NCBI GenBank assembly: GCA_032358255.1
Contig: JAULBX010000892.1
Span: 93,865-157,864, forward strand
Length of the DNA stretch: 64,000 nt
DNA from: Heterotrichella gracilis
Taxonomy: Eukaryota; Sar; Xanthophyceae; Tribonematales; Xanthonemataceae
Reading direction: 5' to 3'
This document shows positions 1 to 64,000 of the stretch, piece after piece (within the stretch, counting starts at the first letter, position 1; every line of letters begins with the position of its first letter). A program made the position numbers and the translations under genes. The notes under the pieces were generated by a model, which saw only the letters and a program-made list of their open reading frames with translations, did no database searches and had not been told where the DNA came from.

Positions 1-591
1 AAAGAAAAAGCTGAACTGCGTAATTTGTGCCCTACAGCACTAGGTTCATTTCCATTGTCGCACTGGTAAACGTCCTCGGTGCAATCCCACTGTCACGAGC
101 AGAATTACTGCTGCACCGCGGCTGCGCACCAACCCTCTGCATGCTAAACCCTAAGTTGCGTCTGCTGACGTAGGCAGTTGAGGCACCAACGAGGCCATGC
201 CTGGCCTGCTGCCCTGCTGTGTTGCGATGGCATCAACAAGTTTGCAAATTTGCAGATTGCTGATGCCATCCCCAGGAGCTGCGCCATGGCCGCAATGCTG
301 TCCCAACCACCGCCTGCCACTCCCCGCTGCAAAAACAAGGCTCCTTGCGCACTGGAATGGTCTGACCCCACCCCAAGCAGCACGTCCACTGTCGAGGGTT
401 AGGGTTTAGGGCAATTCAGGTAGCCACAGCCGAGGATGAAAGCTGCTGCAATGCCATCCCCAGCATCTGTGCCTGCTGTTGCGAATGCCATCCCTGGGTT
501 CTGTGCCATGTCTGTGCCCGTTCTGAATCATCCCCGGGATCTGCACCATGCCTGTGCCCGGTTTTAATTCATCCCAGCGCTAAGAGGCGGC
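1..591. other. Downstream flank of the zinc-finger gene with degenerate repeats
   Basis: No gene is seen. This is 3' flank or 3' UTR of the minus-strand zinc-finger gene. It holds a partial copy of that gene's last coding bases (about 411-445, compare 593-630). It also holds two or three degenerate direct repeats built on 'atgccatcccc...ctgtgccatg' (about 262-300, 450-520, 530-575). A short telomere-type GGGTTTAGGG lies at 398-408. Confidence 0.5.
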
Positions 592-3500
592 TCAGGTAGC
601 CACCGCCGAGGATGACTGCTGCTGCGACTGCACCTTCCTGATGTGCTGCTTGGTGCTGATGTGCACCTTGAGCTCATCTACGCTGTGCACACGCACCTTG
701 CACACCTGGCAGGGGAGGGCAAGAGTGAAAAACGGAAATAAAGAAAACTGTTATGCTCATACCATCCATTTTTTTTTTGTTTAAAAAGGACATGAGAAGT
801 CTAAAGATCTATTTCCCTGTAAAGTACAACCAACAAAATCCCGTACAGATAAAACACACAGGATTATTCTTAATTTTGCACTTCAAAGTCGCCTGGCAGG
901 CCAATATCCCACTGGCACCATGCAAAGCTATACAATCCCCTGCACCGAACGCCCCCATCCACATGCCACTGGCCAACTCACGTCGCATGTGTAGCTGGGC
1001 GCATCCGACCCCCCCATCTGCTGCGCCGCCATGGCCTCATGCGCGTACTGCATGGCCGCAGCCGCATGCGCGTTCCCCATGGCCCCGAAATCCAGGGCGC
1101 GCATGGGGGGCGGGCGGGCGGGGTGGTACTGCATGTGCGGCGGCATAGGGGCGTACCCGTGGAAGGGGGGCATCGCCTTGCCAGCAAAGGCCGCGTGGGT
1201 GGGGGACCACGCCCATGCGGGGGCTGGGATGAACTGGGACATGCCGGGGGGTCCTGCGCACAACCACAGAGCGGTGAGTGCCTAGTGCGCCAGCGGGGAG
1301 TTTAGGGTTTTGGGTTTTGGGTTTTGGCAGCAGGATTCAATGAGGGGAGCATTGCTGTGGTTTTGCCGGCAGAAGCTGCATGGGTGGGGGACCACGCCCA
1401 TGCAGGCGCTGGGATGAACTGGGACATGCCCGGGGGTCCTGCGCACAACACAAGGCCGTGAGCGCCTAGAGCGCCAGCGGGGAGTTTAGGGTTTAGGGTT
1501 TTGGCACCAAGTTGAGGGAAGAATTGCTGTGGTTTTGCCAGCAGGAGCTGCATGGGTGGGGGACCAACCCCAAGCAGGCGCTGGGATGAACTGGGACATG
1601 CCTGGAGGCCTTGACAAATGTGGTCACTGATTAGAAAAATACTCGGCTCAGACGTCTGTGTTACATGTAATGGTCTCAAGGGCACAACAGGCAATGCCTT
1701 CCCCTGGAATTGTACCTTGGGGCTGCGGCTGCGGGTAGAACTGCGCAGGGTAGTAGCCCATGTACTGAGGCATGGCCGCGGCTGGATGAGGGCCCATGGC
1801 TATGGGTGGGGACAGCAGCACTGCCTGCTCGGCATGGCGCATGTACTCCTCCCCGGGCGAGGGAAACACCCGCTGCGGGTGGCCGTGCCCCTTGCCTCGG
1901 CCCCTGCACGCAGCACAGCACATCGTTATGAGTACGGCAAACAGGCAACGTTGTGTCTGCGCGGTTTAGGCATCAAGGTTTGATTGGCTTGAGGAAGGAT
2001 CCTGCAGTAAACGCCCCTGGCAATTGTCCACTATTGACAGCAGTACTGCTCACGTTGGCGAGTCGCGACACTGCATGAGCCTGGTCCAACCCCCGCCCAT
2101 CTGAATTAGGGAGTAGCATCATAAGGCTTGATGTCAGGGTTTCCAGGTAGGGTTTAATCTGCCCTTGTGCAAAGATCCCACAATATTAGGCTCCCCTGGC
2201 AGTTGCCCACTAATGACCGGTCAGGTGCAGCAGTACTCACTTTGGCGTGTCGCCTGCATTGGCATGGCCCTGATCCGACCGCCGCCCATCTGCTCTGCCG
2301 TTGCTGGCGGGTGAAGGGCTGTCTGCGCCGGCACCGTGGCCACCATTTGCATGCCCATACACATCCTGCGCCAACAATCATGTAAGCAAGTGCAACTCAT
2401 ACAAGAGTATCCAAGAGCCATTGGCCTGCCCATACACATCCTGCGCCAGCAGAAGTTGTACAAAAGCAATCAGCGCAGGCAAAATTATACAAGAATATTA
2501 GCCATGCAACAGCCACCGGCTTGCCGGTACAGGTCCTGCGCCAGCAAGTCACACAGAGGGATCAGTGCATGCAAGCGCCAATTGTCGACCAATGAAAAAG
2601 CACAAATTAGTAACCCTCTGATTTCTAATTCCCTCCCCACCTTCCTCGTGGGGCTGTGCTGCTTGCCCCCCTTGCCATCCACCTCCACAATGGTCTACAT
2701 AACTGCTTTTGCATGCATGCGCACCTCTGCCCATACACATGATGAATGCCAGAAGGTAATGCCATGGCGCCACTGTGTAACTTCAAGTGCTGGGGGGTAA
2801 TGCTGGAGTGCACATCATTGCTGGTAGTTAATTGTTTAATCATGAAACCCTTACTAGTAGAGTTCTGATTCCTCCCCACCTTCCTCGTGGGGCTGTGCTG
2901 CTTGCCCCCCTTGCCTCCCTTGCCATCCACCTCCACAATAGCCGCACCATCCACCAAGTGCTGCACACTGTGGTCCTCCACCTCCTGATAGGCCATGGCC
3001 ATGCCCTGCATCTCCTCAAGGTAGTGACCTGCGCAACACAAACGTAACATGTTGAGTAATGAGAAGGCTTGCCAAGACAGGCCTGGGCGGGGCAAGCTGT
3101 GACTTTGTAGGTGCTCCTTGAAGGCAGAATAAATTTGCACACCCTGACACAGGAGAAAAGCTTTCTTAAATGTTCCAAGCGGCTGTCAAACTGTCTGAAA
3201 AAACGTCAGTAGATACAATGGGTACATGCCCCATCGCCCCACACATAGACAACACAATGGGTACACGCCCCCCCGCCACCAACCCGCCACCTGCCATCAT
3301 GACTCACGTAGGTCCATGCTGGAGGGCAGGATGACGTCCCCAACCCTAACGCAGGGGAAATTGTCGTAGATGTTGCCGGAGGGCTGGCGCAGGACTGGGC
3401 GTTGCAGAAAGGCGGGGATTCCCGACCCCTGCTTCTCCAAGAAGGCGGGGATCCCCGACCCCTGCTTGTCCAGGACCATCACTGGCGGCACCAGCACCGG

Positions 3501-6500
3501 GGACTCGACCACAACCTGCGGGGATGGTTACAGATGGATTACATCCCTCCCTAGTCCTTAGTGCAGACTGACTGCTGCGTGGCGTCGCATGTGCAAGACT
3601 GACTACTAACCTGGCTGTATTGCTGGAATGCATGTAACTAACTGACTAAGTAACTTTAGTCCTTAGTGCAGATAGAATGGGGCCCAATGAGCCCTATTCG
3701 CATAGAGACTCTGCAGATCCTCATCATGCTCAACGATGATGTAGATATATGCATGTTGACAAACAAACAAGAGGACATTCTTCTACCATGCGATGGTAAC
3801 CTCTTGGAACATGTTTGTCATTTTCAGACAACTTGCCAAACGCACATAAAGGTTAAGGAACATGTAGGCCCTGACCTGCGCCTTGGTTGGGCTCCCTGCC
3901 TCGCTGGGGCTTCAGGGTTTGGGGTTTAGGGTTCAGGGTTAAATACTGATCTGCGCCTTGGTTGGGCTCCCTGCCTCGCTGGGGTTTAGGGTTTAGGTTA
4001 GGGTTTTACACTGACCTGCGCCTTGGTTGGGCTCCCTGCCTCGCTGGGTGTGGCTGATCCAGACCCTGCTCCCCGCGCAAGCTTGTGCACGCGCCGCTGG
4101 TGGCGCCTGCCCATGGGCTATGTGCTCAGTACCATGCATTCAAGCAGATGAAGAGGAGAAAACGGAATGCGCATTGCGAGTCAGGGAGCGCAAGTGCAAG
4201 CCAAGAAGCTCACATCAGGGCACCAAGTTGCATGCATTCGGAGAACACAGCATGGACTATTTCTGGCCAGGCTCCCCGCGTCAGCTGCGCACCCGCCGCT
4301 GGTGCCGCCTGCACCCTGTAGTTACTTATTTAGCTGACCATTTAGCAAGAAAGGGACGGGCAATGTGGCGCTGAGGGCCGCGAGTGCAATGTATGCCCAT
4401 GTGGGGGTCCTTAGGCTCACCTGCCCCGGTAGTGGTCCAGCAAGTTGGCCTCGCTGGTGGCGATAATGTTGCACGCCTCGCAGACCCACTTGCCCTCTGG
4501 TTCAGCCTCAGAGGCGCCCTCGGGAGCCCCAGTGGGTGGGGCTGAGGTGGAAGCGGAGGGTGTGGGTGTGGGCTCAACAGGCTGTGCGGGGTCATTGGGG
4601 TAGCGGGGCGGCAGGCGGGTGCTGGGCGATGGCGCCTGTCACACCGCACACGCACCATCCTCACTGTTCAATACTTGTAGAACTATTCACACCCTTCTCA
4701 GTGCTCACTATTACTCGAATTCCTACCCTGAGTAGGGTGTTGCATGGCGCCTGCTGCCCGTCTTTGGTGGGTTGGCATTGTGCCTATGCATATAACCAGA
4801 GCTGTAGTCCTCTATTCCACTTTGAGGCGGTAAATACTCAAAACTTCGACCCCAGACCCTAGTCCAGCCCCGCCCCAACCCACCTGGATAACCGCAGGGC
4901 CAGGCTCCTCCGCAGCACTGCTGTCTGCTGTTACCACACCACTGCCTGCATCCTCGACTTCATGGGCATTGCCCTCACTCAAGGCCGCCCCATGCACCCG
5001 CTTCTGATGCCGCTCGCCCCTACGGGTGGAGATGGAACCTGTTGAGATGCGCCATGTGCTGTGCGGTATATGCAGGTAACATGCGTTCACATGCCAGTGC
5101 ATTGCGTCGGTGCGTGCAAGTGGCACAATATGCAATGCATGCAGCTGCTCCCCATATCAAGTCCAAGCGGTGCGTACAGCAGGCACATAGTCATGCCCAT
5201 TTTGCAAAGCCAGCCAGTCACGTGCGCCAACCAAGTACATGGTATTACTGCAGATGCTCCCAATCCATGCATTAGTGCATTGCGTGCGTACCGCAGGTGC
5301 TTGCGCCCAATGAAGTGCATCTTGAGCTGCTGCTCGCTGGTGGCGTAGATGTTGCACACGCCGCAGTAGTAGGGCGTGATGCTGGGCTGCCTACAGAAAT
5401 GAAATTAATTAAATTTAACTCCAAATATGTCGTATAAACTGTAAATTACTTAAAGAATTTTTGCGGACGTGGCAAACTATGGCGCAACGATCAGAATTGT
5501 GAAATGTGAGCTTTTTACTTTACGGAGCTAGACATGGTTGATTTGATAGAATGGGTTAAGGGTACAACTGTAACAATTTTCAGTTGTCTATTGCTGGTAC
5601 CTGGCTGACGACCCCGTGCGCTCCTGGTCCGGCCGCTCGCCCTCGCCCTTTTGCAGCGCCAGGGTGCGCTTCTGGTGCTTCTTGCCGGTGTAGTGGCCCT
5701 CCAGGAGCTGCTGGCTGGTGGTGTAGATATCGCACACCTCGCACCGGAACGCGGGGAGCTCGAAGCTGACCTCGGGCAGGGCCTGGCCTAGCGCGTGCAG
5801 CGCGGCCGCAATCTGCATCGAGGCGCAATAAAAAAATCAAACATTGCAAAAACTAAAATTCGAAAAGTCAACAGTTAGAAATAATGCACAGAGGCGCAAT
5901 TTTCAGGAATCAAAGCCAGCTGCATGTCCTTGATTATGGACCTGCCAATGCCTATTTACATGCGGTTGCACCGATAAATGCCAGCTCCATTCATTTTGGG
6001 CATGCAAGGGCCTCTACGTTCCACAAGCTAATATAAGGCCCAGAGCCATCATGGATTACCCTGGCTTTACCAATTGCCACTGCCAGCCCTTGGTATAAGC
6101 CAAGATGCCAGGACATGGCTAACTGGCGCAAGGCATCCAGGCCGGGATGTTGATAAGGCTGTGATGCTGGAATGCACGTAATTAAACAAATGCCACGGCG
6201 TCCCCCATTACATGCAACCCCCAACCCACCGCTCTGCCATCGGTCGCCAGCCTGGTGGCAAACAGAGGTGCCCCTTGCAAGCTAGTCCCATGCTGCACCC
6301 CCCCACATACGCGCCAAAGCATGTTGTCGCAAGGTATCTACAATCAACTGCTAATATGGCTGCGTTGCTGAAACGCATGTGTACTTCCTACTTCAGTATA
6401 AATCAAGAACCACCTAATGTCATCCCATGTCATCTGCTACTCCACCCATACCAACGCACCGCTCTGCCATCGGTCGACAGCCTGGCAGCAAACAGGGGCG

Positions 6501-8388
6501 CCCCTTGCAAGGAGCTGGCAGGCTTCTCCTCCCCTCCAGGTGTCTGTTCAGAGGTCAGGTTCTCCATCCCCAGCTTCTTCAGCTTCTTGATGTGGGTCTT
6601 GCCCTGGAGGCCACCAAATTTGACCACATCACATCGTGGCAGGGTTGCTGGCATGCTTGTTAAATATGCAGGAATCCATTTGACTCCTCACGAGTCCTGA
6701 TTCATGCGCCATTTCAAGGAAAATGTGGGCACAGTACTGGAGTACTTTACCCTCAGTCATTGTCGCAATGGTTCTATGAATGCATGAACGCATTTGGAGA
6801 ACCCAATGAGCCATATGCTTTCAAGCAATGTACCTACGTGCATTGAGCTCTACAGCCTGGTTAGCAATGCTGCGTACCCCTTCACCCCAGGTCCAGAACT
6901 ATAACCACTCTTTCAAATGTTGCGATGTATAGGGAATGCATGCATGCTACAAGCCATGCTAATTGGAAAGCGTGCTTACCTGGATGTGTGCCCAGAAGTT
7001 CTTTGCGCTAGTTGCCGAGGTGCAGCACAGGGGGCAGAAGTAGGTCTTGGTGGGTGCTTTCTGTGACACCAGGGGTGCGCCACCACCCTCCTGATGCTCG
7101 CTGACCTCAGGCGCTGCGATGGGTAAATCCTGCAAAAAAACCGGGATTTAGGGTCAAAACCACATTTTGCAGTTTTTATAAGTTTGGGTCAAAGTCCAGG
7201 GGCTTGCTTTCACGGATCAGCCAGTGCGTTGCGCATTCCGGGCATGAAACCAGAAACCAGAAGTGTGCAAGATGCCATGCAGGCGTTGCGTAGCAAGGGC
7301 AAGCAGGGTTTAGGGTTTACCTGCTGCTCAGACGCCACCAGCACCTCAAAGCCTGCGAGGTCCAGCCCGTCTGCATTCTTGAGGTTCCCAAGCTGAGTCA
7401 GCACCTCATCCACTTGGAGGCGGGTGCTGAGGATGCTGTACACGTGGTGGAAAAGCGCCGTTGTCCCCGTGGCATGCCCCGCCTCTGCCACAATCACGTT
7501 GAACCCCGCCTCGGTCAAGCAGTCGAGCTGGGAGAGGTGTGAGGCGCAGTCCTTGAGAGACAGCAGCACAAAGCTGGGGCTGGCGCTGCACCCTTGAAGC
7601 AGATTGGCAAGGGCGCCAAACTCGCACCCACTCCTGCTGCTGCCCTCGGGTTCACCGGTTTCGCCAGCCTGGAAGCTGATCCCCGAGCTGCTTGCCTCCC
7701 CCAGTAAATGGAACACATGGTATGTGGGTGCTGTCCCATCGCAGGCGCTGTCATCCCCATTCCGCTGCTCAGTGGTGGGATGTAGGGCGGCTTCCAAGCC
7801 GGCAGCTGGCTCCACAACCCGCAAGGCTGCCTCCACCTTTCCCGTGAGCACAGCCTGGTATGGGAAGACACCTGAGGACAGTACCCTCCCGGTGTGCGCC
7901 TGCTCGTCGTCCAGCTGGTGGGTGAACTCCCAGGAGGTCCCAGTGGAGGCTGTGGTGTGGCCAGCGGGCACGATGCACACGGCCCGCAGCGGCGTGTTTT
8001 GGCTGATGGTGAGGGCTTCGGTGAGCAAATCCAGCTTCTCACTTTCAGCCAACCTGCTGCTGTTGAGGAGCTCCCACACCCTGTTTGATGGGCCAAACAG
8101 GTTGTTGCACCCCACTCTGAAGGTGTGCAGGGCATCTCCAGCAGATTCTGCTTGCTGCAGTTGCTCCTGTAGCCTGGTTTTGAACACCTCCAGCTGCTCC
8201 CTGACCTTGCTGGTGCTCAGATCGGCCCCGGTGTGCTCCTGCTGAGTGGCTGCACCCTCGCCGCTGTCTGACCCAACCGGCAAGACCCCGTTGGATTCTG
8301 CTGCAGGCTGAGATGGCTCCACTAAGGTCTTGAGCAGCTCAAGCAGGTAGGTGGCTTGCTGCTGCACGGCGGTTGGGTCTGCACCCAT
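592..8388 (-). CDS. Multi zinc-finger protein with five U1/JAZ-type C2H2 fingers
   Basis: Reconstructed exons, in transcript order: 7321-8388 (start uncertain), 6980-7129, 6460-6603, 5601-5812, 5292-5390, 4884-5019, 4421-4635, 4016-4106, 3308-3515, 2880-3028, 2241-2365, 1716-1903, 982-1253, 592-705. All phases agree and give about 1056 residues. Five fingers follow the C-x2-C-x12-H-x5-H spacing of the U1-C/JAZ (zf-met) class, which binds RNA, often double-stranded. They begin CPLC, CEVC, CGVC, CEAC and CDVC; the last ends the protein. Fingers 1, 4 and 5 are each split by an intron. Between fingers 4 and 5 lies a Pro/Met/Ala/Gln-rich region, and one exon carries a tandem copy of an 11-residue unit (KQGSGIPAF core). 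The N-terminal 356 residues match nothing I recognise. The first exon is open upstream of the ATG at 8388 as far as about 8520, so an upstream coding exon is possible. A nuclear RNA-binding role is inferred from the fingers only. Confidence 0.75.
1366..1615 (-). repeat. Two extra copies of the 5' edge of the zinc-finger gene's penultimate exon
   Basis: The true exon edge is at about 1190-1265. Copies at about 1366-1450 and 1540-1608 repeat the acceptor side and the first 70 or so exon bases (MSQFIPAP... when translated). They are separated by TTTAGGG/TTTTGGG-type tracts at about 1300-1328 and 1482-1503. The third copy has lost the clean acceptor. Confidence 0.85.
2420..2691 (-). repeat. Exon-edge copies in an intron of the zinc-finger gene
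   Basis: Two copies (about 2425-2457 and 2518-2550) repeat the acceptor edge of the exon that starts at 2365 (ctggcgcag then GA.GTGTA). Another at 2632-2691 repeats the donor edge of the exon that ends at 2880, including its GTGGGG donor; it lacks a 9-bp piece of the exon. Confidence 0.85.
3871..3984 (-). repeat. Two copies of the donor edge of exon 4016-4106
   Basis: The segment ctgcgccttggttgggctcc plus following bases occurs at the true exon end (4011-4048), again at about 3946-3984 and again at 3871-3910. The copies are separated by GGGTTTAGGG-type spacers (3920-3940, 3984-4005). A weaker related fragment lies at about 4264-4320. Confidence 0.85.
6222..6290 (-). repeat. Copy of the donor edge of exon 6460-6603
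   Basis: About 65 bp at 6222-6290 matches 6455-6522 with few changes. It includes the exon end and a GT donor (GTGGGT in the copy, GTGCGT at the true end). The copy does not keep a useful coding frame. Confidence 0.8.
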
Positions 8389-9293
8389 CAGGTCAACACC
8401 TTGCCCCTCCACGTGGAGGGCTGTGAGTCTGGTATCTACCAACTGTCCAATGAGTGGGCAGCGATCCCACGCATTTGGGCCAATACCCACCCTTGCAGTG
8501 GTCAATTGTAGCAGAAACTACTGCCTGAACACAACGTGTCCACGTTAGTTGCTTCGAAACCCACCTGTGCTGTGACAGACGGGATGTGGTGCAGTTGGGC
8601 TATGGGCGTCCACTAGCCACCAATGGACACGTAACCCACGAGTTTCCAGGCTATTTAGTACAGCACAAGAGCTTTGCAACACACTTCCAACGCACATTCG
8701 GACTTGCTGCACCAGATCACACAAGCTAACGATTCTGATGACTCACATGTGGCACTGCCCTCGTACCTTGACAAAACGTCTGCGTTTAAGACGTGGGCGG
8801 CACCGTGGACGAAGACCCAGCCTACTGTGACCCTATCGTGCGCCAGGTTTGGGTTGTTGGCTGTAAATGGGGTGAGTATCCCGAAAGTGCTTGTGCGTCA
8901 TGGCCGCAGTTGTACGACAACAGCATGCACTGCAGTGCGAGCACGGTCTCCGTCAGGAGCCAGAGGTGGCTCAAGATAGGCCCAATGCCTGCCAGCAACC
9001 TCCTTTGTGATTGTCAAGGGAACACCTTGCACGATGCATTCGTCCAGCCCGTCATGACGCCATTTATGACGAGGACACTTTTGGTTTGAGTATTATACCT
9101 CCAAACTATGTCGAAAAGATGGCATGGCCAGACACCAGACAGCTTGCTACCGCTGTCTCCATACTTCTGTGTGTGTATTGCCTATCAGCCCGATGAACAA
9201 GCACCCCAATAGGTTAAACAAACGCCACAAACCATCCATCGGGTGCTTGTCTGAACAGGGTAAATCCCTGCATCCTAGGACAGCTGTAGTTCT
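8389..9293. promoter_or_regulatory. Divergent intergenic region between the zinc-finger gene and PDCL3
   Basis: The two genes start away from each other here, so the region should hold both promoters and 5' UTRs. No convincing TATA box or conserved element was recognised. An open extension of the zinc-finger frame runs to about 8520, so part of this may be coding. Confidence 0.4.
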
Positions 9294-10520
9294 ATGGCAG
9301 ATTACGTGCACACATACGTGGGGCCAGAAGGCGAGACCACCCAGTGGGATGACATACAACGAAAGCTGGGGAACTTGCCGCCCAAGGAGGCGGTGTGGAA
9401 GCCAGAAAGGTTTGCACCAGAACCGGAACAGGCCAAGGACACAGAATGGCTGAATGGCAAGGACAGCGACGAGCTGGCGGAGCTGGACGATGAGTGTGCA
9501 GACGACCGCTTCTTGGAACAGTACAGGTGAGACAGGGAATAGGGACCATGAAAACCATACTTTATGTATGTGCCCCATTTCGCATGCATGCATGCATCTG
9601 CCCAATGCATGCATATTGGCTGGCGCAATAGGGCTTTGATTGCCGGGTATGCTGTTGCGTGGCAGGCAAAAACGCTTGGAGGAGTTGCGAGAGGCTAGCA
9701 AGCAAGTCAAGTTCGGCACCCTGGAGGAGATACGGCGGAATGAGTTTGTGCAGAAAGTGACCAACGCTGGCGAAGGGATCTACGTTGTGGTCCTACTGTA
9801 CAAGGACAGGTGTGCCTCTCTCAAAGCCCACAAGTGGCTTGCAATAATTTGTGATTTTATGCGTTATAAATGTAAATTTTTGGTGCCCGCGCAGTTCGCA
9901 GGAGTGTGGGCTGATGCAGCTTTGCTTGGAGGAGCTTGCAAAGAAGTACCCAAGCTCAAAGTTTGTCAAGATCATATCAACCGACTGCATCCCCAAGTAC
10001 CCTGACCAGAACCTCCCCACCTTGCTGCTGTACCACGACACCAAGTGCCTGCAGCACATTGTCGGCCTGGCGCCTTTTGGAGGGAAGCGCATCACTCCAG
10101 AGTGTGAGTTCACATTGGCGCTTTTCCAGTTCAATTGCAGCCTTACTGATCATTTATACCATTGCAATGAGTTGCCCCATCACTGATGCAATGGGCGTGA
10201 TTGCAGTGGTTGCGCTGGGGCTCAACCTGCATGGGCCGGTGTGCAAAACAGGGAGCGATGAGGAAGACCGCGAGCTACTGTTTGTAAGTGCCACACTTGA
10301 CTGCCACAGCAACTTGTCCATTCGCCAATGGCATTTTAATTAATACTTGCATAAACTCTTGAGAGCCTGCAAACTGCTGCATTGCATTGCGTCATTGACC
10401 CGCATGGGATGCATTACAGTGTCGTTTGTTGCTTACTGTTTATCCCCCCTTGGATTGAAGGGCGTGATGAAAAAGTTCTTGCTGGAAAAAGAGCAAGACG
10501 ACGATCACGGCGACGAGTGA
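9294..10520 (+). CDS. PDCL3: Phosducin-like protein 3 (thioredoxin-fold CCT co-chaperone)
   Basis: Exons 9294-9526, 9666-9809, 9895-10103, 10207-10283, 10461-10520 give 240 residues, the usual length. The N-terminus has the family's TQWDDI...LPPKE segment. An acidic, Glu-rich helix with KRLEELR follows. The phosducin thioredoxin-like domain starts near EFVQKVTNAGEGIYVVV and contains ISTDCIPKYPDQNLPTLLLY and a GG-x-RIT segment. The C-terminal tail is acidic. Family members bind the cytosolic chaperonin CCT and help fold tubulin, actin and other clients; the catalytic thioredoxin cysteines are absent, as expected. The ATG opens the conserved N-terminal motif. The gene is divergent from the zinc-finger gene. 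Its stop lies only 143 bp from the convergent OST1 stop. Confidence 0.9.
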
Positions 10521-10663
10521 TGATCTGAACACCATGTGATGCTCTACTCGGGGTCTGCAATGCTCTACTCGATGTCTACAAGCCGTTGATCATGCTTGAC
10601 TGGAACCCAGCCAAGGTTCACGGCAGAGCTGCCTGGTTGCTTCTAAAGCAGCTGCACCACATC

Positions 10664-13600
10664 CTAGTAGCTGTCAAACAAGTTGTTGCTCGTTGACGTC
10701 ACCTCTTTCTTCAAATCAGACACCGCTTTCTCCTGTGGGCCCAGCTTCTTCTCCATTTCCTGCGCACGCAAAGTTGGGATTCAGCAGCTTTGAGCAACGT
10801 GGCAATAGGCATGCATGCACAGTATTGGCAAATACCCTTACCAGTGGCTTGACGCCATCCTTCAACAATTGCACTTTCTTGGCGTATAGTGATACGTTTG
10901 TGCTGTGGAGTGACCGCTCCTTGTCTAGCAACTCGCGCAGGCCTGTGACGTTTTTCGGGGCAATGCTTTCCAGCTCCTTCAGCAGTTCCCGCAGCTGCAT
11001 GATCACACCCACAATGTTGTTTGCCGCACGCAGCCTTAGGGTTTAGGGTTTGGCACCACTTTCCAAGGTGCTCGTTCCAAAACACATGCAACTACATCCT
11101 ATAAGTGTGATGCAACCTGTTCATGAGCGAAACTCTGGAACATCCTGGCTTTATCTGCATGCCAAGCTTTGCATGCCAAGCTTTGAAACAGGATAATGCA
11201 TGCTAGCAATAGGCAAGGCAACATTTACACCGGTACACACCTTGGCATCAGCAGTTTTGAGGGCAGCCTCGACAGTTGCCTTTGCAGCATTGCATTGGTC
11301 GATGGTGCCAGTGGCAAGAGTGCTGTCCAGATCACCAATCAGCTTCTTGCGGTCTGCAAAATAGCAATGCAACACTTAGACCATCTGTCACGGAGTCCTG
11401 CAAGCATAGCATAGCATAGTGACCAGCTTGTGCAGCGATTTCTTCTAACCCACTTACCAGCCAGAACACCCTGAATGGCCAGGGCGATGTCGGTGGCCTT
11501 CTCCTTAGAAAGCATGGCCTGGTACTTGTCGCCCTTGGCAATGACAAAGTCGCACCGCACGTAGACCATGATTGTGGCAAAAAACAGCGCAAATGCGCCG
11601 ATGAGCAGCAGCGGCTCCCGCAGGATGGAGATGGCTGCAAACTTGTATGTCACTGTGAATGGCACGTTGTGCTCCACAACCACGTTCTTCTTCTGCAGCA
11701 CCACAACTGGCCGCCCATGGGTGTCCAGGTATGTGTACCTGGTAGCGGCACAGCGTGTAGGGTAAGAGGTGAACACAGCCATGGGCTTTTGATGTTTGGA
11801 ACAGCATTGTACAAACTAGCGTAGTGCAGGACTGCATGCATCTTGCAAGCAGCTGCGCATAGACAGAGGCGTTCTGCATTCACAGGACCCTCACGCAGGG
11901 TTGCAATTGGCTGTGCAGTGCATTCACAGGATGCACAACAACTTACTTTGTGTCAAAGGACTGCTCCACACCATAAGGATAGTCCACGCTGAAGTCATAT
12001 GAACCCTCGGGGAGAACGACCTGCAGGCAGATTGATGGCGTTGCCCATTCTGCACAGCAAAGAGCTGCATGCATGCCAAGGTGTATGGCAGGGTTAAGTC
12101 AGGCTGGATATGGCCAGTAATGCTCAAACTACCAGTCGCCCCTAAGTCAGGCTGCATGCATGCCAAGATGTATGCCTGGCAGGGTTCCAATGCATGCAGG
12201 GTTCCAATCTGTGCAACACCAATGGATGATTGGACACCGCCGCAGCCCATGCTGGCAATGCCATCTACGTGCATGCACGTACCCGTACAACCAGATCATC
12301 GATGATCAGCCCGGTGATTGGGGTTGAAAAGTCCATCTTCAGCTTCAGCTTGCCACCATCAATCTTGTGCACCTGGTCCTGGAGTGGAAGGCTGTACCCA
12401 AAGATGAAGTTGATCCTCCAGCCGCCAAACAGTGGGTAGCGAGGGACCAGCGCAACCTCCACCTGCAGGGACCATGCATGTCACTCGTACAGTCCACATC
12501 CACACAGTTACATGGGTGGGCCTCTATAAGCATGCATCCACCCCTCCACCCCTCCAAAAGCATGCACGGCGGAACAACGGGGAAATTACAAATGCAGGTA
12601 CAGCTACAGGTACAGCACCGTTCCCCAGTGAAATGCATCCGCCATCGGTGGCCACACGCAATGCATTCCTGCCCTCAAATAGCCGCCGCCAGGTACCAAC
12701 CTAATATAGACCGCTGATAATGGGTTTCACTTAATGCACCAGAGATTTCCATGTTTGTACTTACCTTGTCTTTCTCAAATCGCACATTTGAGGTAGACAC
12801 ATTGCCAATCTCGTCCCCAAAGTAGAGGGAGCGGGCACCAGGTGGCAGGACAGCTTTGAGGGACTGCAAGGGTGGCACCAAAGAGGTTTAGGCAAGCTGC
12901 CAGGGTGCATAGCTACATGCTTTGTGAGTGCACTCTTGAGTGCAAAATGTGGCATTGGCTGAGCACGCACTGCATTATTTTCAACTAACATTCGACATTA
13001 GACTGATATACAACACAATTCATCCAGAGTTGCTTCAACAGTGAGCAACCATGAGGCACAGGCATTTGAATCACGAGCTGCGTAACCATAGTTTGGTAGG
13101 AGACACAGTGAGCATGAGGACAGATGCCTCCTCCTCTAATGATTTCTCTGCAACTAACACTAGGTAGTGACACTCTGGCCCATTTTAGGGGGTCCCCAAT
13201 ACCATGTTAAATACCCCCCTTCCCCTCCGAGGGCAACACTTTTGAGAGCATAGTTGGAATCAGCACACTCGATTTGATTGAGGAGAGTTGAGTCAACCTT
13301 TGCCCTCTGAGTGGAAAATGGCCATATTTAATGTTGAAATTAATGCAAAACAGCCAAAAACAGCCAAAAATGGCCCAAAATCGCAAAAAATAGCTCAAAA
13401 CAGCCCAAAGGAGTCCCAAACAGCCCCCAAAGTGCCCCGACCTTGTTCCAAATGGTATTGTGACATGTCCTCAGGCCCTGAGTCACGGCAAAGTGAACCT
13501 AGAGCTCGGCAATGTGGTTTTGGCTTTTTACGAGAGGCTCAGAGTGTCAGTACCTGGCAATTAACACGCCCGCAGGCTGGGTAGTTATCTACGTATCTTA

Positions 13601-14920
13601 ATGCCCTGCATACCTTGATGGCGCTGTTTCCAAACTTGTGTTGGTTGGCCTGGTAGTCCAGTCTGGACCACTGCCCCGTGTGCTTCGCCCCGCCATGATA
13701 CTGCGCGATGCAAAAACATATTGAAATCCTGCTCAAATGTCGCCAAAGCACAAGACAGCAAGACCATACAATTTCAAGATCATTTGAAACCCACTATTTC
13801 ATTTGTATGCGAGCAAACTCACCAGTTGGTAGCTCTCCTCCACATAGATGTTCCCCCAGTTGGACACCTCAATCTCACGCACAAGCTGCTTGACCTCCCC
13901 AAACGGCTCATTGTTCTCAAAGTGCAGAGTCACAGCGGTCAAGGAGTAAGCAGGGACGCTGGTGTAAGGACCATAGGTGATCTCCGAACCCCGCTTTCCA
14001 ACTGGCGAGATCTCGGTGTAAGTCTCCACCTTGCCAGCGGTCAGCTTCATCTGCAGCATATGATGCGATACTGAGCAACCACGTCCCTTGCTTGGTGTAT
14101 GCTATCACAACAAAAGGACTGTGCTGCACTGCCACGAACCTTGACAGTCTCAGTTGCCACTTCATACGGCATGATGGCGTACAGTGGGACAGTCATTATC
14201 ACACGCTGGCTGTCAGACTGAGAGATCTCGGCTGGGTACGGCTTCATGACCCTGGTGTATGCCGCGTATACTTCGATGGTTGCTTTCTGCTTGCTTTTCA
14301 AGGGAGTATCAAGCTCCACTGCATAGCACGATGCACCTGACGGGGCCCCATCCAGTGTCACTGGGGTCACCTGTGAGGATACAGACTATTGAAAAGATTT
14401 GCACAGTGCTGCACTATTGTTCAATGCTGGATTAAGAGAAGCTGCACCCATGCCCCTGGGCTGTGGGCTGTGTTGCATTGCCATCACTTGAGCATCACCC
14501 ACCTTGAGGTCACCACTGTCATTACCAGTTCCAGCCTGTAAATACATCCAAGTAGTTAGTAAACAACCTGTCAAGTGGTGACGGGAAACCACCACAGCGC
14601 AAGAGCTGGCTTACCTCCAAGTACGCTTGATGTGCTGCCAGCGCCTCAGATGTGCACCAGTGCACACTGGTTGCTGCACTGCTTTGTTCGTTCTTGATGC
14701 TGATGGTATCCGTGACCGTAATAACCTGGCCTTCCACAGCAAACTGCGCGGGCACTCTGTGTGTGAGCTGGTGTGCAGGCACACGACATTGTGCGCAGTG
14801 CATGGAGCATGCATGCAAAACACGCACCTCTCTGTTCACACTGTCCACGGTGAGAGCGGAGGCCAGCCCGAAGGATACAGCGAACGTGGCCAACAAGGTG
14901 TACAGGATATGTTGTCCCAT
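10664..14920 (-). CDS. OST1: Oligosaccharyltransferase subunit ribophorin I (OST1)
   Basis: Thirteen exons: 14828-14920, 14615-14767, 14503-14535, 14140-14370, 13823-14050, 13614-13700, 12765-12863, 12283-12462, 11947-12020, 11458-11738, 11241-11353, 10842-10994, 10664-10759. They give 606 residues, matching the family (about 607). OST1 is an ER membrane subunit of the complex that N-glycosylates nascent proteins. Residues 1-23 form a signal peptide (LLATFAVSFGLASA). The lumenal domain contains the hallmark PRYPLFGGWRINFIFGYSLP and YTYLDTHGRPVVVLQKKN segments. One membrane span (LLLIGAFALFFATIMVYV) precedes a cytosolic coiled-coil tail. The acceptor of exon 2 was chosen by phase; nearby AGs would break the frame. 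Introns hold simple repeats but no obvious exon-edge copies, unlike many neighbours. Confidence 0.95.
13336..13440. repeat. CAGCCAAAAA-type low-complexity tract in an OST1 intron
   Basis: About 100 bp of imperfect 10-12 bp units (cagccaaaaa, cagcccaaag, cagcccccaaag) lie in the large intron between OST1 exons 6 and 7. No coding sense is seen. Confidence 0.7.
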
Positions 14921-15445
14921 TCTGCCGACAAGGACTGCGCCAGGTTGCTTCTGAAACTGATGTCTTATGGAGTTTGATCAGTGCACTCAGCACATCAGGA
15001 AAGATGGTGAGGCATTCCAAGCGTATCAAGCACGATGCGTTGTGAAATAGCATGAGCAGAAGACAAGTGCCGCTTACACATAGCTCCCTGCTGCTTTTGC
15101 AGAGGTCATACCGATCCCTGCAAAAAGGTGCCTCTGTCCATGCATTGGCAGGGGGAGAGTGGTTTGCTGAAAGAACACGGGGAGGTTGGACCGGTCTGGC
15201 CTTCGACGGCCATGCTGACCTGTTTACAAAGTAAGCACGGTGCCACCGTAAACCTGTCTGTTTGAAGCAAACCCACTTCAACGTGCTCGTTTACGCGCTT
15301 CTTCTTCTTGTCGCCTTCATGTCGCAAATCTGCTGACCTCGGCATGGCACCGCATTTGCCAATTCATGCTTTCATTGTGACCCAAGTTGACTCCTGTTAA
15401 AACACAGCGCCAACCACCCTCTTTCCAGCAAACAGTGAAGCTTCA
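14921..15445. promoter_or_regulatory. Divergent intergenic region OST1 / POC5
   Basis: This 525-bp region lies between two start codons pointing away from each other and presumably holds both promoters. No specific motif was recognised. POC5 could have additional upstream exons here, because the predicted protein is short. Confidence 0.4.
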
Positions 15446-16824
15446 ATGAGTGAGGACACGCAGATAGCTTCAATGGCTATTGCAGAGGAGGACTTGTCCA
15501 GACACCAGTTGTTCGAAATTGCTGGTGTCGTGGACGAAAGCCTGCAACACTTGAAGGTTGGTTACATTGCCTTTAGAGGGTTTATGATATTGGGTTGTTT
15601 TGGTTGCCCTTATTTAAGCTCACTATGTTGCGCTTCAGGTTCAATTGGAGCAGTTGCATCTTGCTCACTTGGATTCAGTCAACACTCGACACGCTGCAGC
15701 ACTGAACCTAAAAGCAGTTGAAATAGAGCAGCTGAGCACCAACATTGACACACTGACCCGCCAGTATGTAAAGGATACGCTGTGCCTTGAAAGGTGCGCT
15801 CACTAGCTGCACAGTGGGTATGCATGCATGCTGCAAAATTGCACGTCTGGGGGGGGTCAGTTGTGAAGACTTTACACTTCCGCTTGTATTGCTGACACGA
15901 TGGCTTATTTGTTTGAAGGCTGGCAAGCAAAGTTGCACAGATGAAGTCAACGGCCACGGTTTCAAGGTTATTGCACAGCTGGAAAGCTTTCAGTGAAAAC
16001 AGGCAGAGTAAGAAGAGAAGCCATGTTTTAGCGGCTAGGCACAACGTTCGAAGACTTCAGAAACAAGTTATTTGGTTTTGGCACAAACAAGCACAGGGAG
16101 AAAAGCGTGCCTCAGTGGGTATAATACTGGTGTATGTATGCCGTACCAGCTGGTTGAATGTTTTAACATTCCAAACTCAGCCTGCTCTTATTGTTCCACA
16201 AGAGGAGCCAAACAACTTTTTTGGTTGCCAGGCTCAGCAAGTGCACCAGCAACAGGTGGAGACGGCATCCACCAGCGCGTGGGCACAAGCTACTGAGATA
16301 ATCGAATCTCTGAAAGCGCAGCTAGTGGAGGCAGATGCGCGGCTATCGCAGGAGCTGAAGGACAAGTTGAAACTGGAAGAGGACATGAAGCAGGCTTTCA
16401 TGCGCGGAGTGTGCGCCTTGAACCTTGAGGTGGGTGATGCCTGGCACGTGGCTACCTACCATCCATTCAAAGGTGCACCCAGCTGGGTGGGTGCACGGTG
16501 TGTGGGGTTTTGCACATAGGTATGGCCAGAGAGGGCTGGCTGCATGCCTATGGTGACCAGAACCTGTCTGGGGCTTGGCGAGGGCTCGCAACATTGCTCC
16601 CTTGCGTGCATCACAAGGCTCCTCAGATAGTCTTCCATAACTTGACATGCGCTGTTTCGCTGCCCACGCGCATGCTCCATATATGGCAGTGCCAGTAGTA
16701 AAATTTAACGCAATATTTTATGGTAATGCAGGCTATAACCATCATGAAAAGGGGCACATTTGGAAATCCTGTGGCAGCTCCAGAAGAACCCACAGAGTCT
16801 GACCTCGAGACGGAGGGCACCTGA
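15446..16824 (+). CDS. POC5: Centriole protein POC5-like
   Basis: Exons 15446-15556, 15639-15763, 15919-16114, 16181-16429, 16732-16824 give 257 residues, mostly helical. POC5 is a conserved centrin-binding protein of the centriole lumen, needed for centriole elongation. The diagnostic segment AFMRGVCALNLE followed by an I/MKRG tail is at about 190-215. A Trp-spaced segment (HSWKAF...FWHKQAQ, residues about 95-140) resembles Sfi1/centrin-binding repeats. The rest is coiled coil (ESLKAQLVEADARL). It is much shorter than vertebrate POC5 (about 575), so N-terminal exons may be missing, or the algal form is compact. A TGTAA signal lies 75 bp after the stop. Presence of this gene argues for a flagellated or centriole-bearing alga. 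Confidence 0.75.
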
Positions 16825-16898
16825 CTCAAGATTCTATCGATATCAGTTTTGGACTCCGAGTGACTGAGGATTACACTGTGAACTTTGCATAGCAAAGT

Positions 16899-16903
16899 TG
16901 TAA
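16899..16903 (+). terminator. TGTAA polyadenylation-type signal after POC5
   Basis: TGTAA, the usual chlorophyte poly(A) signal, lies 75 bp downstream of the POC5 stop. Similar signals are seen after Psb27 (21067), DUF1995 (minus strand, 21338-21342), the ZIP gene (minus strand, 42658-42662) and NUP107 (60519). Confidence 0.5.
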
Positions 16904-17610
16904 AAGGTTACCATTAAATTGCTTGAGCAGTTTGACGATGGCGAGCATCGTTTGTGACTAACTCTATTACAGTGTCATTCCACTTGACAATGAACCACTG
17001 TGACAGTCTGAAGGATGTATTTCTCGCATAACATGTAGTACTCAAACCAACTAAGTTCAAAAATCATTTACCACCCCAATTTGTTGTATCTTTGACATGC
17101 ATTGGCGTACTGTGGGTGCCACCAATCGCCACAAAAGCACTAGGAAATTAAGGAAACGGACTCTGCATACATGTGGCTGCAGTATGCCATGCTAAAACTG
17201 CGCACATGGGTACATAGAGAGCCACAGTGTGTGAGCCCACATTGCACATGCAAACACACGACTTTAGACGAGCACCCCCCAAATTCAACTCCTTCCAAGT
17301 TCTTCCCTCCCAAAATCGCATGAAAAACATGCCAAGCTGAGTAACCACAACGGGCGGTAAAGAACTATGCTACTTCATCATATTGCAGCCAGCATTATGT
17401 TTATAGCTGTTGGTATTGCAGTGCATTGTGCCAAAGCAACTGTGCAATGAAACTGCTACATCTACCGAACAAACCCATGTGCTCCTATCACATAATAGCT
17501 TGCACCCTTGCCTTTGACCGGAGTTTGCCGCTGATGGCAATTCAATTTCCCATTGCAAAGGAGGCTGGGACGGCAAGTAGGTCAGCAGCTCCCGTTCAGA
17601 TTGCTCCTTC
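16904..17610. other. Convergent intergenic region POC5 / glutaredoxin
   Basis: This is 3' flank of both genes. No ORF with family resemblance and no RNA gene was recognised. A GC-poor tract and scattered tgcatg motifs are present. Confidence 0.5.
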
Positions 17611-18791
17611 TCATGACAACATCGCTTTCTCTACAACCTCTTTGAGCTCTCCAGATTGGAATGCCTCTGCGAGTTCATAAAATTTTGTTGTATTTTGCTT
17701 CTGTAGTAGAAACGAGTGGCAGGCAAAAAAGGAATTGCTACCCACCTAGGGTGATATCGCATCCGCCAAAGAACTCCCCGTCAATGTACACTTGTGGGAA
17801 TGTTGGCCACTGGGAAAACTCTTTCATGCCGCTGCGAATGCGCTCGTCTTCCAATATGTTGACAGTGACGTAGGGGACCTCCAGCTGGTTGAAAATCTGG
17901 AAGGGTGCACTCAAGTTGGTGACCAAAAAATGGACAGTCGGGTGCATGGCATGGCGCAGCAATGGAACACTGTCAACTTGGCGCCATCATCAATCAACAA
18001 TCGCCATGTCATGCACCGGATTGCACAACCCTGTTTTGGGTTGTGAAATCCGGTGCATGACATGCCGTGGCACAATATTAGTTGGCGCCAGCCGCCAAGC
18101 CAGTTCAACGATCCGGTTCAATGGCTTTCAAACTCAGGCAGATGATGCCTACTGTACCTGGACCACAGTGTTGGAGAAGCCGCACTGTGGAAACTGCTTC
18201 GTTCCTTTGATGAAGGCCACTACCTGAGTAGGGACAGGAAGTGGAGAGGCATGATGAGCACAGTGGAAGTGCTGACGTGTGGTGTGGCTAGATAGGTTCT
18301 GCAAAGGAAGTAATCAAGACTAGAAAGGTACCTGGAAGGAACCAAGACTAGAAACCTACCTTGTTCTCTGTGACGAACGCTGACAGTGCCTCCTTCAACT
18401 CTGTTGGCAGCCCAGTTCCTGTATCTGGGCCTGGTTGAAGCCAAGCAATAACTGTAAGCTTCAAAGTCGACTGCTGGCATCCCCTAAATGCAGGCGCCCT
18501 CCACCGAAACTTCCTAATGCATGCATATGGGTGCACAAGCGATGTTCCTAGCCAGCCAGCCTGAGCAACTGAAAACGTGCTAAGCGGTAACTATAGCAGG
18601 TGGTCTGTGCAAAAGATCGACGTGCTGAGCTTACCGAAGCTGGCCCTGATACCCCGTTGCCTGAATCGCGCAGGCTGCAGGCGCAGTTTATGTTGGAGAG
18701 CTTGGCACCGCGGCGCCACACTGCACCCCCGCACCCTTCTGCATGCAAGGGCTCCAGCAACCGTATGCAACGCAGCGGCAGCCACGCTCAT
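17611..18791 (-). CDS. GRXS14: Chloroplast CGFS monothiol glutaredoxin (GRXS14 type)
   Basis: Exons 18635-18791, 18360-18430, 18158-18223, 17746-17896, 17611-17666 give 166 residues. Class II monothiol glutaredoxins bind a [2Fe-2S] cluster with glutathione and hand clusters to plastid acceptors. The active-site motif CGFS is in exon 3 ([18 protein letters not shown]). The glutathione/cluster-binding WPTFPQ and the FFGGCDI segment are in exon 4. The first 52 residues are Ala/Arg/Ser-rich with no acids, like an algal chloroplast transit peptide. The C-terminus ([13 protein letters not shown]) matches GRXS14. The ATG at 18791 gives the transit peptide in frame. It is head-to-head with Psb27 (455 bp between starts). 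Confidence 0.95.
17978..18090. repeat. Foldback element in a glutaredoxin intron
   Basis: Arms 18005-18031 and 18038-18064 are inverted copies matching at 26 of 27 positions around a 6-nt loop. Further out, TTGGCGCCA (17978-17986 and 18082-18090) extends the pairing imperfectly. It lies wholly inside the intron between the CGFS exon and the WPTFPQ exon. It could be a small MITE/foldback element or a hairpin RNA; no terminal duplication was confirmed. Confidence 0.8.
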
Positions 18792-19246
18792 ATTGGCAAC
18801 TATGCTCCTGCGACGTACGGGTGCAAGTGGAAGTGCTTAATGTGTGCACTGGCTATATAGTTGACTACGACCTTCGCTTGCAACTGCAGGTGGAAACGGT
18901 GACAGCAGGTTGCGCGTACTGTTATAGATTTCACTGGCAAACTCTTCTCTTCTCTATCGATACTCTGAGCCATCAGTCTGCACATCGTGAGGGACACAGT
19001 GAGTGGTCCACACCTTCCTCCACAGTGCCCACTGGATAGCCCTGGCCTAGCGACAGCGACGCTGTTGCACAGGCTGGTGATAAAGCCATAGCTTTCACTA
19101 CGGTTCCTTTGTTCTTTCTTCCCGCCGTGCCTTGACGAGCTTCCTTGTTAGCACAGTCTGTCACAATTTCGCAACCATCGGTTGACATTTTGTGCCACGT
19201 CAATCTGCCCATCCACTCACGTTTCGGAGATTCAACGACAGCAACC
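18792..19246. promoter_or_regulatory. Divergent intergenic region GRXS14 / Psb27
   Basis: This 455-bp stretch lies between the starts of two divergently transcribed plastid-protein genes and is a likely shared promoter. No named element was recognised. Confidence 0.4.
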
Positions 19247-20795
19247 ATGCAAGCCACACAGAGCCTGGGAGCCTGCCGCGAGGCCTTTGCAACAAGGTGG
19301 GGCCTTTGCTGCATTGGCTACTTGAAGCGTGCACACTTGCGCTGTAGTTCGTGTACTGACTGGATGGCATAGGTGCAGGCCATCATCAAGCGCAGCCAGG
19401 CCAAGCAGGCAGACTGTCCAAGCAGTCCGTGCCCAGCAGGTATTCTCCTCGCAGCTGTTGAGAGTTATCTCATGGAATTTTGCTGCACGTTATGACATAT
19501 CACCGCTTGCCAGCCAACGTGATGGCACTCTCCACTACACACACAAATGTGGAACCATAGGATATCCTTGACAGCGTTGTTGTAACCGTCCACTTTGCTG
19601 CCTGCAGACCACTGGCGAGCTGAGCAGGCGTGAGGCAGTGGCCAGTGCAGTTGCTATGGCTGCTGGCCTCCTGTCAGCCTCACCTGCCCATGCTTTCTTG
19701 GGCTTTGGGGAGAACAAGGAGGAGGTGTACCTGAAAGAAACGGTGGGGACAGATAGAAACACACTGACTGGTTTGCTGCAGTGACTGCTGTTGTTCAGGT
19801 ATCCTGACCTCTGGTGCTTTACAGGGCGATATGATTGTGGCAGCAAAAGCAGTGATTGCTTTGCCCAAGGATGCCCCCAACAAGGCAGAGGCCCTGGCAG
19901 CCGTTCGGCAGCAAACCAACGCGTGGGTGGCAAAGTACCGCAGGGAACCAACCTTTGGAGGACGCGCGTCATATGGGTAAGTCTTCTCACTTCACATTGA
20001 GCCTGTGGCAACCCCTGTGGCAAATCCAGATGTATATATACTATGCACACCGACCCCATCTAACCACTTGCTTGTGCAGCAGCACATACCCATTGCTGTG
20101 TACCAGAAGCTTACCACTCACATTGTCTCTGCAGCAACACATACACGGCTTTGAACGCTCTCGCCGGCCACTTCAACAGCTTTGGGCTGGAGGCGCCCAT
20201 CCCCAAGAAGCGCCTTGAAAGGATCACCAAGGTATTGAAAGTAGCCACCCGCGTTGCAGTTCACACCGCATGGTACCCTAACTACGTAGGAAGGGTTGAG
20301 AGTTCACAAGCCACGCCGTGCTGACTTGCGCAGCTACCTCTATGGCGTTGTTGCACCATCACTGGATGGCATGTGTATGACCTGTGGAGAGCACCTATCC
20401 CTAAGAAGTGCCTTGAAAGAATCACCAAGGTGGGTGACTAGTCACCCGCATTGTAATTCGCATGGGCATAACTTATGCATGTTGCGGGTACCTGAAGTAG
20501 GGTCGAGGGCGCACAAGCTATGCCATGGTCATGATGCCCATAGCGTTGTTTCACGTGTATGCCTGCTGCAACATTAATAAGTGTCATTGCCACTTGCCTG
20601 GAGGCCATTGCCGCAAATGTAGCTGCACCATATCAGCTTATTACTTGGTCTTTGTTGCAAATGTAGCTGCAGCAACTTAGCTAACGACCTCGTGCTTGTC
20701 CTGATCTGTGCTCTTTTCTATCATGCTTTCTTACAAGGCGTTGCTTTCTGCAGGAGCTGGAGGATGCCACCAGGGCTCTTGGCCGCGGGCGCTAG
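19247..20795 (+). CDS. PSB27: Photosystem II assembly/repair protein Psb27
   Basis: Exons 19247-19296, 19373-19439, 19608-19742, 19825-19976, 20135-20231, 20754-20795 give 180 residues. Psb27 is a thylakoid-lumen factor that binds CP43 and assists manganese-cluster assembly during photosystem II repair. A bipartite targeting signal is visible: a Ser/Arg-rich transit peptide, then a twin-arginine-like RREAVASAVAMAAGLLSA segment ending in AHA before the mature start FLGFGE. The mature part has the family core WVAKYRREPTFGGRASYG, TALNALAGHFNSFG and APIPKKRLERI, and ends in the typical TRALGRGR. All splice phases agree. The last intron contains a decayed copy of the end of exon 5. Confidence 0.93.
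20392..20535 (+). repeat. Copy of Psb27 exon 5 end plus intron start
   Basis: 20392-20432 repeats the last 40 or so bases of exon 5 (ctaagaagtgccttgaaaga core) with a GTGGGT donor. Similarity continues into the following intron (20445-20535 against 20245-20340). The copy has point changes that would alter the protein. Confidence 0.8.
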
Positions 20796-21646
20796 ACAGC
20801 GAATATGTGCTTTCTGTGCCAACTTGGTCGTATTTTTTGAGAGGATTTTGAAGCAGTACCATACTGAGATTGTGAACCGATTGGAGTTGTTGGTTTTTGT
20901 TCAGCCAAGGCTTAGCGAGTCCTGAGATTTTGAGCACTGATACTATTGGGAGTTGGGAGTGGCAGTGCGCTTGCCCAGTGGATGAACTGGTACAGCAACA
21001 CTACGAAGTTGATTCAGTTTCAGTTCGATTCAATCGTGGTTGACCGTGAGTCATTGCGTGAGATATTGTAACACTCAACGGGTGTCATCCCAAAGCATGC
21101 CTGCGAATAGGACATGGACGCGGGTGCTGCTGAGCCAACAACTCAGCAGCAGCCCGAAGCCCTAGACAGTCTGTAGTGGTTAAACCCTGCCGTGGACCTG
21201 TTTCAGATACCAGGTTTTGGGGCGCCAGGGCTCACGCGTGTCCTGGATAAGCATTGGCAAGGCATTGCATGGGACCCGCAACATCATGTTTACAAACCAC
21301 AATTGCACGCGCTTATGGAAACCAACAGGCAGTGCCATTACAGCAAGAACCATACATAGGCGCCAAATTTTGAGGAAAGCACCTGGCGTGCTCAGTATAA
21401 TGTACATGTATTTGCCAAGACTTGGTCACTGACCCAACAACCAGTAGACCACCACGTGTGATTCATGACGACGGGTGCATTATCATAAAATGTCACACCA
21501 TGTTATGGCGTAGAACCAACGCTGCCTTCCGGTGTGTGCAAGCGCATCAATGCCGAGTTCAACCTGAAAGCTCTCCAGACCACTGGCTAGCGCTAGCGTA
21601 CTTTGGACATCGATACGTTTCAAATATTCTCCTCAGGCCAGCATGC
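20796..21646. other. Convergent intergenic region Psb27 / DUF1995 gene
   Basis: This is 3' flank of both genes, with TGTAA at 21067-21071 (plus) and TTACA at 21338-21342 (TGTAA on the minus strand). No gene is seen. Confidence 0.5.
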
Positions 21647-24600
21647 TCAGTTTGTCAGCGACCGCATGAACCGCTGTATCGACGCAATTGTTGAGCCAAT
21701 GACCTCTCCCACCCCTGCCTCCTGGGGCTTGCCATCCTCCCCAACCGGCCTCAGCGAATCCATGATCAGCTCATCCAACGACTCCCCTGCAACAGGGCAC
21801 ATGCACGTCAAAAATCACAGCCACAGCTGATGCACAACAAAGGGTACAGTATGATATCTGCATTTCACACCACCATTGCAATGCGAGGATTTTCAACCTG
21901 TCTGCCACGGCTGTGAACATGCATGTCACTCAGCGTAGCTCTCTCCTTCCACCCAGCGGTTGGTAAGGGTTTTAGGGGTTCAACCCGGTTTCGGGTTTCT
22001 CCATCCAGCGTACCTGATGGCCGCTCGCGCTGCTCGGCAATGCGCCAGTAGCGGCCGTGAACGCGTGCACGTAAGGTGGCCAGTCATTGAGCCAGCGGCA
22101 GCACAAGGCACTTGATGCAGGGCCTATAATGCACTCCACAACTTCATGCTCTCATGACATGCATGTGATCCAGCGTTGCTCTGCCCCCTCCACCCAGCAG
22201 TTGCTTAGGGTTCCAGCGCACCTGATGGCCGCTCGCGCTGCTCGGCAATGCGCTTGTAGCGGCCCGGTGCACTCTCATCCTCAACGAACACCTGCCACAT
22301 GCCGGGGTAGCGCCGGAACCTGCGTGAAGAGCACATTTCACAAACCCTACAAACTTGCACCATGAGATACAGAGAAATCAACTACAGAACAATGGAGGAA
22401 CCGAACTAAAGAACTTCAAATAGGGAGAGAAAGAAATAGCATGGGCGCCTGCCGCGATATGAAAACCAATGTAGTGTATAGGCCTGGGCTGTGGTCATGC
22501 AGCAGAAGAGAAAATTATTTCACTTACACTGATCCGACGTCTCCCACGGGGCGCAGGGAGTAGGTGATGAGGAATGTGGATAGGAAGCCCTCCCTCAGGC
22601 GGCGCGTGCTCAGGCCCACGCCGACGTCGCCACTGCAGGCATTGGGGCGGCTTGAATGTGGCTACCATCGTGTGGGACTACACAGAAAGGTGGGGGGTAC
22701 ATGGACCCTACTACTGCCGATAATGAGACGGTTGGGTGTGGCTGCCATGTGCCATCTCCCCCATGCAGTGATGTTGTGTAGTTTGTGAAGAAGATATTTG
22801 CAATATGGAGGTACCCTGCCTGTCCTTGAACAGGCGCGTTGGTGAAGTAGAGCAGCATGATAAAGGCGCATGCACTGTGGTGAGGGTACAGGGTGTAGGG
22901 TGTGTGATGTCGGGGCACATAGTGGCGACTGGATTACCTGAGCAGGCGAGGGTTAATTATGACCAGCAGGACATCCTCAGGCAGTGGTTTAGGGTTTAGG
23001 GTTTGTGTGTGGTGACTGGATCACCTGACCAGGCGGGGGTTAAACATGACCAGCGGGACATCCTCACGCAATGCTTCAATTCAAGGTGTGGGGTTTAGGA
23101 TTCAGAGTTTTTGTGTGGCAACTGGGTTACCTGACCAGGCGAGGGTTCGTTGTTTAGAATTTAGGACTATGCAACGCAAACAGATTACAATTACCTGACC
23201 AGGCGAGGGTTGAACATGACCAGTGGGACGTCCTCAGGCATTGCTGCTGCGATCCGGCGGGCATCATCCAGGCCTTGCGGGTCTGGGGCAGCAAACACCA
23301 CCAGCTGGTCATCCTCAGCCACAGGCTTTCGGTCGTTCAGGGATGCGAACTCAAAGGGGCTGTCCGGCCATTGGTTCTTGAGCATCGCTGCCACGCCCAT
23401 GTCAGGGTAGATCTGCGCCCAATTTCCAAAAATAAATCAAAACTAAAATAGATTGTCCAAGGTCTTTTTTCATGTGGTGATGATTTGAGGGCTCATGGGA
23501 AGAATTTTAGGGATGCAAACTCAAAGGGGCTGTCTGGCCATTGGTTCTTGAGCATGGCTGCCACGCCCATGTCAGGGTAGATCTGCACAGCCACGCATTG
23601 CAAATGCGGACATGATTCCACACTTGTGATCCAGATGGCGACGACCCAGATGGGCAGCAGCATGAACCTGAGACGCCAACCCGAGGACAATGCTTTCTTC
23701 ATGCGGTGATCAATGGAGAGATCAATGGATTTGGGGCTGGTTCAGGAGATAGCCATGGCTCTTGGTTCAAGAGAAACAGCATCAAGCTTCGGGCTCCTTG
23801 GAAATACATTGTGAGGCACGCATTTCAATAGCAGACGAGACTTTGATGCGGCACTTGGCAGTTGCGGAGAATACAGGACGTGCAGGCAAGTATGACGAGA
23901 TGCTCACAGAAGATAAAGGATTCTTGGCAGACGCTTAGGGATTGTCCAAAAGTGTAGGCCTGCTTACCGCCTTGATTCTGAGGCCCGGCGTGTTCTGGGC
24001 GAGGTTCTCCAAAAAGCGCTTAGTCAGCTTCCAGAAGCGCAGCTGGTCGCCTGTTTCAGCAAAGATTGCGCCAGAGGTGGGGTCCCAGAACTCGGGAAGG
24101 AGCACCTCCACCTGTGGAAGCAATGGCTTGTTAGTGAGGGCGGGTTTAGGGTATGCAGTGTAGGGTTTAGGGTTCCAGACTTCTGGCAGGAGCACCTACA
24201 CACGCGGAGACAGTGGCCCACTGAAGGGGGGAGTAGGGTCTAGGGTCTAGGGTCAAGGGCTGGGTGGCATGGGTTGTATTTGGGTGGCTGCTGTACCGTA
24301 TGTAACCAACTAACTAAACATAGTCGCGAGCGTGCAGTGGCTTACGGAGAACGCATCTGCCATTGGGTAGATGCCTAGCAACTCCCGTGCTAGTCGAAGG
24401 GCAAGTGTGGTATGCCATACATGGGGAGCAACACTCACAATACACCGCTGCACTCCGCTCTCGATGGCCAGGCTGGTTGCCTCCCCCGCTTGCTCCAACG
24501 CATCGGCGAGGCTGTCTGGCAGAACCTGCACAGCAACACCCCTTTAAACAAGGCATACATGTCGTATGATTAAGTATTGTTACTGGATAGTTGTAGTGGA

Positions 24601-24994
24601 GAAAGACGAGTGGAACCACCGCAGAGGTTTGATGCATGGATGTTGAGGATGGGACATGCATGAGCAAAGCATGCCAGCAGATGCATGACGAGCACAACTG
24701 GCATACAGGACGTACATCGTCATCCCGGGGCTCTTCAGAAACCTCCACCGGTATCTCTACGGCAGCAGGTTCCTCTGGGGCCCCACCAACTGCTTCTGGG
24801 CTGCTGGCCCTCAGCACATGGGTGCTCGTCCTGGCTACCCTGCCATGTGCACCATGTGGAGAGGGTCTGCACCCCGTGTGCAATGCCCTGCTGCTAAATA
24901 CGTGTGGCACTGCTGCAGCGACAAAGCTTGCGCCTCTTTGGGCGCTTTGCGGGTGGGCTAAGGAGCAGCCCCTGGTGAGTGCTGAGTGCGGCAT
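21647..24994 (-). CDS. Chloroplast DUF1995 domain protein
   Basis: Exons 24716-24994, 24439-24525, 23968-24111, 23195-23412, 22528-22632, 22222-22319, 21647-21786 give 356 residues. The family is plant/algal/cyanobacterial and includes the photosystem II accumulation factor LPA3; the molecular role of this branch is not established. The N-terminal 80 residues are a likely transit peptide. The domain starts LPDSLADALEQAGEAT, passes CIVEVLLPEFWDP, then IYPDMGVAAMLKNQWP and LVVFAAPDP, and has the hallmark FRRYPGMWQVF near the end. Exon 4 is bordered on both sides by intronic copies of its own edges. The donor GTCAG/GTAA of exon 4 was preferred because all its copies keep that junction. Divergent from the ClpF-like gene (466 bp). 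Confidence 0.85.
21926..22075 (-). repeat. Copy of DUF1995 exon 6 donor edge with intron flank
   Basis: About 150 bp resembles 22159-22285. It includes the exon end, the donor and the flanking intron text (cacccagc.gttg...). A TTTTAGGGG tract lies in the copy. Confidence 0.8.
22925..23146 (-). repeat. Three tandem copies of DUF1995 exon 4 donor edge
   Basis: Copies at about 22931-22985, 23010-23075 and 23126-23146 repeat the exon end (CCTGGTCAG/GT on the minus strand) with period about 80-115 bp. They are separated by GTTTAGGGTTTAGGG and related tracts. The true exon end is at 23195. Confidence 0.9.
23514..23590 (-). repeat. Copy of DUF1995 exon 4 acceptor edge
   Basis: About 75 bp, nearly identical to 23340-23415, including the acceptor (gcag/AT on the minus strand). 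Two close acceptors thus precede the same coding text; the downstream one keeps the full exon. Confidence 0.9.
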
Positions 24995-25460
24995 CGTGGG
25001 CTGCTATGTGGGGCTAGCCACTGCAGAGTGTGGAACGGATGGTTATTGCAAAGCAAACACTGTACGCTTACAAGGCTCAATACAGCGTATTCACCTGGTA
25101 TAGGCAGCGACACTTGCAGGCAACAACGTACCTTATCCTTATCCTTGGCTTCAAGCTGGAGTAGGGTCCTGCGCAGGGTACTAGTGCCTGTTAGATGCAT
25201 GCATATAGGATGCATGCACTACGTTCACGGCTAAAGAGTAACTCGTCAAGAAGAACGACATCTAACGAGAACAGTAACTATTTGGGCGCTTCTGTGTTGG
25301 ATTGGGTGTAGCGCCGCATCTGTTGGTGGCGACTTGCAACGCAGCCACCACAAACCCACCAATACTAATTTTCGCCCGCAACAGCGTTTTCCTGGCTCCC
25401 TGCAACCCATGCCCACGTCTTCAAGTGCACCCGTAACGTAGCTTGGCGATTGTCGCTCAA
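24995..25460. promoter_or_regulatory. Divergent intergenic region DUF1995 / ClpF-like
   Basis: This 466-bp region lies between two divergent starts of predicted plastid proteins and is a likely shared promoter; no motif was assigned. Confidence 0.4.
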
Positions 25461-28432
25461 ATGCTGGCTACGGCAGGCCCACATGCAGCCCATGGCGTCT
25501 GTGTGGCCAGCACGTCTGCGTGCTCGTATGGCCCCGCATCGTGCGCCAGCTGGCGGGCTGGCACCACCGGACTGCGCGTCTCTGGAAGGAAGAGCATGCG
25601 CAACGTGGCACTTCGCGGAATGGGAGCAAGTACGCAAGATCTTGGTTGGTTCCCTGCTGCATGCATTCACATGCGGTGCGCACCCTGATCCCTATCCCTG
25701 GCAGCAGTGAGGACGAGCGAGAGAAGAGCTTGTTTCCAGCTGAGCGCCTTGTTTGGCCAAGCTTCAGACCTGCCTTTGGAGCAGCAGGTTGAAAGGAGCA
25801 CACTAGTGAACAATGAGGTGGTGCTCTTCATTTTCCAGCTGGTGAGCGCCTTCACACCCACACCACCACCACCACCACACCTCACCACAATGCACCACCC
25901 CGCCACCACCACACTGCATCACGTTGCACCAGCACCCTACACCGCCATTGGCTACAGCAGACTGCATCACTGGCCCCCACAACGCTCCACTACTCCGTTA
26001 GGCACACCACTTGGATGAGACACCGAGGTATTACTTTTGTTTTCCAGCTGGGTAGTGGCATTGTGTACTGGCCACCACCCTACCATCCCATCATCCCACC
26101 ATGCCACTCCCAATCACATCACCACCGCCGGCATTCACACCGCACTGCACCACAACCACACCACCTGACCCCTGGGTGGCTGCTGGTTGTTACCTCTTGC
26201 CTATGTACCGAGGGGGGTGCTTGGCTCCAGTCCTTGCGCTCGCAGCCCCCACACCATCTGCCACCACGACACCCATGCAACTACTCCACCACCCCACTTA
26301 CGTACCCCTGCTGGAGCTTGATACCCTAAACCCTGCACACAAAACCCTAAGCGCCACCCCTGCTGGAGCTTGATATCCTACATTTTAGGGTCTAAATCAT
26401 GCACATTTAACTCTAAATGCTATCCCTGCAGGAGCTCGACACTCAGCTGAAACGGGCGCTGACCTATGAACGCTTTGATGTGGCGCAAAACATCCGCAGC
26501 CAACGGGATGAGATAGACGCTGCAGTGGCGCGGCTTCAGGTGCGTGGGGAGGTGTGGTGGGTGTGTGGCAAATGTTGTGGGTGTACAGTGGTGGTGTGGT
26601 GCTGCGGTGGTGGGTGGGTTGGCAGATGGTGTGGTGCAAGTGAGCTTACCAGCCGGATTAAAAACGCCACCCCAAGAAGGGGTTACACAGTACTTTCTAT
26701 GCCTTGCTCATTCAAGGGCAGGCCTAGAGGGACTTGCAATAGACGTTACAATAGCTAATCTGTGTAAATGCCTTGTCGCTCAGCCTGGATGTCTATCAAC
26801 ATAGCAGTGTGTTTGATGCAGTATTTTAGGGGTGCTTGCCTGGCGCCAACCAACAAACCCTGAAATGATCAGTTTATTGGTGCAAAACCTGCAACCCTGA
26901 ACCCTAAACTGCGTCGTCATCCGTTGTATTTGTTGCAGGCTTCTAAAGGTGCCAGCTCGGGTGCCAGCCAGGCAGCCGGCTCTGGCGTTGCGGATATTGC
27001 TACCGAGGGCCTGCGGCTGCGCTCGGAGATGCAGCGAGCAATTGAGTGCGAAGAGTGAGTGCCTGGGCTTAAGGTCACAGGTCATAGGGTTGACATTGCA
27101 GCTGGACAATTGCTCCTATGGCGATACTGCACTGATTTCTGTCATGCTGGAGTGAATGTACCTGACGCCCCCTCCCGTAGATGAAACCTTAATCCTGCTT
27201 ATGTCATGTGCAGCTATCAGCTTGCCGCACAGCTTAGGGACCAGATCAAGGCTGTGGAGTCCAAGTCAGCGGCAGCACAGGCGCAGGCAGCTGAGTGGAA
27301 AGGGCAAGGGGAACCCAAGTACAGGCTGGGGCAAAGGGTCGTACACTCCAAGCTGGGCTACCGGGCTGTGGTATGCGGGTACGTGTGGCAGTATTCACTG
27401 TTTCTGCCTGGGCAAGTGGCCATCCTGGCCGTCTCTAGGTGGCCTTTACGTCCTTTTGGGTTGTCCTGATCCGGGCTAACGGTGGTGATCCGATCTGATC
27501 TGTTCTGATCTGATCTGGGCTAATGGTGGTGATCCGATCTGATCTGTTCTGATCTGATCTGGGCTGATGGTGGTGATACCTAAAATGACTCCTGTTGGTG
27601 GTTGTGGATAGGTGGGACCTGTCTTGCTGTGAAGAGTCAGAGTGGCGATGAGTACCACTTGTGATCCTATGCTTACTGATTTGGCGATACTCATCTTGCT
27701 GGGTGGACCTTGAACATGACTGCATGTGGCGGTGACAGGTGGGACCTGTCTTGCTGTGAAGACTCGGAGTGGCAAGAGCAGGCGGGCGTGGGTGACCTGC
27801 CGCGCCAGGCCACCCAGCACTTCTACCACTTGCTGGTAGACATCCGGGACTGGCGCAGCAATGGGGACCAGCCGCCTGTGGGCTACGTGGCGGAGGATAT
27901 GCTCACTGCTCCCGAGGTGCGGGTGGGATGGGTGGTGCCCATGTACCCTAAACCCTAAACCCTCAACCTTAAATCTACCTGCAGAACGCTGGGGAGTAGG
28001 CAACCCTGCCTGCTGTTTTCTCTGTCGGGTGCATTTTTGGGCAATAAAAAATGGGGACCAGCCGGTGGGCTACGTGGCGGAAGTTTCTCAGAGCTATCCT
28101 AAATTGCACTCAAAACGTAAACCCTCAACCCCAAACCCTATATGTACTTGCTATCCACGCAGCACTGTTGTGCCTGAAACGTTTTGCCCTTCTCCCACAC
28201 GCAGGAGCCTGCCACATGGATTGAGACCTACGGCGATGACCAGCTGCAGCACCCCTACAGCTACCTGCTGTTCCTGGGGCAGGATGGCGCGGGGGACATG
28301 ATCCCCTGCAGGCAGCTGCGGGACAAGTACAGCACCAAGCGGCGCGACGTGTACTCCTCAGGGGAGGAAAGTGATGAAGGTGAAGGGGAGGATGGGGATG
28401 GTGGGAAAGGGGACAGCCCGCCCCAGGTGTGA
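25461..28432 (+). CDS. ClpF-like plastid Clp protease adaptor (UVR + YccV/HspQ-like domains)
   Basis: Exons 25461-25644, 25708-25841, 26432-26539, 26939-27054, 27214-27378, 27739-27916, 28205-28432 give 370 residues. Plant ClpF is a stromal adaptor that works with ClpS1 to deliver substrates to the Clp chaperone-protease. The sequence has the same order of domains. First comes a transit-like Ser/Ala/Arg N-terminus. A helical region with UVR-like repeats follows (ELDTQLKRALTYERFDVAQ and ECEDYQLAAQLRDQIKAVE, the second a clear UVR motif). A YccV/HspQ-like domain comes next (YRLGQRVVHSKLGYRAVVCGW...FYHLLVDIRDW...YVAEDML...HPYSYLLF). The tail is acidic. The start is the first in-frame ATG of the transit region; the N-terminus is the least certain part. 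Several introns contain copies of exon edges. Confidence 0.8.
25856..26175 (+). repeat. CACCAC-rich low-complexity tract and exon-edge copies in a ClpF-like intron
   Basis: An intron tract rich in CACCACCAC/CCACAACC. At about 26034-26055 it carries a decayed copy of the exon 2 end (TTTTCCAGCTG). Further along, 26303-26330 and 26352-26375 are decayed copies of the next acceptor edge (CCCTGCTGGAGCTTGATA, compare CCCTGCAG/GAGCTCGACA at 26424-26441). Confidence 0.7.
27474..27645 (+). repeat. GATCTGATC tandem repeat and exon 6 acceptor copy
   Basis: 27474-27576 holds two 53-bp tandem units rich in gatctgatct. It is followed at about 27606-27643 by a copy of the start of exon 6 (tag/GTGGGACCTGTCTTGCTGTG), nearly identical to 27736-27765. 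Confidence 0.85.
28040..28084 (+). repeat. Internal exon 6 copy in ClpF-like intron 6
   Basis: About 40 bp (tggggaccagccggtgggct core) repeats 27860-27900 of exon 6. A second gene-end copy at about 28538-28570 repeats the last coding bases and stop region of exon 7 (gacagcccgccccag core). Confidence 0.8.
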
Positions 28433-29870
28433 AGGAGACGCTTGCTGGGTTTGAGGCCTGGGCGAGGGCGTGGGCGTGGGCTTGGAGGCGCCAAGTGGCA
28501 AGGCGTGTACCCGCCAGGGGATGATTGCAGTAGTGGTGAAGGGGACAGCCCGCCCCAGATGTGACGAAGATGCGTGATGGGTTGAGACCTGGGCTTAGGC
28601 TGGGGCGGGGGTTTTCTGCAGCATCTTTTGAGCCCAATGCTGGGGCAGTATGGGGCGAGGGACATGGTGCATGCCCTGCCTCAAGCTGGGCAGATCGCAA
28701 CCCTCAGTTGTGTAGACGATAAATTCAAGCACGTTTGCCATGTTCAGAGTTAGTAAATACCTGGGGGAAGTACACACCTCAGATAAGTGTGGTCCTTGTG
28801 CAGTGGTGGTGCGAGTCAAGGGCCACAGGCTGCACGTCAACGACACTTCCACGGCATGTTTCAGGGAACAACACAGAAACTGCCAACGTTGCCTGGTGTT
28901 GGGCACTGCACCTGATCAAGGAAGCCCCGTCCAGTCAGGCACCAAACTTATCGCATACCCAAGAGCAGCTTTAGTCTTCAGGTTGCCAGCCCGTTTGAAC
29001 TCTTGTTTTGTTCTTTTACGTGCAGTATGGAGGCTGCATCTCCGCATGCTTGTGTGCACAAAGTAAGTGCTGGTAGGCAGGGACTTTCTACCACCGCAGG
29101 GGGGCAGTCTCTCCAAACTACTGTGCATGCACACGGCGTAGATGCACGCTCGGAGGAAAGTGGGTTGCTGCTTTTCTAAGAGGGTGTGCTGAGTTGAAGT
29201 GCTCGAGCACTTCGTTGTGTGTGCGTGCATGCTACCCCCGCGATATTGCCTACAGAGTAGGCTTCTAAGTATATCAGCTTTGCAAAAAATACTTTGGACT
29301 GGTCAGGGTTTTGAGGGTCTGCGTCACTGCTATTGCTGCTTATGTCGTGGTCTCCAATGACGGCACTGCCTGAGGTGCTCCAGCGTCTGAGAATGCATGC
29401 ATGCATGCATGCATAATGCATGCATGCATCAGCCAGGGTTAAAGCTTTAGGGTCAGCCCCCCCAACAGCCTTGTGAGCCCGGGTTGGCTCCTTTGAATGT
29501 GACTGTCAAAAATTGATTGGGCGAAAAGGTCGCTGGACGACTTTTGTTTGCCTCGGTGGCTTTTGCTAGGGGGCTTCCCCCCATATCCCGGCTGTCCACC
29601 CTTCCCACTGCTTTTTCCCCGCCCTGAGTGCTGCCCACTGAGCTCTGAGGCCAAGTGGGCAGTGTGACTGAGCTCGCCTTCTTGCTTGTTTCACCATGTA
29701 GTTGGGCGTCTTCTTCTTCGTGTTGGTTTGTATTGACGTGGATAAAATCAACTGAGGCAAAGGTTTGTTTTCCTCTGAACCATGCCGGATACCTGATCCT
29801 GTGTAAACCAGGTCACAGGATGAGTGCTATACGGACTAAACACACGCCAACTAGTAACAATTTGCGCGTC
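28433..29870. other. Intergenic region with a weak minus-strand coding candidate
   Basis: Mostly unassigned. On the minus strand, 29439-29760 reads a Gly/Ser/Lys-rich peptide (GRGKSSGKGGQPGYGGK), and 29230-29400 reads an Asp/Ser-rich one (DISSNSSDADPQNPDQSK). They could be exons of a small gene divergent from the Crinkler-like locus, but no family was recognised. A (GCAT)n tract lies at 29393-29429. Confidence 0.25.
29393..29429. repeat. (TGCA)n / (GCAT)n microsatellite
   Basis: An almost perfect run of gcat units (37 bp). Shorter TGCATGCATGCA runs occur through the window, for example at 9583-9613 and 41713-41747. Confidence 0.95.
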
Positions 29871-31642
29871 ATGAGTATCTTGGACAGCTTGAAGGCGGTG
29901 TCGGACTGGAGCGAGGCCGACCTAGCTGCCATTCTAGCCATTTTGGAGAGCGAGGAGTATGGTTATGTGCGAGATGACCTAGCGACAGGAAGCTTCAAGA
30001 ACTCGGACGCCGCACAGCTGAAACTGAACGAGAAAAGAAAGAACATCGTGAAGGCTGCCGTGCAAGCTGCTTCCGCCCCAAGGGCAGAAGGAAGCCACAG
30101 GTACGGTGCCAGCAGGTGTTGGGCTCTCACACGTGCACGGTTTAAACTATGCTGTCAGCAGCTCTGTGATTGAAGGATATCAGTTGTAACCCAAGGTGTG
30201 GTGTTTTCACCCGAGTGTGGTGTTTTTATCTGGAGGAGATCTTGTTGCATGATGCCTCTGACTCGAGAACAAGTGTGGGTTTAGCTATGGACTAGATATG
30301 GGTCCATGTAAACATGCACTAGGTCATCTGCTCGCTTCCTCCTTCCCACAACTGTAGACCGTAAACTTTCTGTATGTATTGAGGAGGGGGAAGAGCCAGA
30401 ACGCATGTGTTTTTAATGCAACCTCTGCTAACAAACACCCAGGTAGTGCTTGTCTTCCTTCTGCCTTGGGCATTGGTTCAGCCACGTAGGATGTACTGTG
30501 CTGTTTTATTCCATGGCTTAAGCAATTTTCTGATAGGGTGAGACTGTGCAGGGCTGCAGCTGGGACCTACTGTGCTGGATACGATGGCTGCGCAGTTGGC
30601 TGAGCTTCATGCTGAAGTGGACAACCGTCACTTGGTGGCGCTTTCCGACGTCAACTCAATGAAGTGGGAACAAATCAGGGAACATTCCAGGCTGGAAGTG
30701 GCAGTATGGGAGGAGCCGATACAGCCCAGGCAGATGCTGAAGTCAGCAGATGAGGTTCCACTGTTTGGGTGGGCAGATACCTTGGAGAGAACACAAGCAG
30801 AACGCTATGGCCCTCACATCCAGCGGTGTATATCAACACCTCGGGATGTGCAGTGGATTGAAGCTGCAAATCACTATCCTAAACTGCTCGAAACGGCGAA
30901 AGGTCGCGCCTTGCCGTTCACGCTGAGGGGAACAACTGACTTTGCAGCTGTATCTCGTGCAGCGATTGCGGCTCGCATGCCTCTTCTTGGGTTGAGGGTG
31001 CTCTTTAAACTGAAAAACTTTTTCAGTTTAAAAGGCCTTTAAGGAGATTGATTCAGGTGAGGATCCCTTGGAAGGAATTCAAGTTTTATGCAGACTGCGC
31101 AGCACACTAACCAAAGTAGAAAGCCTTTGCAATTGGCATGTGTCAGCCTCACTGGTAACTCTGTTGCAGGCACAACGTATCAGGCTTTGGCGCAGCTCTT
31201 GGCCGCAAACATCCAGACATCAAAACTCCAACCAGTGATGGTGCACACAGACCTCCGCGACGAGTGGCATATCTACTGGATGGACGGCAACGAACTCTAC
31301 ACACACACACCGGAAAGTAGGTTTGTGGCGGTGGCACTGATAGAAGACATTTTAAACACCCCAAGGCCCATTGCCCCAGGGCCAAGTGAATTGGGCATGA
31401 GCAGCTCTGCATCAGCCAGTGACGAGACTGAGGGTATCTCAAGGCTGTTGAAGCGTCGTAAGTTCATGCCGCTTGATGAAGGGGGCGCCGGGCTGTGTGG
31501 ACAGGTGACAGAGCTGGCAGGCCTGCTTCCAGAAGATGAATACAAAGCTGCATTGTTTGAGAGTGTGTTTCAGCAGGTCAACAATATCCCTGTTGTTGCA
31601 GCTATGCGACATGACATTGTCCCAGCTGGCATGCATTGCTAA
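29871..31642 (+). pseudogene. Crinkler (CRN)-like gene, reading frame apparently broken
   Basis: Coding segments on one strand read: an N-terminal helical domain (SDWSEADLAAILAILESEEYGYV, 29871-30100); a central region (30552-31017) ending in GLRVLFKLK; then GEDPLEGIQVLCRLRSTLTK in another frame (about 31034-31108); then TTYQALAQLLAANIQ to VTELAGLLPEDEYKAALF in a third frame (31166-31642). The pattern 'GLRVxxELKK ... YQALxQLxxA ... HTDLxDxWHxYW' recalls the restriction-nuclease-like region of eukaryotic Crinkler-RHS-type proteins; the assignment is tentative. The usual Glu of ELKK reads Lys here. A foldback insertion (31018-31033) and a further 1-base shift near 31127 break the frame. An intron could hide one break but no splice pair fits all phases. 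An in-frame upstream ATG at 29820 also exists. Confidence 0.5.
31004..31032. repeat. Perfect 14-bp inverted repeat inside the Crinkler-like frame
   Basis: TTTAAACTGAAAAA (31004-31017), one C, then its exact reverse complement (31019-31032). Removing 31018-31033 restores a continuous frame through FKLKKAFKEIDSG. The right arm therefore looks like a snap-back insertion templated by the left arm. Confidence 0.85.
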
Positions 31643-33243
31643 ATGCGTGTGGGTTAGTCACATGCGTTCCCGCAGCTAACCTTGTTGTCATCTTTGCATA
31701 TGTGGAGCCAGGCAGCACTATCCTGACAAAATTTATTATATGTGTATCCTGACACCGTTTATTGCATTTTGGAATTCCATGCACACGGAGGGCCTCCGTC
31801 GCTACGTCAGCCCATGCCATGCCACAGTGTGGTCACAAGGCCTATTTTTTGTCCCTTTGTCTGGAACCTAATCAAATCACTGCTGCGGCATGCATTTTGG
31901 CAGCATATCTATCTTGTGAAGCTTGTTTCTAGAAAAATTGCCAAAAAGAGTGGAATTTAGTGTTCGTGATGCCTAACTAGCCTAGTCCCGGACCGGGGCT
32001 GTTTGCATTGTTATAATTGCTATGCTGCCTTATGCAGTGCCACGCCTTTGGCGTTTATTTTATTTTATTTACTCCCTGGCCAGGGAAACAGTTGCTTCAA
32101 TAACTCCCTCCCCTGCAATCCTCTCTCAAGCTGGCAATTATTCTTGCCTTGATGCGCAAAACCACCAATTTGGAAGATATGCTAGTAACCTCCCGTTACA
32201 CCAATTGCAGTTGCATGCCTCCACGGTGGGTGTGAAATCCACTACAAAGTCTACTTTTGAGTGACCAGTTGTGCCAGTCAGGTTGTTGAGGTCAAAGCCT
32301 ATGGTGCCAGTTACCCAAAAAGGACAGGCAGCAGGTGCCCAAGGCTGATAAATTCAAAATCACCACACCATGCTCCTTTTCACAGTGAAGTGACTTCACC
32401 CAGGCCTTGTGCATTGCCATGCACCCCCCATTGGCAATAGCAGACAACCATCCACTACCACCAGCCTGATTAGGCGCTGCCACAGAGTAAGCACAACAGC
32501 CCCAAAGGTGGCACACTGCATCCTGCTTTTTAGTAAACCACCCATCTTGAACAAAACAAAGCGATGGTGTAGTTTCAGTGGCCACCGACCGTACTAAAAT
32601 GTCACGTCACACGTGAATGCCATCCAGTCCACCCTGGGACTGCGGCGTGTCTCAAACACCACTGTGTGCAAACGTCTGTAAGATTGCAACCTCTCATATC
32701 CACGAAATAAACACAAGATCGCAAAAAAAACCAATCCCCACCCAGGTCAATCCCTGGTAGCGCCTCTGGGCATAACGTGTACAGGGCAGAACCCTCCCTC
32801 CTTGCACACTCATGCTGCTGCGCCCCAGTGCAGCAGCTGCCGCCAACCCAATTTGCAAGTACCAATAGAGGGTGTATCATGCATTCACTGTGCGCAGGCG
32901 CTATATGCCTGGCCAGCAATCCCACCCCCTGTGGCAAATTTGCTGCCCACTGTATGCCGGGTCAGCATCCGCCTCATGGGGCAGCATTTGCTATGCGCTG
33001 GCTGGCGCTGTTCGCCAACTCAGCTCACTCATCCACTCACTGTGGTGCAGTTCAACCAGGTTGTTAAACAACCTGCTCTGGCGGCTGACCCAGTAGCATC
33101 AGCTGCCACTTGGATCAGATCGGACCACATTGGATCAGCGCTCAATCATCAAAGGTGACCTCCTTGTTCTCTCCGGTGCCTGAGCTGCCCGTTGGATCAG
33201 GTCCAACTAGATTGGATTAGCCTGAATCAGATTGGATCAGCGC
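31643..33243. other. Intergenic region between Crinkler-like locus and nucleolin
   Basis: No gene was recognised in 1.6 kb. An AT-rich tract (tttattttattttattt) is at about 32056. Copies of the nucleolin gene end lie at about 33138-33190, and GATCAGAT-type motifs at 33110-33240. Confidence 0.5.
33138..33190 (-). repeat. Copy of the nucleolin terminal exon end and stop
   Basis: This stretch repeats 33240-33292 (end of the coding region, TTCGACGATTGA in the true copy, with the stop kept in the copy). It is bridged by ggatcagat-rich sequence. Confidence 0.85.
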
Positions 33244-36200
33244 TCAATCGTCGAAGGTGACCTTCTTGTTCTCCCCAGTGCCTGAGCTGCCTGCATCGAT
33301 CCTCATCTTGGGTGGGCCCCCCCTGCCTCCCCTGGCAAAGCCCCTGCCACCGCCGCGACCTGTGCACATACCCACACACCACCATCAGTAACAAATCAGC
33401 GGACGCGGCGCTGACGTGCTGCAAGCGCCATGCATGTGGTGGTGCCTGTGGGACAATACTGCCTGCTACCGCCCTCTGACAGAATGGAATTGCATCCCTA
33501 AAAACCCCACCAAAAAACTACTACTGCTAACTAGGAAAAATGTGGTCGAGTAATGGGTGTCGCCTGCTGGGTAATACCGAAGAGGTAATGGCGCCGACGG
33601 CGCTCCCCACGGTGATGGAATCAGCATTCGGGACTAAGGGAGGCGGTCCACCGAGACCGCATTTGCAGCGAGCTGCGCCTGCAGTGCAGCGGTGGGGCCT
33701 ACAACCTAAGTGCATCGCTGTGCGGTGTTTGCGTTTGGGATGTGCACCCACTGGTAGGGTGCCCCATGCCGCGGGGCTGCCATGCGGCAAGCATGGCGCG
33801 CCCCCACCAAAGAAACCCTAAAACCTAGACCCTAAACGACAGGATCCCTAAGCTCTCCCTGTGCACACTCACGCTATCCCTATCATACCGTGCAAAAACT
33901 AAAACCTGAATCACTGAGGTGTTATACATTGCCAGGTGAGCCAGGCGGGGATCCCTACCGGCAAAGAAGTCCTTCAAAAAATTGCCCTAAATTTAAACAA
34001 TCCTAGGTAGTTTACGCACCTCCCCTGCCGCCGCTGTCCCTGCCGCCAAAGCCACCGCCGCGTCCGCCGAAGCCGCCGCCCCGGCCGCCAAACCCGCCGC
34101 GGCCGCGACCGCGGTCCCCGCCCCGACCGCCGAAACCACCACCGCGGCCGCCGCCAGCGCCGCCACCGCCACCAACGTTCAAGTCAACCTTGAGCCACCC
34201 ACCGGCAACCTCGCTGCCATCCACATCAGCGGCCTTCTCCTGCAGGGGGGGACATGTTATGGGTTAGGAACTGGGGAAGGAAATAGGACCCAGCAGAGTG
34301 GCCGAGGGGATGAGGTTAGGAGGTGCATGGTTCCATATGGGGCTGGGTTTTGAATGAGGCAGTTGCTGGTTTCCATATGACCCAGAGGTAGAACTACTGT
34401 ACATATATACAGAACAACATGCACCAGGATCTGGCCATGGAAGCAAAAGGGAGGCACCAGACAGCAAGCCTCCAGCAGCTAGGCACCAAGTCACATCACC
34501 ACCACTTGGACCTTGCCCTGGGCAGTCTCAAAACCTTTCTAGGGTTGAAGGTTCCAGGGTTTAGGGTTTCAGCATCCGTACCTTGCCCTGAGCGGTCTCA
34601 AACTCGATGAAACCGATGCCCTTGATCTCCCCGGTTTCCCTGTCAGTGGGTAGGCGCACTGCCTTGATGGCTCCGCACCCCTGGAAGGCCTCAGTCAGCG
34701 CATTCCGGATCTCGTCCTCCCCTTGGTACCTGTGGAATCACAGACAGTTACATTTTAATTACACGCAATTACTGAGTAGTCACTCGTTGTTGATTAATCT
34801 ATTGTATTCCAAATCTTCCCATCCCTTGGTACCAGTCACAACCCTTAACATATCAAAGGCCTTGACAAACATCAATCTTAAACCCTAAATCATAACCCTA
34901 GGCGTACCTGTCAAAGCCCTTGACAAACACTGTTGTGCTGTCGTCCCTCTCCCTGCCGGCGGGGGTGCCGGTGCCGGGGGTGCGGGGGGTGCGGGCACCG
35001 CCACCTGTGGGGTGTGGGGAGGAGGAGGTTGGGAGGTGGGGTGGGGTGGTGGGGGGTGTAATAAGGTTGGCAGCACCACCACTTCAAAGGGGTGGGGGAG
35101 CAAGTGGAAAAGGCAGGCGAGGGGAGGGAATCACATGCATACACTCGGCCAGTACACGGTTTAAGCGCTGTACCACTGTTGGGAGGTCAGGGTTTACTTT
35201 TCGGGTTTAGGGTTTAGCTCACTACCAGTCCGCTCCTCGGCAAAGTCGCAGAAGATTTGCCTGCCCTCCATGTCGGATCCGCTCAGCGCCACAGCCGCTG
35301 CTGCGGCCTCGGCGCTCTCAAACTGGAGGTGGGCGAAACCGCGGGAGCGGTTGTCGTCGCCGCGCGCTGCAAGGCAGGTCACATATCAGGGTCAATCAAC
35401 CATTGGGTGTAAGCAGTGCATGGCTGGTTGGCGCAACGCATGCAGGTACTGACAGCTAATCTGCTGCAACGCTTGTAACTAGTTGACAGGGACATCCAAA
35501 ATAGAGACCATCCTGGTTACCCTAAGGTGGGGTTGTAATGGCGTACCTAGCCGCACGTCGGTGGCCGCGCCGCAGTCGGCAAAGTAGGTGGTGAGGTAGT
35601 CCTCGTCAGCGGCCCAAGGCAGGTTCTTGACGAACACCACGGTGCTGTTGGCGGCGGCGGCGGGGGTCTTGGGTGCCTCCGCCTTCTTCACAACCACCTC
35701 CTCCTCGTCCTCCTCTTCATCCTCGTCGTCAGACTCCTCCTCGTCGGAGCTCTCGGCCTTCTGCACATGGGGATAAACAGTGGTCAGTGGGTGAAAACCC
35801 TAAACTCTAAACCCTCTATGATCAGTTGGCCTTCTGCCTGGCGGGGGTAAAAAGTGGTCAGTGGGTGACCTTATGAACCCTAAATTGCAAGACACTAAAA
35901 TTCTGAACTGCTAGTTGGCACGCACACAGAAGCAGCAATTGCAGGCGGCTGTGCCCGGTAAAGCAGGGTGACGGTATAGAGTGTAGGGTTTAGGTTACGG
36001 CGCCTGTACCAAGTAAAGCAGGAGGTTATGGTTTAGGCAGCTGTGCAAGGCAAAACAGGGTTTAGGGTTTGAGCCTCATGCCGCGCACCTTAGCCTTCTT
36101 TGAAGCCTTGGCTGCTGGTGCGTCTGCCTTGCGCTTGGGTGCTGGCTTGGCCTCCTCCATCTCCTCATCAGATGACTCCTCCTCCTCATCGGACTCCTCC

Positions 36201-39026
36201 TCATCGGACTCCTCCTGGAGGCACAGGCATAAGCAAAGTGAGTAACACGGTGGCGGGGGTCAGGGTTTAGGATTTGAGACCCAAAGCGTGGCGGGGTATG
36301 CAGGTGAGCGTTTTGAGACCTAAGCCGAAAACACAGGCGGGTATGCAGAACTGTGGTGGGCAAATAAAGCTGCAGTGGTGTTCAGGATGTATCACCGGAG
36401 AGTGTAAAAAGAAAAGGAAAAAAGGACGCAGGTGCAGGCACGGGGCAGACATGAAGTGTGTGCTCCAGGCAAAGGACCAGGCAGGATTGGAAGTGGGAGG
36501 GGTGGGGACCCTAGCGCAGGATTTTGAAGCTGGGTTGACAAGGGTTTATTGTGTAGGGTTTGCAACTCTAGCACAGAATTTGGAGCTGGGTCAACCAAGG
36601 GTTTTGCACGTTGCGTTGCCTAGGGTCAGCTAGGATTTAGGGTTTACCTCCTCTGATTCCTCGTCGGACTCCTCTTCACTGCTGCTGTCAGCCTGTAGCC
36701 CAAAATAGGGTTTAGCCATCCTTCAAGAACCCCAACTAAAACCCTAAGCAGCTCAAGGCAGGCCTAGGTGCGCGCAGGCAGGGTGACTGGCTCTTACACC
36801 TGGTTAAGTGGTTTGCAGCTACCTACCTAAACCCTATTTAAAACCCTAAGCAGGCCTAGGTGCGCGCAGGCAGGGTGACTGGCTCTTACACCTGGTTAGA
36901 GTGCTTTGCAGATACCTACCTACAACCCTTACGTGAACCCTAACTGAAACCCTAAGCAGGCCTAGGTGCGCGCAGGCAGGGTGACTAGCTCTTACACCTT
37001 GGTTAGCGTGCTTGCAGCTGTCTACCTAAACCCCACTAAACCCTAAAGCAAAAACCCTAAAACCCTAATCCCGGCTCACCTTGGCTGCTGCCTTGCCCTT
37101 GGCTGCTGGCTTGGCTACCACCTCCTCCTCATCAGAGGACTCCTCCTCCTCCTCATCGGATGACTCCTCGTCAGAGTCGGGCTTGGCTGCTGCCTTCTTG
37201 GCAGCGGGCTTAGCGGGCTCCTCATCAGACTCCTGCACACCAGAAAGGGTCGACAAGGCAGCTAGTAGGGTTTAGGATTGCACACAAGACACGGGTGGGT
37301 GAGCCAGGCTGTCAGGTAGTTGGCTAGGCACCCGCGTCCAGCAAGTCCACGCATCCCGCCATACAAGTACACGCTTAAATGGGTAAGGGGTAGGGCACCT
37401 ATGCAACTGCACCAGCAACACCTGAGACTGTACCTTGAGTGGGTACCACAAGGCCCCACGTTGTCAAGGACCAACAACACCAAGAACCGCACCCAGGGGC
37501 ACCAACGACTGCACCACTGCACTCCAACACGGCGAGGGAGCACCAACACTGTACTCAACGACGCCAAGACCCACGCCATATGTTGGGCGCCAGCCACAGC
37601 ACCTGCCCGCGCACCTCGTCAGAAGACTCCTCCTCGTCGCTGCTCTCCTCCTTTGCGGCGGCCTTCTTCCCCCCCTTGGCAGCGGGCTTGGCGGCGGGCT
37701 CCTCGTCAGAAGACTCCTCCTCATCGCTGTCCTCCTCCTCTGAGGAGTCTGCCTTGGCGGCGGCAGCGGCGGCCTTCTTGGCGGGTGCTGCCTTCACGGG
37801 CTTCACCTGGGATGGGAGGTGGCACAGGGGGTTAACAGGAGTGGGTGTTGTTAACAGGGGGGGATATGAGTGTGGTGGTCTTGGCGGGAGCGGCCTTGAC
37901 GGGCTTCACTTGAACGGGGGTTGGCACAGGGGTGAAGGCAAGTAAAATAGTATTGTGGGTAGCAGGGGAGGCTCGCAGGGGCGGTGGGTGACAAGGGTTG
38001 CGGCCTCCACACAGATGCTAAACAGGAAGTAGGCAGTGCTGCTAGTCTAATATTGACAACCAGGGGCTGACAGGGATTTAAGGGGCCGGACACTACGGCG
38101 GGTATGAGCGAGACAAGGGTGGTTGGCATGCATACAGGCTCGACGTAGACTCGAGCGTTTGTTTGGCGGTGCAAGGTGGGGGGTGGCGGAAGGTTTCGTG
38201 CAGCCGGCCACGCCTACGAGGACGGCGGCACGGCGGTTGAAAGAAAGCACTACCTTGCAAGGTTCCTAGCAGGCTGGCACAGTCTTGAAACGAGTTGGGC
38301 TGGTGCGCGAGGCAAAGCTGCGCCTCTTGAGCCGCCAGTGCATGCATATACGGCTGCGAACGGCGCAGGCTAGACAAACGCTTTTCACGGACTAAAATCC
38401 ATGCAGACGGACAAACGACGCGAATAGGCCTAAAAACACTAGTCGCTTTGGAAAGGAGCCGACAAGAAAAGGCCATCTGCATTTATAGGGTGCAGATTAC
38501 GGGGATCAGTGCAGAGTGCAATAGCAACCGGCCTGGTTATCGTACCTCTTCCTCGTCAGAGTCCTCCTCATCGGAGCTCTCCTCTTCAGAAGATGACTCA
38601 GCCTGTGTGCGCAACATCGGGTCAGCAGGCAGCAATCATCCAGTGTTGTTGGGTACCAGCGCGCGCAGCCAGACGGCAACCCCAACGGCAACCCGTGCGT
38701 ACCTTCTTTGCTGCTGCCTTCACTCCGTTCTGCTTGACCACTGGTGCAGGCTCCTCGTCGGACTCCTCATCTGAGCTCTCCTCGTCCGAGCTCTCAACCT
38801 GCGGCCAGCCAAAATAGCGATCAGTTTGCTGGTGGTTGCCCAACGAACCCAGGCACGGACAGAGTCTGCCTGGGCTATATATAGCGTACATATAGCCACA
38901 GCAGCAAGTACCTACCTTCTTGACGGGCTTGGCTGCCTTCTCAGCCTTCACAGCCTTCTGCTTTGCTTTCTTCTCGGCGGCTGGGGCCGGCTTTGCGACA
39001 GCCTTGGCTGCCTTGGCTTTCGCCAT
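33244..39026 (-). CDS. Nucleolin-like protein (acidic repeats, two RRMs, RGG tail)
   Basis: Exons 38916-39026, 38703-38798, 38546-38602, 37615-37806, 37080-37232, 36648-36692, 36089-36214, 35547-35760, 35226-35366, 34908-35004, 34582-34729, 34020-34239, 33244-33359 give 571 residues. Nucleolin acts in rRNA transcription and early ribosome assembly in the nucleolus. The N-terminus is Lys/Ala-rich. It is followed by alternating Ser/Glu/Asp runs (SSDEEESDEE type, likely CK2 sites) and Lys/Ala/Pro linkers, with each acidic block on its own exon. RRM1 has RNP2 VFVKNL and RNP1 RGFAHLQF; RRM2 has VFVKGF and KGIGFIEF. A Gly/Arg-rich RGG tail follows, ending VTFDD. All phases fit. Large introns carry telomere-type tracts, minisatellites and exon-edge copies. 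Confidence 0.93.
34503..34872 (-). repeat. Copies of nucleolin RRM2 exon edges
   Basis: About 34506-34545 repeats the donor edge of exon 34582-34729 (accttgccctg.gc.gtctcaaa). About 34818-34832 and 34848-34872 are decayed copies of the acceptor of the same exon and the donor edge of exon 34908-35004. TTTAGGG or CCCTAAA tracts lie between them. Confidence 0.75.
36755..37045 (-). repeat. Three-copy minisatellite in a nucleolin intron
   Basis: Unit ggcctaggtgcgcgcaggca plus gggtgactggctcttacacc begins at about 36760, 36852 and 36958 (periods about 92 and 106 bp). CCCTAAA-type tracts lie between units. It is intronic, between the exons ending at 37080 and starting at 36692. Confidence 0.9.
37873..37925 (-). 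repeat. Copy of the acceptor edge of nucleolin exon 37615-37806
   Basis: About 50 bp (gcggccttgacgggcttcac core) repeats 37780-37825, including the acceptor region and the flanking 'gttggcacaggg'. Confidence 0.85.
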
Positions 39027-39839
39027 CCCGGCAGGGGTGGGTGTGTGTGGAGGATGGACCCTCAATAACCAGGAACGAGTTCCGGTACTCGAAACGGGGC
39101 AGCAAGGTTAAAGTACTAGCAGTGTTTGCTTGCAAAGTGCGACAAAGTGCCGACCATCGCGAGCTATGAAGCAAAAGCTTGTCGGCCAAAGTTGGTGCGC
39201 CGCCCGGGACCTGGGCAGCGCCGGCCACCAGAAACCCTTGCCAGGGTTTGGGAAAACCCTAGGGTTGGCCAATTTAACAACTCACTGCGGAGGGCGAAGG
39301 CCTCAGGGGCGGCCCCTTGCAGGCTTTCACTGCAGCAGTGCTCGTTAACTTTATGCTGGAGAATATGCGGTACGGGATCAAGCAGTCACCTGTATCTGGG
39401 TGTCACTGCAACTCTAGACCAGTCGTTTGCAACGAGAATCTCACAGGTGTAGACATGCTCAAATTAACTGAAAAGTTGCAAAAAATGGCAGTGCGTTGCC
39501 ATGCACACATGTGTGCGTGCATGATCCTGCAACAGCATTGATTGGCTCGAAGCCTTGGAATATAGTTGATCAAAAGGACACGTGTACGCTTTCAAAAAGT
39601 TCAAAATTGGCCTCGCACCCTGCAGGAAGCCGGCTGACACCCACATTACCATTCAAGAGCAATCGCAACTCGCAATTCACGCCACGCACCCAAATGATAT
39701 TGGCAATAGAAACTCAAGACGACCGGCATTAGCAGCCGATACTATGGGCAATAGCAAACCTCCTGCAGCAGGACACCACAGCTGCCAACAGGCGCCACCC
39801 ACAGTAGTGGGCCCCACATTGCCCCCAGCGGTGCCCCAT
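39027..39839. promoter_or_regulatory. Intergenic region upstream of nucleolin / downstream of FKBP17
   Basis: The nucleolin promoter should lie in the part nearest 39027. A telomere-like AACCCTAGGGTT and a second AAACCCTTG are at 39225-39275. No ORF of note. Confidence 0.4.
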
Positions 39840-41904
39840 TCACGAGGGGGGTATGGACACCCTGAGAAGTTCCACCTCATAGGTGAGTGGCGCACCGGGG
39901 GGCACCACGCCCTGCCCTGCGGCGTCAGGTGCATTGGGTCGCAGCACTGCGCCTCGGTCACCGAAGCCAAGCTCTGGGGGAATGTCCACGCGCCGCTTGC
40001 CGCCTGTGAAGCGCGAATGCAAGTTGAACGAGCATGGCATTCCCTAGGGTAGGCTCCAGGAAGACTGAGCAAGCTGTGAGGATACTTGCCTGGTCAAAAT
40101 AAAGCAAACAATGCACCATGCAACCAATTAAAAACTGCAAAGCCGCTTCATGCGCTGACGGCCATCGCTCGTGGTAGCGTCACCCTAAACACAAACCCTA
40201 AGTTACCCTGTACAGCCTCTAGGGCATACCTGTGCGCATGTCTGACAGAACCTCCTCCAAGCCCTGGCAGATGCCTCCATTGAAGGGCCTCGCGCCATAC
40301 ACAAACACGCGCGGCCGGCCCGCGGTGTCGTCCACTAGCACGCCATTCGCAAAGAGTTTGAAGTTGAGCGCCACAAGGAATCCCCGGGTGACTGGTGTGC
40401 CCCCTCCTACTTTCAGCTCCTGGTAGCGTATTCCCCCTGGGAGCACCACCTCCGGGGCTGCTGTCACCTCCTGCAAGGGGTGGGAGGGGGCGGTGGCGGT
40501 GTTGGTGGTGATGGTGGGAAGGAGGGGGGGCACAATGCAATTACAAGGGCTGCCAACCCATATCAATGTGTTGAAGGACATGAAAGAAAATAAAGCGACA
40601 ACTCATGGACTCTGGCTGGTGTGCTTTGTGCAGTGAAAGGAGGCGCATCTGCTGTGTGCTTATACCGCCGGTAGGCCAGCTTTGTTGCCCAGGCTATGCG
40701 TAGGACCCCAAGAAAGGAAACGGCCCCAAGTAACAGCCAGGAATGCAATTGCACGGCTGACTCAGTGTGCTAAACTGGCTGTGCTGCCGAAAAGCACGCA
40801 GTCAAGCAACTCTAACTAAGAGTTTTAGGCACACCCTACCTTTGTGTTCTTGGCCTCAGATGCCACCTCCAGCCGCGTCTTGATCTGCTCCGAGACAACC
40901 CCAAAGGTTAAAAACCCAAGCCACGCCAGGCCGCCCGCCAACCTACACAGCAAAAAACCCTACTTAGGGTCAAGGGTCGAGGGCCATACCACCCGCCAGG
41001 CTGCAAGCAGGCACGTCCGGTAGTGACCGCCTTGTTGCAATCAGGAAACCCTAAACCCTAAGCTTCAGACACTAGACTACCCACAAGCCAGAAGCCACAA
41101 CAGAGCGCCAAAGCTTAGCAAGCCTAGCCATGCCAGGCCACCCGCCAGTCTACAAACACCAGACACACCACAGTGACAGTCTAGTTGTATTAAAAGCCTT
41201 GAATAAAAACCACACGAGCAAAAAGCCACCGATGTAGGGCTTAGGGTTTAAGCGCTAGGGCTGGTTTGGTGGTGTACTTGCAATGCGTCCATGCGCTTGC
41301 GGTGCATCCATGCCAATACGTGCATGCGCAATGGCATAGAAGCCACAGCTTAAGGTTAAAGTGCTACGGCCATGTCTGGGGTGGGTGGTGGACAGTGGCA
41401 TGCCAGGTGGCGTATGCACACATGCGCACCCAAAGCGCCGCGTCAAATTGGTTGCTATCCAGTCCGTGGATTCCGCCTGCCGACGTGGTCCCTTGCTGGC
41501 GGGATCAAGAGGGTCTTTGGCTGCTTGTGGTTGTGATTCAGCCACTGGGGGAGGGGTGCTGCTGCCAGTGCTTGTGCTAGTGCTTGGGGTGTCACTGTCG
41601 CTTGACGCCAGCACCAACACCCGGGCTGCGTGAAAAAAGGGTTCTTGCATTGGGGTTGGGTGTGGTGATGGCCGTTACAGGCAAACCAGGGCGGCCCAGA
41701 TACTGAAACCGCAGATATGCATATGCATGCATGCATGATGCATGCATACAACATATTTGGGAGTCCGCTACAGTGCACACGTCGAAGCCACTTACATGAC
41801 CGTTTGCTTCTCCACGCAGGTTTTGCCACCTTCACGACGTGACAGGCTGCCGAGGGTCTGTGCCCACACGGCGCCCCGAAAGGTCGCACCACGCTGCTTG
41901 CCAT
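39840..41904 (-). CDS. Chloroplast FKBP-type immunophilin (FKBP17-2 type)
   Basis: Exons 41796-41904, 41430-41625, 40840-40942, 40230-40470, 39840-40003 give 270 residues. FKBP domains are peptidyl-prolyl isomerases; FKBP17 members sit in thylakoids and many lack key active-site residues. The N-terminus (MASSVVRPFG...) is transit-like. A Ser/Thr-rich linker leads to the conserved DWIATNLTRRFGLAGGLAWL, a hydrophobic stretch (AWLGFLTFGVV) and SEQIKTRLEVASEA, matching plant FKBP17-2. The FKBP domain has LPGGIRYQELKVGGG, GGICQGLEEVL and the C-terminal GGKRRVDIPPELGFG...LTYEVELL. The ATG chosen starts the transit peptide. An ATG 84 bp upstream in frame would add a hydrophobic leader and is less likely. 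Confidence 0.9.
40975..41158 (-). repeat. Decayed copies of FKBP17 exon 3 acceptor edge
   Basis: About 41120-41158 (gccatgccaggccacccgcc core) and about 40983-41010 resemble 40915-40950 (the LAGGLAW acceptor). CCCTAAACCCTAA is at 41048-41060. Confidence 0.75.
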
Positions 41905-42718
41905 ATCCAATTCACAGTATATTCCGAGAGTGGCAACTAGTAACCCCAACCAGGCGAAGAAATAGAAGACTTTTGGGGCACCCAGCACTCTTGTTGCTGC
42001 GAAAGGTTACCGGTTACTCACAAAATAGCGCTAGGCAAGCCTTTCACCGTCCAGTTATGCCTCAAGACTATTGGGCAAGGTATCGGAGGTGGCTAGTCTA
42101 AGGCAGGGTTGCTGTATCAGGCAACAGCAGCGCTGGAACATGTGGTCTTTAGCCACCTCTTCCCACCACGGGTCTGCCTTTAAAAATTCTCCCAGTGGGT
42201 CACTGTTACCAGCTGAAAGCTTTAGCAAGTTCCTTGTGGTGGGATACAGCATAAAATACTTCAGGCTGTGAAGCCAACTGAACCCTTTACGGCGCTTTGC
42301 CAATTGGCTCAGAACCCTTGCGACTGTCTGTGGTGTTGTGACAGAAAGTGGAAAACTGCTGCAGAACATGAGAATGGACACAGTAGCATCTGAAAATGCA
42401 CAGTGTTGGTACTTGAAGTAGGTTCAAGAAGTACAAGAAGTATGTCAGTAGCGAGGTGGAAAAACAATATTGTAGCTCACTCACACACTTCAGTGCTGAC
42501 TGGAACTGTCCGTCCAAAGCATGGTCCACGATGAACAGCAGTGGCGAGATACAGACTTGGAATGCTTTGAAAAGAGCAAATGCACAGCGGCAACTGACCA
42601 ACACTAAGAGCAAGACAAACAAATCACCTGAGCTACAATGCTATCACCTAAAATCCTTTACATCGTTTGTTCCATGCGTTTGGATCTACCTACACTACCT
42701 CTACCCACAACCCCCAGC
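41905..42718. other. Intergenic region with an unassigned minus-strand ORF pair
   Basis: Minus-strand ORFs at 42055-42381 (KDPWWEEVA-like, Trp/Leu-rich) and 42287-42622 (hydrophobic, Phe/Leu/Cys-rich) overlap in different frames and look like fragments of one old coding region, perhaps of a mobile element. Nothing specific was recognised. TTACA at 42658-42662 is a TGTAA signal for the ZIP gene. Confidence 0.3.
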
Positions 42719-45700
42719 CTATCGCGCGTTGTCCAGAGTCAAGCAGTAGGGCGTACCATAACACAGCCCTCCCTTCACCACCCCAAGCACCCCCGCCACC
42801 ACCGCCCCCAGCACCACCCCTCGCGCCGCCGAGGCTCGCCGCATCTGCTGCGCAATCGGCAGCACAACAAACGCCGCGGCGGCAATCATCCCGCCCGCCG
42901 CCACCGCCGCAGCCGCCTGCCTCACGTTGTGCGGATCGTACACTTCCTCCCCTGCATCCTCCCCCATTGGCCAGGCCAACATGGCGCACCCAGCAGCCAA
43001 TGGGCCCACGCTCGCAACCAAAGTTGAGAGCACCCACGTGACGGTATATTTCCCCACCAGGGTACCCATCATGCCCCACGACGCCAGGCCACCCAAAAAG
43101 GTGAGGATGCAGGAGGGCAGGAGCGCCCGCATCGAGTCCCCCACCCCCCCCACCGCCACGTGCGCCAGCTGCCACCCCTCGGGCACCCCATGCGCCGCCA
43201 GCACCAGCACAGCAAGCACCAGCGAAGAGTGCTGCTGCGGGCTGAGGGTGGGTTTTAGCCTGGGGAAGGCGGCAAAGGCGGGCGCGGCGGCCTCTGGGGA
43301 GGACAGGTAGGGCTGGGGCGGCTGCGGGGTGTAGGTGTTGGCAAAGTACATGACTCCGCCGCTGCGGGAGGGGGGGAAAGCCAATTTTAGGGTTTTGGGG
43401 TTTTATGGTTTACAGTTGTAGGTGTTGGCAAAGTACATGACTCCGCCGCTGCGGGAGAGGGGCACACCCATTTTAGGGTTTTGGGGTTTAGGGTTTACAG
43501 GTGAAGGTGTTGGCAAAGTACATGACTCCGCCACTGCGGGAAGGGGGAACAGCCAATTTAGGGTTTTGGGTTTTAGGGTTTACAGGTGTAGGCATTAGCA
43601 AAGTACATGACTCTGCCGCTGCGGCAACGGTGGAGGTTGTGCGTCAGCAAGCAGCTCGTTTCAGTCAAAGACAAGGGGATGTGACACGGTGCTGCAGGTC
43701 AAGCCTGTGTGCAGCCTATGTGCAGCATGCACCAATGGCGGCCAGCCCTATGCATGCAGCGTCTCAAGGGTGCACTGCAATCGCCTGTATTGCAACCGCC
43801 AACACGATCCCTTTGTGCAGGGACATGAACAAAACTAGCTAGAAAGGAGATCGACTTACTTTGTTGGAGACATGGGTGTGGTCGGCCTCGCCTGCGGCAG
43901 CATCCCCTCCCCCAGCAGCCCGCTCCCCTGCGCCTCCAGGTCCAGCATCGACATCCCCTTCTTCCCCCCTCCAGCGCCCCCATTGTCCGCCACCAGCCGC
44001 TGCCACACCACCAGCACCAGCAGCGCGCCCACCATGGCCAGAGCCAGCATGTGGGTGGGTTTGACTGTGTGCTCAAAGAGTAGTTGGGAGGCGAGGGTGG
44101 AGGCACCGCTGGTGAGCATGATGCCCGCTGAGGCGGCCAGAAGGAGGGGGCCCGCGGCGGTGTAGGCGGTGAGCAGACCACCTGCACACGCAGCGGCTCG
44201 GGGGTCAATGTGGAAGAACTATGCATCAACAGCCTCTCCTGTGGGGGGGAATGCTGGCTGTGGGGCCAAGAGTTTAATTCATGGTAAAAAGGTGTACTGG
44301 CTTTTCCCCTATGAGCCACTGGTGAGCATGATACCCGCTGATGCAGCCAGCAGGAGAGGGCCCGCGGCGGTGTAGGCGGTGAGTAGACCACCTGCGCAGG
44401 CAGCGGTTCAGGGATTAGCACGAGCGGCCAGGGACTCGGTTGATGGCGGAAACGCGGATTACTGCTTGTCCGTATGGACCACTTGATGCCGCAAACAGCC
44501 AACCCAATAATTTGAAGCCATGGATCATCCCTACCATACATGTCTGGCGTCGCACCCACATGCTAGCAATTACTGGTCCAACGTGTGAGAAAATATTTTC
44601 AGGTGACTTGCATTGCATGCGTGGCACCCTCACCTGCCACCGCCGCCGGGACAGCCGCCATCCCCACTACCAGCAGCGAGGGGACCAGCACATTTAAGCT
44701 GCCACCATTTACAAATTTCTACGTATACTACATCCCTACCACATATGTCCGGCGCCGCATGCACTCGCTGCCTAACAAAAAAAAACGCTTTCGCATTGCA
44801 TGGGTGGCGCCCTCACCTGCCACCGCCGCAGGGACAGCAGCCATCCCCACCACCAGCAGCGAGGGGACAAGCACGTCCAAGCTGCCGCGGATGGGCGACT
44901 GCAGCATGCCATCTGGCGTCTCCAGGCCGGCGATGGCCATGCGCACCCCCTCCAGGCACGCAGCGCTGATAGTGGCCGCTGAGGCCACGGTGGTGTGGGG
45001 CGCATCCTCCAGGGCATCGGGGAGCAGCTCGGCGAACACCATCCAGATCATGCAGCCGCCGGCGAAGCCCAGCGCGATGGGCAGGATGGCCTGTGGGTAC
45101 AGAAAACGCACGTCAACACGCCAGATATTTGCACAGGTTTAACGAGGCCCTAGCGGCTTGATAATCTTACACCGTGACGCCCAAGTTCTAGAACAGTTGG
45201 GAGTTCACAACCTGCAGGGGAGCTGTTTGGCAAACACCATCTAGATCATGCAGCCGCCGGCAAAGCCCACCGCAATGGGCAGGATGGCCTGTGAATGCAG
45301 CAACAGTAACTCATTCAAATGTCACTTTTAATGCTAGTTTTTTTATTTTTCTGCACCAAATATACATCCAGTGACCACATGACACAGTCAAGACATGGCA
45401 TAAGGCTGTTCAGTCCAAGCTGGTTGGCGCACACGCTGTGGCCAGCCTGGCTGCCCATCTGGCAGGAGCGCATGCATGCATTTACCAATCCACCTCATGC
45501 GCACCGTGAACATCTCCACAAACAGGAAGGAGGGCACCGCCACCAGGGGCTGCGGCAGGGTGGTCAGGGTGGACCAGAACAGCGCGTTGCGGGCCGACAC
45601 GCCTTGCGAAACCAGCACCGAGGCCTTGGCCAGGCCCTCTGGTACATTGTGCACGCCAATGGCAAGCGTCACCAGCAGGCCCTGCACAAAAACCAAGTTT

Positions 45701-48700
45701 CCCAGTTATTTACCCTTTTTATTGACATTTTAATCATTGTCATTGGCAACCTTCCTGACAAGTCCCTCCAGCACGTTGTGCACGCCGATGGCAAGCGTCA
45801 CCAGCAGGCCCTGCACACACACGCAGTTGCAGATCCTTTTAGCAGGTGCGGCAAACACCTTATTGGCAGCTGTACTGTATTGTGTACGAATATTGCTGCT
45901 TTTGTTTCGAGTGCAAGTTAATAATTACGCGCTTGCAAGACACCATACCGTAGGTGTATTTACAAGCTTGTGAATCCACATTTGAGTGGACGTAGCAGCA
46001 AGGGCCAAGTGACAGTAATCATTGCTCGTAACTTATTAATCATTTTATTGGCTACGAGTGGCTGGGAATGGCTAGGCAGCACAACCAGCAAAATACGCCC
46101 TTTGCCCTCCCTGCGTCCAGCCTTGGTAAACCCTAAGCCCTTAAACCCTGGAACAAACCCTTCACATATCTGCGCCCTACCTGCGCCCAGCCGCGGTCGC
46201 CCGAGTAGGACACCCCCACGCCGCACCCCTCGCCCAGCGCGTGCGCCGCCATGATGCCGATGATAAGCAGCGTCTTGCGCGCGCTGCTGCCCGTTAGGCT
46301 GTCAAACTGCACGTCCTCGTACTGGTCCAGCCAGGCCTTACAGGCTTTGATGAAGTAGCCCCCCAGGAGGACGCCCAGCACCGTGAGCGCGGCGCCGTAG
46401 GGCTGCCCCTCGTGCACCAGGTCGAAGCTGGCGGCCAGCATGACACCACAGGCCACTGCATTGGGACACGATTTGGGCTGTAAGTAACTGCCGCCGCCTC
46501 TTCTATACCCCGCTGTCCCTGTACCTGCAACTCGCTGGGGCAGGGGCAGCATCCCCGCAGCACAGACGTGCAGAGCATGCACGCCCACATGCACCAGACC
46601 CACAGGTTTCCATGGTTGCTCTTAATAAATAGATGTTACATCGGTGCTTGTCTCAGAGATTCATGCCATGGCCAGCACCTGCATTGTGCATACTAGGCAG
46701 GGGGTGAAGGGGAAGGGGGGCATGCACGTATGTACCTGCGCTGGCGATGCCGTTCCACTCCTTGGACAGCTGGCCCACAAAGAAGAAGGGCACCGCACCC
46801 AGCCCACTTGACACCGCCATGATGATGGACAGCAGCGCCACAGTCAAGACGGGCACCTTGCGCGCTGCATCTTTGGCCTCCTGGTGTGCGATGTCATCCG
46901 GGGTGCGGATGTGCACCTCGGCATGTTTGCCCCCCTCGGAAAGCACCACATCTGACTCTGAAGGGAAATGCGCTCTGGTGGCTTGGCCCTGGTGGTGCGT
47001 GGGTTCCAGGGTGGTGTGTGTTGGCTTGCTGCTGTCTGTGGGGGTGTCGGTTGTTTCCACTGCGTGGGTGGCGATGGTGGGAGCACTGGGCTTCTTGCGC
47101 TTGCCTGCAACATGGGCTGCATTAGTTACAAGAAATTCGGAATAATAAACCACATGTGAGCAATGCCAAGACAATGCTGAGTGGCGCATGCTTGCACGAG
47201 GCTCCCTGCTACTGTGGCCGCTCTGCACATGGAATGCATGTGACCAGTTAGGACACAGCTGAGTGGCACCTGCATGGTACATGCTGGGATGCATGCAAAT
47301 ACCAACTGACCTGCAGCAGCCTCCCGCAGCTGCGCCCTGAGAACCTTGAATGCATTGTCATCATTCCGGTAACACCTAGGGTAAATTCTACACTACAGAC
47401 CAGTAGTAAACACAAATGGTGCCAGCAAATTTTATGCTGTTTGTCTAATTTGCACCACTGGTATGCATGCAAGGAACGAACCTGCTGCGGCATCCCGCAG
47501 CTGAGTCCTGAGCGCCTTGAATGCAGCGTCCTCATCCCCAGCCTCCCCCGCACCCCCAGAACTGCCCCGCTGGTCGGGATTCTGCACATGGTCCTCCCCC
47601 TTGCCCTCCCCTTGCGCGGCATGCCCCCCTTGTGATGCATGCCCGTGCACATCCAGCGTGGGCTCCCTATGCTGCTCCTGGGCAGGGTTGTGGTACCCCG
47701 CTGGGTGAAGGGGGTCGGTGGCTCCAAGGGACACGTCTGCCCTGTGGTGGACATCTAGAACTGGGTGGCGCACATCCAGCACCGGTTCGTGCACCTGCGG
47801 GAATGGTGCAGGTAGGTGTCACGGGGATGCAAATAGGTGTCGAGGTGGTGCCTCAGAGCAGCCCACTAAGGAAGGTGCTCCACTGCTGTGATGCAGTGGA
47901 TGAGGAAAAGTTACAACCATGCACTCCTGGCTGTGTAAGGGTAAGCGTCCAGAACTGGGTGGCGCACATACAGCATTCGCACCCGCACCCGCAGGAATTG
48001 GGTCACAGGCGTGCTGACTGATATGCATGCTACAGCTGTGCATGGGTGACTATCCTCAAACGCCCCAGTGACCGAAAATTGCAGGATCAAAACAGCCTGG
48101 AACACACTGCCTGGCGGCACGAAGGTGCAAGGCTGGCTGTATTGCTGATTGCATGCAACTGGCTGAATTGTCACTGACCTGCAGCAGCTGGCGGCGCTTG
48201 TGGAAGAGCGACTTGAAGGGGACCTCATATGGGTACACCTCCCGGGCAAAGTCTGGTAAAGGTACCGCATCCGGCGGCTCCACCACCACCTCAGGCGCAT
48301 CCTCCACCGGTGTGGCTACCAGGTTGATGGGACCAGCAAACTTGTCGCGCGGCTGCTGCTGCCTGGTGGGCTGCGCGGCCTGTGGGGAGTCTGTCAGTGC
48401 CAGCTGGAGGGCTGACTGCAGCATGTGAATCTGTGCATTCTGCTGCTCCCCACCCCCCACCACCTTGACATTGGCATCCAGCTGCTTTCCAGCCTTGGCT
48501 GCCTCCGCTTTGACCTCATCGAGGTGGAGAACCTGCTTCAGGTTGGCTGCCAGGGTCTCTGCAACGTTCTGATAGGCAACAGTGGGTTTCTTGACCAGCC
48601 CAGCTTTCTTGGCAGCTGCTTCAATAGCTTCCTTGACGATTACTTCGTTCGTAGGGGTGCCAGGAGCACGGGGCTCGTCTGGGGCCAACAGCTTGCCCTC

Positions 48701-49069
48701 CCTCTGCAGCTGTTGTACGGTCTCCTGTGCGATCTCGTCATAGAGGAGCTCCTCCACGCTCTTGGACTTTTCGCTGGTTGGGGCATGCACGCCTGGGGCC
48801 AGCTGGCTGCATCCGAAGCTCAGCTGCACAAGAGGAAGGTCAGTGGGAAGCCATTAAGTATGTGGGTGCAGATATGGATTCGTATGGAGAGCGTCTGCAC
48901 TGCGCATGCAAACCATAGTGAGTCAACTGAGATCAGGTCCAATCAAGTGTGTGAGGACCCTGTGGTTTGTACATTTCTAGTATGGGTTTGTAATTATATG
49001 TACCTGGCAGAGTAGCAGTGCCAACACCAGCCACCTCCAGCCTCTTGGCGATGCCCCTTGGCCCTGCAT
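42719..49069 (-). CDS. Large ZIP-family metal transporter with His-rich loop
   Basis: Exons 49004-49069, 48179-48823, 47482-47794, 46736-47104, 46181-46455, 45505-45681, 44817-45090, 43860-44181, 42719-43361 give 1027 residues. ZIP proteins move Zn or Fe into the cytosol. A signal peptide (WLVLALLLCQ) is followed by about 200 soluble residues, then a His/Gly/Glu-rich segment (repeats of HEPVLDV/HHRADV/HVHG type) like the LIV-1 branch. Transmembrane helices begin in exon 4 (VALLSIIMAVSSGLGAVPFFF). Metal-site helices carry HALGEG and HNVPEGLA, then GFAGGCMIWMVFAELLPD. Two further membrane blocks follow (exons 8-9, ending LCYGTPYCLTLDNAR), including AHGVPEGW, a third His-x-x-Pro-Glu-Gly-like motif. 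The length is unusual for ZIP (300-650). Nearly every exon has an edge copy in the neighbouring intron. Confidence 0.85.
43411..43640 (-). repeat. Three tandem copies of the ZIP last-exon acceptor with telomere-type spacers
   Basis: The true edge is 43300-43384 with acceptor at 43361. Copies are centred on tgactcc/tgccg at 43438, 43523 and 43608 (period 85-87 bp). Each has ~30 bp of exon, an acceptor-like CTCCCGCAG on the minus strand in at least one copy, and a following CCCTAAA-type tract. Confidence 0.95.
44310..44695 (-). repeat. Copies of ZIP exon 8 acceptor edge and exon 7 donor edge
   Basis: 44312-44415 repeats 44100-44205 (start of exon 8, with acceptor) at about 85 percent by eye. 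44622-44695 repeats 44806-44880 (end of exon 7, with donor). Confidence 0.9.
45205..45296 (-). repeat. Copy of ZIP exon 7 acceptor edge
   Basis: About 85 bp repeats 45018-45098, including the gcaggatggcctgtg acceptor junction. Confidence 0.9.
45755..45820 (-). repeat. Copy of ZIP exon 6 acceptor edge
   Basis: About 60 bp repeats 45628-45688 (gcaagcgtcaccagcaggcc core) with the acceptor. Confidence 0.9.
47300..47368 (-). repeat. Copy of ZIP exon 3 donor edge
   Basis: About 65 bp resembles 47478-47545 (gcagctg.g.cctgag..ccttgaatgca core) with the donor side. A second copy, of the acceptor edge of the same exon, is at about 47935-47998 (gaactgggtggcgcacat core). Confidence 0.85.
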
Positions 49070-49998
49070 GCCTATGCCTGCCACCTGGCGGGAGAAGTTA
49101 CGTCGATGGATGTCGCACGCTGCCTCCCATTGCTGTCCCGACGCTGCAGGACAACCGGTGCCAGGATAGCTCTGTAGTGGGCTTACTTGGGCTGTGGAGG
49201 GTGATACACGACGGCGCTAGCCAACAGCGTTCACAAGGCCAGGTTGCAAAACACAGTATTACTTAAAGAGGGCACTGCAGATGGAAAGAATTCCCAAGCA
49301 ACCCAAAAAACGCCGGGTATTAACAGACGCTACTGGTGGTAGTGGGTACGTAGCAGGACCTGTACTAAAGCTTCAGCGAACGTACAATCGCCCTCTTCAG
49401 CAGGAAAGGATACATGTATCGAGATGCTGTTCCAGAGTTGCTGCAGCAGCCTGAAACATTGTGCTTGATGGAGGCATAATACACAGCAGGAGGGGAGGGA
49501 TTTGGTGGGGCTTGACCCCAGTCTTACAAAGTGCACGATAGGTGTGAGCCTTGTTACAGAGGGGACAAGATAGGTGCCAACCTGACATGTGAGAGGCGTC
49601 GATCTCCTGCTTGTTTCGTGCTGCACTGTCGCCGCATGCTGAGGTTGCACGAGTGGTGCTTCAAGGCGACTTGTGGGCTTAATAGTTGCTGCTCGAAGGA
49701 GCTTATTCAGGAAAGCAATACTGTCCATGGCAGTACACTGATGCCAGCCCCGAAAGGCTATTCGCTTGGCGGGTGAACCACCGATTGGAAATTGGGCTTT
49801 CCATATGCATGCATAATCAACCATGGAGCCACCACCCAGCAACAGTTACTTGGTGCGTACATATGCTCAATGAACCTGCTGTTACTTTGCGTTGCATACA
49901 TTTGATTTTGCTTGTACCCACTGAGTAGTCACCAGCGCTTGTACAGTGGATTGCAACGTCCTGTCCTTGTTGACATCAAATCCTGACCAAGCCCGTGC
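49070..49998. other. Divergent region ZIP / NUP107 with a possible small zinc-finger gene
   Basis: Between two divergent starts. On the minus strand, reading 49588-49527 then 49440-49397 (donor GTAAGA at 49526, acceptor at 49441) gives a short C-terminal peptide. It starts its finger with CPLC and ends LEQHLDTCILSC, a C-x2-C-x14-H-x3-C pattern resembling a UBZ4 ubiquitin-binding finger (usual spacing about 11). An alternative intronless frame (49330-49725) exists. Upstream exons are not resolved. Confidence 0.25.
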
Positions 49999-52900
49999 AT
50001 GCCACAGTTTGGTGAAGTGTTTCGAGGCTTTGGGAGCGACTTTGGAGCTGCTTCGACTCCAGGAAGCTATGATGGTAAGCACTTTCTAGCTTGGCCCCTT
50101 GGCCCAGTGCCTTGCAACCAAAACGCTCGCTAAATGGCCGTGCATTGCAGCCCCCATGCAGGTGGACGCAGCTGGGCCCAGTGGCACAGGCATGGACTGG
50201 CAGTTTGGCACCCCAGCGTATGGAAACGCAACACTGGCAGCAGCTCGGAACGACGACGCGAACCTGATCAGCGGAGCATGGACTCCTGACCCTAGTATAC
50301 AAGATGGCGGTCGGATGGCGAGCCAAGGTGACCCTGCATTTCAGTGCTGATGAGAAGCATATTTCAAGCACATCATGCCCAGCATCGTGCACCAACACCT
50401 GCTACAACAATAGGCCCTGATAAGCACACTGAAAAGGCGCAATGCAGTGGGTTGGCCCCCACAGCAGTAGTTTCGTAATGAAGCCCAGGCTATTGAGCTG
50501 GGGTGCTTACCCTGGTGGGGCGTTGTGTACCGGGTATATATTGTTTTTAGTGCTTTTTTATTATTATGCATACGCCTAACTTCAATAATCAAAAGTCATA
50601 CTGGGTCCAGGCAGCGTCCACAAAGCTGGTATGCAAGTAAAGTATGGAGTATGCTTGGCCTTTTTTCATCATGCCTGGAGGTCAATGGATGAATACCAAC
50701 AGTTGCTCTGACATATCTTGGGTGCTCAGTACTGGAAGTTATACTGACTACAGGGCCCATGGGCGCAGGACCGACTGCTGCCTTGGCTAGCGTGAGGTCT
50801 GAGGAGAAGCAGTTTGCCTGGGCGCTGAAAAGCATGATGCTGGGGGAGGTCAACACAGCGGAGGCTATCAGGCATTTTGCAGGCCAATGCAGGCAGAGGG
50901 CAGCTATCCTAAGGTAGGCTTTGGATGAGCTGCTGTTGCTGCTTGAGAGTGCAGACCATGTACTCTTTGCTTGGCCACGGATTGCCACTCTCGCAATGCA
51001 CTCGGTTATATAGTTATATACATGCGCTACAGCAATATAGCCATGTAACAAGTCTGGCGTGGAGGCCATGCGCCAGCAAGCCCGTGCGTGGCTCATGCCC
51101 TCAAATTGCATTTTTGCCACCCTGAAAAATGCCCATTCAACCAGAGGCAAGTTGCATTTCCACCACCCTGAAAATATGCCCGATTGGCTACAGGCAAGCG
51201 GCTTCGGCTGAGCTTGGTCGAGCGGCCCGCTACATGACCCTGCGCAACCAGGCCGACGAGCTGGATGCAGAGGCCGCCACGTGGCACCTGCTGTGGTTCC
51301 TTTTCGGGACCGATGACTCGGCGTTCCCAGGCGGCACGGGGGGATTTGGCGCCCCTGGATGCGGCAGGTATGCAGGCATCCTATGGATTGCAATGCCAAA
51401 AAAATCAGAGCATCCTCTTGAGGAGGGTCTAGCAAAGGGGAGGTGTGTAGGACACATGTTGTGCATGCAATTAGCCTGCTGTGGTTTCTTGTCGGTCCGA
51501 TGTGCGCTGTTCCCAGGGGCCACGGGGGATTTGGCGCCCCTGGATGCGGCAGGTATGCAGGCCAGGCCCATAGGCTGAGCATAGAAGTCATTGAGACATG
51601 TGGATTGTGCCAGTATGAAACATATGCATCCCCAATGCTGCACGAGCGAAAGTGGATAACAAGGAGTGGATGCAGCCAGCACTTTGCGCAAAGTGCTCCC
51701 GTGCACTCACCTGGCGCTTCATGATTTAGCTGCGTTGACACCGCGGGTGCTGAGATGTATAAGCGGTCTGTGGCCAGAATTGGTTGGCTCAAGGCATGTA
51801 GGACCGACTGCTAATCTGGCTGTGTGCTGATGGAACGGATGTACGTAAGTAAACATGGTGCGCACTCAGGTATCGGACCGTGGCTCAGCGGGCTGCAGAC
51901 ATTCTCGCGGAGGATGGGACGTACAACCGCTGCGCGCGCACCGTGGCATGGCTGGAGCACTTGGCGGCGGAGGCGCTACAGGGCGACAACTCACCCGCAC
52001 GGTAGGGTGTTTTCTCCTTTTCATCATAAAACAGGATAGGGTAGTGGGCACACAGGGCATCGCATTGGCTCAAGGGGTCTTGTAAGACAGCCTGTTGGTC
52101 TGGCTGGATTGTGGGAATGCATGTGATTACTAAAGCAAGCACGGTGGCATGGTTGAAAGGCCTGGCAGCTGTGCGTGCAAGATTCAGCGCATATTTGAAG
52201 GGCATATTTGAGGGGCCTGGCAGCTGTGCGTGCAGGATTCAGTGGCCTGCATGTGAAGGACCCTTTTGCTGAGAACTGATTGCCCCCGCATGCAGGTCAT
52301 TTGCGCGGCAAGACGGCGTATGGTTGGATACCAAGAACGCCATCGCCCAGCCTGGCAGGGCAGCAGGTAGGGTTGGACCTTGGCAGGTCAAGGCAATCAC
52401 AGGGCAAAGCACTTACAGTATTGTTGCATTCTACTTTGTGACACAATGGCGCCATATGCGGCAGTGCACAATTCAATGCATTTCCCGTCAACGGTTGGTG
52501 CGCCCCATCTCTCTGTGCTGTACGCGCCTGAGCTGTCGGGCAATGACAACACACCATTACCTTCGTATAATTCTCAAAATTTTTTTTTTTTTTATAAACT
52601 CAACTGTACCCATCCTCTGCTCCCGCATATTTTTCATCGTCCTACACACACCACACACCATTGCCTTTGTAAGTTTTCTAGGCCTTTGCTTTTACGTACC
52701 GTACATGTACCCCCCCCTCTGCTCCCACAGCCGCCCTGGTGACGGAATTAGATCCAGATACCCCCACCCGCCAGGATAAGCAGCTTGCGACCGACAACAA
52801 AAAACATTTCTTTTGCACCACTACCTTATATTTTTTTATACTCTTGTGTCCTACACACAGTACACACCAATTACCTTCATAAAACTTTGTGTAGTTTAAT

Positions 52901-55900
52901 TATGTTGTCTGTACCAACTCTCCATTGCCTGCAGCCGCCCTGGTGACGGAATTAGACCCCGACGCACCCACCCGCCAAGACAAGCAGCTTGCGACCGACA
53001 ACATCAAATCGGAGGAGCGGCTCCTGAGTGCTGTGTGGCGCCTGGTGCGCGCTGGGAGGGTGGATGAGGCCTGCCACCTGTGCGTGGAGTGCTCACAGCC
53101 CTGGCGCATTGGGTCGCTGACAGGTAAGGCTGGAGAATATTACCGTATCAGGGTTGTATGTGTATATATGAAGGGGCACCCAGCATTCTGGGGGTCATTC
53201 AGGCATGCCCGGGAAATAGTGAACGTGGGGACGATGCCTTCAAATGTTGTTTCCTTATATCCTTTTTTCATCTTCAGTTTTGTTTTTACTCTTTGCCAAC
53301 TCCTTTCTCTAATGCATTCGGCGCTTCAAAGGCAGGCTATGTGGCCATTGTGTTTGATTTTGTTGTCCGCTAATTTCCCGCTAAATTCTGCTGACAGGTG
53401 GCGGCCTGCTTGGACCCCTGCCGCTGGGGTTGGCAGCGGAGTTGCAGGATGACCTTGCGCCAGATGGCGAGCAGCTGGAGGAGGTTGCGGCTGAGGTGGG
53501 TGGTGTTTTAGGGTTTAGGGTTTAGGGTTTTAGGCCACCCACACCTGTGTGAAGAGCTGGCGGCTGAGGCGGGTGTGCAGTAATTCAGCATTGCCCCGCA
53601 ACGATAAGGATGGCATGCGTCTCTGCAAGGTGCACTGCTATCCATCCCTTGGCCCAAACACGCCATGATTGCCAAACCTTTTACATTTTATTACCCCAAC
53701 AGGTGATGACAGGCCAGGGCACGCTGCGCTCCCTCTGGCGCTGGTCCTGCTACCAAATCTCAGAAAAAGCCGCCGCGGCCAGCGACTCCCGGGGACAGGC
53801 GGGGGGCCCAGCCACCTACGAGGCCGCCATCTATGGTGCGCTGTCCAGCAACGTGCAGCGGGTGCTGCCCGCATGTCGGAGCTGGGAGGATGTGGCCTGG
53901 GCTTTCCTGCGCTGCTGGCTGGAGACGTGTGTGGATGGGCAGCTGAAGGTGGAGAGGGACGATGGGCTGGTGCGTGGCTGGAAGGGATGGTTAGGGTTAG
54001 GTTATTTCTTATGTGGTGCTGAGCTGCATGTGCGACGCATGGCTGTTGACTAGGCATTGGCAGTGCCTGTACCTGCTGGCTGGAGACGTGCGTGCATGTG
54101 CAGATGTAAGGTGGACAAGGACAATGGGCTGGTGCATGGTGTGTGTGGTGTGGTGATGGTTAGGGCCTCGGGTTTAGGATTAAGCCGCCATGCATGAAGT
54201 AGCGGAGAGCGTTGGACGTCCTAAACCATATATCATTATCACGTTTGCCGAGGGGTCAGGACAAAGCCGTTGCTTTAAAAACTCTGATCATTGTTTTGGT
54301 ATCCTGCAGATCAGCATCGATGACCTGGTGCGGGCAGCCCAGAGCTCCCAGGGGCTGCACTCCAAGGGGCGCGATGTGGCGCAGGGCATGGCGGCGGTGC
54401 AGGGCGGGTGGCCCCTGCAGGCGGTGCGGGAGCGCCTACCCACAGGCAAGCTGATGGTTTTGCTCACCCTGTTTAGGGTAGGGTTTTGGGTGCGGCTGCA
54501 GGCAGTGCAAGAGCGCCTACCCACTGGCCTGCTTAGGGTCCTATATCTGTGCGGCTGCAGGGTAGGTCAGGAATTAAGTGTATTTTGAGAAATTGTTTGA
54601 TTTTTCATGTTGGTTTCATCTTTGCTGAAATATGATATCGACTTTCCCATACAGACCTAGCGGGCGCCCTTGCGGAGGCCGACCGGGTGCAGCTGCAGTG
54701 TGCGCCACCTGGCGCCTTTGCCGCCAAGCAGCGTGCGGTGCAGCGGGCGCTTGTGCTGGGCCAATTGGATGACCTCATTGGGTCGCAGCTAGTGGACTGG
54801 GTGCTCAAGGTGTGGTGCTGTTGGTGGTGGAACTGGTATGGTTCTGTGGGTGGAGGGTATTGGTGGTGGAAAGGGTACGCATGGTTTCAATTTGACCACA
54901 ATCGGCCCTATATTGCAAAAAGTCGTCCGTCAGGAATTGACCAAGCTGGATGAGTTCATTGGGTTGCAGCTGGTGGACTGGGGGCATACGGAGGGGTGTG
55001 TGGGAGGCGGAGGGAGCTGAATACCTTGAGCCAACCTTACGGCCAACCAGTCTTTCTACAAACCAGAAAGGCCACGTCTAATGGTGCCAAATGAAACCCT
55101 AAAACCCTTCCAATCTGCCTGCAGCCTGAATCGGAGAATGATGAAAGCAGCATGAACGGGAGCGACACCGAGGTTTCCCCCGTGCTCCTGCGCTTTGCTG
55201 CGCACCTGGCGCTGGCGCTGGATGGTGTTGGTGTGCTAGGGGAGTCCATGCGCGCCAGCCACAAGTACAACACCCTGCCCGACTACTGCAACAGGATGGT
55301 GCAGGTAGGTGCCGAAAGGGTCGATAGCATGTTAGGGAACCCCTTTTTGGATGTAGATTTGATTCAAAATATAACATATACCAAGGTTTCTACCCTGTGA
55401 TGGCTACAGGTGGGTGCAGTGGGTGGTGCAGTAGGGGAAGGCGGGTGCACGAGGCAAATTCTATGTATGCGCTTGATGACCGTATCGCCAGCATCTTAGC
55501 ATGCAATTCATAGAGAGCCAGCAGTGTGAGCTAGCACCCCTATAAAGATGGTGCCCTGCACAGCTCCCTGCGGGGAATATCCCATGAGGTGGTCTTTTAG
55601 CTGCTGGCCGCACAGGCCAGCACCACCACCCACCTGTCCCTACCCACTACCCCCCCCACCCCCACCCTCACAGGTGTACATCATGTACCTCATAGAGAGC
55701 AAACAGTATGAATGTGGTGCCCCTGTACAGCTGCCACCTGCGCCAGGACCTGCGGGAGATAACCACATCATTAATTACCCATGGCCCCACGCAATACACT
55801 CCATTTTTTACCCTAAAATGTGGTCACCACCTTCACTAATCACCATTTTTACCCCCCCGCAGGTGTACATCATGTACTTGATTGAGAGCGAGCAGTACGA

Positions 55901-58900
55901 GCTGGTGCCCCTCTACAGTTGCCACCTGCGCGAGGGCCTGCGGGAAATAACCTACGAGGTTTTCTTCGAGCTGCTCACCGCGCACGCCATCAGCGACGCG
56001 CGCATGGCGTACGAGCAGGCGCGCGCGTGGTTTGAGGAGTGGGGGGAGGGGGACATGCGGGAGGGGGAGATGGCCATTCTGGCGGGCAAGGTGCGCGGGA
56101 TTTCCCTGTGGTTATTAGAGACCCTCCTTGTGTTTTGTAGGGTATTTGGTGTGTTATGAGTGGAGGTGTCTAGGGTTTTAGGCTGTACGGCGTACCAGCA
56201 GGCGCGCGCGTGGTTTGAAGAGTGGGAAGAAGGGGACATGCCGGAAGGGGGATGGGCACATCAACATCTCCCATAAAGCCCTATGGGATTGCCACTGAAC
56301 CACTGCCTAAAAACCTAATCCCTGACCCTAACCCTTATCCCGCAGGTCACCCGCAGCGCGCACGCCAACACCCGCAAAGGCCCTGCTTTCCGAGCCCAGG
56401 CCGCGCGCTGGCTGTGCTTTGTGGATGGGCCCCCGGAGCCCCTGCTGGAGTACTGCAATGCGCTGCTGCGGGAGTTTGCGCTGGGGGGCATCGGCGGGGC
56501 ATCGGCGGCACAGCAGCTGCTGACCCAGGTATGGGGGCCCGATATGTATGGTTTGGGTACCCCAAGTCGCCTATATACCCGAAACCCTAGCTGCTCATTT
56601 ACTTTTTTATTTGCTGGCTCAGATTTTGCCAGAGGAGCTCGAGAAGGAGCTGGCTGGAGGGGTTTCAAGTTTATTGTTCCATCTCATTTTCTGTACAACT
56701 TTGGGGGTTCTGCTTATCGCGTTTATTTATGCTGACTCAGGTACTACCTGAGGCGCTTGGGGATGAGGGGCTGGCGGCTGTGTTGGGGCAGGGAGAGGAG
56801 GAGGGTTTGGCGGCTGAGCTCGGCATGTGGATGCACTACTTTGATGCCCAGCAGGCATACGAGGTGGGTCCGAAACTCCAGCACCCTAATCCTAAACCTT
56901 AAACCTTTGAGCCTTCCCTGAACCACCTACCTGAACTTGTAAGCTGCCATGCTGTGGACAGGGGTGTGGTGAGACTGTGTCAAGGGTTTTCACAGGGACC
57001 TCACAAAAAAGGAGGTTTAGCTCAATAGCTCACAAAAAGGGAGGTACACATATATGCAGCACGTTGCAAGGGGTTTCGCCTGGCGTGGTTAGGGTTTTGG
57101 TAGGGTGGCAGACGCTTAGCGATGCCCCACTGCCTCAGAGGAGTCCGTACTGGTGTCGGATCAGATGGGATCGGATGAAATCACAGTATTACAAACCCCT
57201 GTCGATTGCCGGAATGGGTCCACCTGATGACATGCTGGTGTACCAACCCTAAACCCTTAACCCATACCCTAAACCCACGTGCACAACAGTGGCGCAGTTG
57301 TATGGGAACAGAGCATTTGACAACGCATTCACATATCTCCGCGCATGGCTGACGCGCACCCTCCCTTTCTGTGCAGGAGTGGGCGCAGCTATACGAGAAG
57401 CTGGTTTCGGATCGCCCCGAGGGTCCCAGTGGGTCTGAAATCCCGCTGCTGGTGGGGAGGGCTCAGGAGGTGCTGGGTGGTCTGATGGGGCTGGTGCAAG
57501 CGGATGAGCTTCAGGCTGTGGCTGCGGAGGGGGGCGCGGGGGCGGAGGGGGGCGGGGAGGTGCTGGTGCAGGTAGTGGTGGCGCCTGATGCCGGGGAGGG
57601 GGCTGCTGCGGCTGTGGAGGTGCGTTGGTGGGGGATGAAGGGGGGTGGCGGGTATTGCAGCATTTAGCAGCTGAATTGCTCATGCATGAAGCAGTGGACT
57701 CCCTATATATGCATGTACATGCTGCACATGCGCCATATCGTGTAAACCCTAAACCCTAATCCCCTCATGCCCGTGTCCACATCTAATGCATGTGCTCACA
57801 GTATCCCATGCATTGTAGTCGGCTCCATAGCCTGACCCTGCACCTAAAACCCTGAATGCAGAACGCACAATGACACACGAGCACATCGTTACCACAAACC
57901 CTAATGGTAGGATTCATTCCATTCAGCTTCCGCAGGACGGGTCCTCCTACCTCTACTCGACCCAGAGGACGCTGCCGCCTTCGCCGCCAGCCTCCTAAAA
58001 CCCTAAAACCTTGACATTCTATTTAAGACCTCTGCTCACATCCAATCATGTGTATCGTTGTGTGCTTAAGCCAACACCCCCTTTTTATCAAGTATCTGCA
58101 TCAATCAGCGGCTGGTGCTGAGTCATTCCATTCCCTTCCACTGTGCAGGACGGGTCATCATACCTCCTACTCGACCCAGAGGACGCCGCTGCCTTTGCCG
58201 CCAGCATCCAGTCAGACCTGAGTGCAGTGCTGGCCACCTTTGGCAGCGAGGCCCAGTGTACAGGCATCTCCATTAGCGCGGCGCCCGGGGAGGGGGGGAG
58301 GGAGGGGCTGGTGGTTGTGCGGCTGGAGGGCCCGGCTGCGCTCCAGGCGCCCATCGGGCAGTTGCTGGAGGCAGCTATCAAGGGGTCTCTCACCCAGGCC
58401 GACCTGCCTTCGCTGCATGTGAGTGTTGGTTACTGTTTGGGTCTTTATAATACGGCCGGCTCCGCTTGTTGGGAGATGAGGTGGGCCAGTTTGGGTTATA
58501 GACTGAAAGACAGCTGTGGGAGGTTTAGGGTTTAGGTTTAGGGTTTAGGGTTCAATGATTGTACCCCATGTGGCCTGCAGCAACCCCTCATGGCTAAGAC
58601 TGGTTGCACAACCCCTCACCGCTGCTGCGCAAAATGAGAAATGGCGTTAAGAACAAGCCCTTTTGAACCGTTGCACTGCCCATGTGGCGCACCCCATCAC
58701 CTCAGCACCCCACCCGCCACGACCCCCCTCCGCCCTCACAGGTGGCGAACTACCACGGCCCGCCGGCGCTGCTGGCCTCCACCTGCCGGGCGGTGTGCTA
58801 TCCCTCGCTCCTCCTGCGCTGCGTCACGTTGCGGCGCGCGATTGTGCAGCTGGGCGGCCTGACAGACGTTGGGGAGGAGGCGCTTTTGGCTGTGGCGGGT

Positions 58901-59717
58901 GCCGACGGCTGTAATGGCTACAACGGCATGGCGCTGTACTTCTCCCGCCAGGAGCTGCAGGTGGGTGGTGGGGTTGTGGTAATTGCATGCAACATGGAAA
59001 TTTGAGCATGCTGTTTTGCGGTGTCGGGTGTAACGGCTACAACGGCGTGGCGCTGTACTTCTCCCGCCAGGAGCTGCAGGTGGGTGGTGGGGTTGGTTGG
59101 GTAGGGGCATGCGTCCCATTGCCAGCAATGTTGCCAGGTAACCTGTCAGCCTTGCATGCCAATCACGCGATTTGTATACCTTTGTTGTTGATCACGCCGT
59201 TTTGCAAATGCTTTGGATGATATGGCTGCAACTGGTGCAACGGCATGGCGCTGTACTTCTCCCGCCAGGAGCTGCAGGTGCACCACGTGGGTGCTGTGGT
59301 CTGTGGTGATTACATGCGTCCAGCAGTGTAGGGCCAGTTTAGCGGTCAGCCTTGCATGCGAAATTAGCAGTTTGTATACCTGTTTTGTTCAGCATGCTGT
59401 TTTGTTGGTGCTGTGGGTGCAACGGCATGGTGCTGTGCATTCTTGTAAGGCGCAGTGCTGCTCAGGTGGGTGCTGCAGTGTGGTAGGTAGTCGGTTAAGT
59501 TAAATTTAAATGAGAGGTCATGGCTGATCAGCCTCGCGCAAATAGTGGCATCCTGGCTTGCCCAGAAGGCATCTAGGGTTTGCCAGGAGCATCTAGGGTT
59601 TGCCAGGAGCACGTGCTGACTGTTGCCCTGTGGTACCCCCGTGTGCAGGTTCTGCTGGAGACAGAGCGGGAGACGGCTGTGGCTGCTCTGCAACAACCAC
59701 CGGCTGACACCGACTGA
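49999..59717 (+). CDS. NUP107: Nucleoporin NUP107 (Nup84 homologue)
   Basis: Nineteen exons: 49999-50074, 50151-50327, 50754-50913, 51194-51367, 51870-52001, 52296-52366, 52935-53123, 53398-53495, 53703-53969, 54310-54445, 54655-54809, 55125-55304, 55863-56090, 56346-56528, 56741-56863, 57377-57619, 58149-58418, 58742-58960, 59649-59717. They give 1049 residues, close to plant Nup107 (about 1080). It is an alpha-helical scaffold of the Y-complex of the nuclear pore. Diagnostic segments are EECSQPWRIGSLTGG-like (exon 7-8), SLWRWSCYQISEK, YEAAIYGALSSNVQRVLP and SWEDVAWAF (exon 9), and YIMYLIESEQYELVPLYSCHLREGLRE (split here for brevity; exon 13). The N-terminus is Gly/Phe-rich (MPQFGEVFRGFGSDFG). 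The intron after exon 10 needs a GC donor. Introns are full of exon-edge copies. Confidence 0.93.
51473..51556 (+). repeat. Copy of NUP107 exon 4 donor edge
   Basis: About 83 bp repeats 51286-51372 (ctgctgtggtt..tt.tcgg ... cctggatgcggcaggtatgc), including the donor. Confidence 0.92.
52610..52800 (+). repeat. Copy of NUP107 exon 7 acceptor edge and its polypyrimidine intron
   Basis: 52731-52799 repeats 52931-53003 (acceptor plus about 68 exon bases, roughly 90 percent by eye). The preceding intron text (cctacacacaccacacaccatt...) is also repeated from about 52850. Confidence 0.92.
53510..53572 (+). repeat. Copy of NUP107 exon 8 donor edge next to (TTTAGGG)n
   Basis: A run of tttagggtttagggtttaggg (53508-53533) is followed by a copy of the exon 8 end (gagctggcggctgagg.gggtg, 53553-53573; true end 53478-53500). 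Confidence 0.85.
54062..54180 (+). repeat. Copy of NUP107 exon 9 donor edge
   Basis: 54075-54142 repeats 53911-53980 (tgctggctggagacgtg.gtg ... gatgggctggtgcrtgg) and is followed by ggttagggcctcgggtttagg. Confidence 0.9.
54488..54540 (+). repeat. Copy of NUP107 exon 10 donor edge
   Basis: The core gagcgcctacccac(a/t)gg of 54415-54450 recurs at 54492-54530 after a gtttagggtagggtttt tract. Confidence 0.85.
54930..54990 (+). repeat. Copy of NUP107 exon 11 donor edge
   Basis: ttggatgacctcattgggtc (54765 onward) recurs as ctggatgagttcattgggtt at 54947, with the following cagctggtggactggg. Confidence 0.9.
55505..55770 (+). repeat. Two copies of NUP107 exon 13 acceptor edge
   Basis: The nearer copy (55674-55765) keeps the acceptor and about 85 exon bases. 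The farther one (55508-55595) is more decayed. The true acceptor is at 55862. Confidence 0.92.
56180..56255 (+). repeat. Copy of NUP107 exon 13 donor edge
   Basis: 56188-56252 repeats 56006-56070 (cgcgcgcgtggtttga.gagtggg) after a tctagggttttaggc tract. Confidence 0.9.
56612..56665 (+). repeat. Decayed copy of NUP107 exon 15 acceptor edge
   Basis: ttatttgctggctcagattttgcc at 56608-56632 resembles ttatttatgctgactcaggtactacc at 56725-56748; coding-side similarity continues 20-30 bp. Confidence 0.7.
57930..58000 (+). repeat. Copy of NUP107 exon 17 acceptor edge
   Basis: 57950-57996 repeats 58146-58203 (gcaggacgggtc.tc.tacct ... gccgccagc) and runs directly into cctaaaaccctaaaacc. Confidence 0.92.
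59010..59470 (+). repeat. Three copies of NUP107 exon 18 donor edge
   Basis: The exon end (true 58905-58965) is repeated at 59020-59090 and 59222-59282, each with the ccaggagctgcaggtg junction, and in decayed form at 59405-59470. Confidence 0.95.
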
Positions 59718-62357
59718 GTGCAGCTTCAAGGCCTGCTCTAGCCTGAGCCCGAGTTCTGCTGCCATGCTGGCTAGGGGACTGGGAATCCGGTGCGCGCAAT
59801 CCAGGCCCCTACATGCGCGCAGCAGCGTTACGGCGCCTGCAGGGTCCTACTAAAGACAGAGGCGAGTGATGTGGAGCTCTAGAGCGCTGTCGTTGTGGAA
59901 ACGGCTGTTGCTGCCCTGCAACGGCTACAGGCTGAGTGAAGCTGCAAGGCTGGACCTCGCCTGAGGGTTATGCTCCCATGCTGGCCAGAGGACGGGCTGC
60001 GCAACCAGGCTCCTACATGTGTGCAGTGCTTGTATGTGGTCGTACAAGCAGCTGTTAGGCGCCAGCTTCCTAGCCTAGCAGTGCTGTGGCTGCGCGTGGC
60101 AGGAGCAGGCACAGGTTGCGCGCTGGGGCTGGTTTGTGCAGGCGTGGCATGCCATGCCACGTACCGTGTGCATGGGGTCGGGGGTGGCGAATCGACCCTG
60201 GTCGGTGGCGTGCAGCTCGGGCGTGAGTTGCTGGCTGTGACTGTGGCTGTGGCTGTGGCTGCCCTGCAAGCACCCACAGGCTGGCATAAGGGATTGCCGC
60301 TGGATTGTCAATAAATCTTAGGGCACCAGCATAGGCAGCGCTTGCTTTCAAGTACACTGACACACTGCTTGTGCCAGTGGGGTACCAAGGACAGCCTCTT
60401 GCTATGGTGTATGGTACCCTTGCCTGCGTACCTGGACCCTGTACCTGCCTGATGGCCCGTTCACCTGTATGAGAGGAGGTCCCCTGGGGTGGCTCTCCTG
60501 CTGCTGCCACAAGGGCCTTGTAACAACCCTAAGGGTGTCCATGCATGTGGAAGGAATAAACAGTGATACGTAGTGGGCCCCTCGGCTGCTAGCTCAGCTG
60601 CTAGCAACTAGCCGGGCACTAAGGCACAGTGTGGATGGCTGAGGGCAGTGAACAAGGTGGTACAACGCGGTGGCAAAACGTTAGATTATGGTACCACTCG
60701 TATCATTGGCAGGGGCATGGCAGGGCAGGGGTATTGGTGCCCAGTCGCCACTTATCTGAACCCTGCAGCTACCCATGGGAACCCACTGTAAAACCCTAAA
60801 CCCAAAGGAAGGTTACCCTGGTGCCCACTGGGCGCCTGCCTGTTAGGCTCTCTCCCTCCTCCAGACCATGGTGGTGCCTTCAATACCCCAAGTAGCCTGG
60901 GCACCAACCTGTAGGGCTGAGGCCATCAGTGAGCGCCGGTAGTAAGAAGGTGCTTGTTCGGCCACCGCCCTGCCTGTTGCCCAGCTTCAGGCTTTCTTCC
61001 TCCTCCACACCATGGTGTTGCCTTCACAATACATGTTGGCAACCAGTAAGGACGCTTGCGAGCTGTGATATGTGCGCCATGGCGAAAGCCAACACCGCCT
61101 TGTGTGCAGGTTGCCCTTTTGGCTGCCTCGAGTACAGTCAGGTCGCAACGTAGCACTCTCACCGAATACTCTTCTAGCGCTTCACCGTATACATACCTCC
61201 TACCCAGGCTGGCCCTTACGAGACGGGCTAGGCTACGACTCCGCTTGCAATTTTAGGCAGCATGACGACCCGACGATTTGTAACGCTGCCAACAGTCACA
61301 GAGGTGAATCGGTGCGGGGCCAGCCATTGACATAACCTCATCCACCAGGTACACCAACTGGCGCTTTGTAGTGACGACGCCACATGACGGTGCGGTGACC
61401 GCCGCCGTACCCTTGACGCATGCATCGTTATTTGTCACACTTCCAAGGCGCCGTCGGTCGCTACCTCAGGGATTCATGACGTAAGGTGACGCTAGGTGTC
61501 GTCAATTTTGGCCCCTCTCAAACTTCAACAGTCCGAAATTTGTCAATCACATGGTGGGCCATTTGAGTTGAGGGGGCTTGCCAACATCTATAGCGCCATT
61601 CGAGGGGCCTAGAGCCAAATTGCCCACTGCCAATCGATATAGCCCCCGTGTAAAATGTGAATTTCCTTAGTAGTCACCAGTAGCTAGTCGAACAGGCCGC
61701 CTTGTACCAGCTATGTATTTTTGTTGTCTCAAAGGTGCGCGCCTCGCTCTTCAAAATGGATGGAATGACTGTGTACTGCCTTTGGATGGGCCCTAGAGAG
61801 GTTGGTCTCCTTTCACAAACCAGAGAGCGCTGGCATAGCTGTATTCAGCGCATCACAACCTCAAGGTTCTATTTGCTGCTGCATCGGAAACAGCTATCTG
61901 ATAGCCTCCCTGGCTGCTTTACAATTGTCCGTTGGCGCCCCTGGCTAGGTTGTACCAACTCGCAGCACCGTCAAACCTCCTACTGGTTTACCAGCTGGCT
62001 TTTCGTGTTTCCAACACTATTGCTGCAACGCATCTCTAGAGATAGCCGAGGTATGGTTGCGGGCCAAGCGCACGGACGCCGCAAGAGCTTTGCCCAGTGC
62101 ACGTGCGCGTTGGTCATGACGCAATTGCCCCCCCCTCACGCCAGTTCACCTACCGTGGCACTCGAGCTCGTTGCTTGCCCATGACCGTATCCCCAACCCT
62201 ACAGGATTGGCCCTGCAAGCGGAAACACCTGAGCGTGTGGCTCCCCGCAAATATGTGGGCGCTTACATAACGGCCCGGGCTGCATCGTGGGCCAAGTCAG
62301 ATCTGGTTCACCACATCGACTACCACGCAGTACAACGACTCGAAGCAGGCGCCCAGC
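59718..62357. other. NUP107 3' flank and intergenic region
   Basis: 59885-60035 is a decayed copy of the NUP107 last exon plus 3' UTR (59660-59830); another fragment is at 60230-60290. TGTAA is at 60519-60523. A direct repeat of about 55 bp links 60835-60890 and 60963-61025 (cctcctcca.accatggtg.tgcc core). The rest, 61030-62357, is AT-richer with no recognised gene; the ORF at 61702-62184 has no family resemblance. Confidence 0.5.
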
Positions 62358-63192
62358 ATGTCAGCAGCAGAGGCCCACCCTATGACCTCCTCTTCGGAAC
62401 CACGCACAGAGGACGAGGGGGTCCCAGGCACGAGCAGCAACTCCAGGCGCGATCAGCCTTCCGGGGAGACAAAAGCCAAGCATGCATCACTGTCGTCCCC
62501 CAGGGGTGCAGACATCGAAAAGGCCACCAGGAAAAACAACGCGGTGCAGGAAAAGAACCGCAGGGCGCAGCGCAGGTGGGTCGTGATCACTACAGCCTTG
62601 CTTTGAGCTCTCGTGTTCGGTAGCTTGTGCGCGATGTGCTTAGCCCTCGGCTGTACTGTCCCGGTACTGAGGCTCGTGGGGTGTGGCCGTGCAGGTTCAG
62701 AGCCAAACAAAAGGTGCGCACGGGCGCTGTGGCCCCCATCAGGCCTTGCAAGGCTGCCAACGCCTCCCCAGCGCCGGATGCCATCGGTCCCGGCGTGGGT
62801 GTGGCCCATTTTGTGGGTCAGACGCTGCGCCTGCATGCACAGACATGTGTCCCGGCTGGGAGCGGGCTGCCCTTGTGTGTGCCTCAGCCCCGTGGCATCC
62901 TGCGCGCCGCCGCTGCCTTTCACCAGCGCTGGGCGTTCCCTTTCTTTGGTACTTTCCGTGCTTGGGCGGGAGCGCACGAGCGCTGGCCTGAGTACTAACG
63001 ACGCCGTGGCCCCTGCACCCACAGGAGCGGATACAGCAGATGTCCTCCAAACTGGACGAGCTCTCTGCTACCGTGGCACAGCTATCGTCTGAGAAGCTGC
63101 TACTAGAGTCCCGCAGCCACGTGCTAGAAGAGGCTCTGGCCGCGAAGGACCAGCAACTGGACCAGCTGCGGATGGACGTCCTCGAACACAGG
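62358..63192 (+). CDS. bZIP transcription factor (partial, continues past 63192)
   Basis: Exons 62358-62575, 62695-62713 and 63025-63192 give 135 residues so far; the frame is open at the last donor (GTAGGA), and further exons are expected at or beyond the window end. bZIP proteins bind DNA as dimers. The Ser/Glu-rich N-terminus is followed by the basic region NNAVQEKNRRAQRRFRAKQK with the N-x7-R signature, then a leucine-zipper coiled coil (MSSKLDELSATVAQLSSEK...). Exon 2 is only 19 nt and encodes part of the basic region; leaving it out would shift the frame. Splice phases fit (2 then 0). Target genes cannot be told from sequence. The start is the first ATG of an open frame. Confidence 0.85.
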
Positions 63193-64000
63193 GTAGGATC
63201 GCACTGCCCTCGAAGACGCATACGCATGCATGCCTGTGTATATGTATGCACGATGCATACATGCCCCGCCCACGTCCCTGTTGGTGCTTTTGGGTCAATC
63301 ACTCAATGCCACAGGCCCCAGGGGAGGCACGGTCATGGGGGTCGTGACTGCATGGGGGAGCTGTTTCGCCTCTGCCATTGCTGTGCTGCTCAGAGGGGTA
63401 CCTAGGCCAACACCTGTGAGGCCACGGGTATATAGATATACACTAGATGTGCTGTTGAGGGTGGGGGTTATCGGTATACCTAGACTACACTTGTGGGCAT
63501 GGGGTGTGGGTAGACCCAAATGGGCTGCTCAGACATGGAAGGGGGTGGGTATACCTAAACCGGCCTGGTACCACACCTGCAGGGGTGTACCAGCGCCTGG
63601 TACTGGACTCCACACTCTTCCCCGGATGCATGTGTGGTCAGGCGCCGTGGCCAAACCCTAAACCCTTACGCACAGCAGCTGCACAGCTCCCCCTGTGTAC
63701 CCAGTGACGTGCGCACGCGCGTATACACGGGCCCCCATCTGCGCTCCCAGGCGTGTGCTGGCATCGATGCTGCTGTACCTGCCCCTGCTTTGCTACCCAT
63801 GTGGGGTGTGGGTGCACCAGGGATCGGTCCAAGGGCATACGCATGGGCATATGCGTGTGCGTATCCCCCGAATCCCTCGGCAAGAATAAGAGCACTGCAA
63901 CCACAGGATGTCTAGGAAGTGTATTTACTTGTCTAGGAAGTGTATTTACTAGGGATAACACTTTAGACGCGGAGATATCACACCGCCTGAGCCGTGCAGG
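63193..64000. other. bZIP downstream intron or 3' part, no exon resolved
   Basis: No exon with recognisable content was found. A 21-bp direct repeat tgtctaggaagtgtatttac occurs at about 63909 and 63931. CCCTAAACCC is at 63656-63665. Confidence 0.4.

Follow-up and report, generated by a model that had tools for sequence, protein, structure and literature searches.

The window is a stretch of 64,000 nucleotides from a green-alga genome assembly of 68.5 Mb and contains a zinc-finger gene and genes for Psb27, a DUF1995 protein, a ClpF-like protein, a nucleolin-like protein, an FKBP protein, a ZIP protein, and NUP107. All of these families except nucleolin were checked with Pfam, where the ZIP gene scored 30.8 bits, below the Pfam cut-off of 35.1. 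The first-pass annotation of the window described many direct copies of exon edges in the adjacent introns of these eight genes. Of the 85 window introns that exceed 80 bp, 34 hold copies of their own exon edges, 46 copies in all, which confirms that this copying is real. The copies and the accompanying telomere-like tracts are summarized in Table 1.

Table 1. Exon-edge copies and telomere-like tracts in the window
Feature	Position	Strand	Remark
Zinc-finger gene exon, acceptor edge copied upstream	982..1253	-	gene model
Acceptor-edge copy of exon 982-1253, 96% over 69 nt	1381..1449	-	
Second acceptor-edge copy of exon 982-1253, 85% over 61 nt	1553..1613	-	
Telomere-like tract (C-strand in gene sense), exon 982-1253 to first copy	1297..1327	-	intron 1254-1715, offset 388
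Telomere-like tract, first to second copy of exon 982-1253 edge	1481..1504	-	offset 211
Donor-edge copy of exon 2880-3028, 100% over 60 aligned nt, gapped	2632..2691	-	
Donor-edge copy of exon 4016-4106, 97%	3945..3983	-	
Second donor-edge copy of exon 4016-4106, 100%	3871..3908	-	
Telomere-like tract, start 9 nt past donor (exon 4016-4106)	3982..4006	-	
Acceptor-edge copy of exon 4016-4106, 88%	4271..4312	-	
Donor-edge copy of exon 6460-6603, 90%	6221..6281	-	
Psb27, donor-edge copy of exon 20135-20231, 89%	20385..20431	+	Pfam for gene
DUF1995 gene, donor-edge copy of exon 22222-22319, 94%	22004..22056	-	Pfam for gene
DUF1995 gene, donor-edge copy of exon 23195-23412, 88%	23020..23075	-	
DUF1995 gene, further donor-edge copy of exon 23195-23412, 85%	22933..22986	-	
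DUF1995 gene, acceptor-edge copy of exon 23195-23412, 97%	23523..23586	-	
ClpF-like gene, acceptor-edge copy, 92%	27607..27646	+	Pfam for gene
ClpF-like gene, donor-edge copy, 100% over 32 nt	28050..28081	+	
Nucleolin-like gene, telomere-like tract 12 nt past donor, then edge copy 34510-34532	34537..34569	-	
FKBP gene, acceptor-edge copy of exon 40840-40942, 81%	41108..41154	-	Pfam for gene
ZIP gene, three acceptor-edge copies of exon 42723-43361 (98, 93, 90%)	43417..43624	-	
ZIP gene, acceptor-edge copy of exon 43860-44181, 90%	44334..44403	-	
ZIP gene, donor-edge copy of exon 44817-45090, 93%	44622..44691	-	same intron as 44334..44403
ZIP gene, acceptor-edge copy, 89%	45229..45300	-	
ZIP gene, acceptor-edge copy, 85%	45756..45822	-	
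Donor-edge copy of exon 47482-47794, 80%	47304..47367	-	
NUP107, acceptor-edge copy of exon 52935-53123, 89%	52728..52790	+	Pfam for gene
NUP107, telomere-like tract 11 nt past donor, then edge copy 53551-53575	53507..53534	+	
NUP107, donor-edge copy, 88%	54073..54139	+	
NUP107, two acceptor-edge copies of exon 55863-56090 (75%, 83%)	55500..55734	+	
Acceptor-edge copy of exon 58149-58418, 90%	57932..57994	+	
Three serial donor-edge copies of exon 58742-58960 (96, 91, 77% with distance)	59025..59475	+	

Number and orientation of the exon-edge copies

We analyzed 314 kb of DNA, namely the window, 200 kb of contig C2, and five 10-kb pieces. The lineage was assigned with CP26, since RbcL had no match in the assembly. 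Junctions were taken from a self-trained gene finder run without RNA, and edge copies can mislead such models; the gene finder reads part of the copy at 2632..2691 as an in-frame exon, and six predicted window exons, which were copies of neighbouring exon edges, were taken out of the gene models by hand (in the window only). After 14 of the 371 introns (≤80 bp) were left out, 86 of the remaining 357 introns carried own-edge copies, 59 on the donor side and 39 on the acceptor side, against approximately 0.1 expected on each side. Inverted own-edge copies in these 357 introns numbered 1 and 0, and the null value for foreign edges was 0.0004. Self-comparison of the window using BLASTN gave 48 direct and 0 inverted pairs, all within 5 kb and 47 within 2 kb. 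A more sensitive search of the window for pairs up to 1.2 kb apart gave 71 direct pairs versus 1 inverted pair, and a Markov-shuffled copy gave 0 and 0. Both nucleolin introns, 34240-34581 and 34730-34907, carry edge copies, and the ZIP copies at 43417..43624 recur with a period of 85 bp, part of which is telomere-like text.

Most copies keep the splice site, as the first reading of the window had stated: GT was retained in 45 of the 57 donor copies aligned at both bases (70 donor copies in total), and AG in 33 of the 42 acceptor copies so aligned (47 in total). The further claim that copies nearer the true edge are better preserved was not established, since no more than 10 of the 15 introns with several copies showed this order. 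The median length was 435 bp for introns with edge copies and 283 bp for those without, a contrast that is partly expected because a longer intron has more room for a detectable copy. These results agree with the proposed local, direct duplication at exon edges that enlarges introns. Subtraction of the period from the copy-bearing introns gave 242 bp, an ordinary intron length, which fits growth and disfavours intron gain.

A mobile element, or a family of introners, that generates long target-site duplications would also place inserted material near splice sites between direct repeats. However, distant window loci share no repeated text, the repeats vary from 15 to 94 bp in length, and two young loci of the form D-F-D (a duplicated stretch D on both sides of an unrelated stretch F), the only ones searched genome-wide, matched only themselves in the 68.5 Mb by a search that skips common words. 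We consider such an element very improbable, in keeping with the earlier view that the copies are neither introners nor transposons.

Placement relative to splice junctions

Junction-spanning pairs numbered 22 in the window and 41 in C2, whereas random placement gave 9.3 ± 3.1 and 12.9 ± 4.1, respectively, and 0 of 300 shifts reached the observed value in either case. Pairs with a period outside 60–280 were left out of this test and of the intron/exon-side, pair-class, and anchored-spacer tests. The junction copies lay on the intron side in 88 cases and on the exon side in 13. Pairs with both copies on junctions were not enriched (1 and 3 versus 3.0 and 3.8 expected), and intron gain with one copy at the donor and the other at the acceptor of a new intron was rejected on this ground.

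Copies decreased with depth in the exon. On the donor side, 51 of 325 tiles had a copy at the edge and 3 of 325 had one 120–160 nt inside; the corresponding acceptor-side counts, out of 324 tiles, were 37 and 3 (introns <120 bp, 45 of 371, excluded). Copies in the intron beyond the far side of the exon numbered 0 and 1 of 263. This decrease and near absence are expected of in-place duplication. Other intervals were thus copied less often than junctions, the reverse of the pattern that the first-pass annotation had named as speaking against its reading.

The focus might be only apparent, if duplications arose everywhere, exon-only ones were purged, intron-only ones decayed twice as fast, and no factor steered events toward junctions; this is compatible with any of the mechanisms considered here. 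The smooth fall with exon depth accords with it, as do the pair classes, in which 22 of 141 pairs were intergenic and 22 were intron-only. Matching for identity (junction/intron pairs at ≥90% versus intron-only pairs at ≥80%) also reduces the contrast to 11 versus 4, where the random ratio is approximately 0.6–0.7. On the other hand, pairs of ≥85% identity comprised 23 junction/intron pairs and 1 intron-only pair versus 7.1 and 9.3 expected, and the telomere-like tracts described below peak at donors independently of the copies. We give this reading appreciable weight, short of even odds.

Telomere-like tracts

We found 120 telomere-like tracts in 81 of the 371 introns, and the intronic C- and G-strand heptamers were 8.3 and 5.8 fold above control heptamers, respectively. 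In a search that made no use of the copies, 38 of the 120 tracts began ≤30 nt from a donor versus 11.2 expected. A copy of the same edge followed 26 of these 38 tracts and preceded 12 of 21 acceptor-proximal tracts; the value for tract-free introns was 23 of 215. Direct repeats bracketed 41 of the 120 tracts (p ≤0.02; 2.4 expected), the other 79 being below the threshold, and bracketing at control positions of tract-free introns was 18 of 246. The left copy spanned the donor in 19 cases and the right copy spanned the acceptor in 7.

Genome-wide, 253 C-strand tracts lay 0–12 nt past CAGGTRNG versus 68 at 60–72 nt, and the G-strand values were 344 and 83, an excess at donors of 3.7 to 4.1 fold. 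The acceptor-side pattern (745 at 5–25 nt versus 318 at 85–105 nt) was not used because CCTGCAGG is palindromic and donors read backwards contaminate the count. By our reasoning, purging alone would predict extra tracts at acceptors and not a donor peak.

The genome encodes a TERT RNA-binding domain. Extension by telomerase predicts G tracts at the left copy and C tracts at the right; the gaps to the left and right copies were similar for both tract orientations, and this apparent lack of polarity may speak against it.

Spacers between the copies

Of the 117 intervals from an edge to its copy, 44 contained a tract, versus 10.8 ± 3.1 for random intervals. Clear telomere likeness (score ≥12) was observed in 24 of 98 spacers, versus 11 of 98 left flanks and 8 of 98 right flanks. 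The suggested TTTAGGG-type filler therefore stands for part of the loci, but most spacers are not clearly telomeric. In the anchored test (spacers of at least 15 nt), likeness to the flank ranked top in 9 of 103 cases with 8.2 expected. When the alignment allowed gaps, 27 of the 76 spacers resembled a flank, whereas approximately 7–8 are expected for two tests at 0.05; here 22 of 98 pairs were dropped because the spacer resembled the copy itself, and the floor was 25 nt, as in the telomere-likeness score.

These gapped matches suggest that some loci are contiguous tandem duplications, which look like a minority mode. Ordinary tandem units of approximately 90–250 bp across junctions could in principle explain all loci, if indels had since scrambled the intron halves so that the exon part alone is recognised; such units would arise by slippage, template switching, or unequal exchange. 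The flank-like spacers, the steep drop of pair periods beyond 250, and the nearly spacer-free pairs at 24080-24259 and 33076-33291 of the window and 135568-135770 of C2 fit this explanation. It does not predict the young pairs (92–96%) with unrelated or telomeric spacers at 23336-23586 of the window and at 181168 and 189606 of C2, or the repeat-bracketed tracts. The 89-nt spacer of the DUF1995 copy at 23523..23586, part of that window pair, showed no homology to its flanks, and no second site was found in the genome by the search that skips common words. C2 carries a further young copy at 191005. We regard general tandem duplication as unlikely and reject it as the sole explanation, since the anchored test revealed no residual homology overall.

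Templated insertion, in which a break within the intron is repaired by copying the nearby exon edge (through polymerase theta or microhomology template switching), would leave the original intron as the spacer. It matches the copy-plus-spacer anatomy, and the many spacers with no clear telomere character could be old intron. This route predicts some inverted copies, some exon-interior copies, and some landings in the other neighbouring intron; however, inverted copies and far-side landings were nearly absent, interior tiles were near background, and repeat-bracketed telomeric tracts are not predicted. We judge it improbable.

Discussion

Exon-edge copies in this alga are direct, are confined to the adjoining intron, concentrate at junctions, and occur in longer introns, and telomere-like tracts are bracketed by direct repeats. 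The best explanation, to which we assign a probability of approximately 0.6, is that staggered breaks at junctions were filled in and end-joined, sometimes with telomeric filler. Each event would be an in-place D-F-D, with D of approximately 15–95 bp across the exon-intron junction and an unrelated F, often of 30–170 bp. It would start with a pair of opposite-strand nicks or with a break that leaves long complementary overhangs; these would be filled in on both sides, and the ends joined with added filler. A minority of fillers would be telomere-type repeats in either orientation, as expected if telomerase added them or telomeric DNA was captured. Duplications confined to an exon would destroy the gene and be lost, and such purging may cause the junction focus. 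Duplications that include the entire splice site would do no harm, because an intact exon and splice site remain outside, and F and the second copy would become intron. The intron would gain one period, roughly 80–250 bp, at its edge per event, and repeated events would give serial decaying copies.

Direct, local copies with unrelated spacers, as expected of staggered breaks with filler, appear in the orientation counts and the anchored test, yet the gapped alignments find flank-like text in part of the spacers. The interpretation first offered for the window thus survives as to local edge duplication and, in part, telomeric filler; its preservation gradient is weak, and some pairs look like contiguous tandem duplications. 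The spare splice sites that it proposed are putative, with candidate in-frame copies at 2641-2682, 22014-22064, and 45751-45810.

More tentatively, and with considerable doubt, splice donors may be physical hot spots of telomerase-coupled repair. Breaks would fall approximately +1 to +25 inside the intron, telomere repeats would be added to the G/T-rich ends at the donor or to their filled-in counterparts, and each event would push a spare edge and its splice site outward. If so, introns of this lineage would grow stepwise from their junctions by approximately 80–250 bp and carry a ready, putative store of cassette exons.

Intron lengthening is usually ascribed to transposons or unspecified drift. 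Here, approximately one quarter of the sampled introns retain apparent footprints of their own growth with both duplicated copies present, so that rates, sizes, filler sources, and the tolerance of the spliceosome are directly measurable in strains. Telomere-type filler is tied to gene structure, and the natural duplicated splice sites are test material for how the spliceosome picks the right site. Growth of introns through staggered breaks and the use of telomeric filler are both known already; the density and junction focus in the alga look new.

Intron gain by tandem genomic duplication leaves copies that span the donor and acceptor of one new intron. The alga shares the duplicated exon text with a splice site, whereas its both-junction pairs are not enriched. 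An introner is a single element present in dispersed copies. Intron content changes fast in both systems, but every copy in the alga derives from its own exon, and the same element in many unlinked introns was not found by self-comparison of the window or by the genome-wide search with two loci.

New introns of Daphnia pulex are described as growing by staggered double-strand breaks with direct repeats of 4–17 bases (PMC4202315). In both organisms, intronic direct repeats are interpreted as marks left by staggered breaks that make introns longer; unlike those described for Daphnia, the repeats of the alga are approximately 15–95 bp and usually contain an exon edge and splice site, the introns look pre-existing, and they can carry telomeric filler. 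A report on intron borders gives direct repeats of 4–30 bp (mean 11.4) with one copy per intron end (PMC11782384). The alga likewise has direct repeats at intron-exon borders, but both of its copies derive from a single junction, and one of them sits within the intron. Interstitial telomeric sequences at mammalian breaks are reported with target-site duplications in 6 of 130 rodent and 4 of 25 primate cases (PMC2246262). The alga has the same short internal tracts and modified flanks, although repeats bracket 41 of its 120 intronic tracts and these are concentrated at splice junctions. In mammalian cells with induced breaks, CST-guided Pol alpha fill-in of 3' overhangs is reported to give small tandem duplications (PMC8355091). 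There, as proposed here, complementary overhangs are filled before end joining and short direct duplications result, through a telomere-maintenance complex; by analogy, a similar CST/Pol alpha activity may act in the alga.

Sample, gene models and source lineage

We analyzed 314 kb of the 68.5-Mb, 903-contig assembly, comprising the window (C11:93865-157864), 200 kb of a second contig (C2) and five 10-kb pieces, and added pattern searches of the whole genome. The gene finder was self-trained on the sequence, and all junctions are predicted; the donor and acceptor consensus of the gene models was ordinary. Pfam recognized predicted proteins with Psb27, DUF1995, YccV/UVR (ClpF-like), FKBP, Nup84/Nup107 and zf-met matches, and the Zip match of a predicted window protein was under the cut-off. 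Six intronic copies in the window that the gene finder had called as exons were taken out, leaving 371 introns. Intronic copies called as exons are possible cassette exons (four locations in the table).

The CP26 light-harvesting protein part from the genome best matched PDB 7pi0_S (302 bits), followed by 9is4 (299 bits), 6kac (298 bits) and 8bd3 (264 bits), with other CP26 chains, e.g., 5mdx, at approximately 126 bits. Given this order and the sources of the chains, which we take to be Dunaliella (7pi0), Chlamydomonas (6kac), Chlorella (8bd3) and Arabidopsis (5mdx), the source probably belongs to the chlorophycean green algae. The RuBisCO large subunit had no match in the whole assembly at E 0.001, and the plastid genome may therefore be missing from it.

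Local direct repeats

Self-BLASTN of the window gave 48 direct pairs, 47 of them less than 2 kb apart, and no inverted pairs. The same search in the 200 kb of C2 gave 69 direct pairs (50 less than 400 bp apart) and 23 inverted pairs, none less than 600 bp apart. In a 12-mer lag count, direct matches clustered below approximately 250 bp and inverted matches were sparse past 50 bp. A more sensitive search found 71 direct versus 1 inverted pairs in the window, 102 versus 10 in C2 and 8 versus 2 summed over the five 10-kb pieces; Markov-shuffled copies gave 0 direct pairs. Intergenic DNA held 22 of the 141 local direct pairs in the 314 kb, which indicates that the duplication process is not limited to genes.

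Exon edges as the copied part

Junction–intron pairs, in which one copy covers a junction and its partner lies in the intron, numbered 22 in the window and 41 in C2, versus 9.3 and 12.9 expected by shifting, and in neither sequence did any of 300 shifts equal the observed count. Junction copies numbered 88 on the intron side versus 13 on the exon side. Among the 357 introns longer than 80 bp, 86 contained a copy of their own edge (59 donor and 39 acceptor edges). The controls gave 0.1 expected per side for foreign edges, 1 and 0 for inverted own edges, and 4/356 for text 100–172 nt upstream of the donor. With rising exon depth, donor-side tiles of 40 nt recurred in 51, 31, 20, 8, 7 and 3 of 325 cases, and acceptor-side tiles in 37, 25, 18, 7, 3 and 3 of 324 (introns shorter than 120 bp omitted; foreign introns, 0–4; inverted, 0–4). 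The first-pass annotation's observation that introns carry copies of their own exon edges thus holds, also in C2 and the five pieces; its claim that copies nearer the exon are better preserved is reduced to a trend (10/15 multi-copy introns).

In the intron across the exon's other side, the donor edge occurred in 0/263 cases and the acceptor edge once. Because edge copies are virtually absent there, the pattern is the mark of in-place duplication, not of pieces copied about.

Telomere-like tracts

In introns, read in gene sense, rotations of CCCTAAA and TTTAGGG had mean counts of 88 and 68 over seven rotations, versus 10.6 and 11.8 for control heptamers of equal composition. Telomere-type heptamers were at background in exons and 2.2- and 1.5-fold up in intergenic DNA. 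Thirty-eight of 120 tracts began within 30 nt of a donor, versus 11.2 expected (20 C-strand and 18 G-strand in the 314 kb). Within 40 nt of an acceptor, 18 of 21 were C-strand in gene sense; the G-strand is supposedly avoided there because TTTAG would serve as a false acceptor. Genome-wide, 253 C and 344 G tracts lay 0–12 nt from CAGGTRNG, and 68 and 83 lay 60–72 nt from it. Units of donor plus tract also occur in tandem on three other contigs (table).

A direct repeat bracketed 41/120 tracts versus 2.4 expected, and 18/246 control positions, itself over the 5 expected. The median repeat-to-tract gap was 3 to 8 nt; the left copy spanned the donor at 19 tracts, and the right copy spanned the acceptor at 7. 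The same exon edge followed 26/38 donor-proximal tracts and preceded 12/21 acceptor-proximal tracts; the same edge-copy test gave 23/215 in tract-free introns. A coding sequence for a telomerase RNA-binding domain is present in the genome. If telomerase acted on break ends, tract orientation should reveal the copy touched, and no such polarity was seen.

Filler between copies

Anchored comparison showed that spacers resembled the adjoining flanks no more than unrelated DNA does (9/103 at top rank versus 8.2 expected), and a gapped test found some flank likeness in 27/76. These results indicate a mixture of contiguous duplications and duplications with unrelated filler, including young ones. 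Spacers were telomere-like in 24/98, left flanks in 11 and right flanks in 8. A genome search, which skips very common words, found no other place for the young window pair or the C2 segment in the table.

Intron growth

Introns appear to grow by edge duplication. The median length was 435 bp with edge copies (242 bp less the period) versus 283 bp without any local repeat, a contrast that is partly a size effect, since long introns have more room for a copy. In the 314 kb, stretches running from a junction to the distal end of its outermost copy made up 16,396 of 142,275 intron bases. Pairs with both copies on junctions were not enriched, and new introns are therefore not indicated. Two window genes, presumably phosducin-like and ribophorin I-like, had no edge copy among the copies recorded and may represent the unexpanded state.

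Features and their coordinates
Sequence	Position	Feature	Details
Window	2641-2682	Intronic copy called as exon	
Window	22014-22064	Intronic copy called as exon	
Window	44320-44391	Intronic copy called as exon	
Window	45751-45810	Intronic copy called as exon	
Window	9294-15345	Two genes	Gene models: several short introns (82-104 bp) interspersed with longer introns
Window	12064-12186	Intron-only pair	Within the two-gene interval
Window	23336-23586	Young pair	Copies 95% identical; 89-nt unrelated spacer
Window	43328-43630	Minisatellite, clear serial case	Period 85, 3.5 copies; acceptor edge plus telomere-like text
C2	190960-191260	Segment searched genome-wide	
C23	72994-73244	Tandem donor + tract units	Period ~44-112 bp for the three arrays (genome pattern lists)
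C106	21541-21621	Tandem donor + tract units	
C129	72847-72959	Tandem donor + tract units	

Mechanism and known systems

The most likely mechanism is repair of staggered breaks with filler that would at times be telomeric. A duplication inside an exon would break the gene, whereas one including a splice site would keep an intact exon outside, and copies of exon text would outlive copies of intron text; these effects would favor a junction excess. The donor tract peak needs no copy detection and exceeds what we would expect from these effects, and a true hot spot just inside the donor is therefore possible. A crude age match gave 11 junction versus 4 intron-only pairs (expected ratio approximately 0.6–0.7 to 1), a suggestive but not decisive pointer to a junction focus.

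For plants, paired-nick and patch-mediated models have reportedly been proposed by Vaughn and Bennetzen and by the Puchta group. Among the open-access papers that our literature searches listed, assessed by title and abstract opening, none dealt with telomere-like tracts enclosed between copies of an exon edge. Short repeats near intron borders have recently been tabulated (PMC11782384), CST-guided overhang fill-in is described as yielding small duplications (PMC8355091), staggered breaks are put forward as lengthening new introns in Daphnia (PMC4202315), and telomeric tracts are described as going in at breaks in mammals, at times with duplications (PMC2246262).
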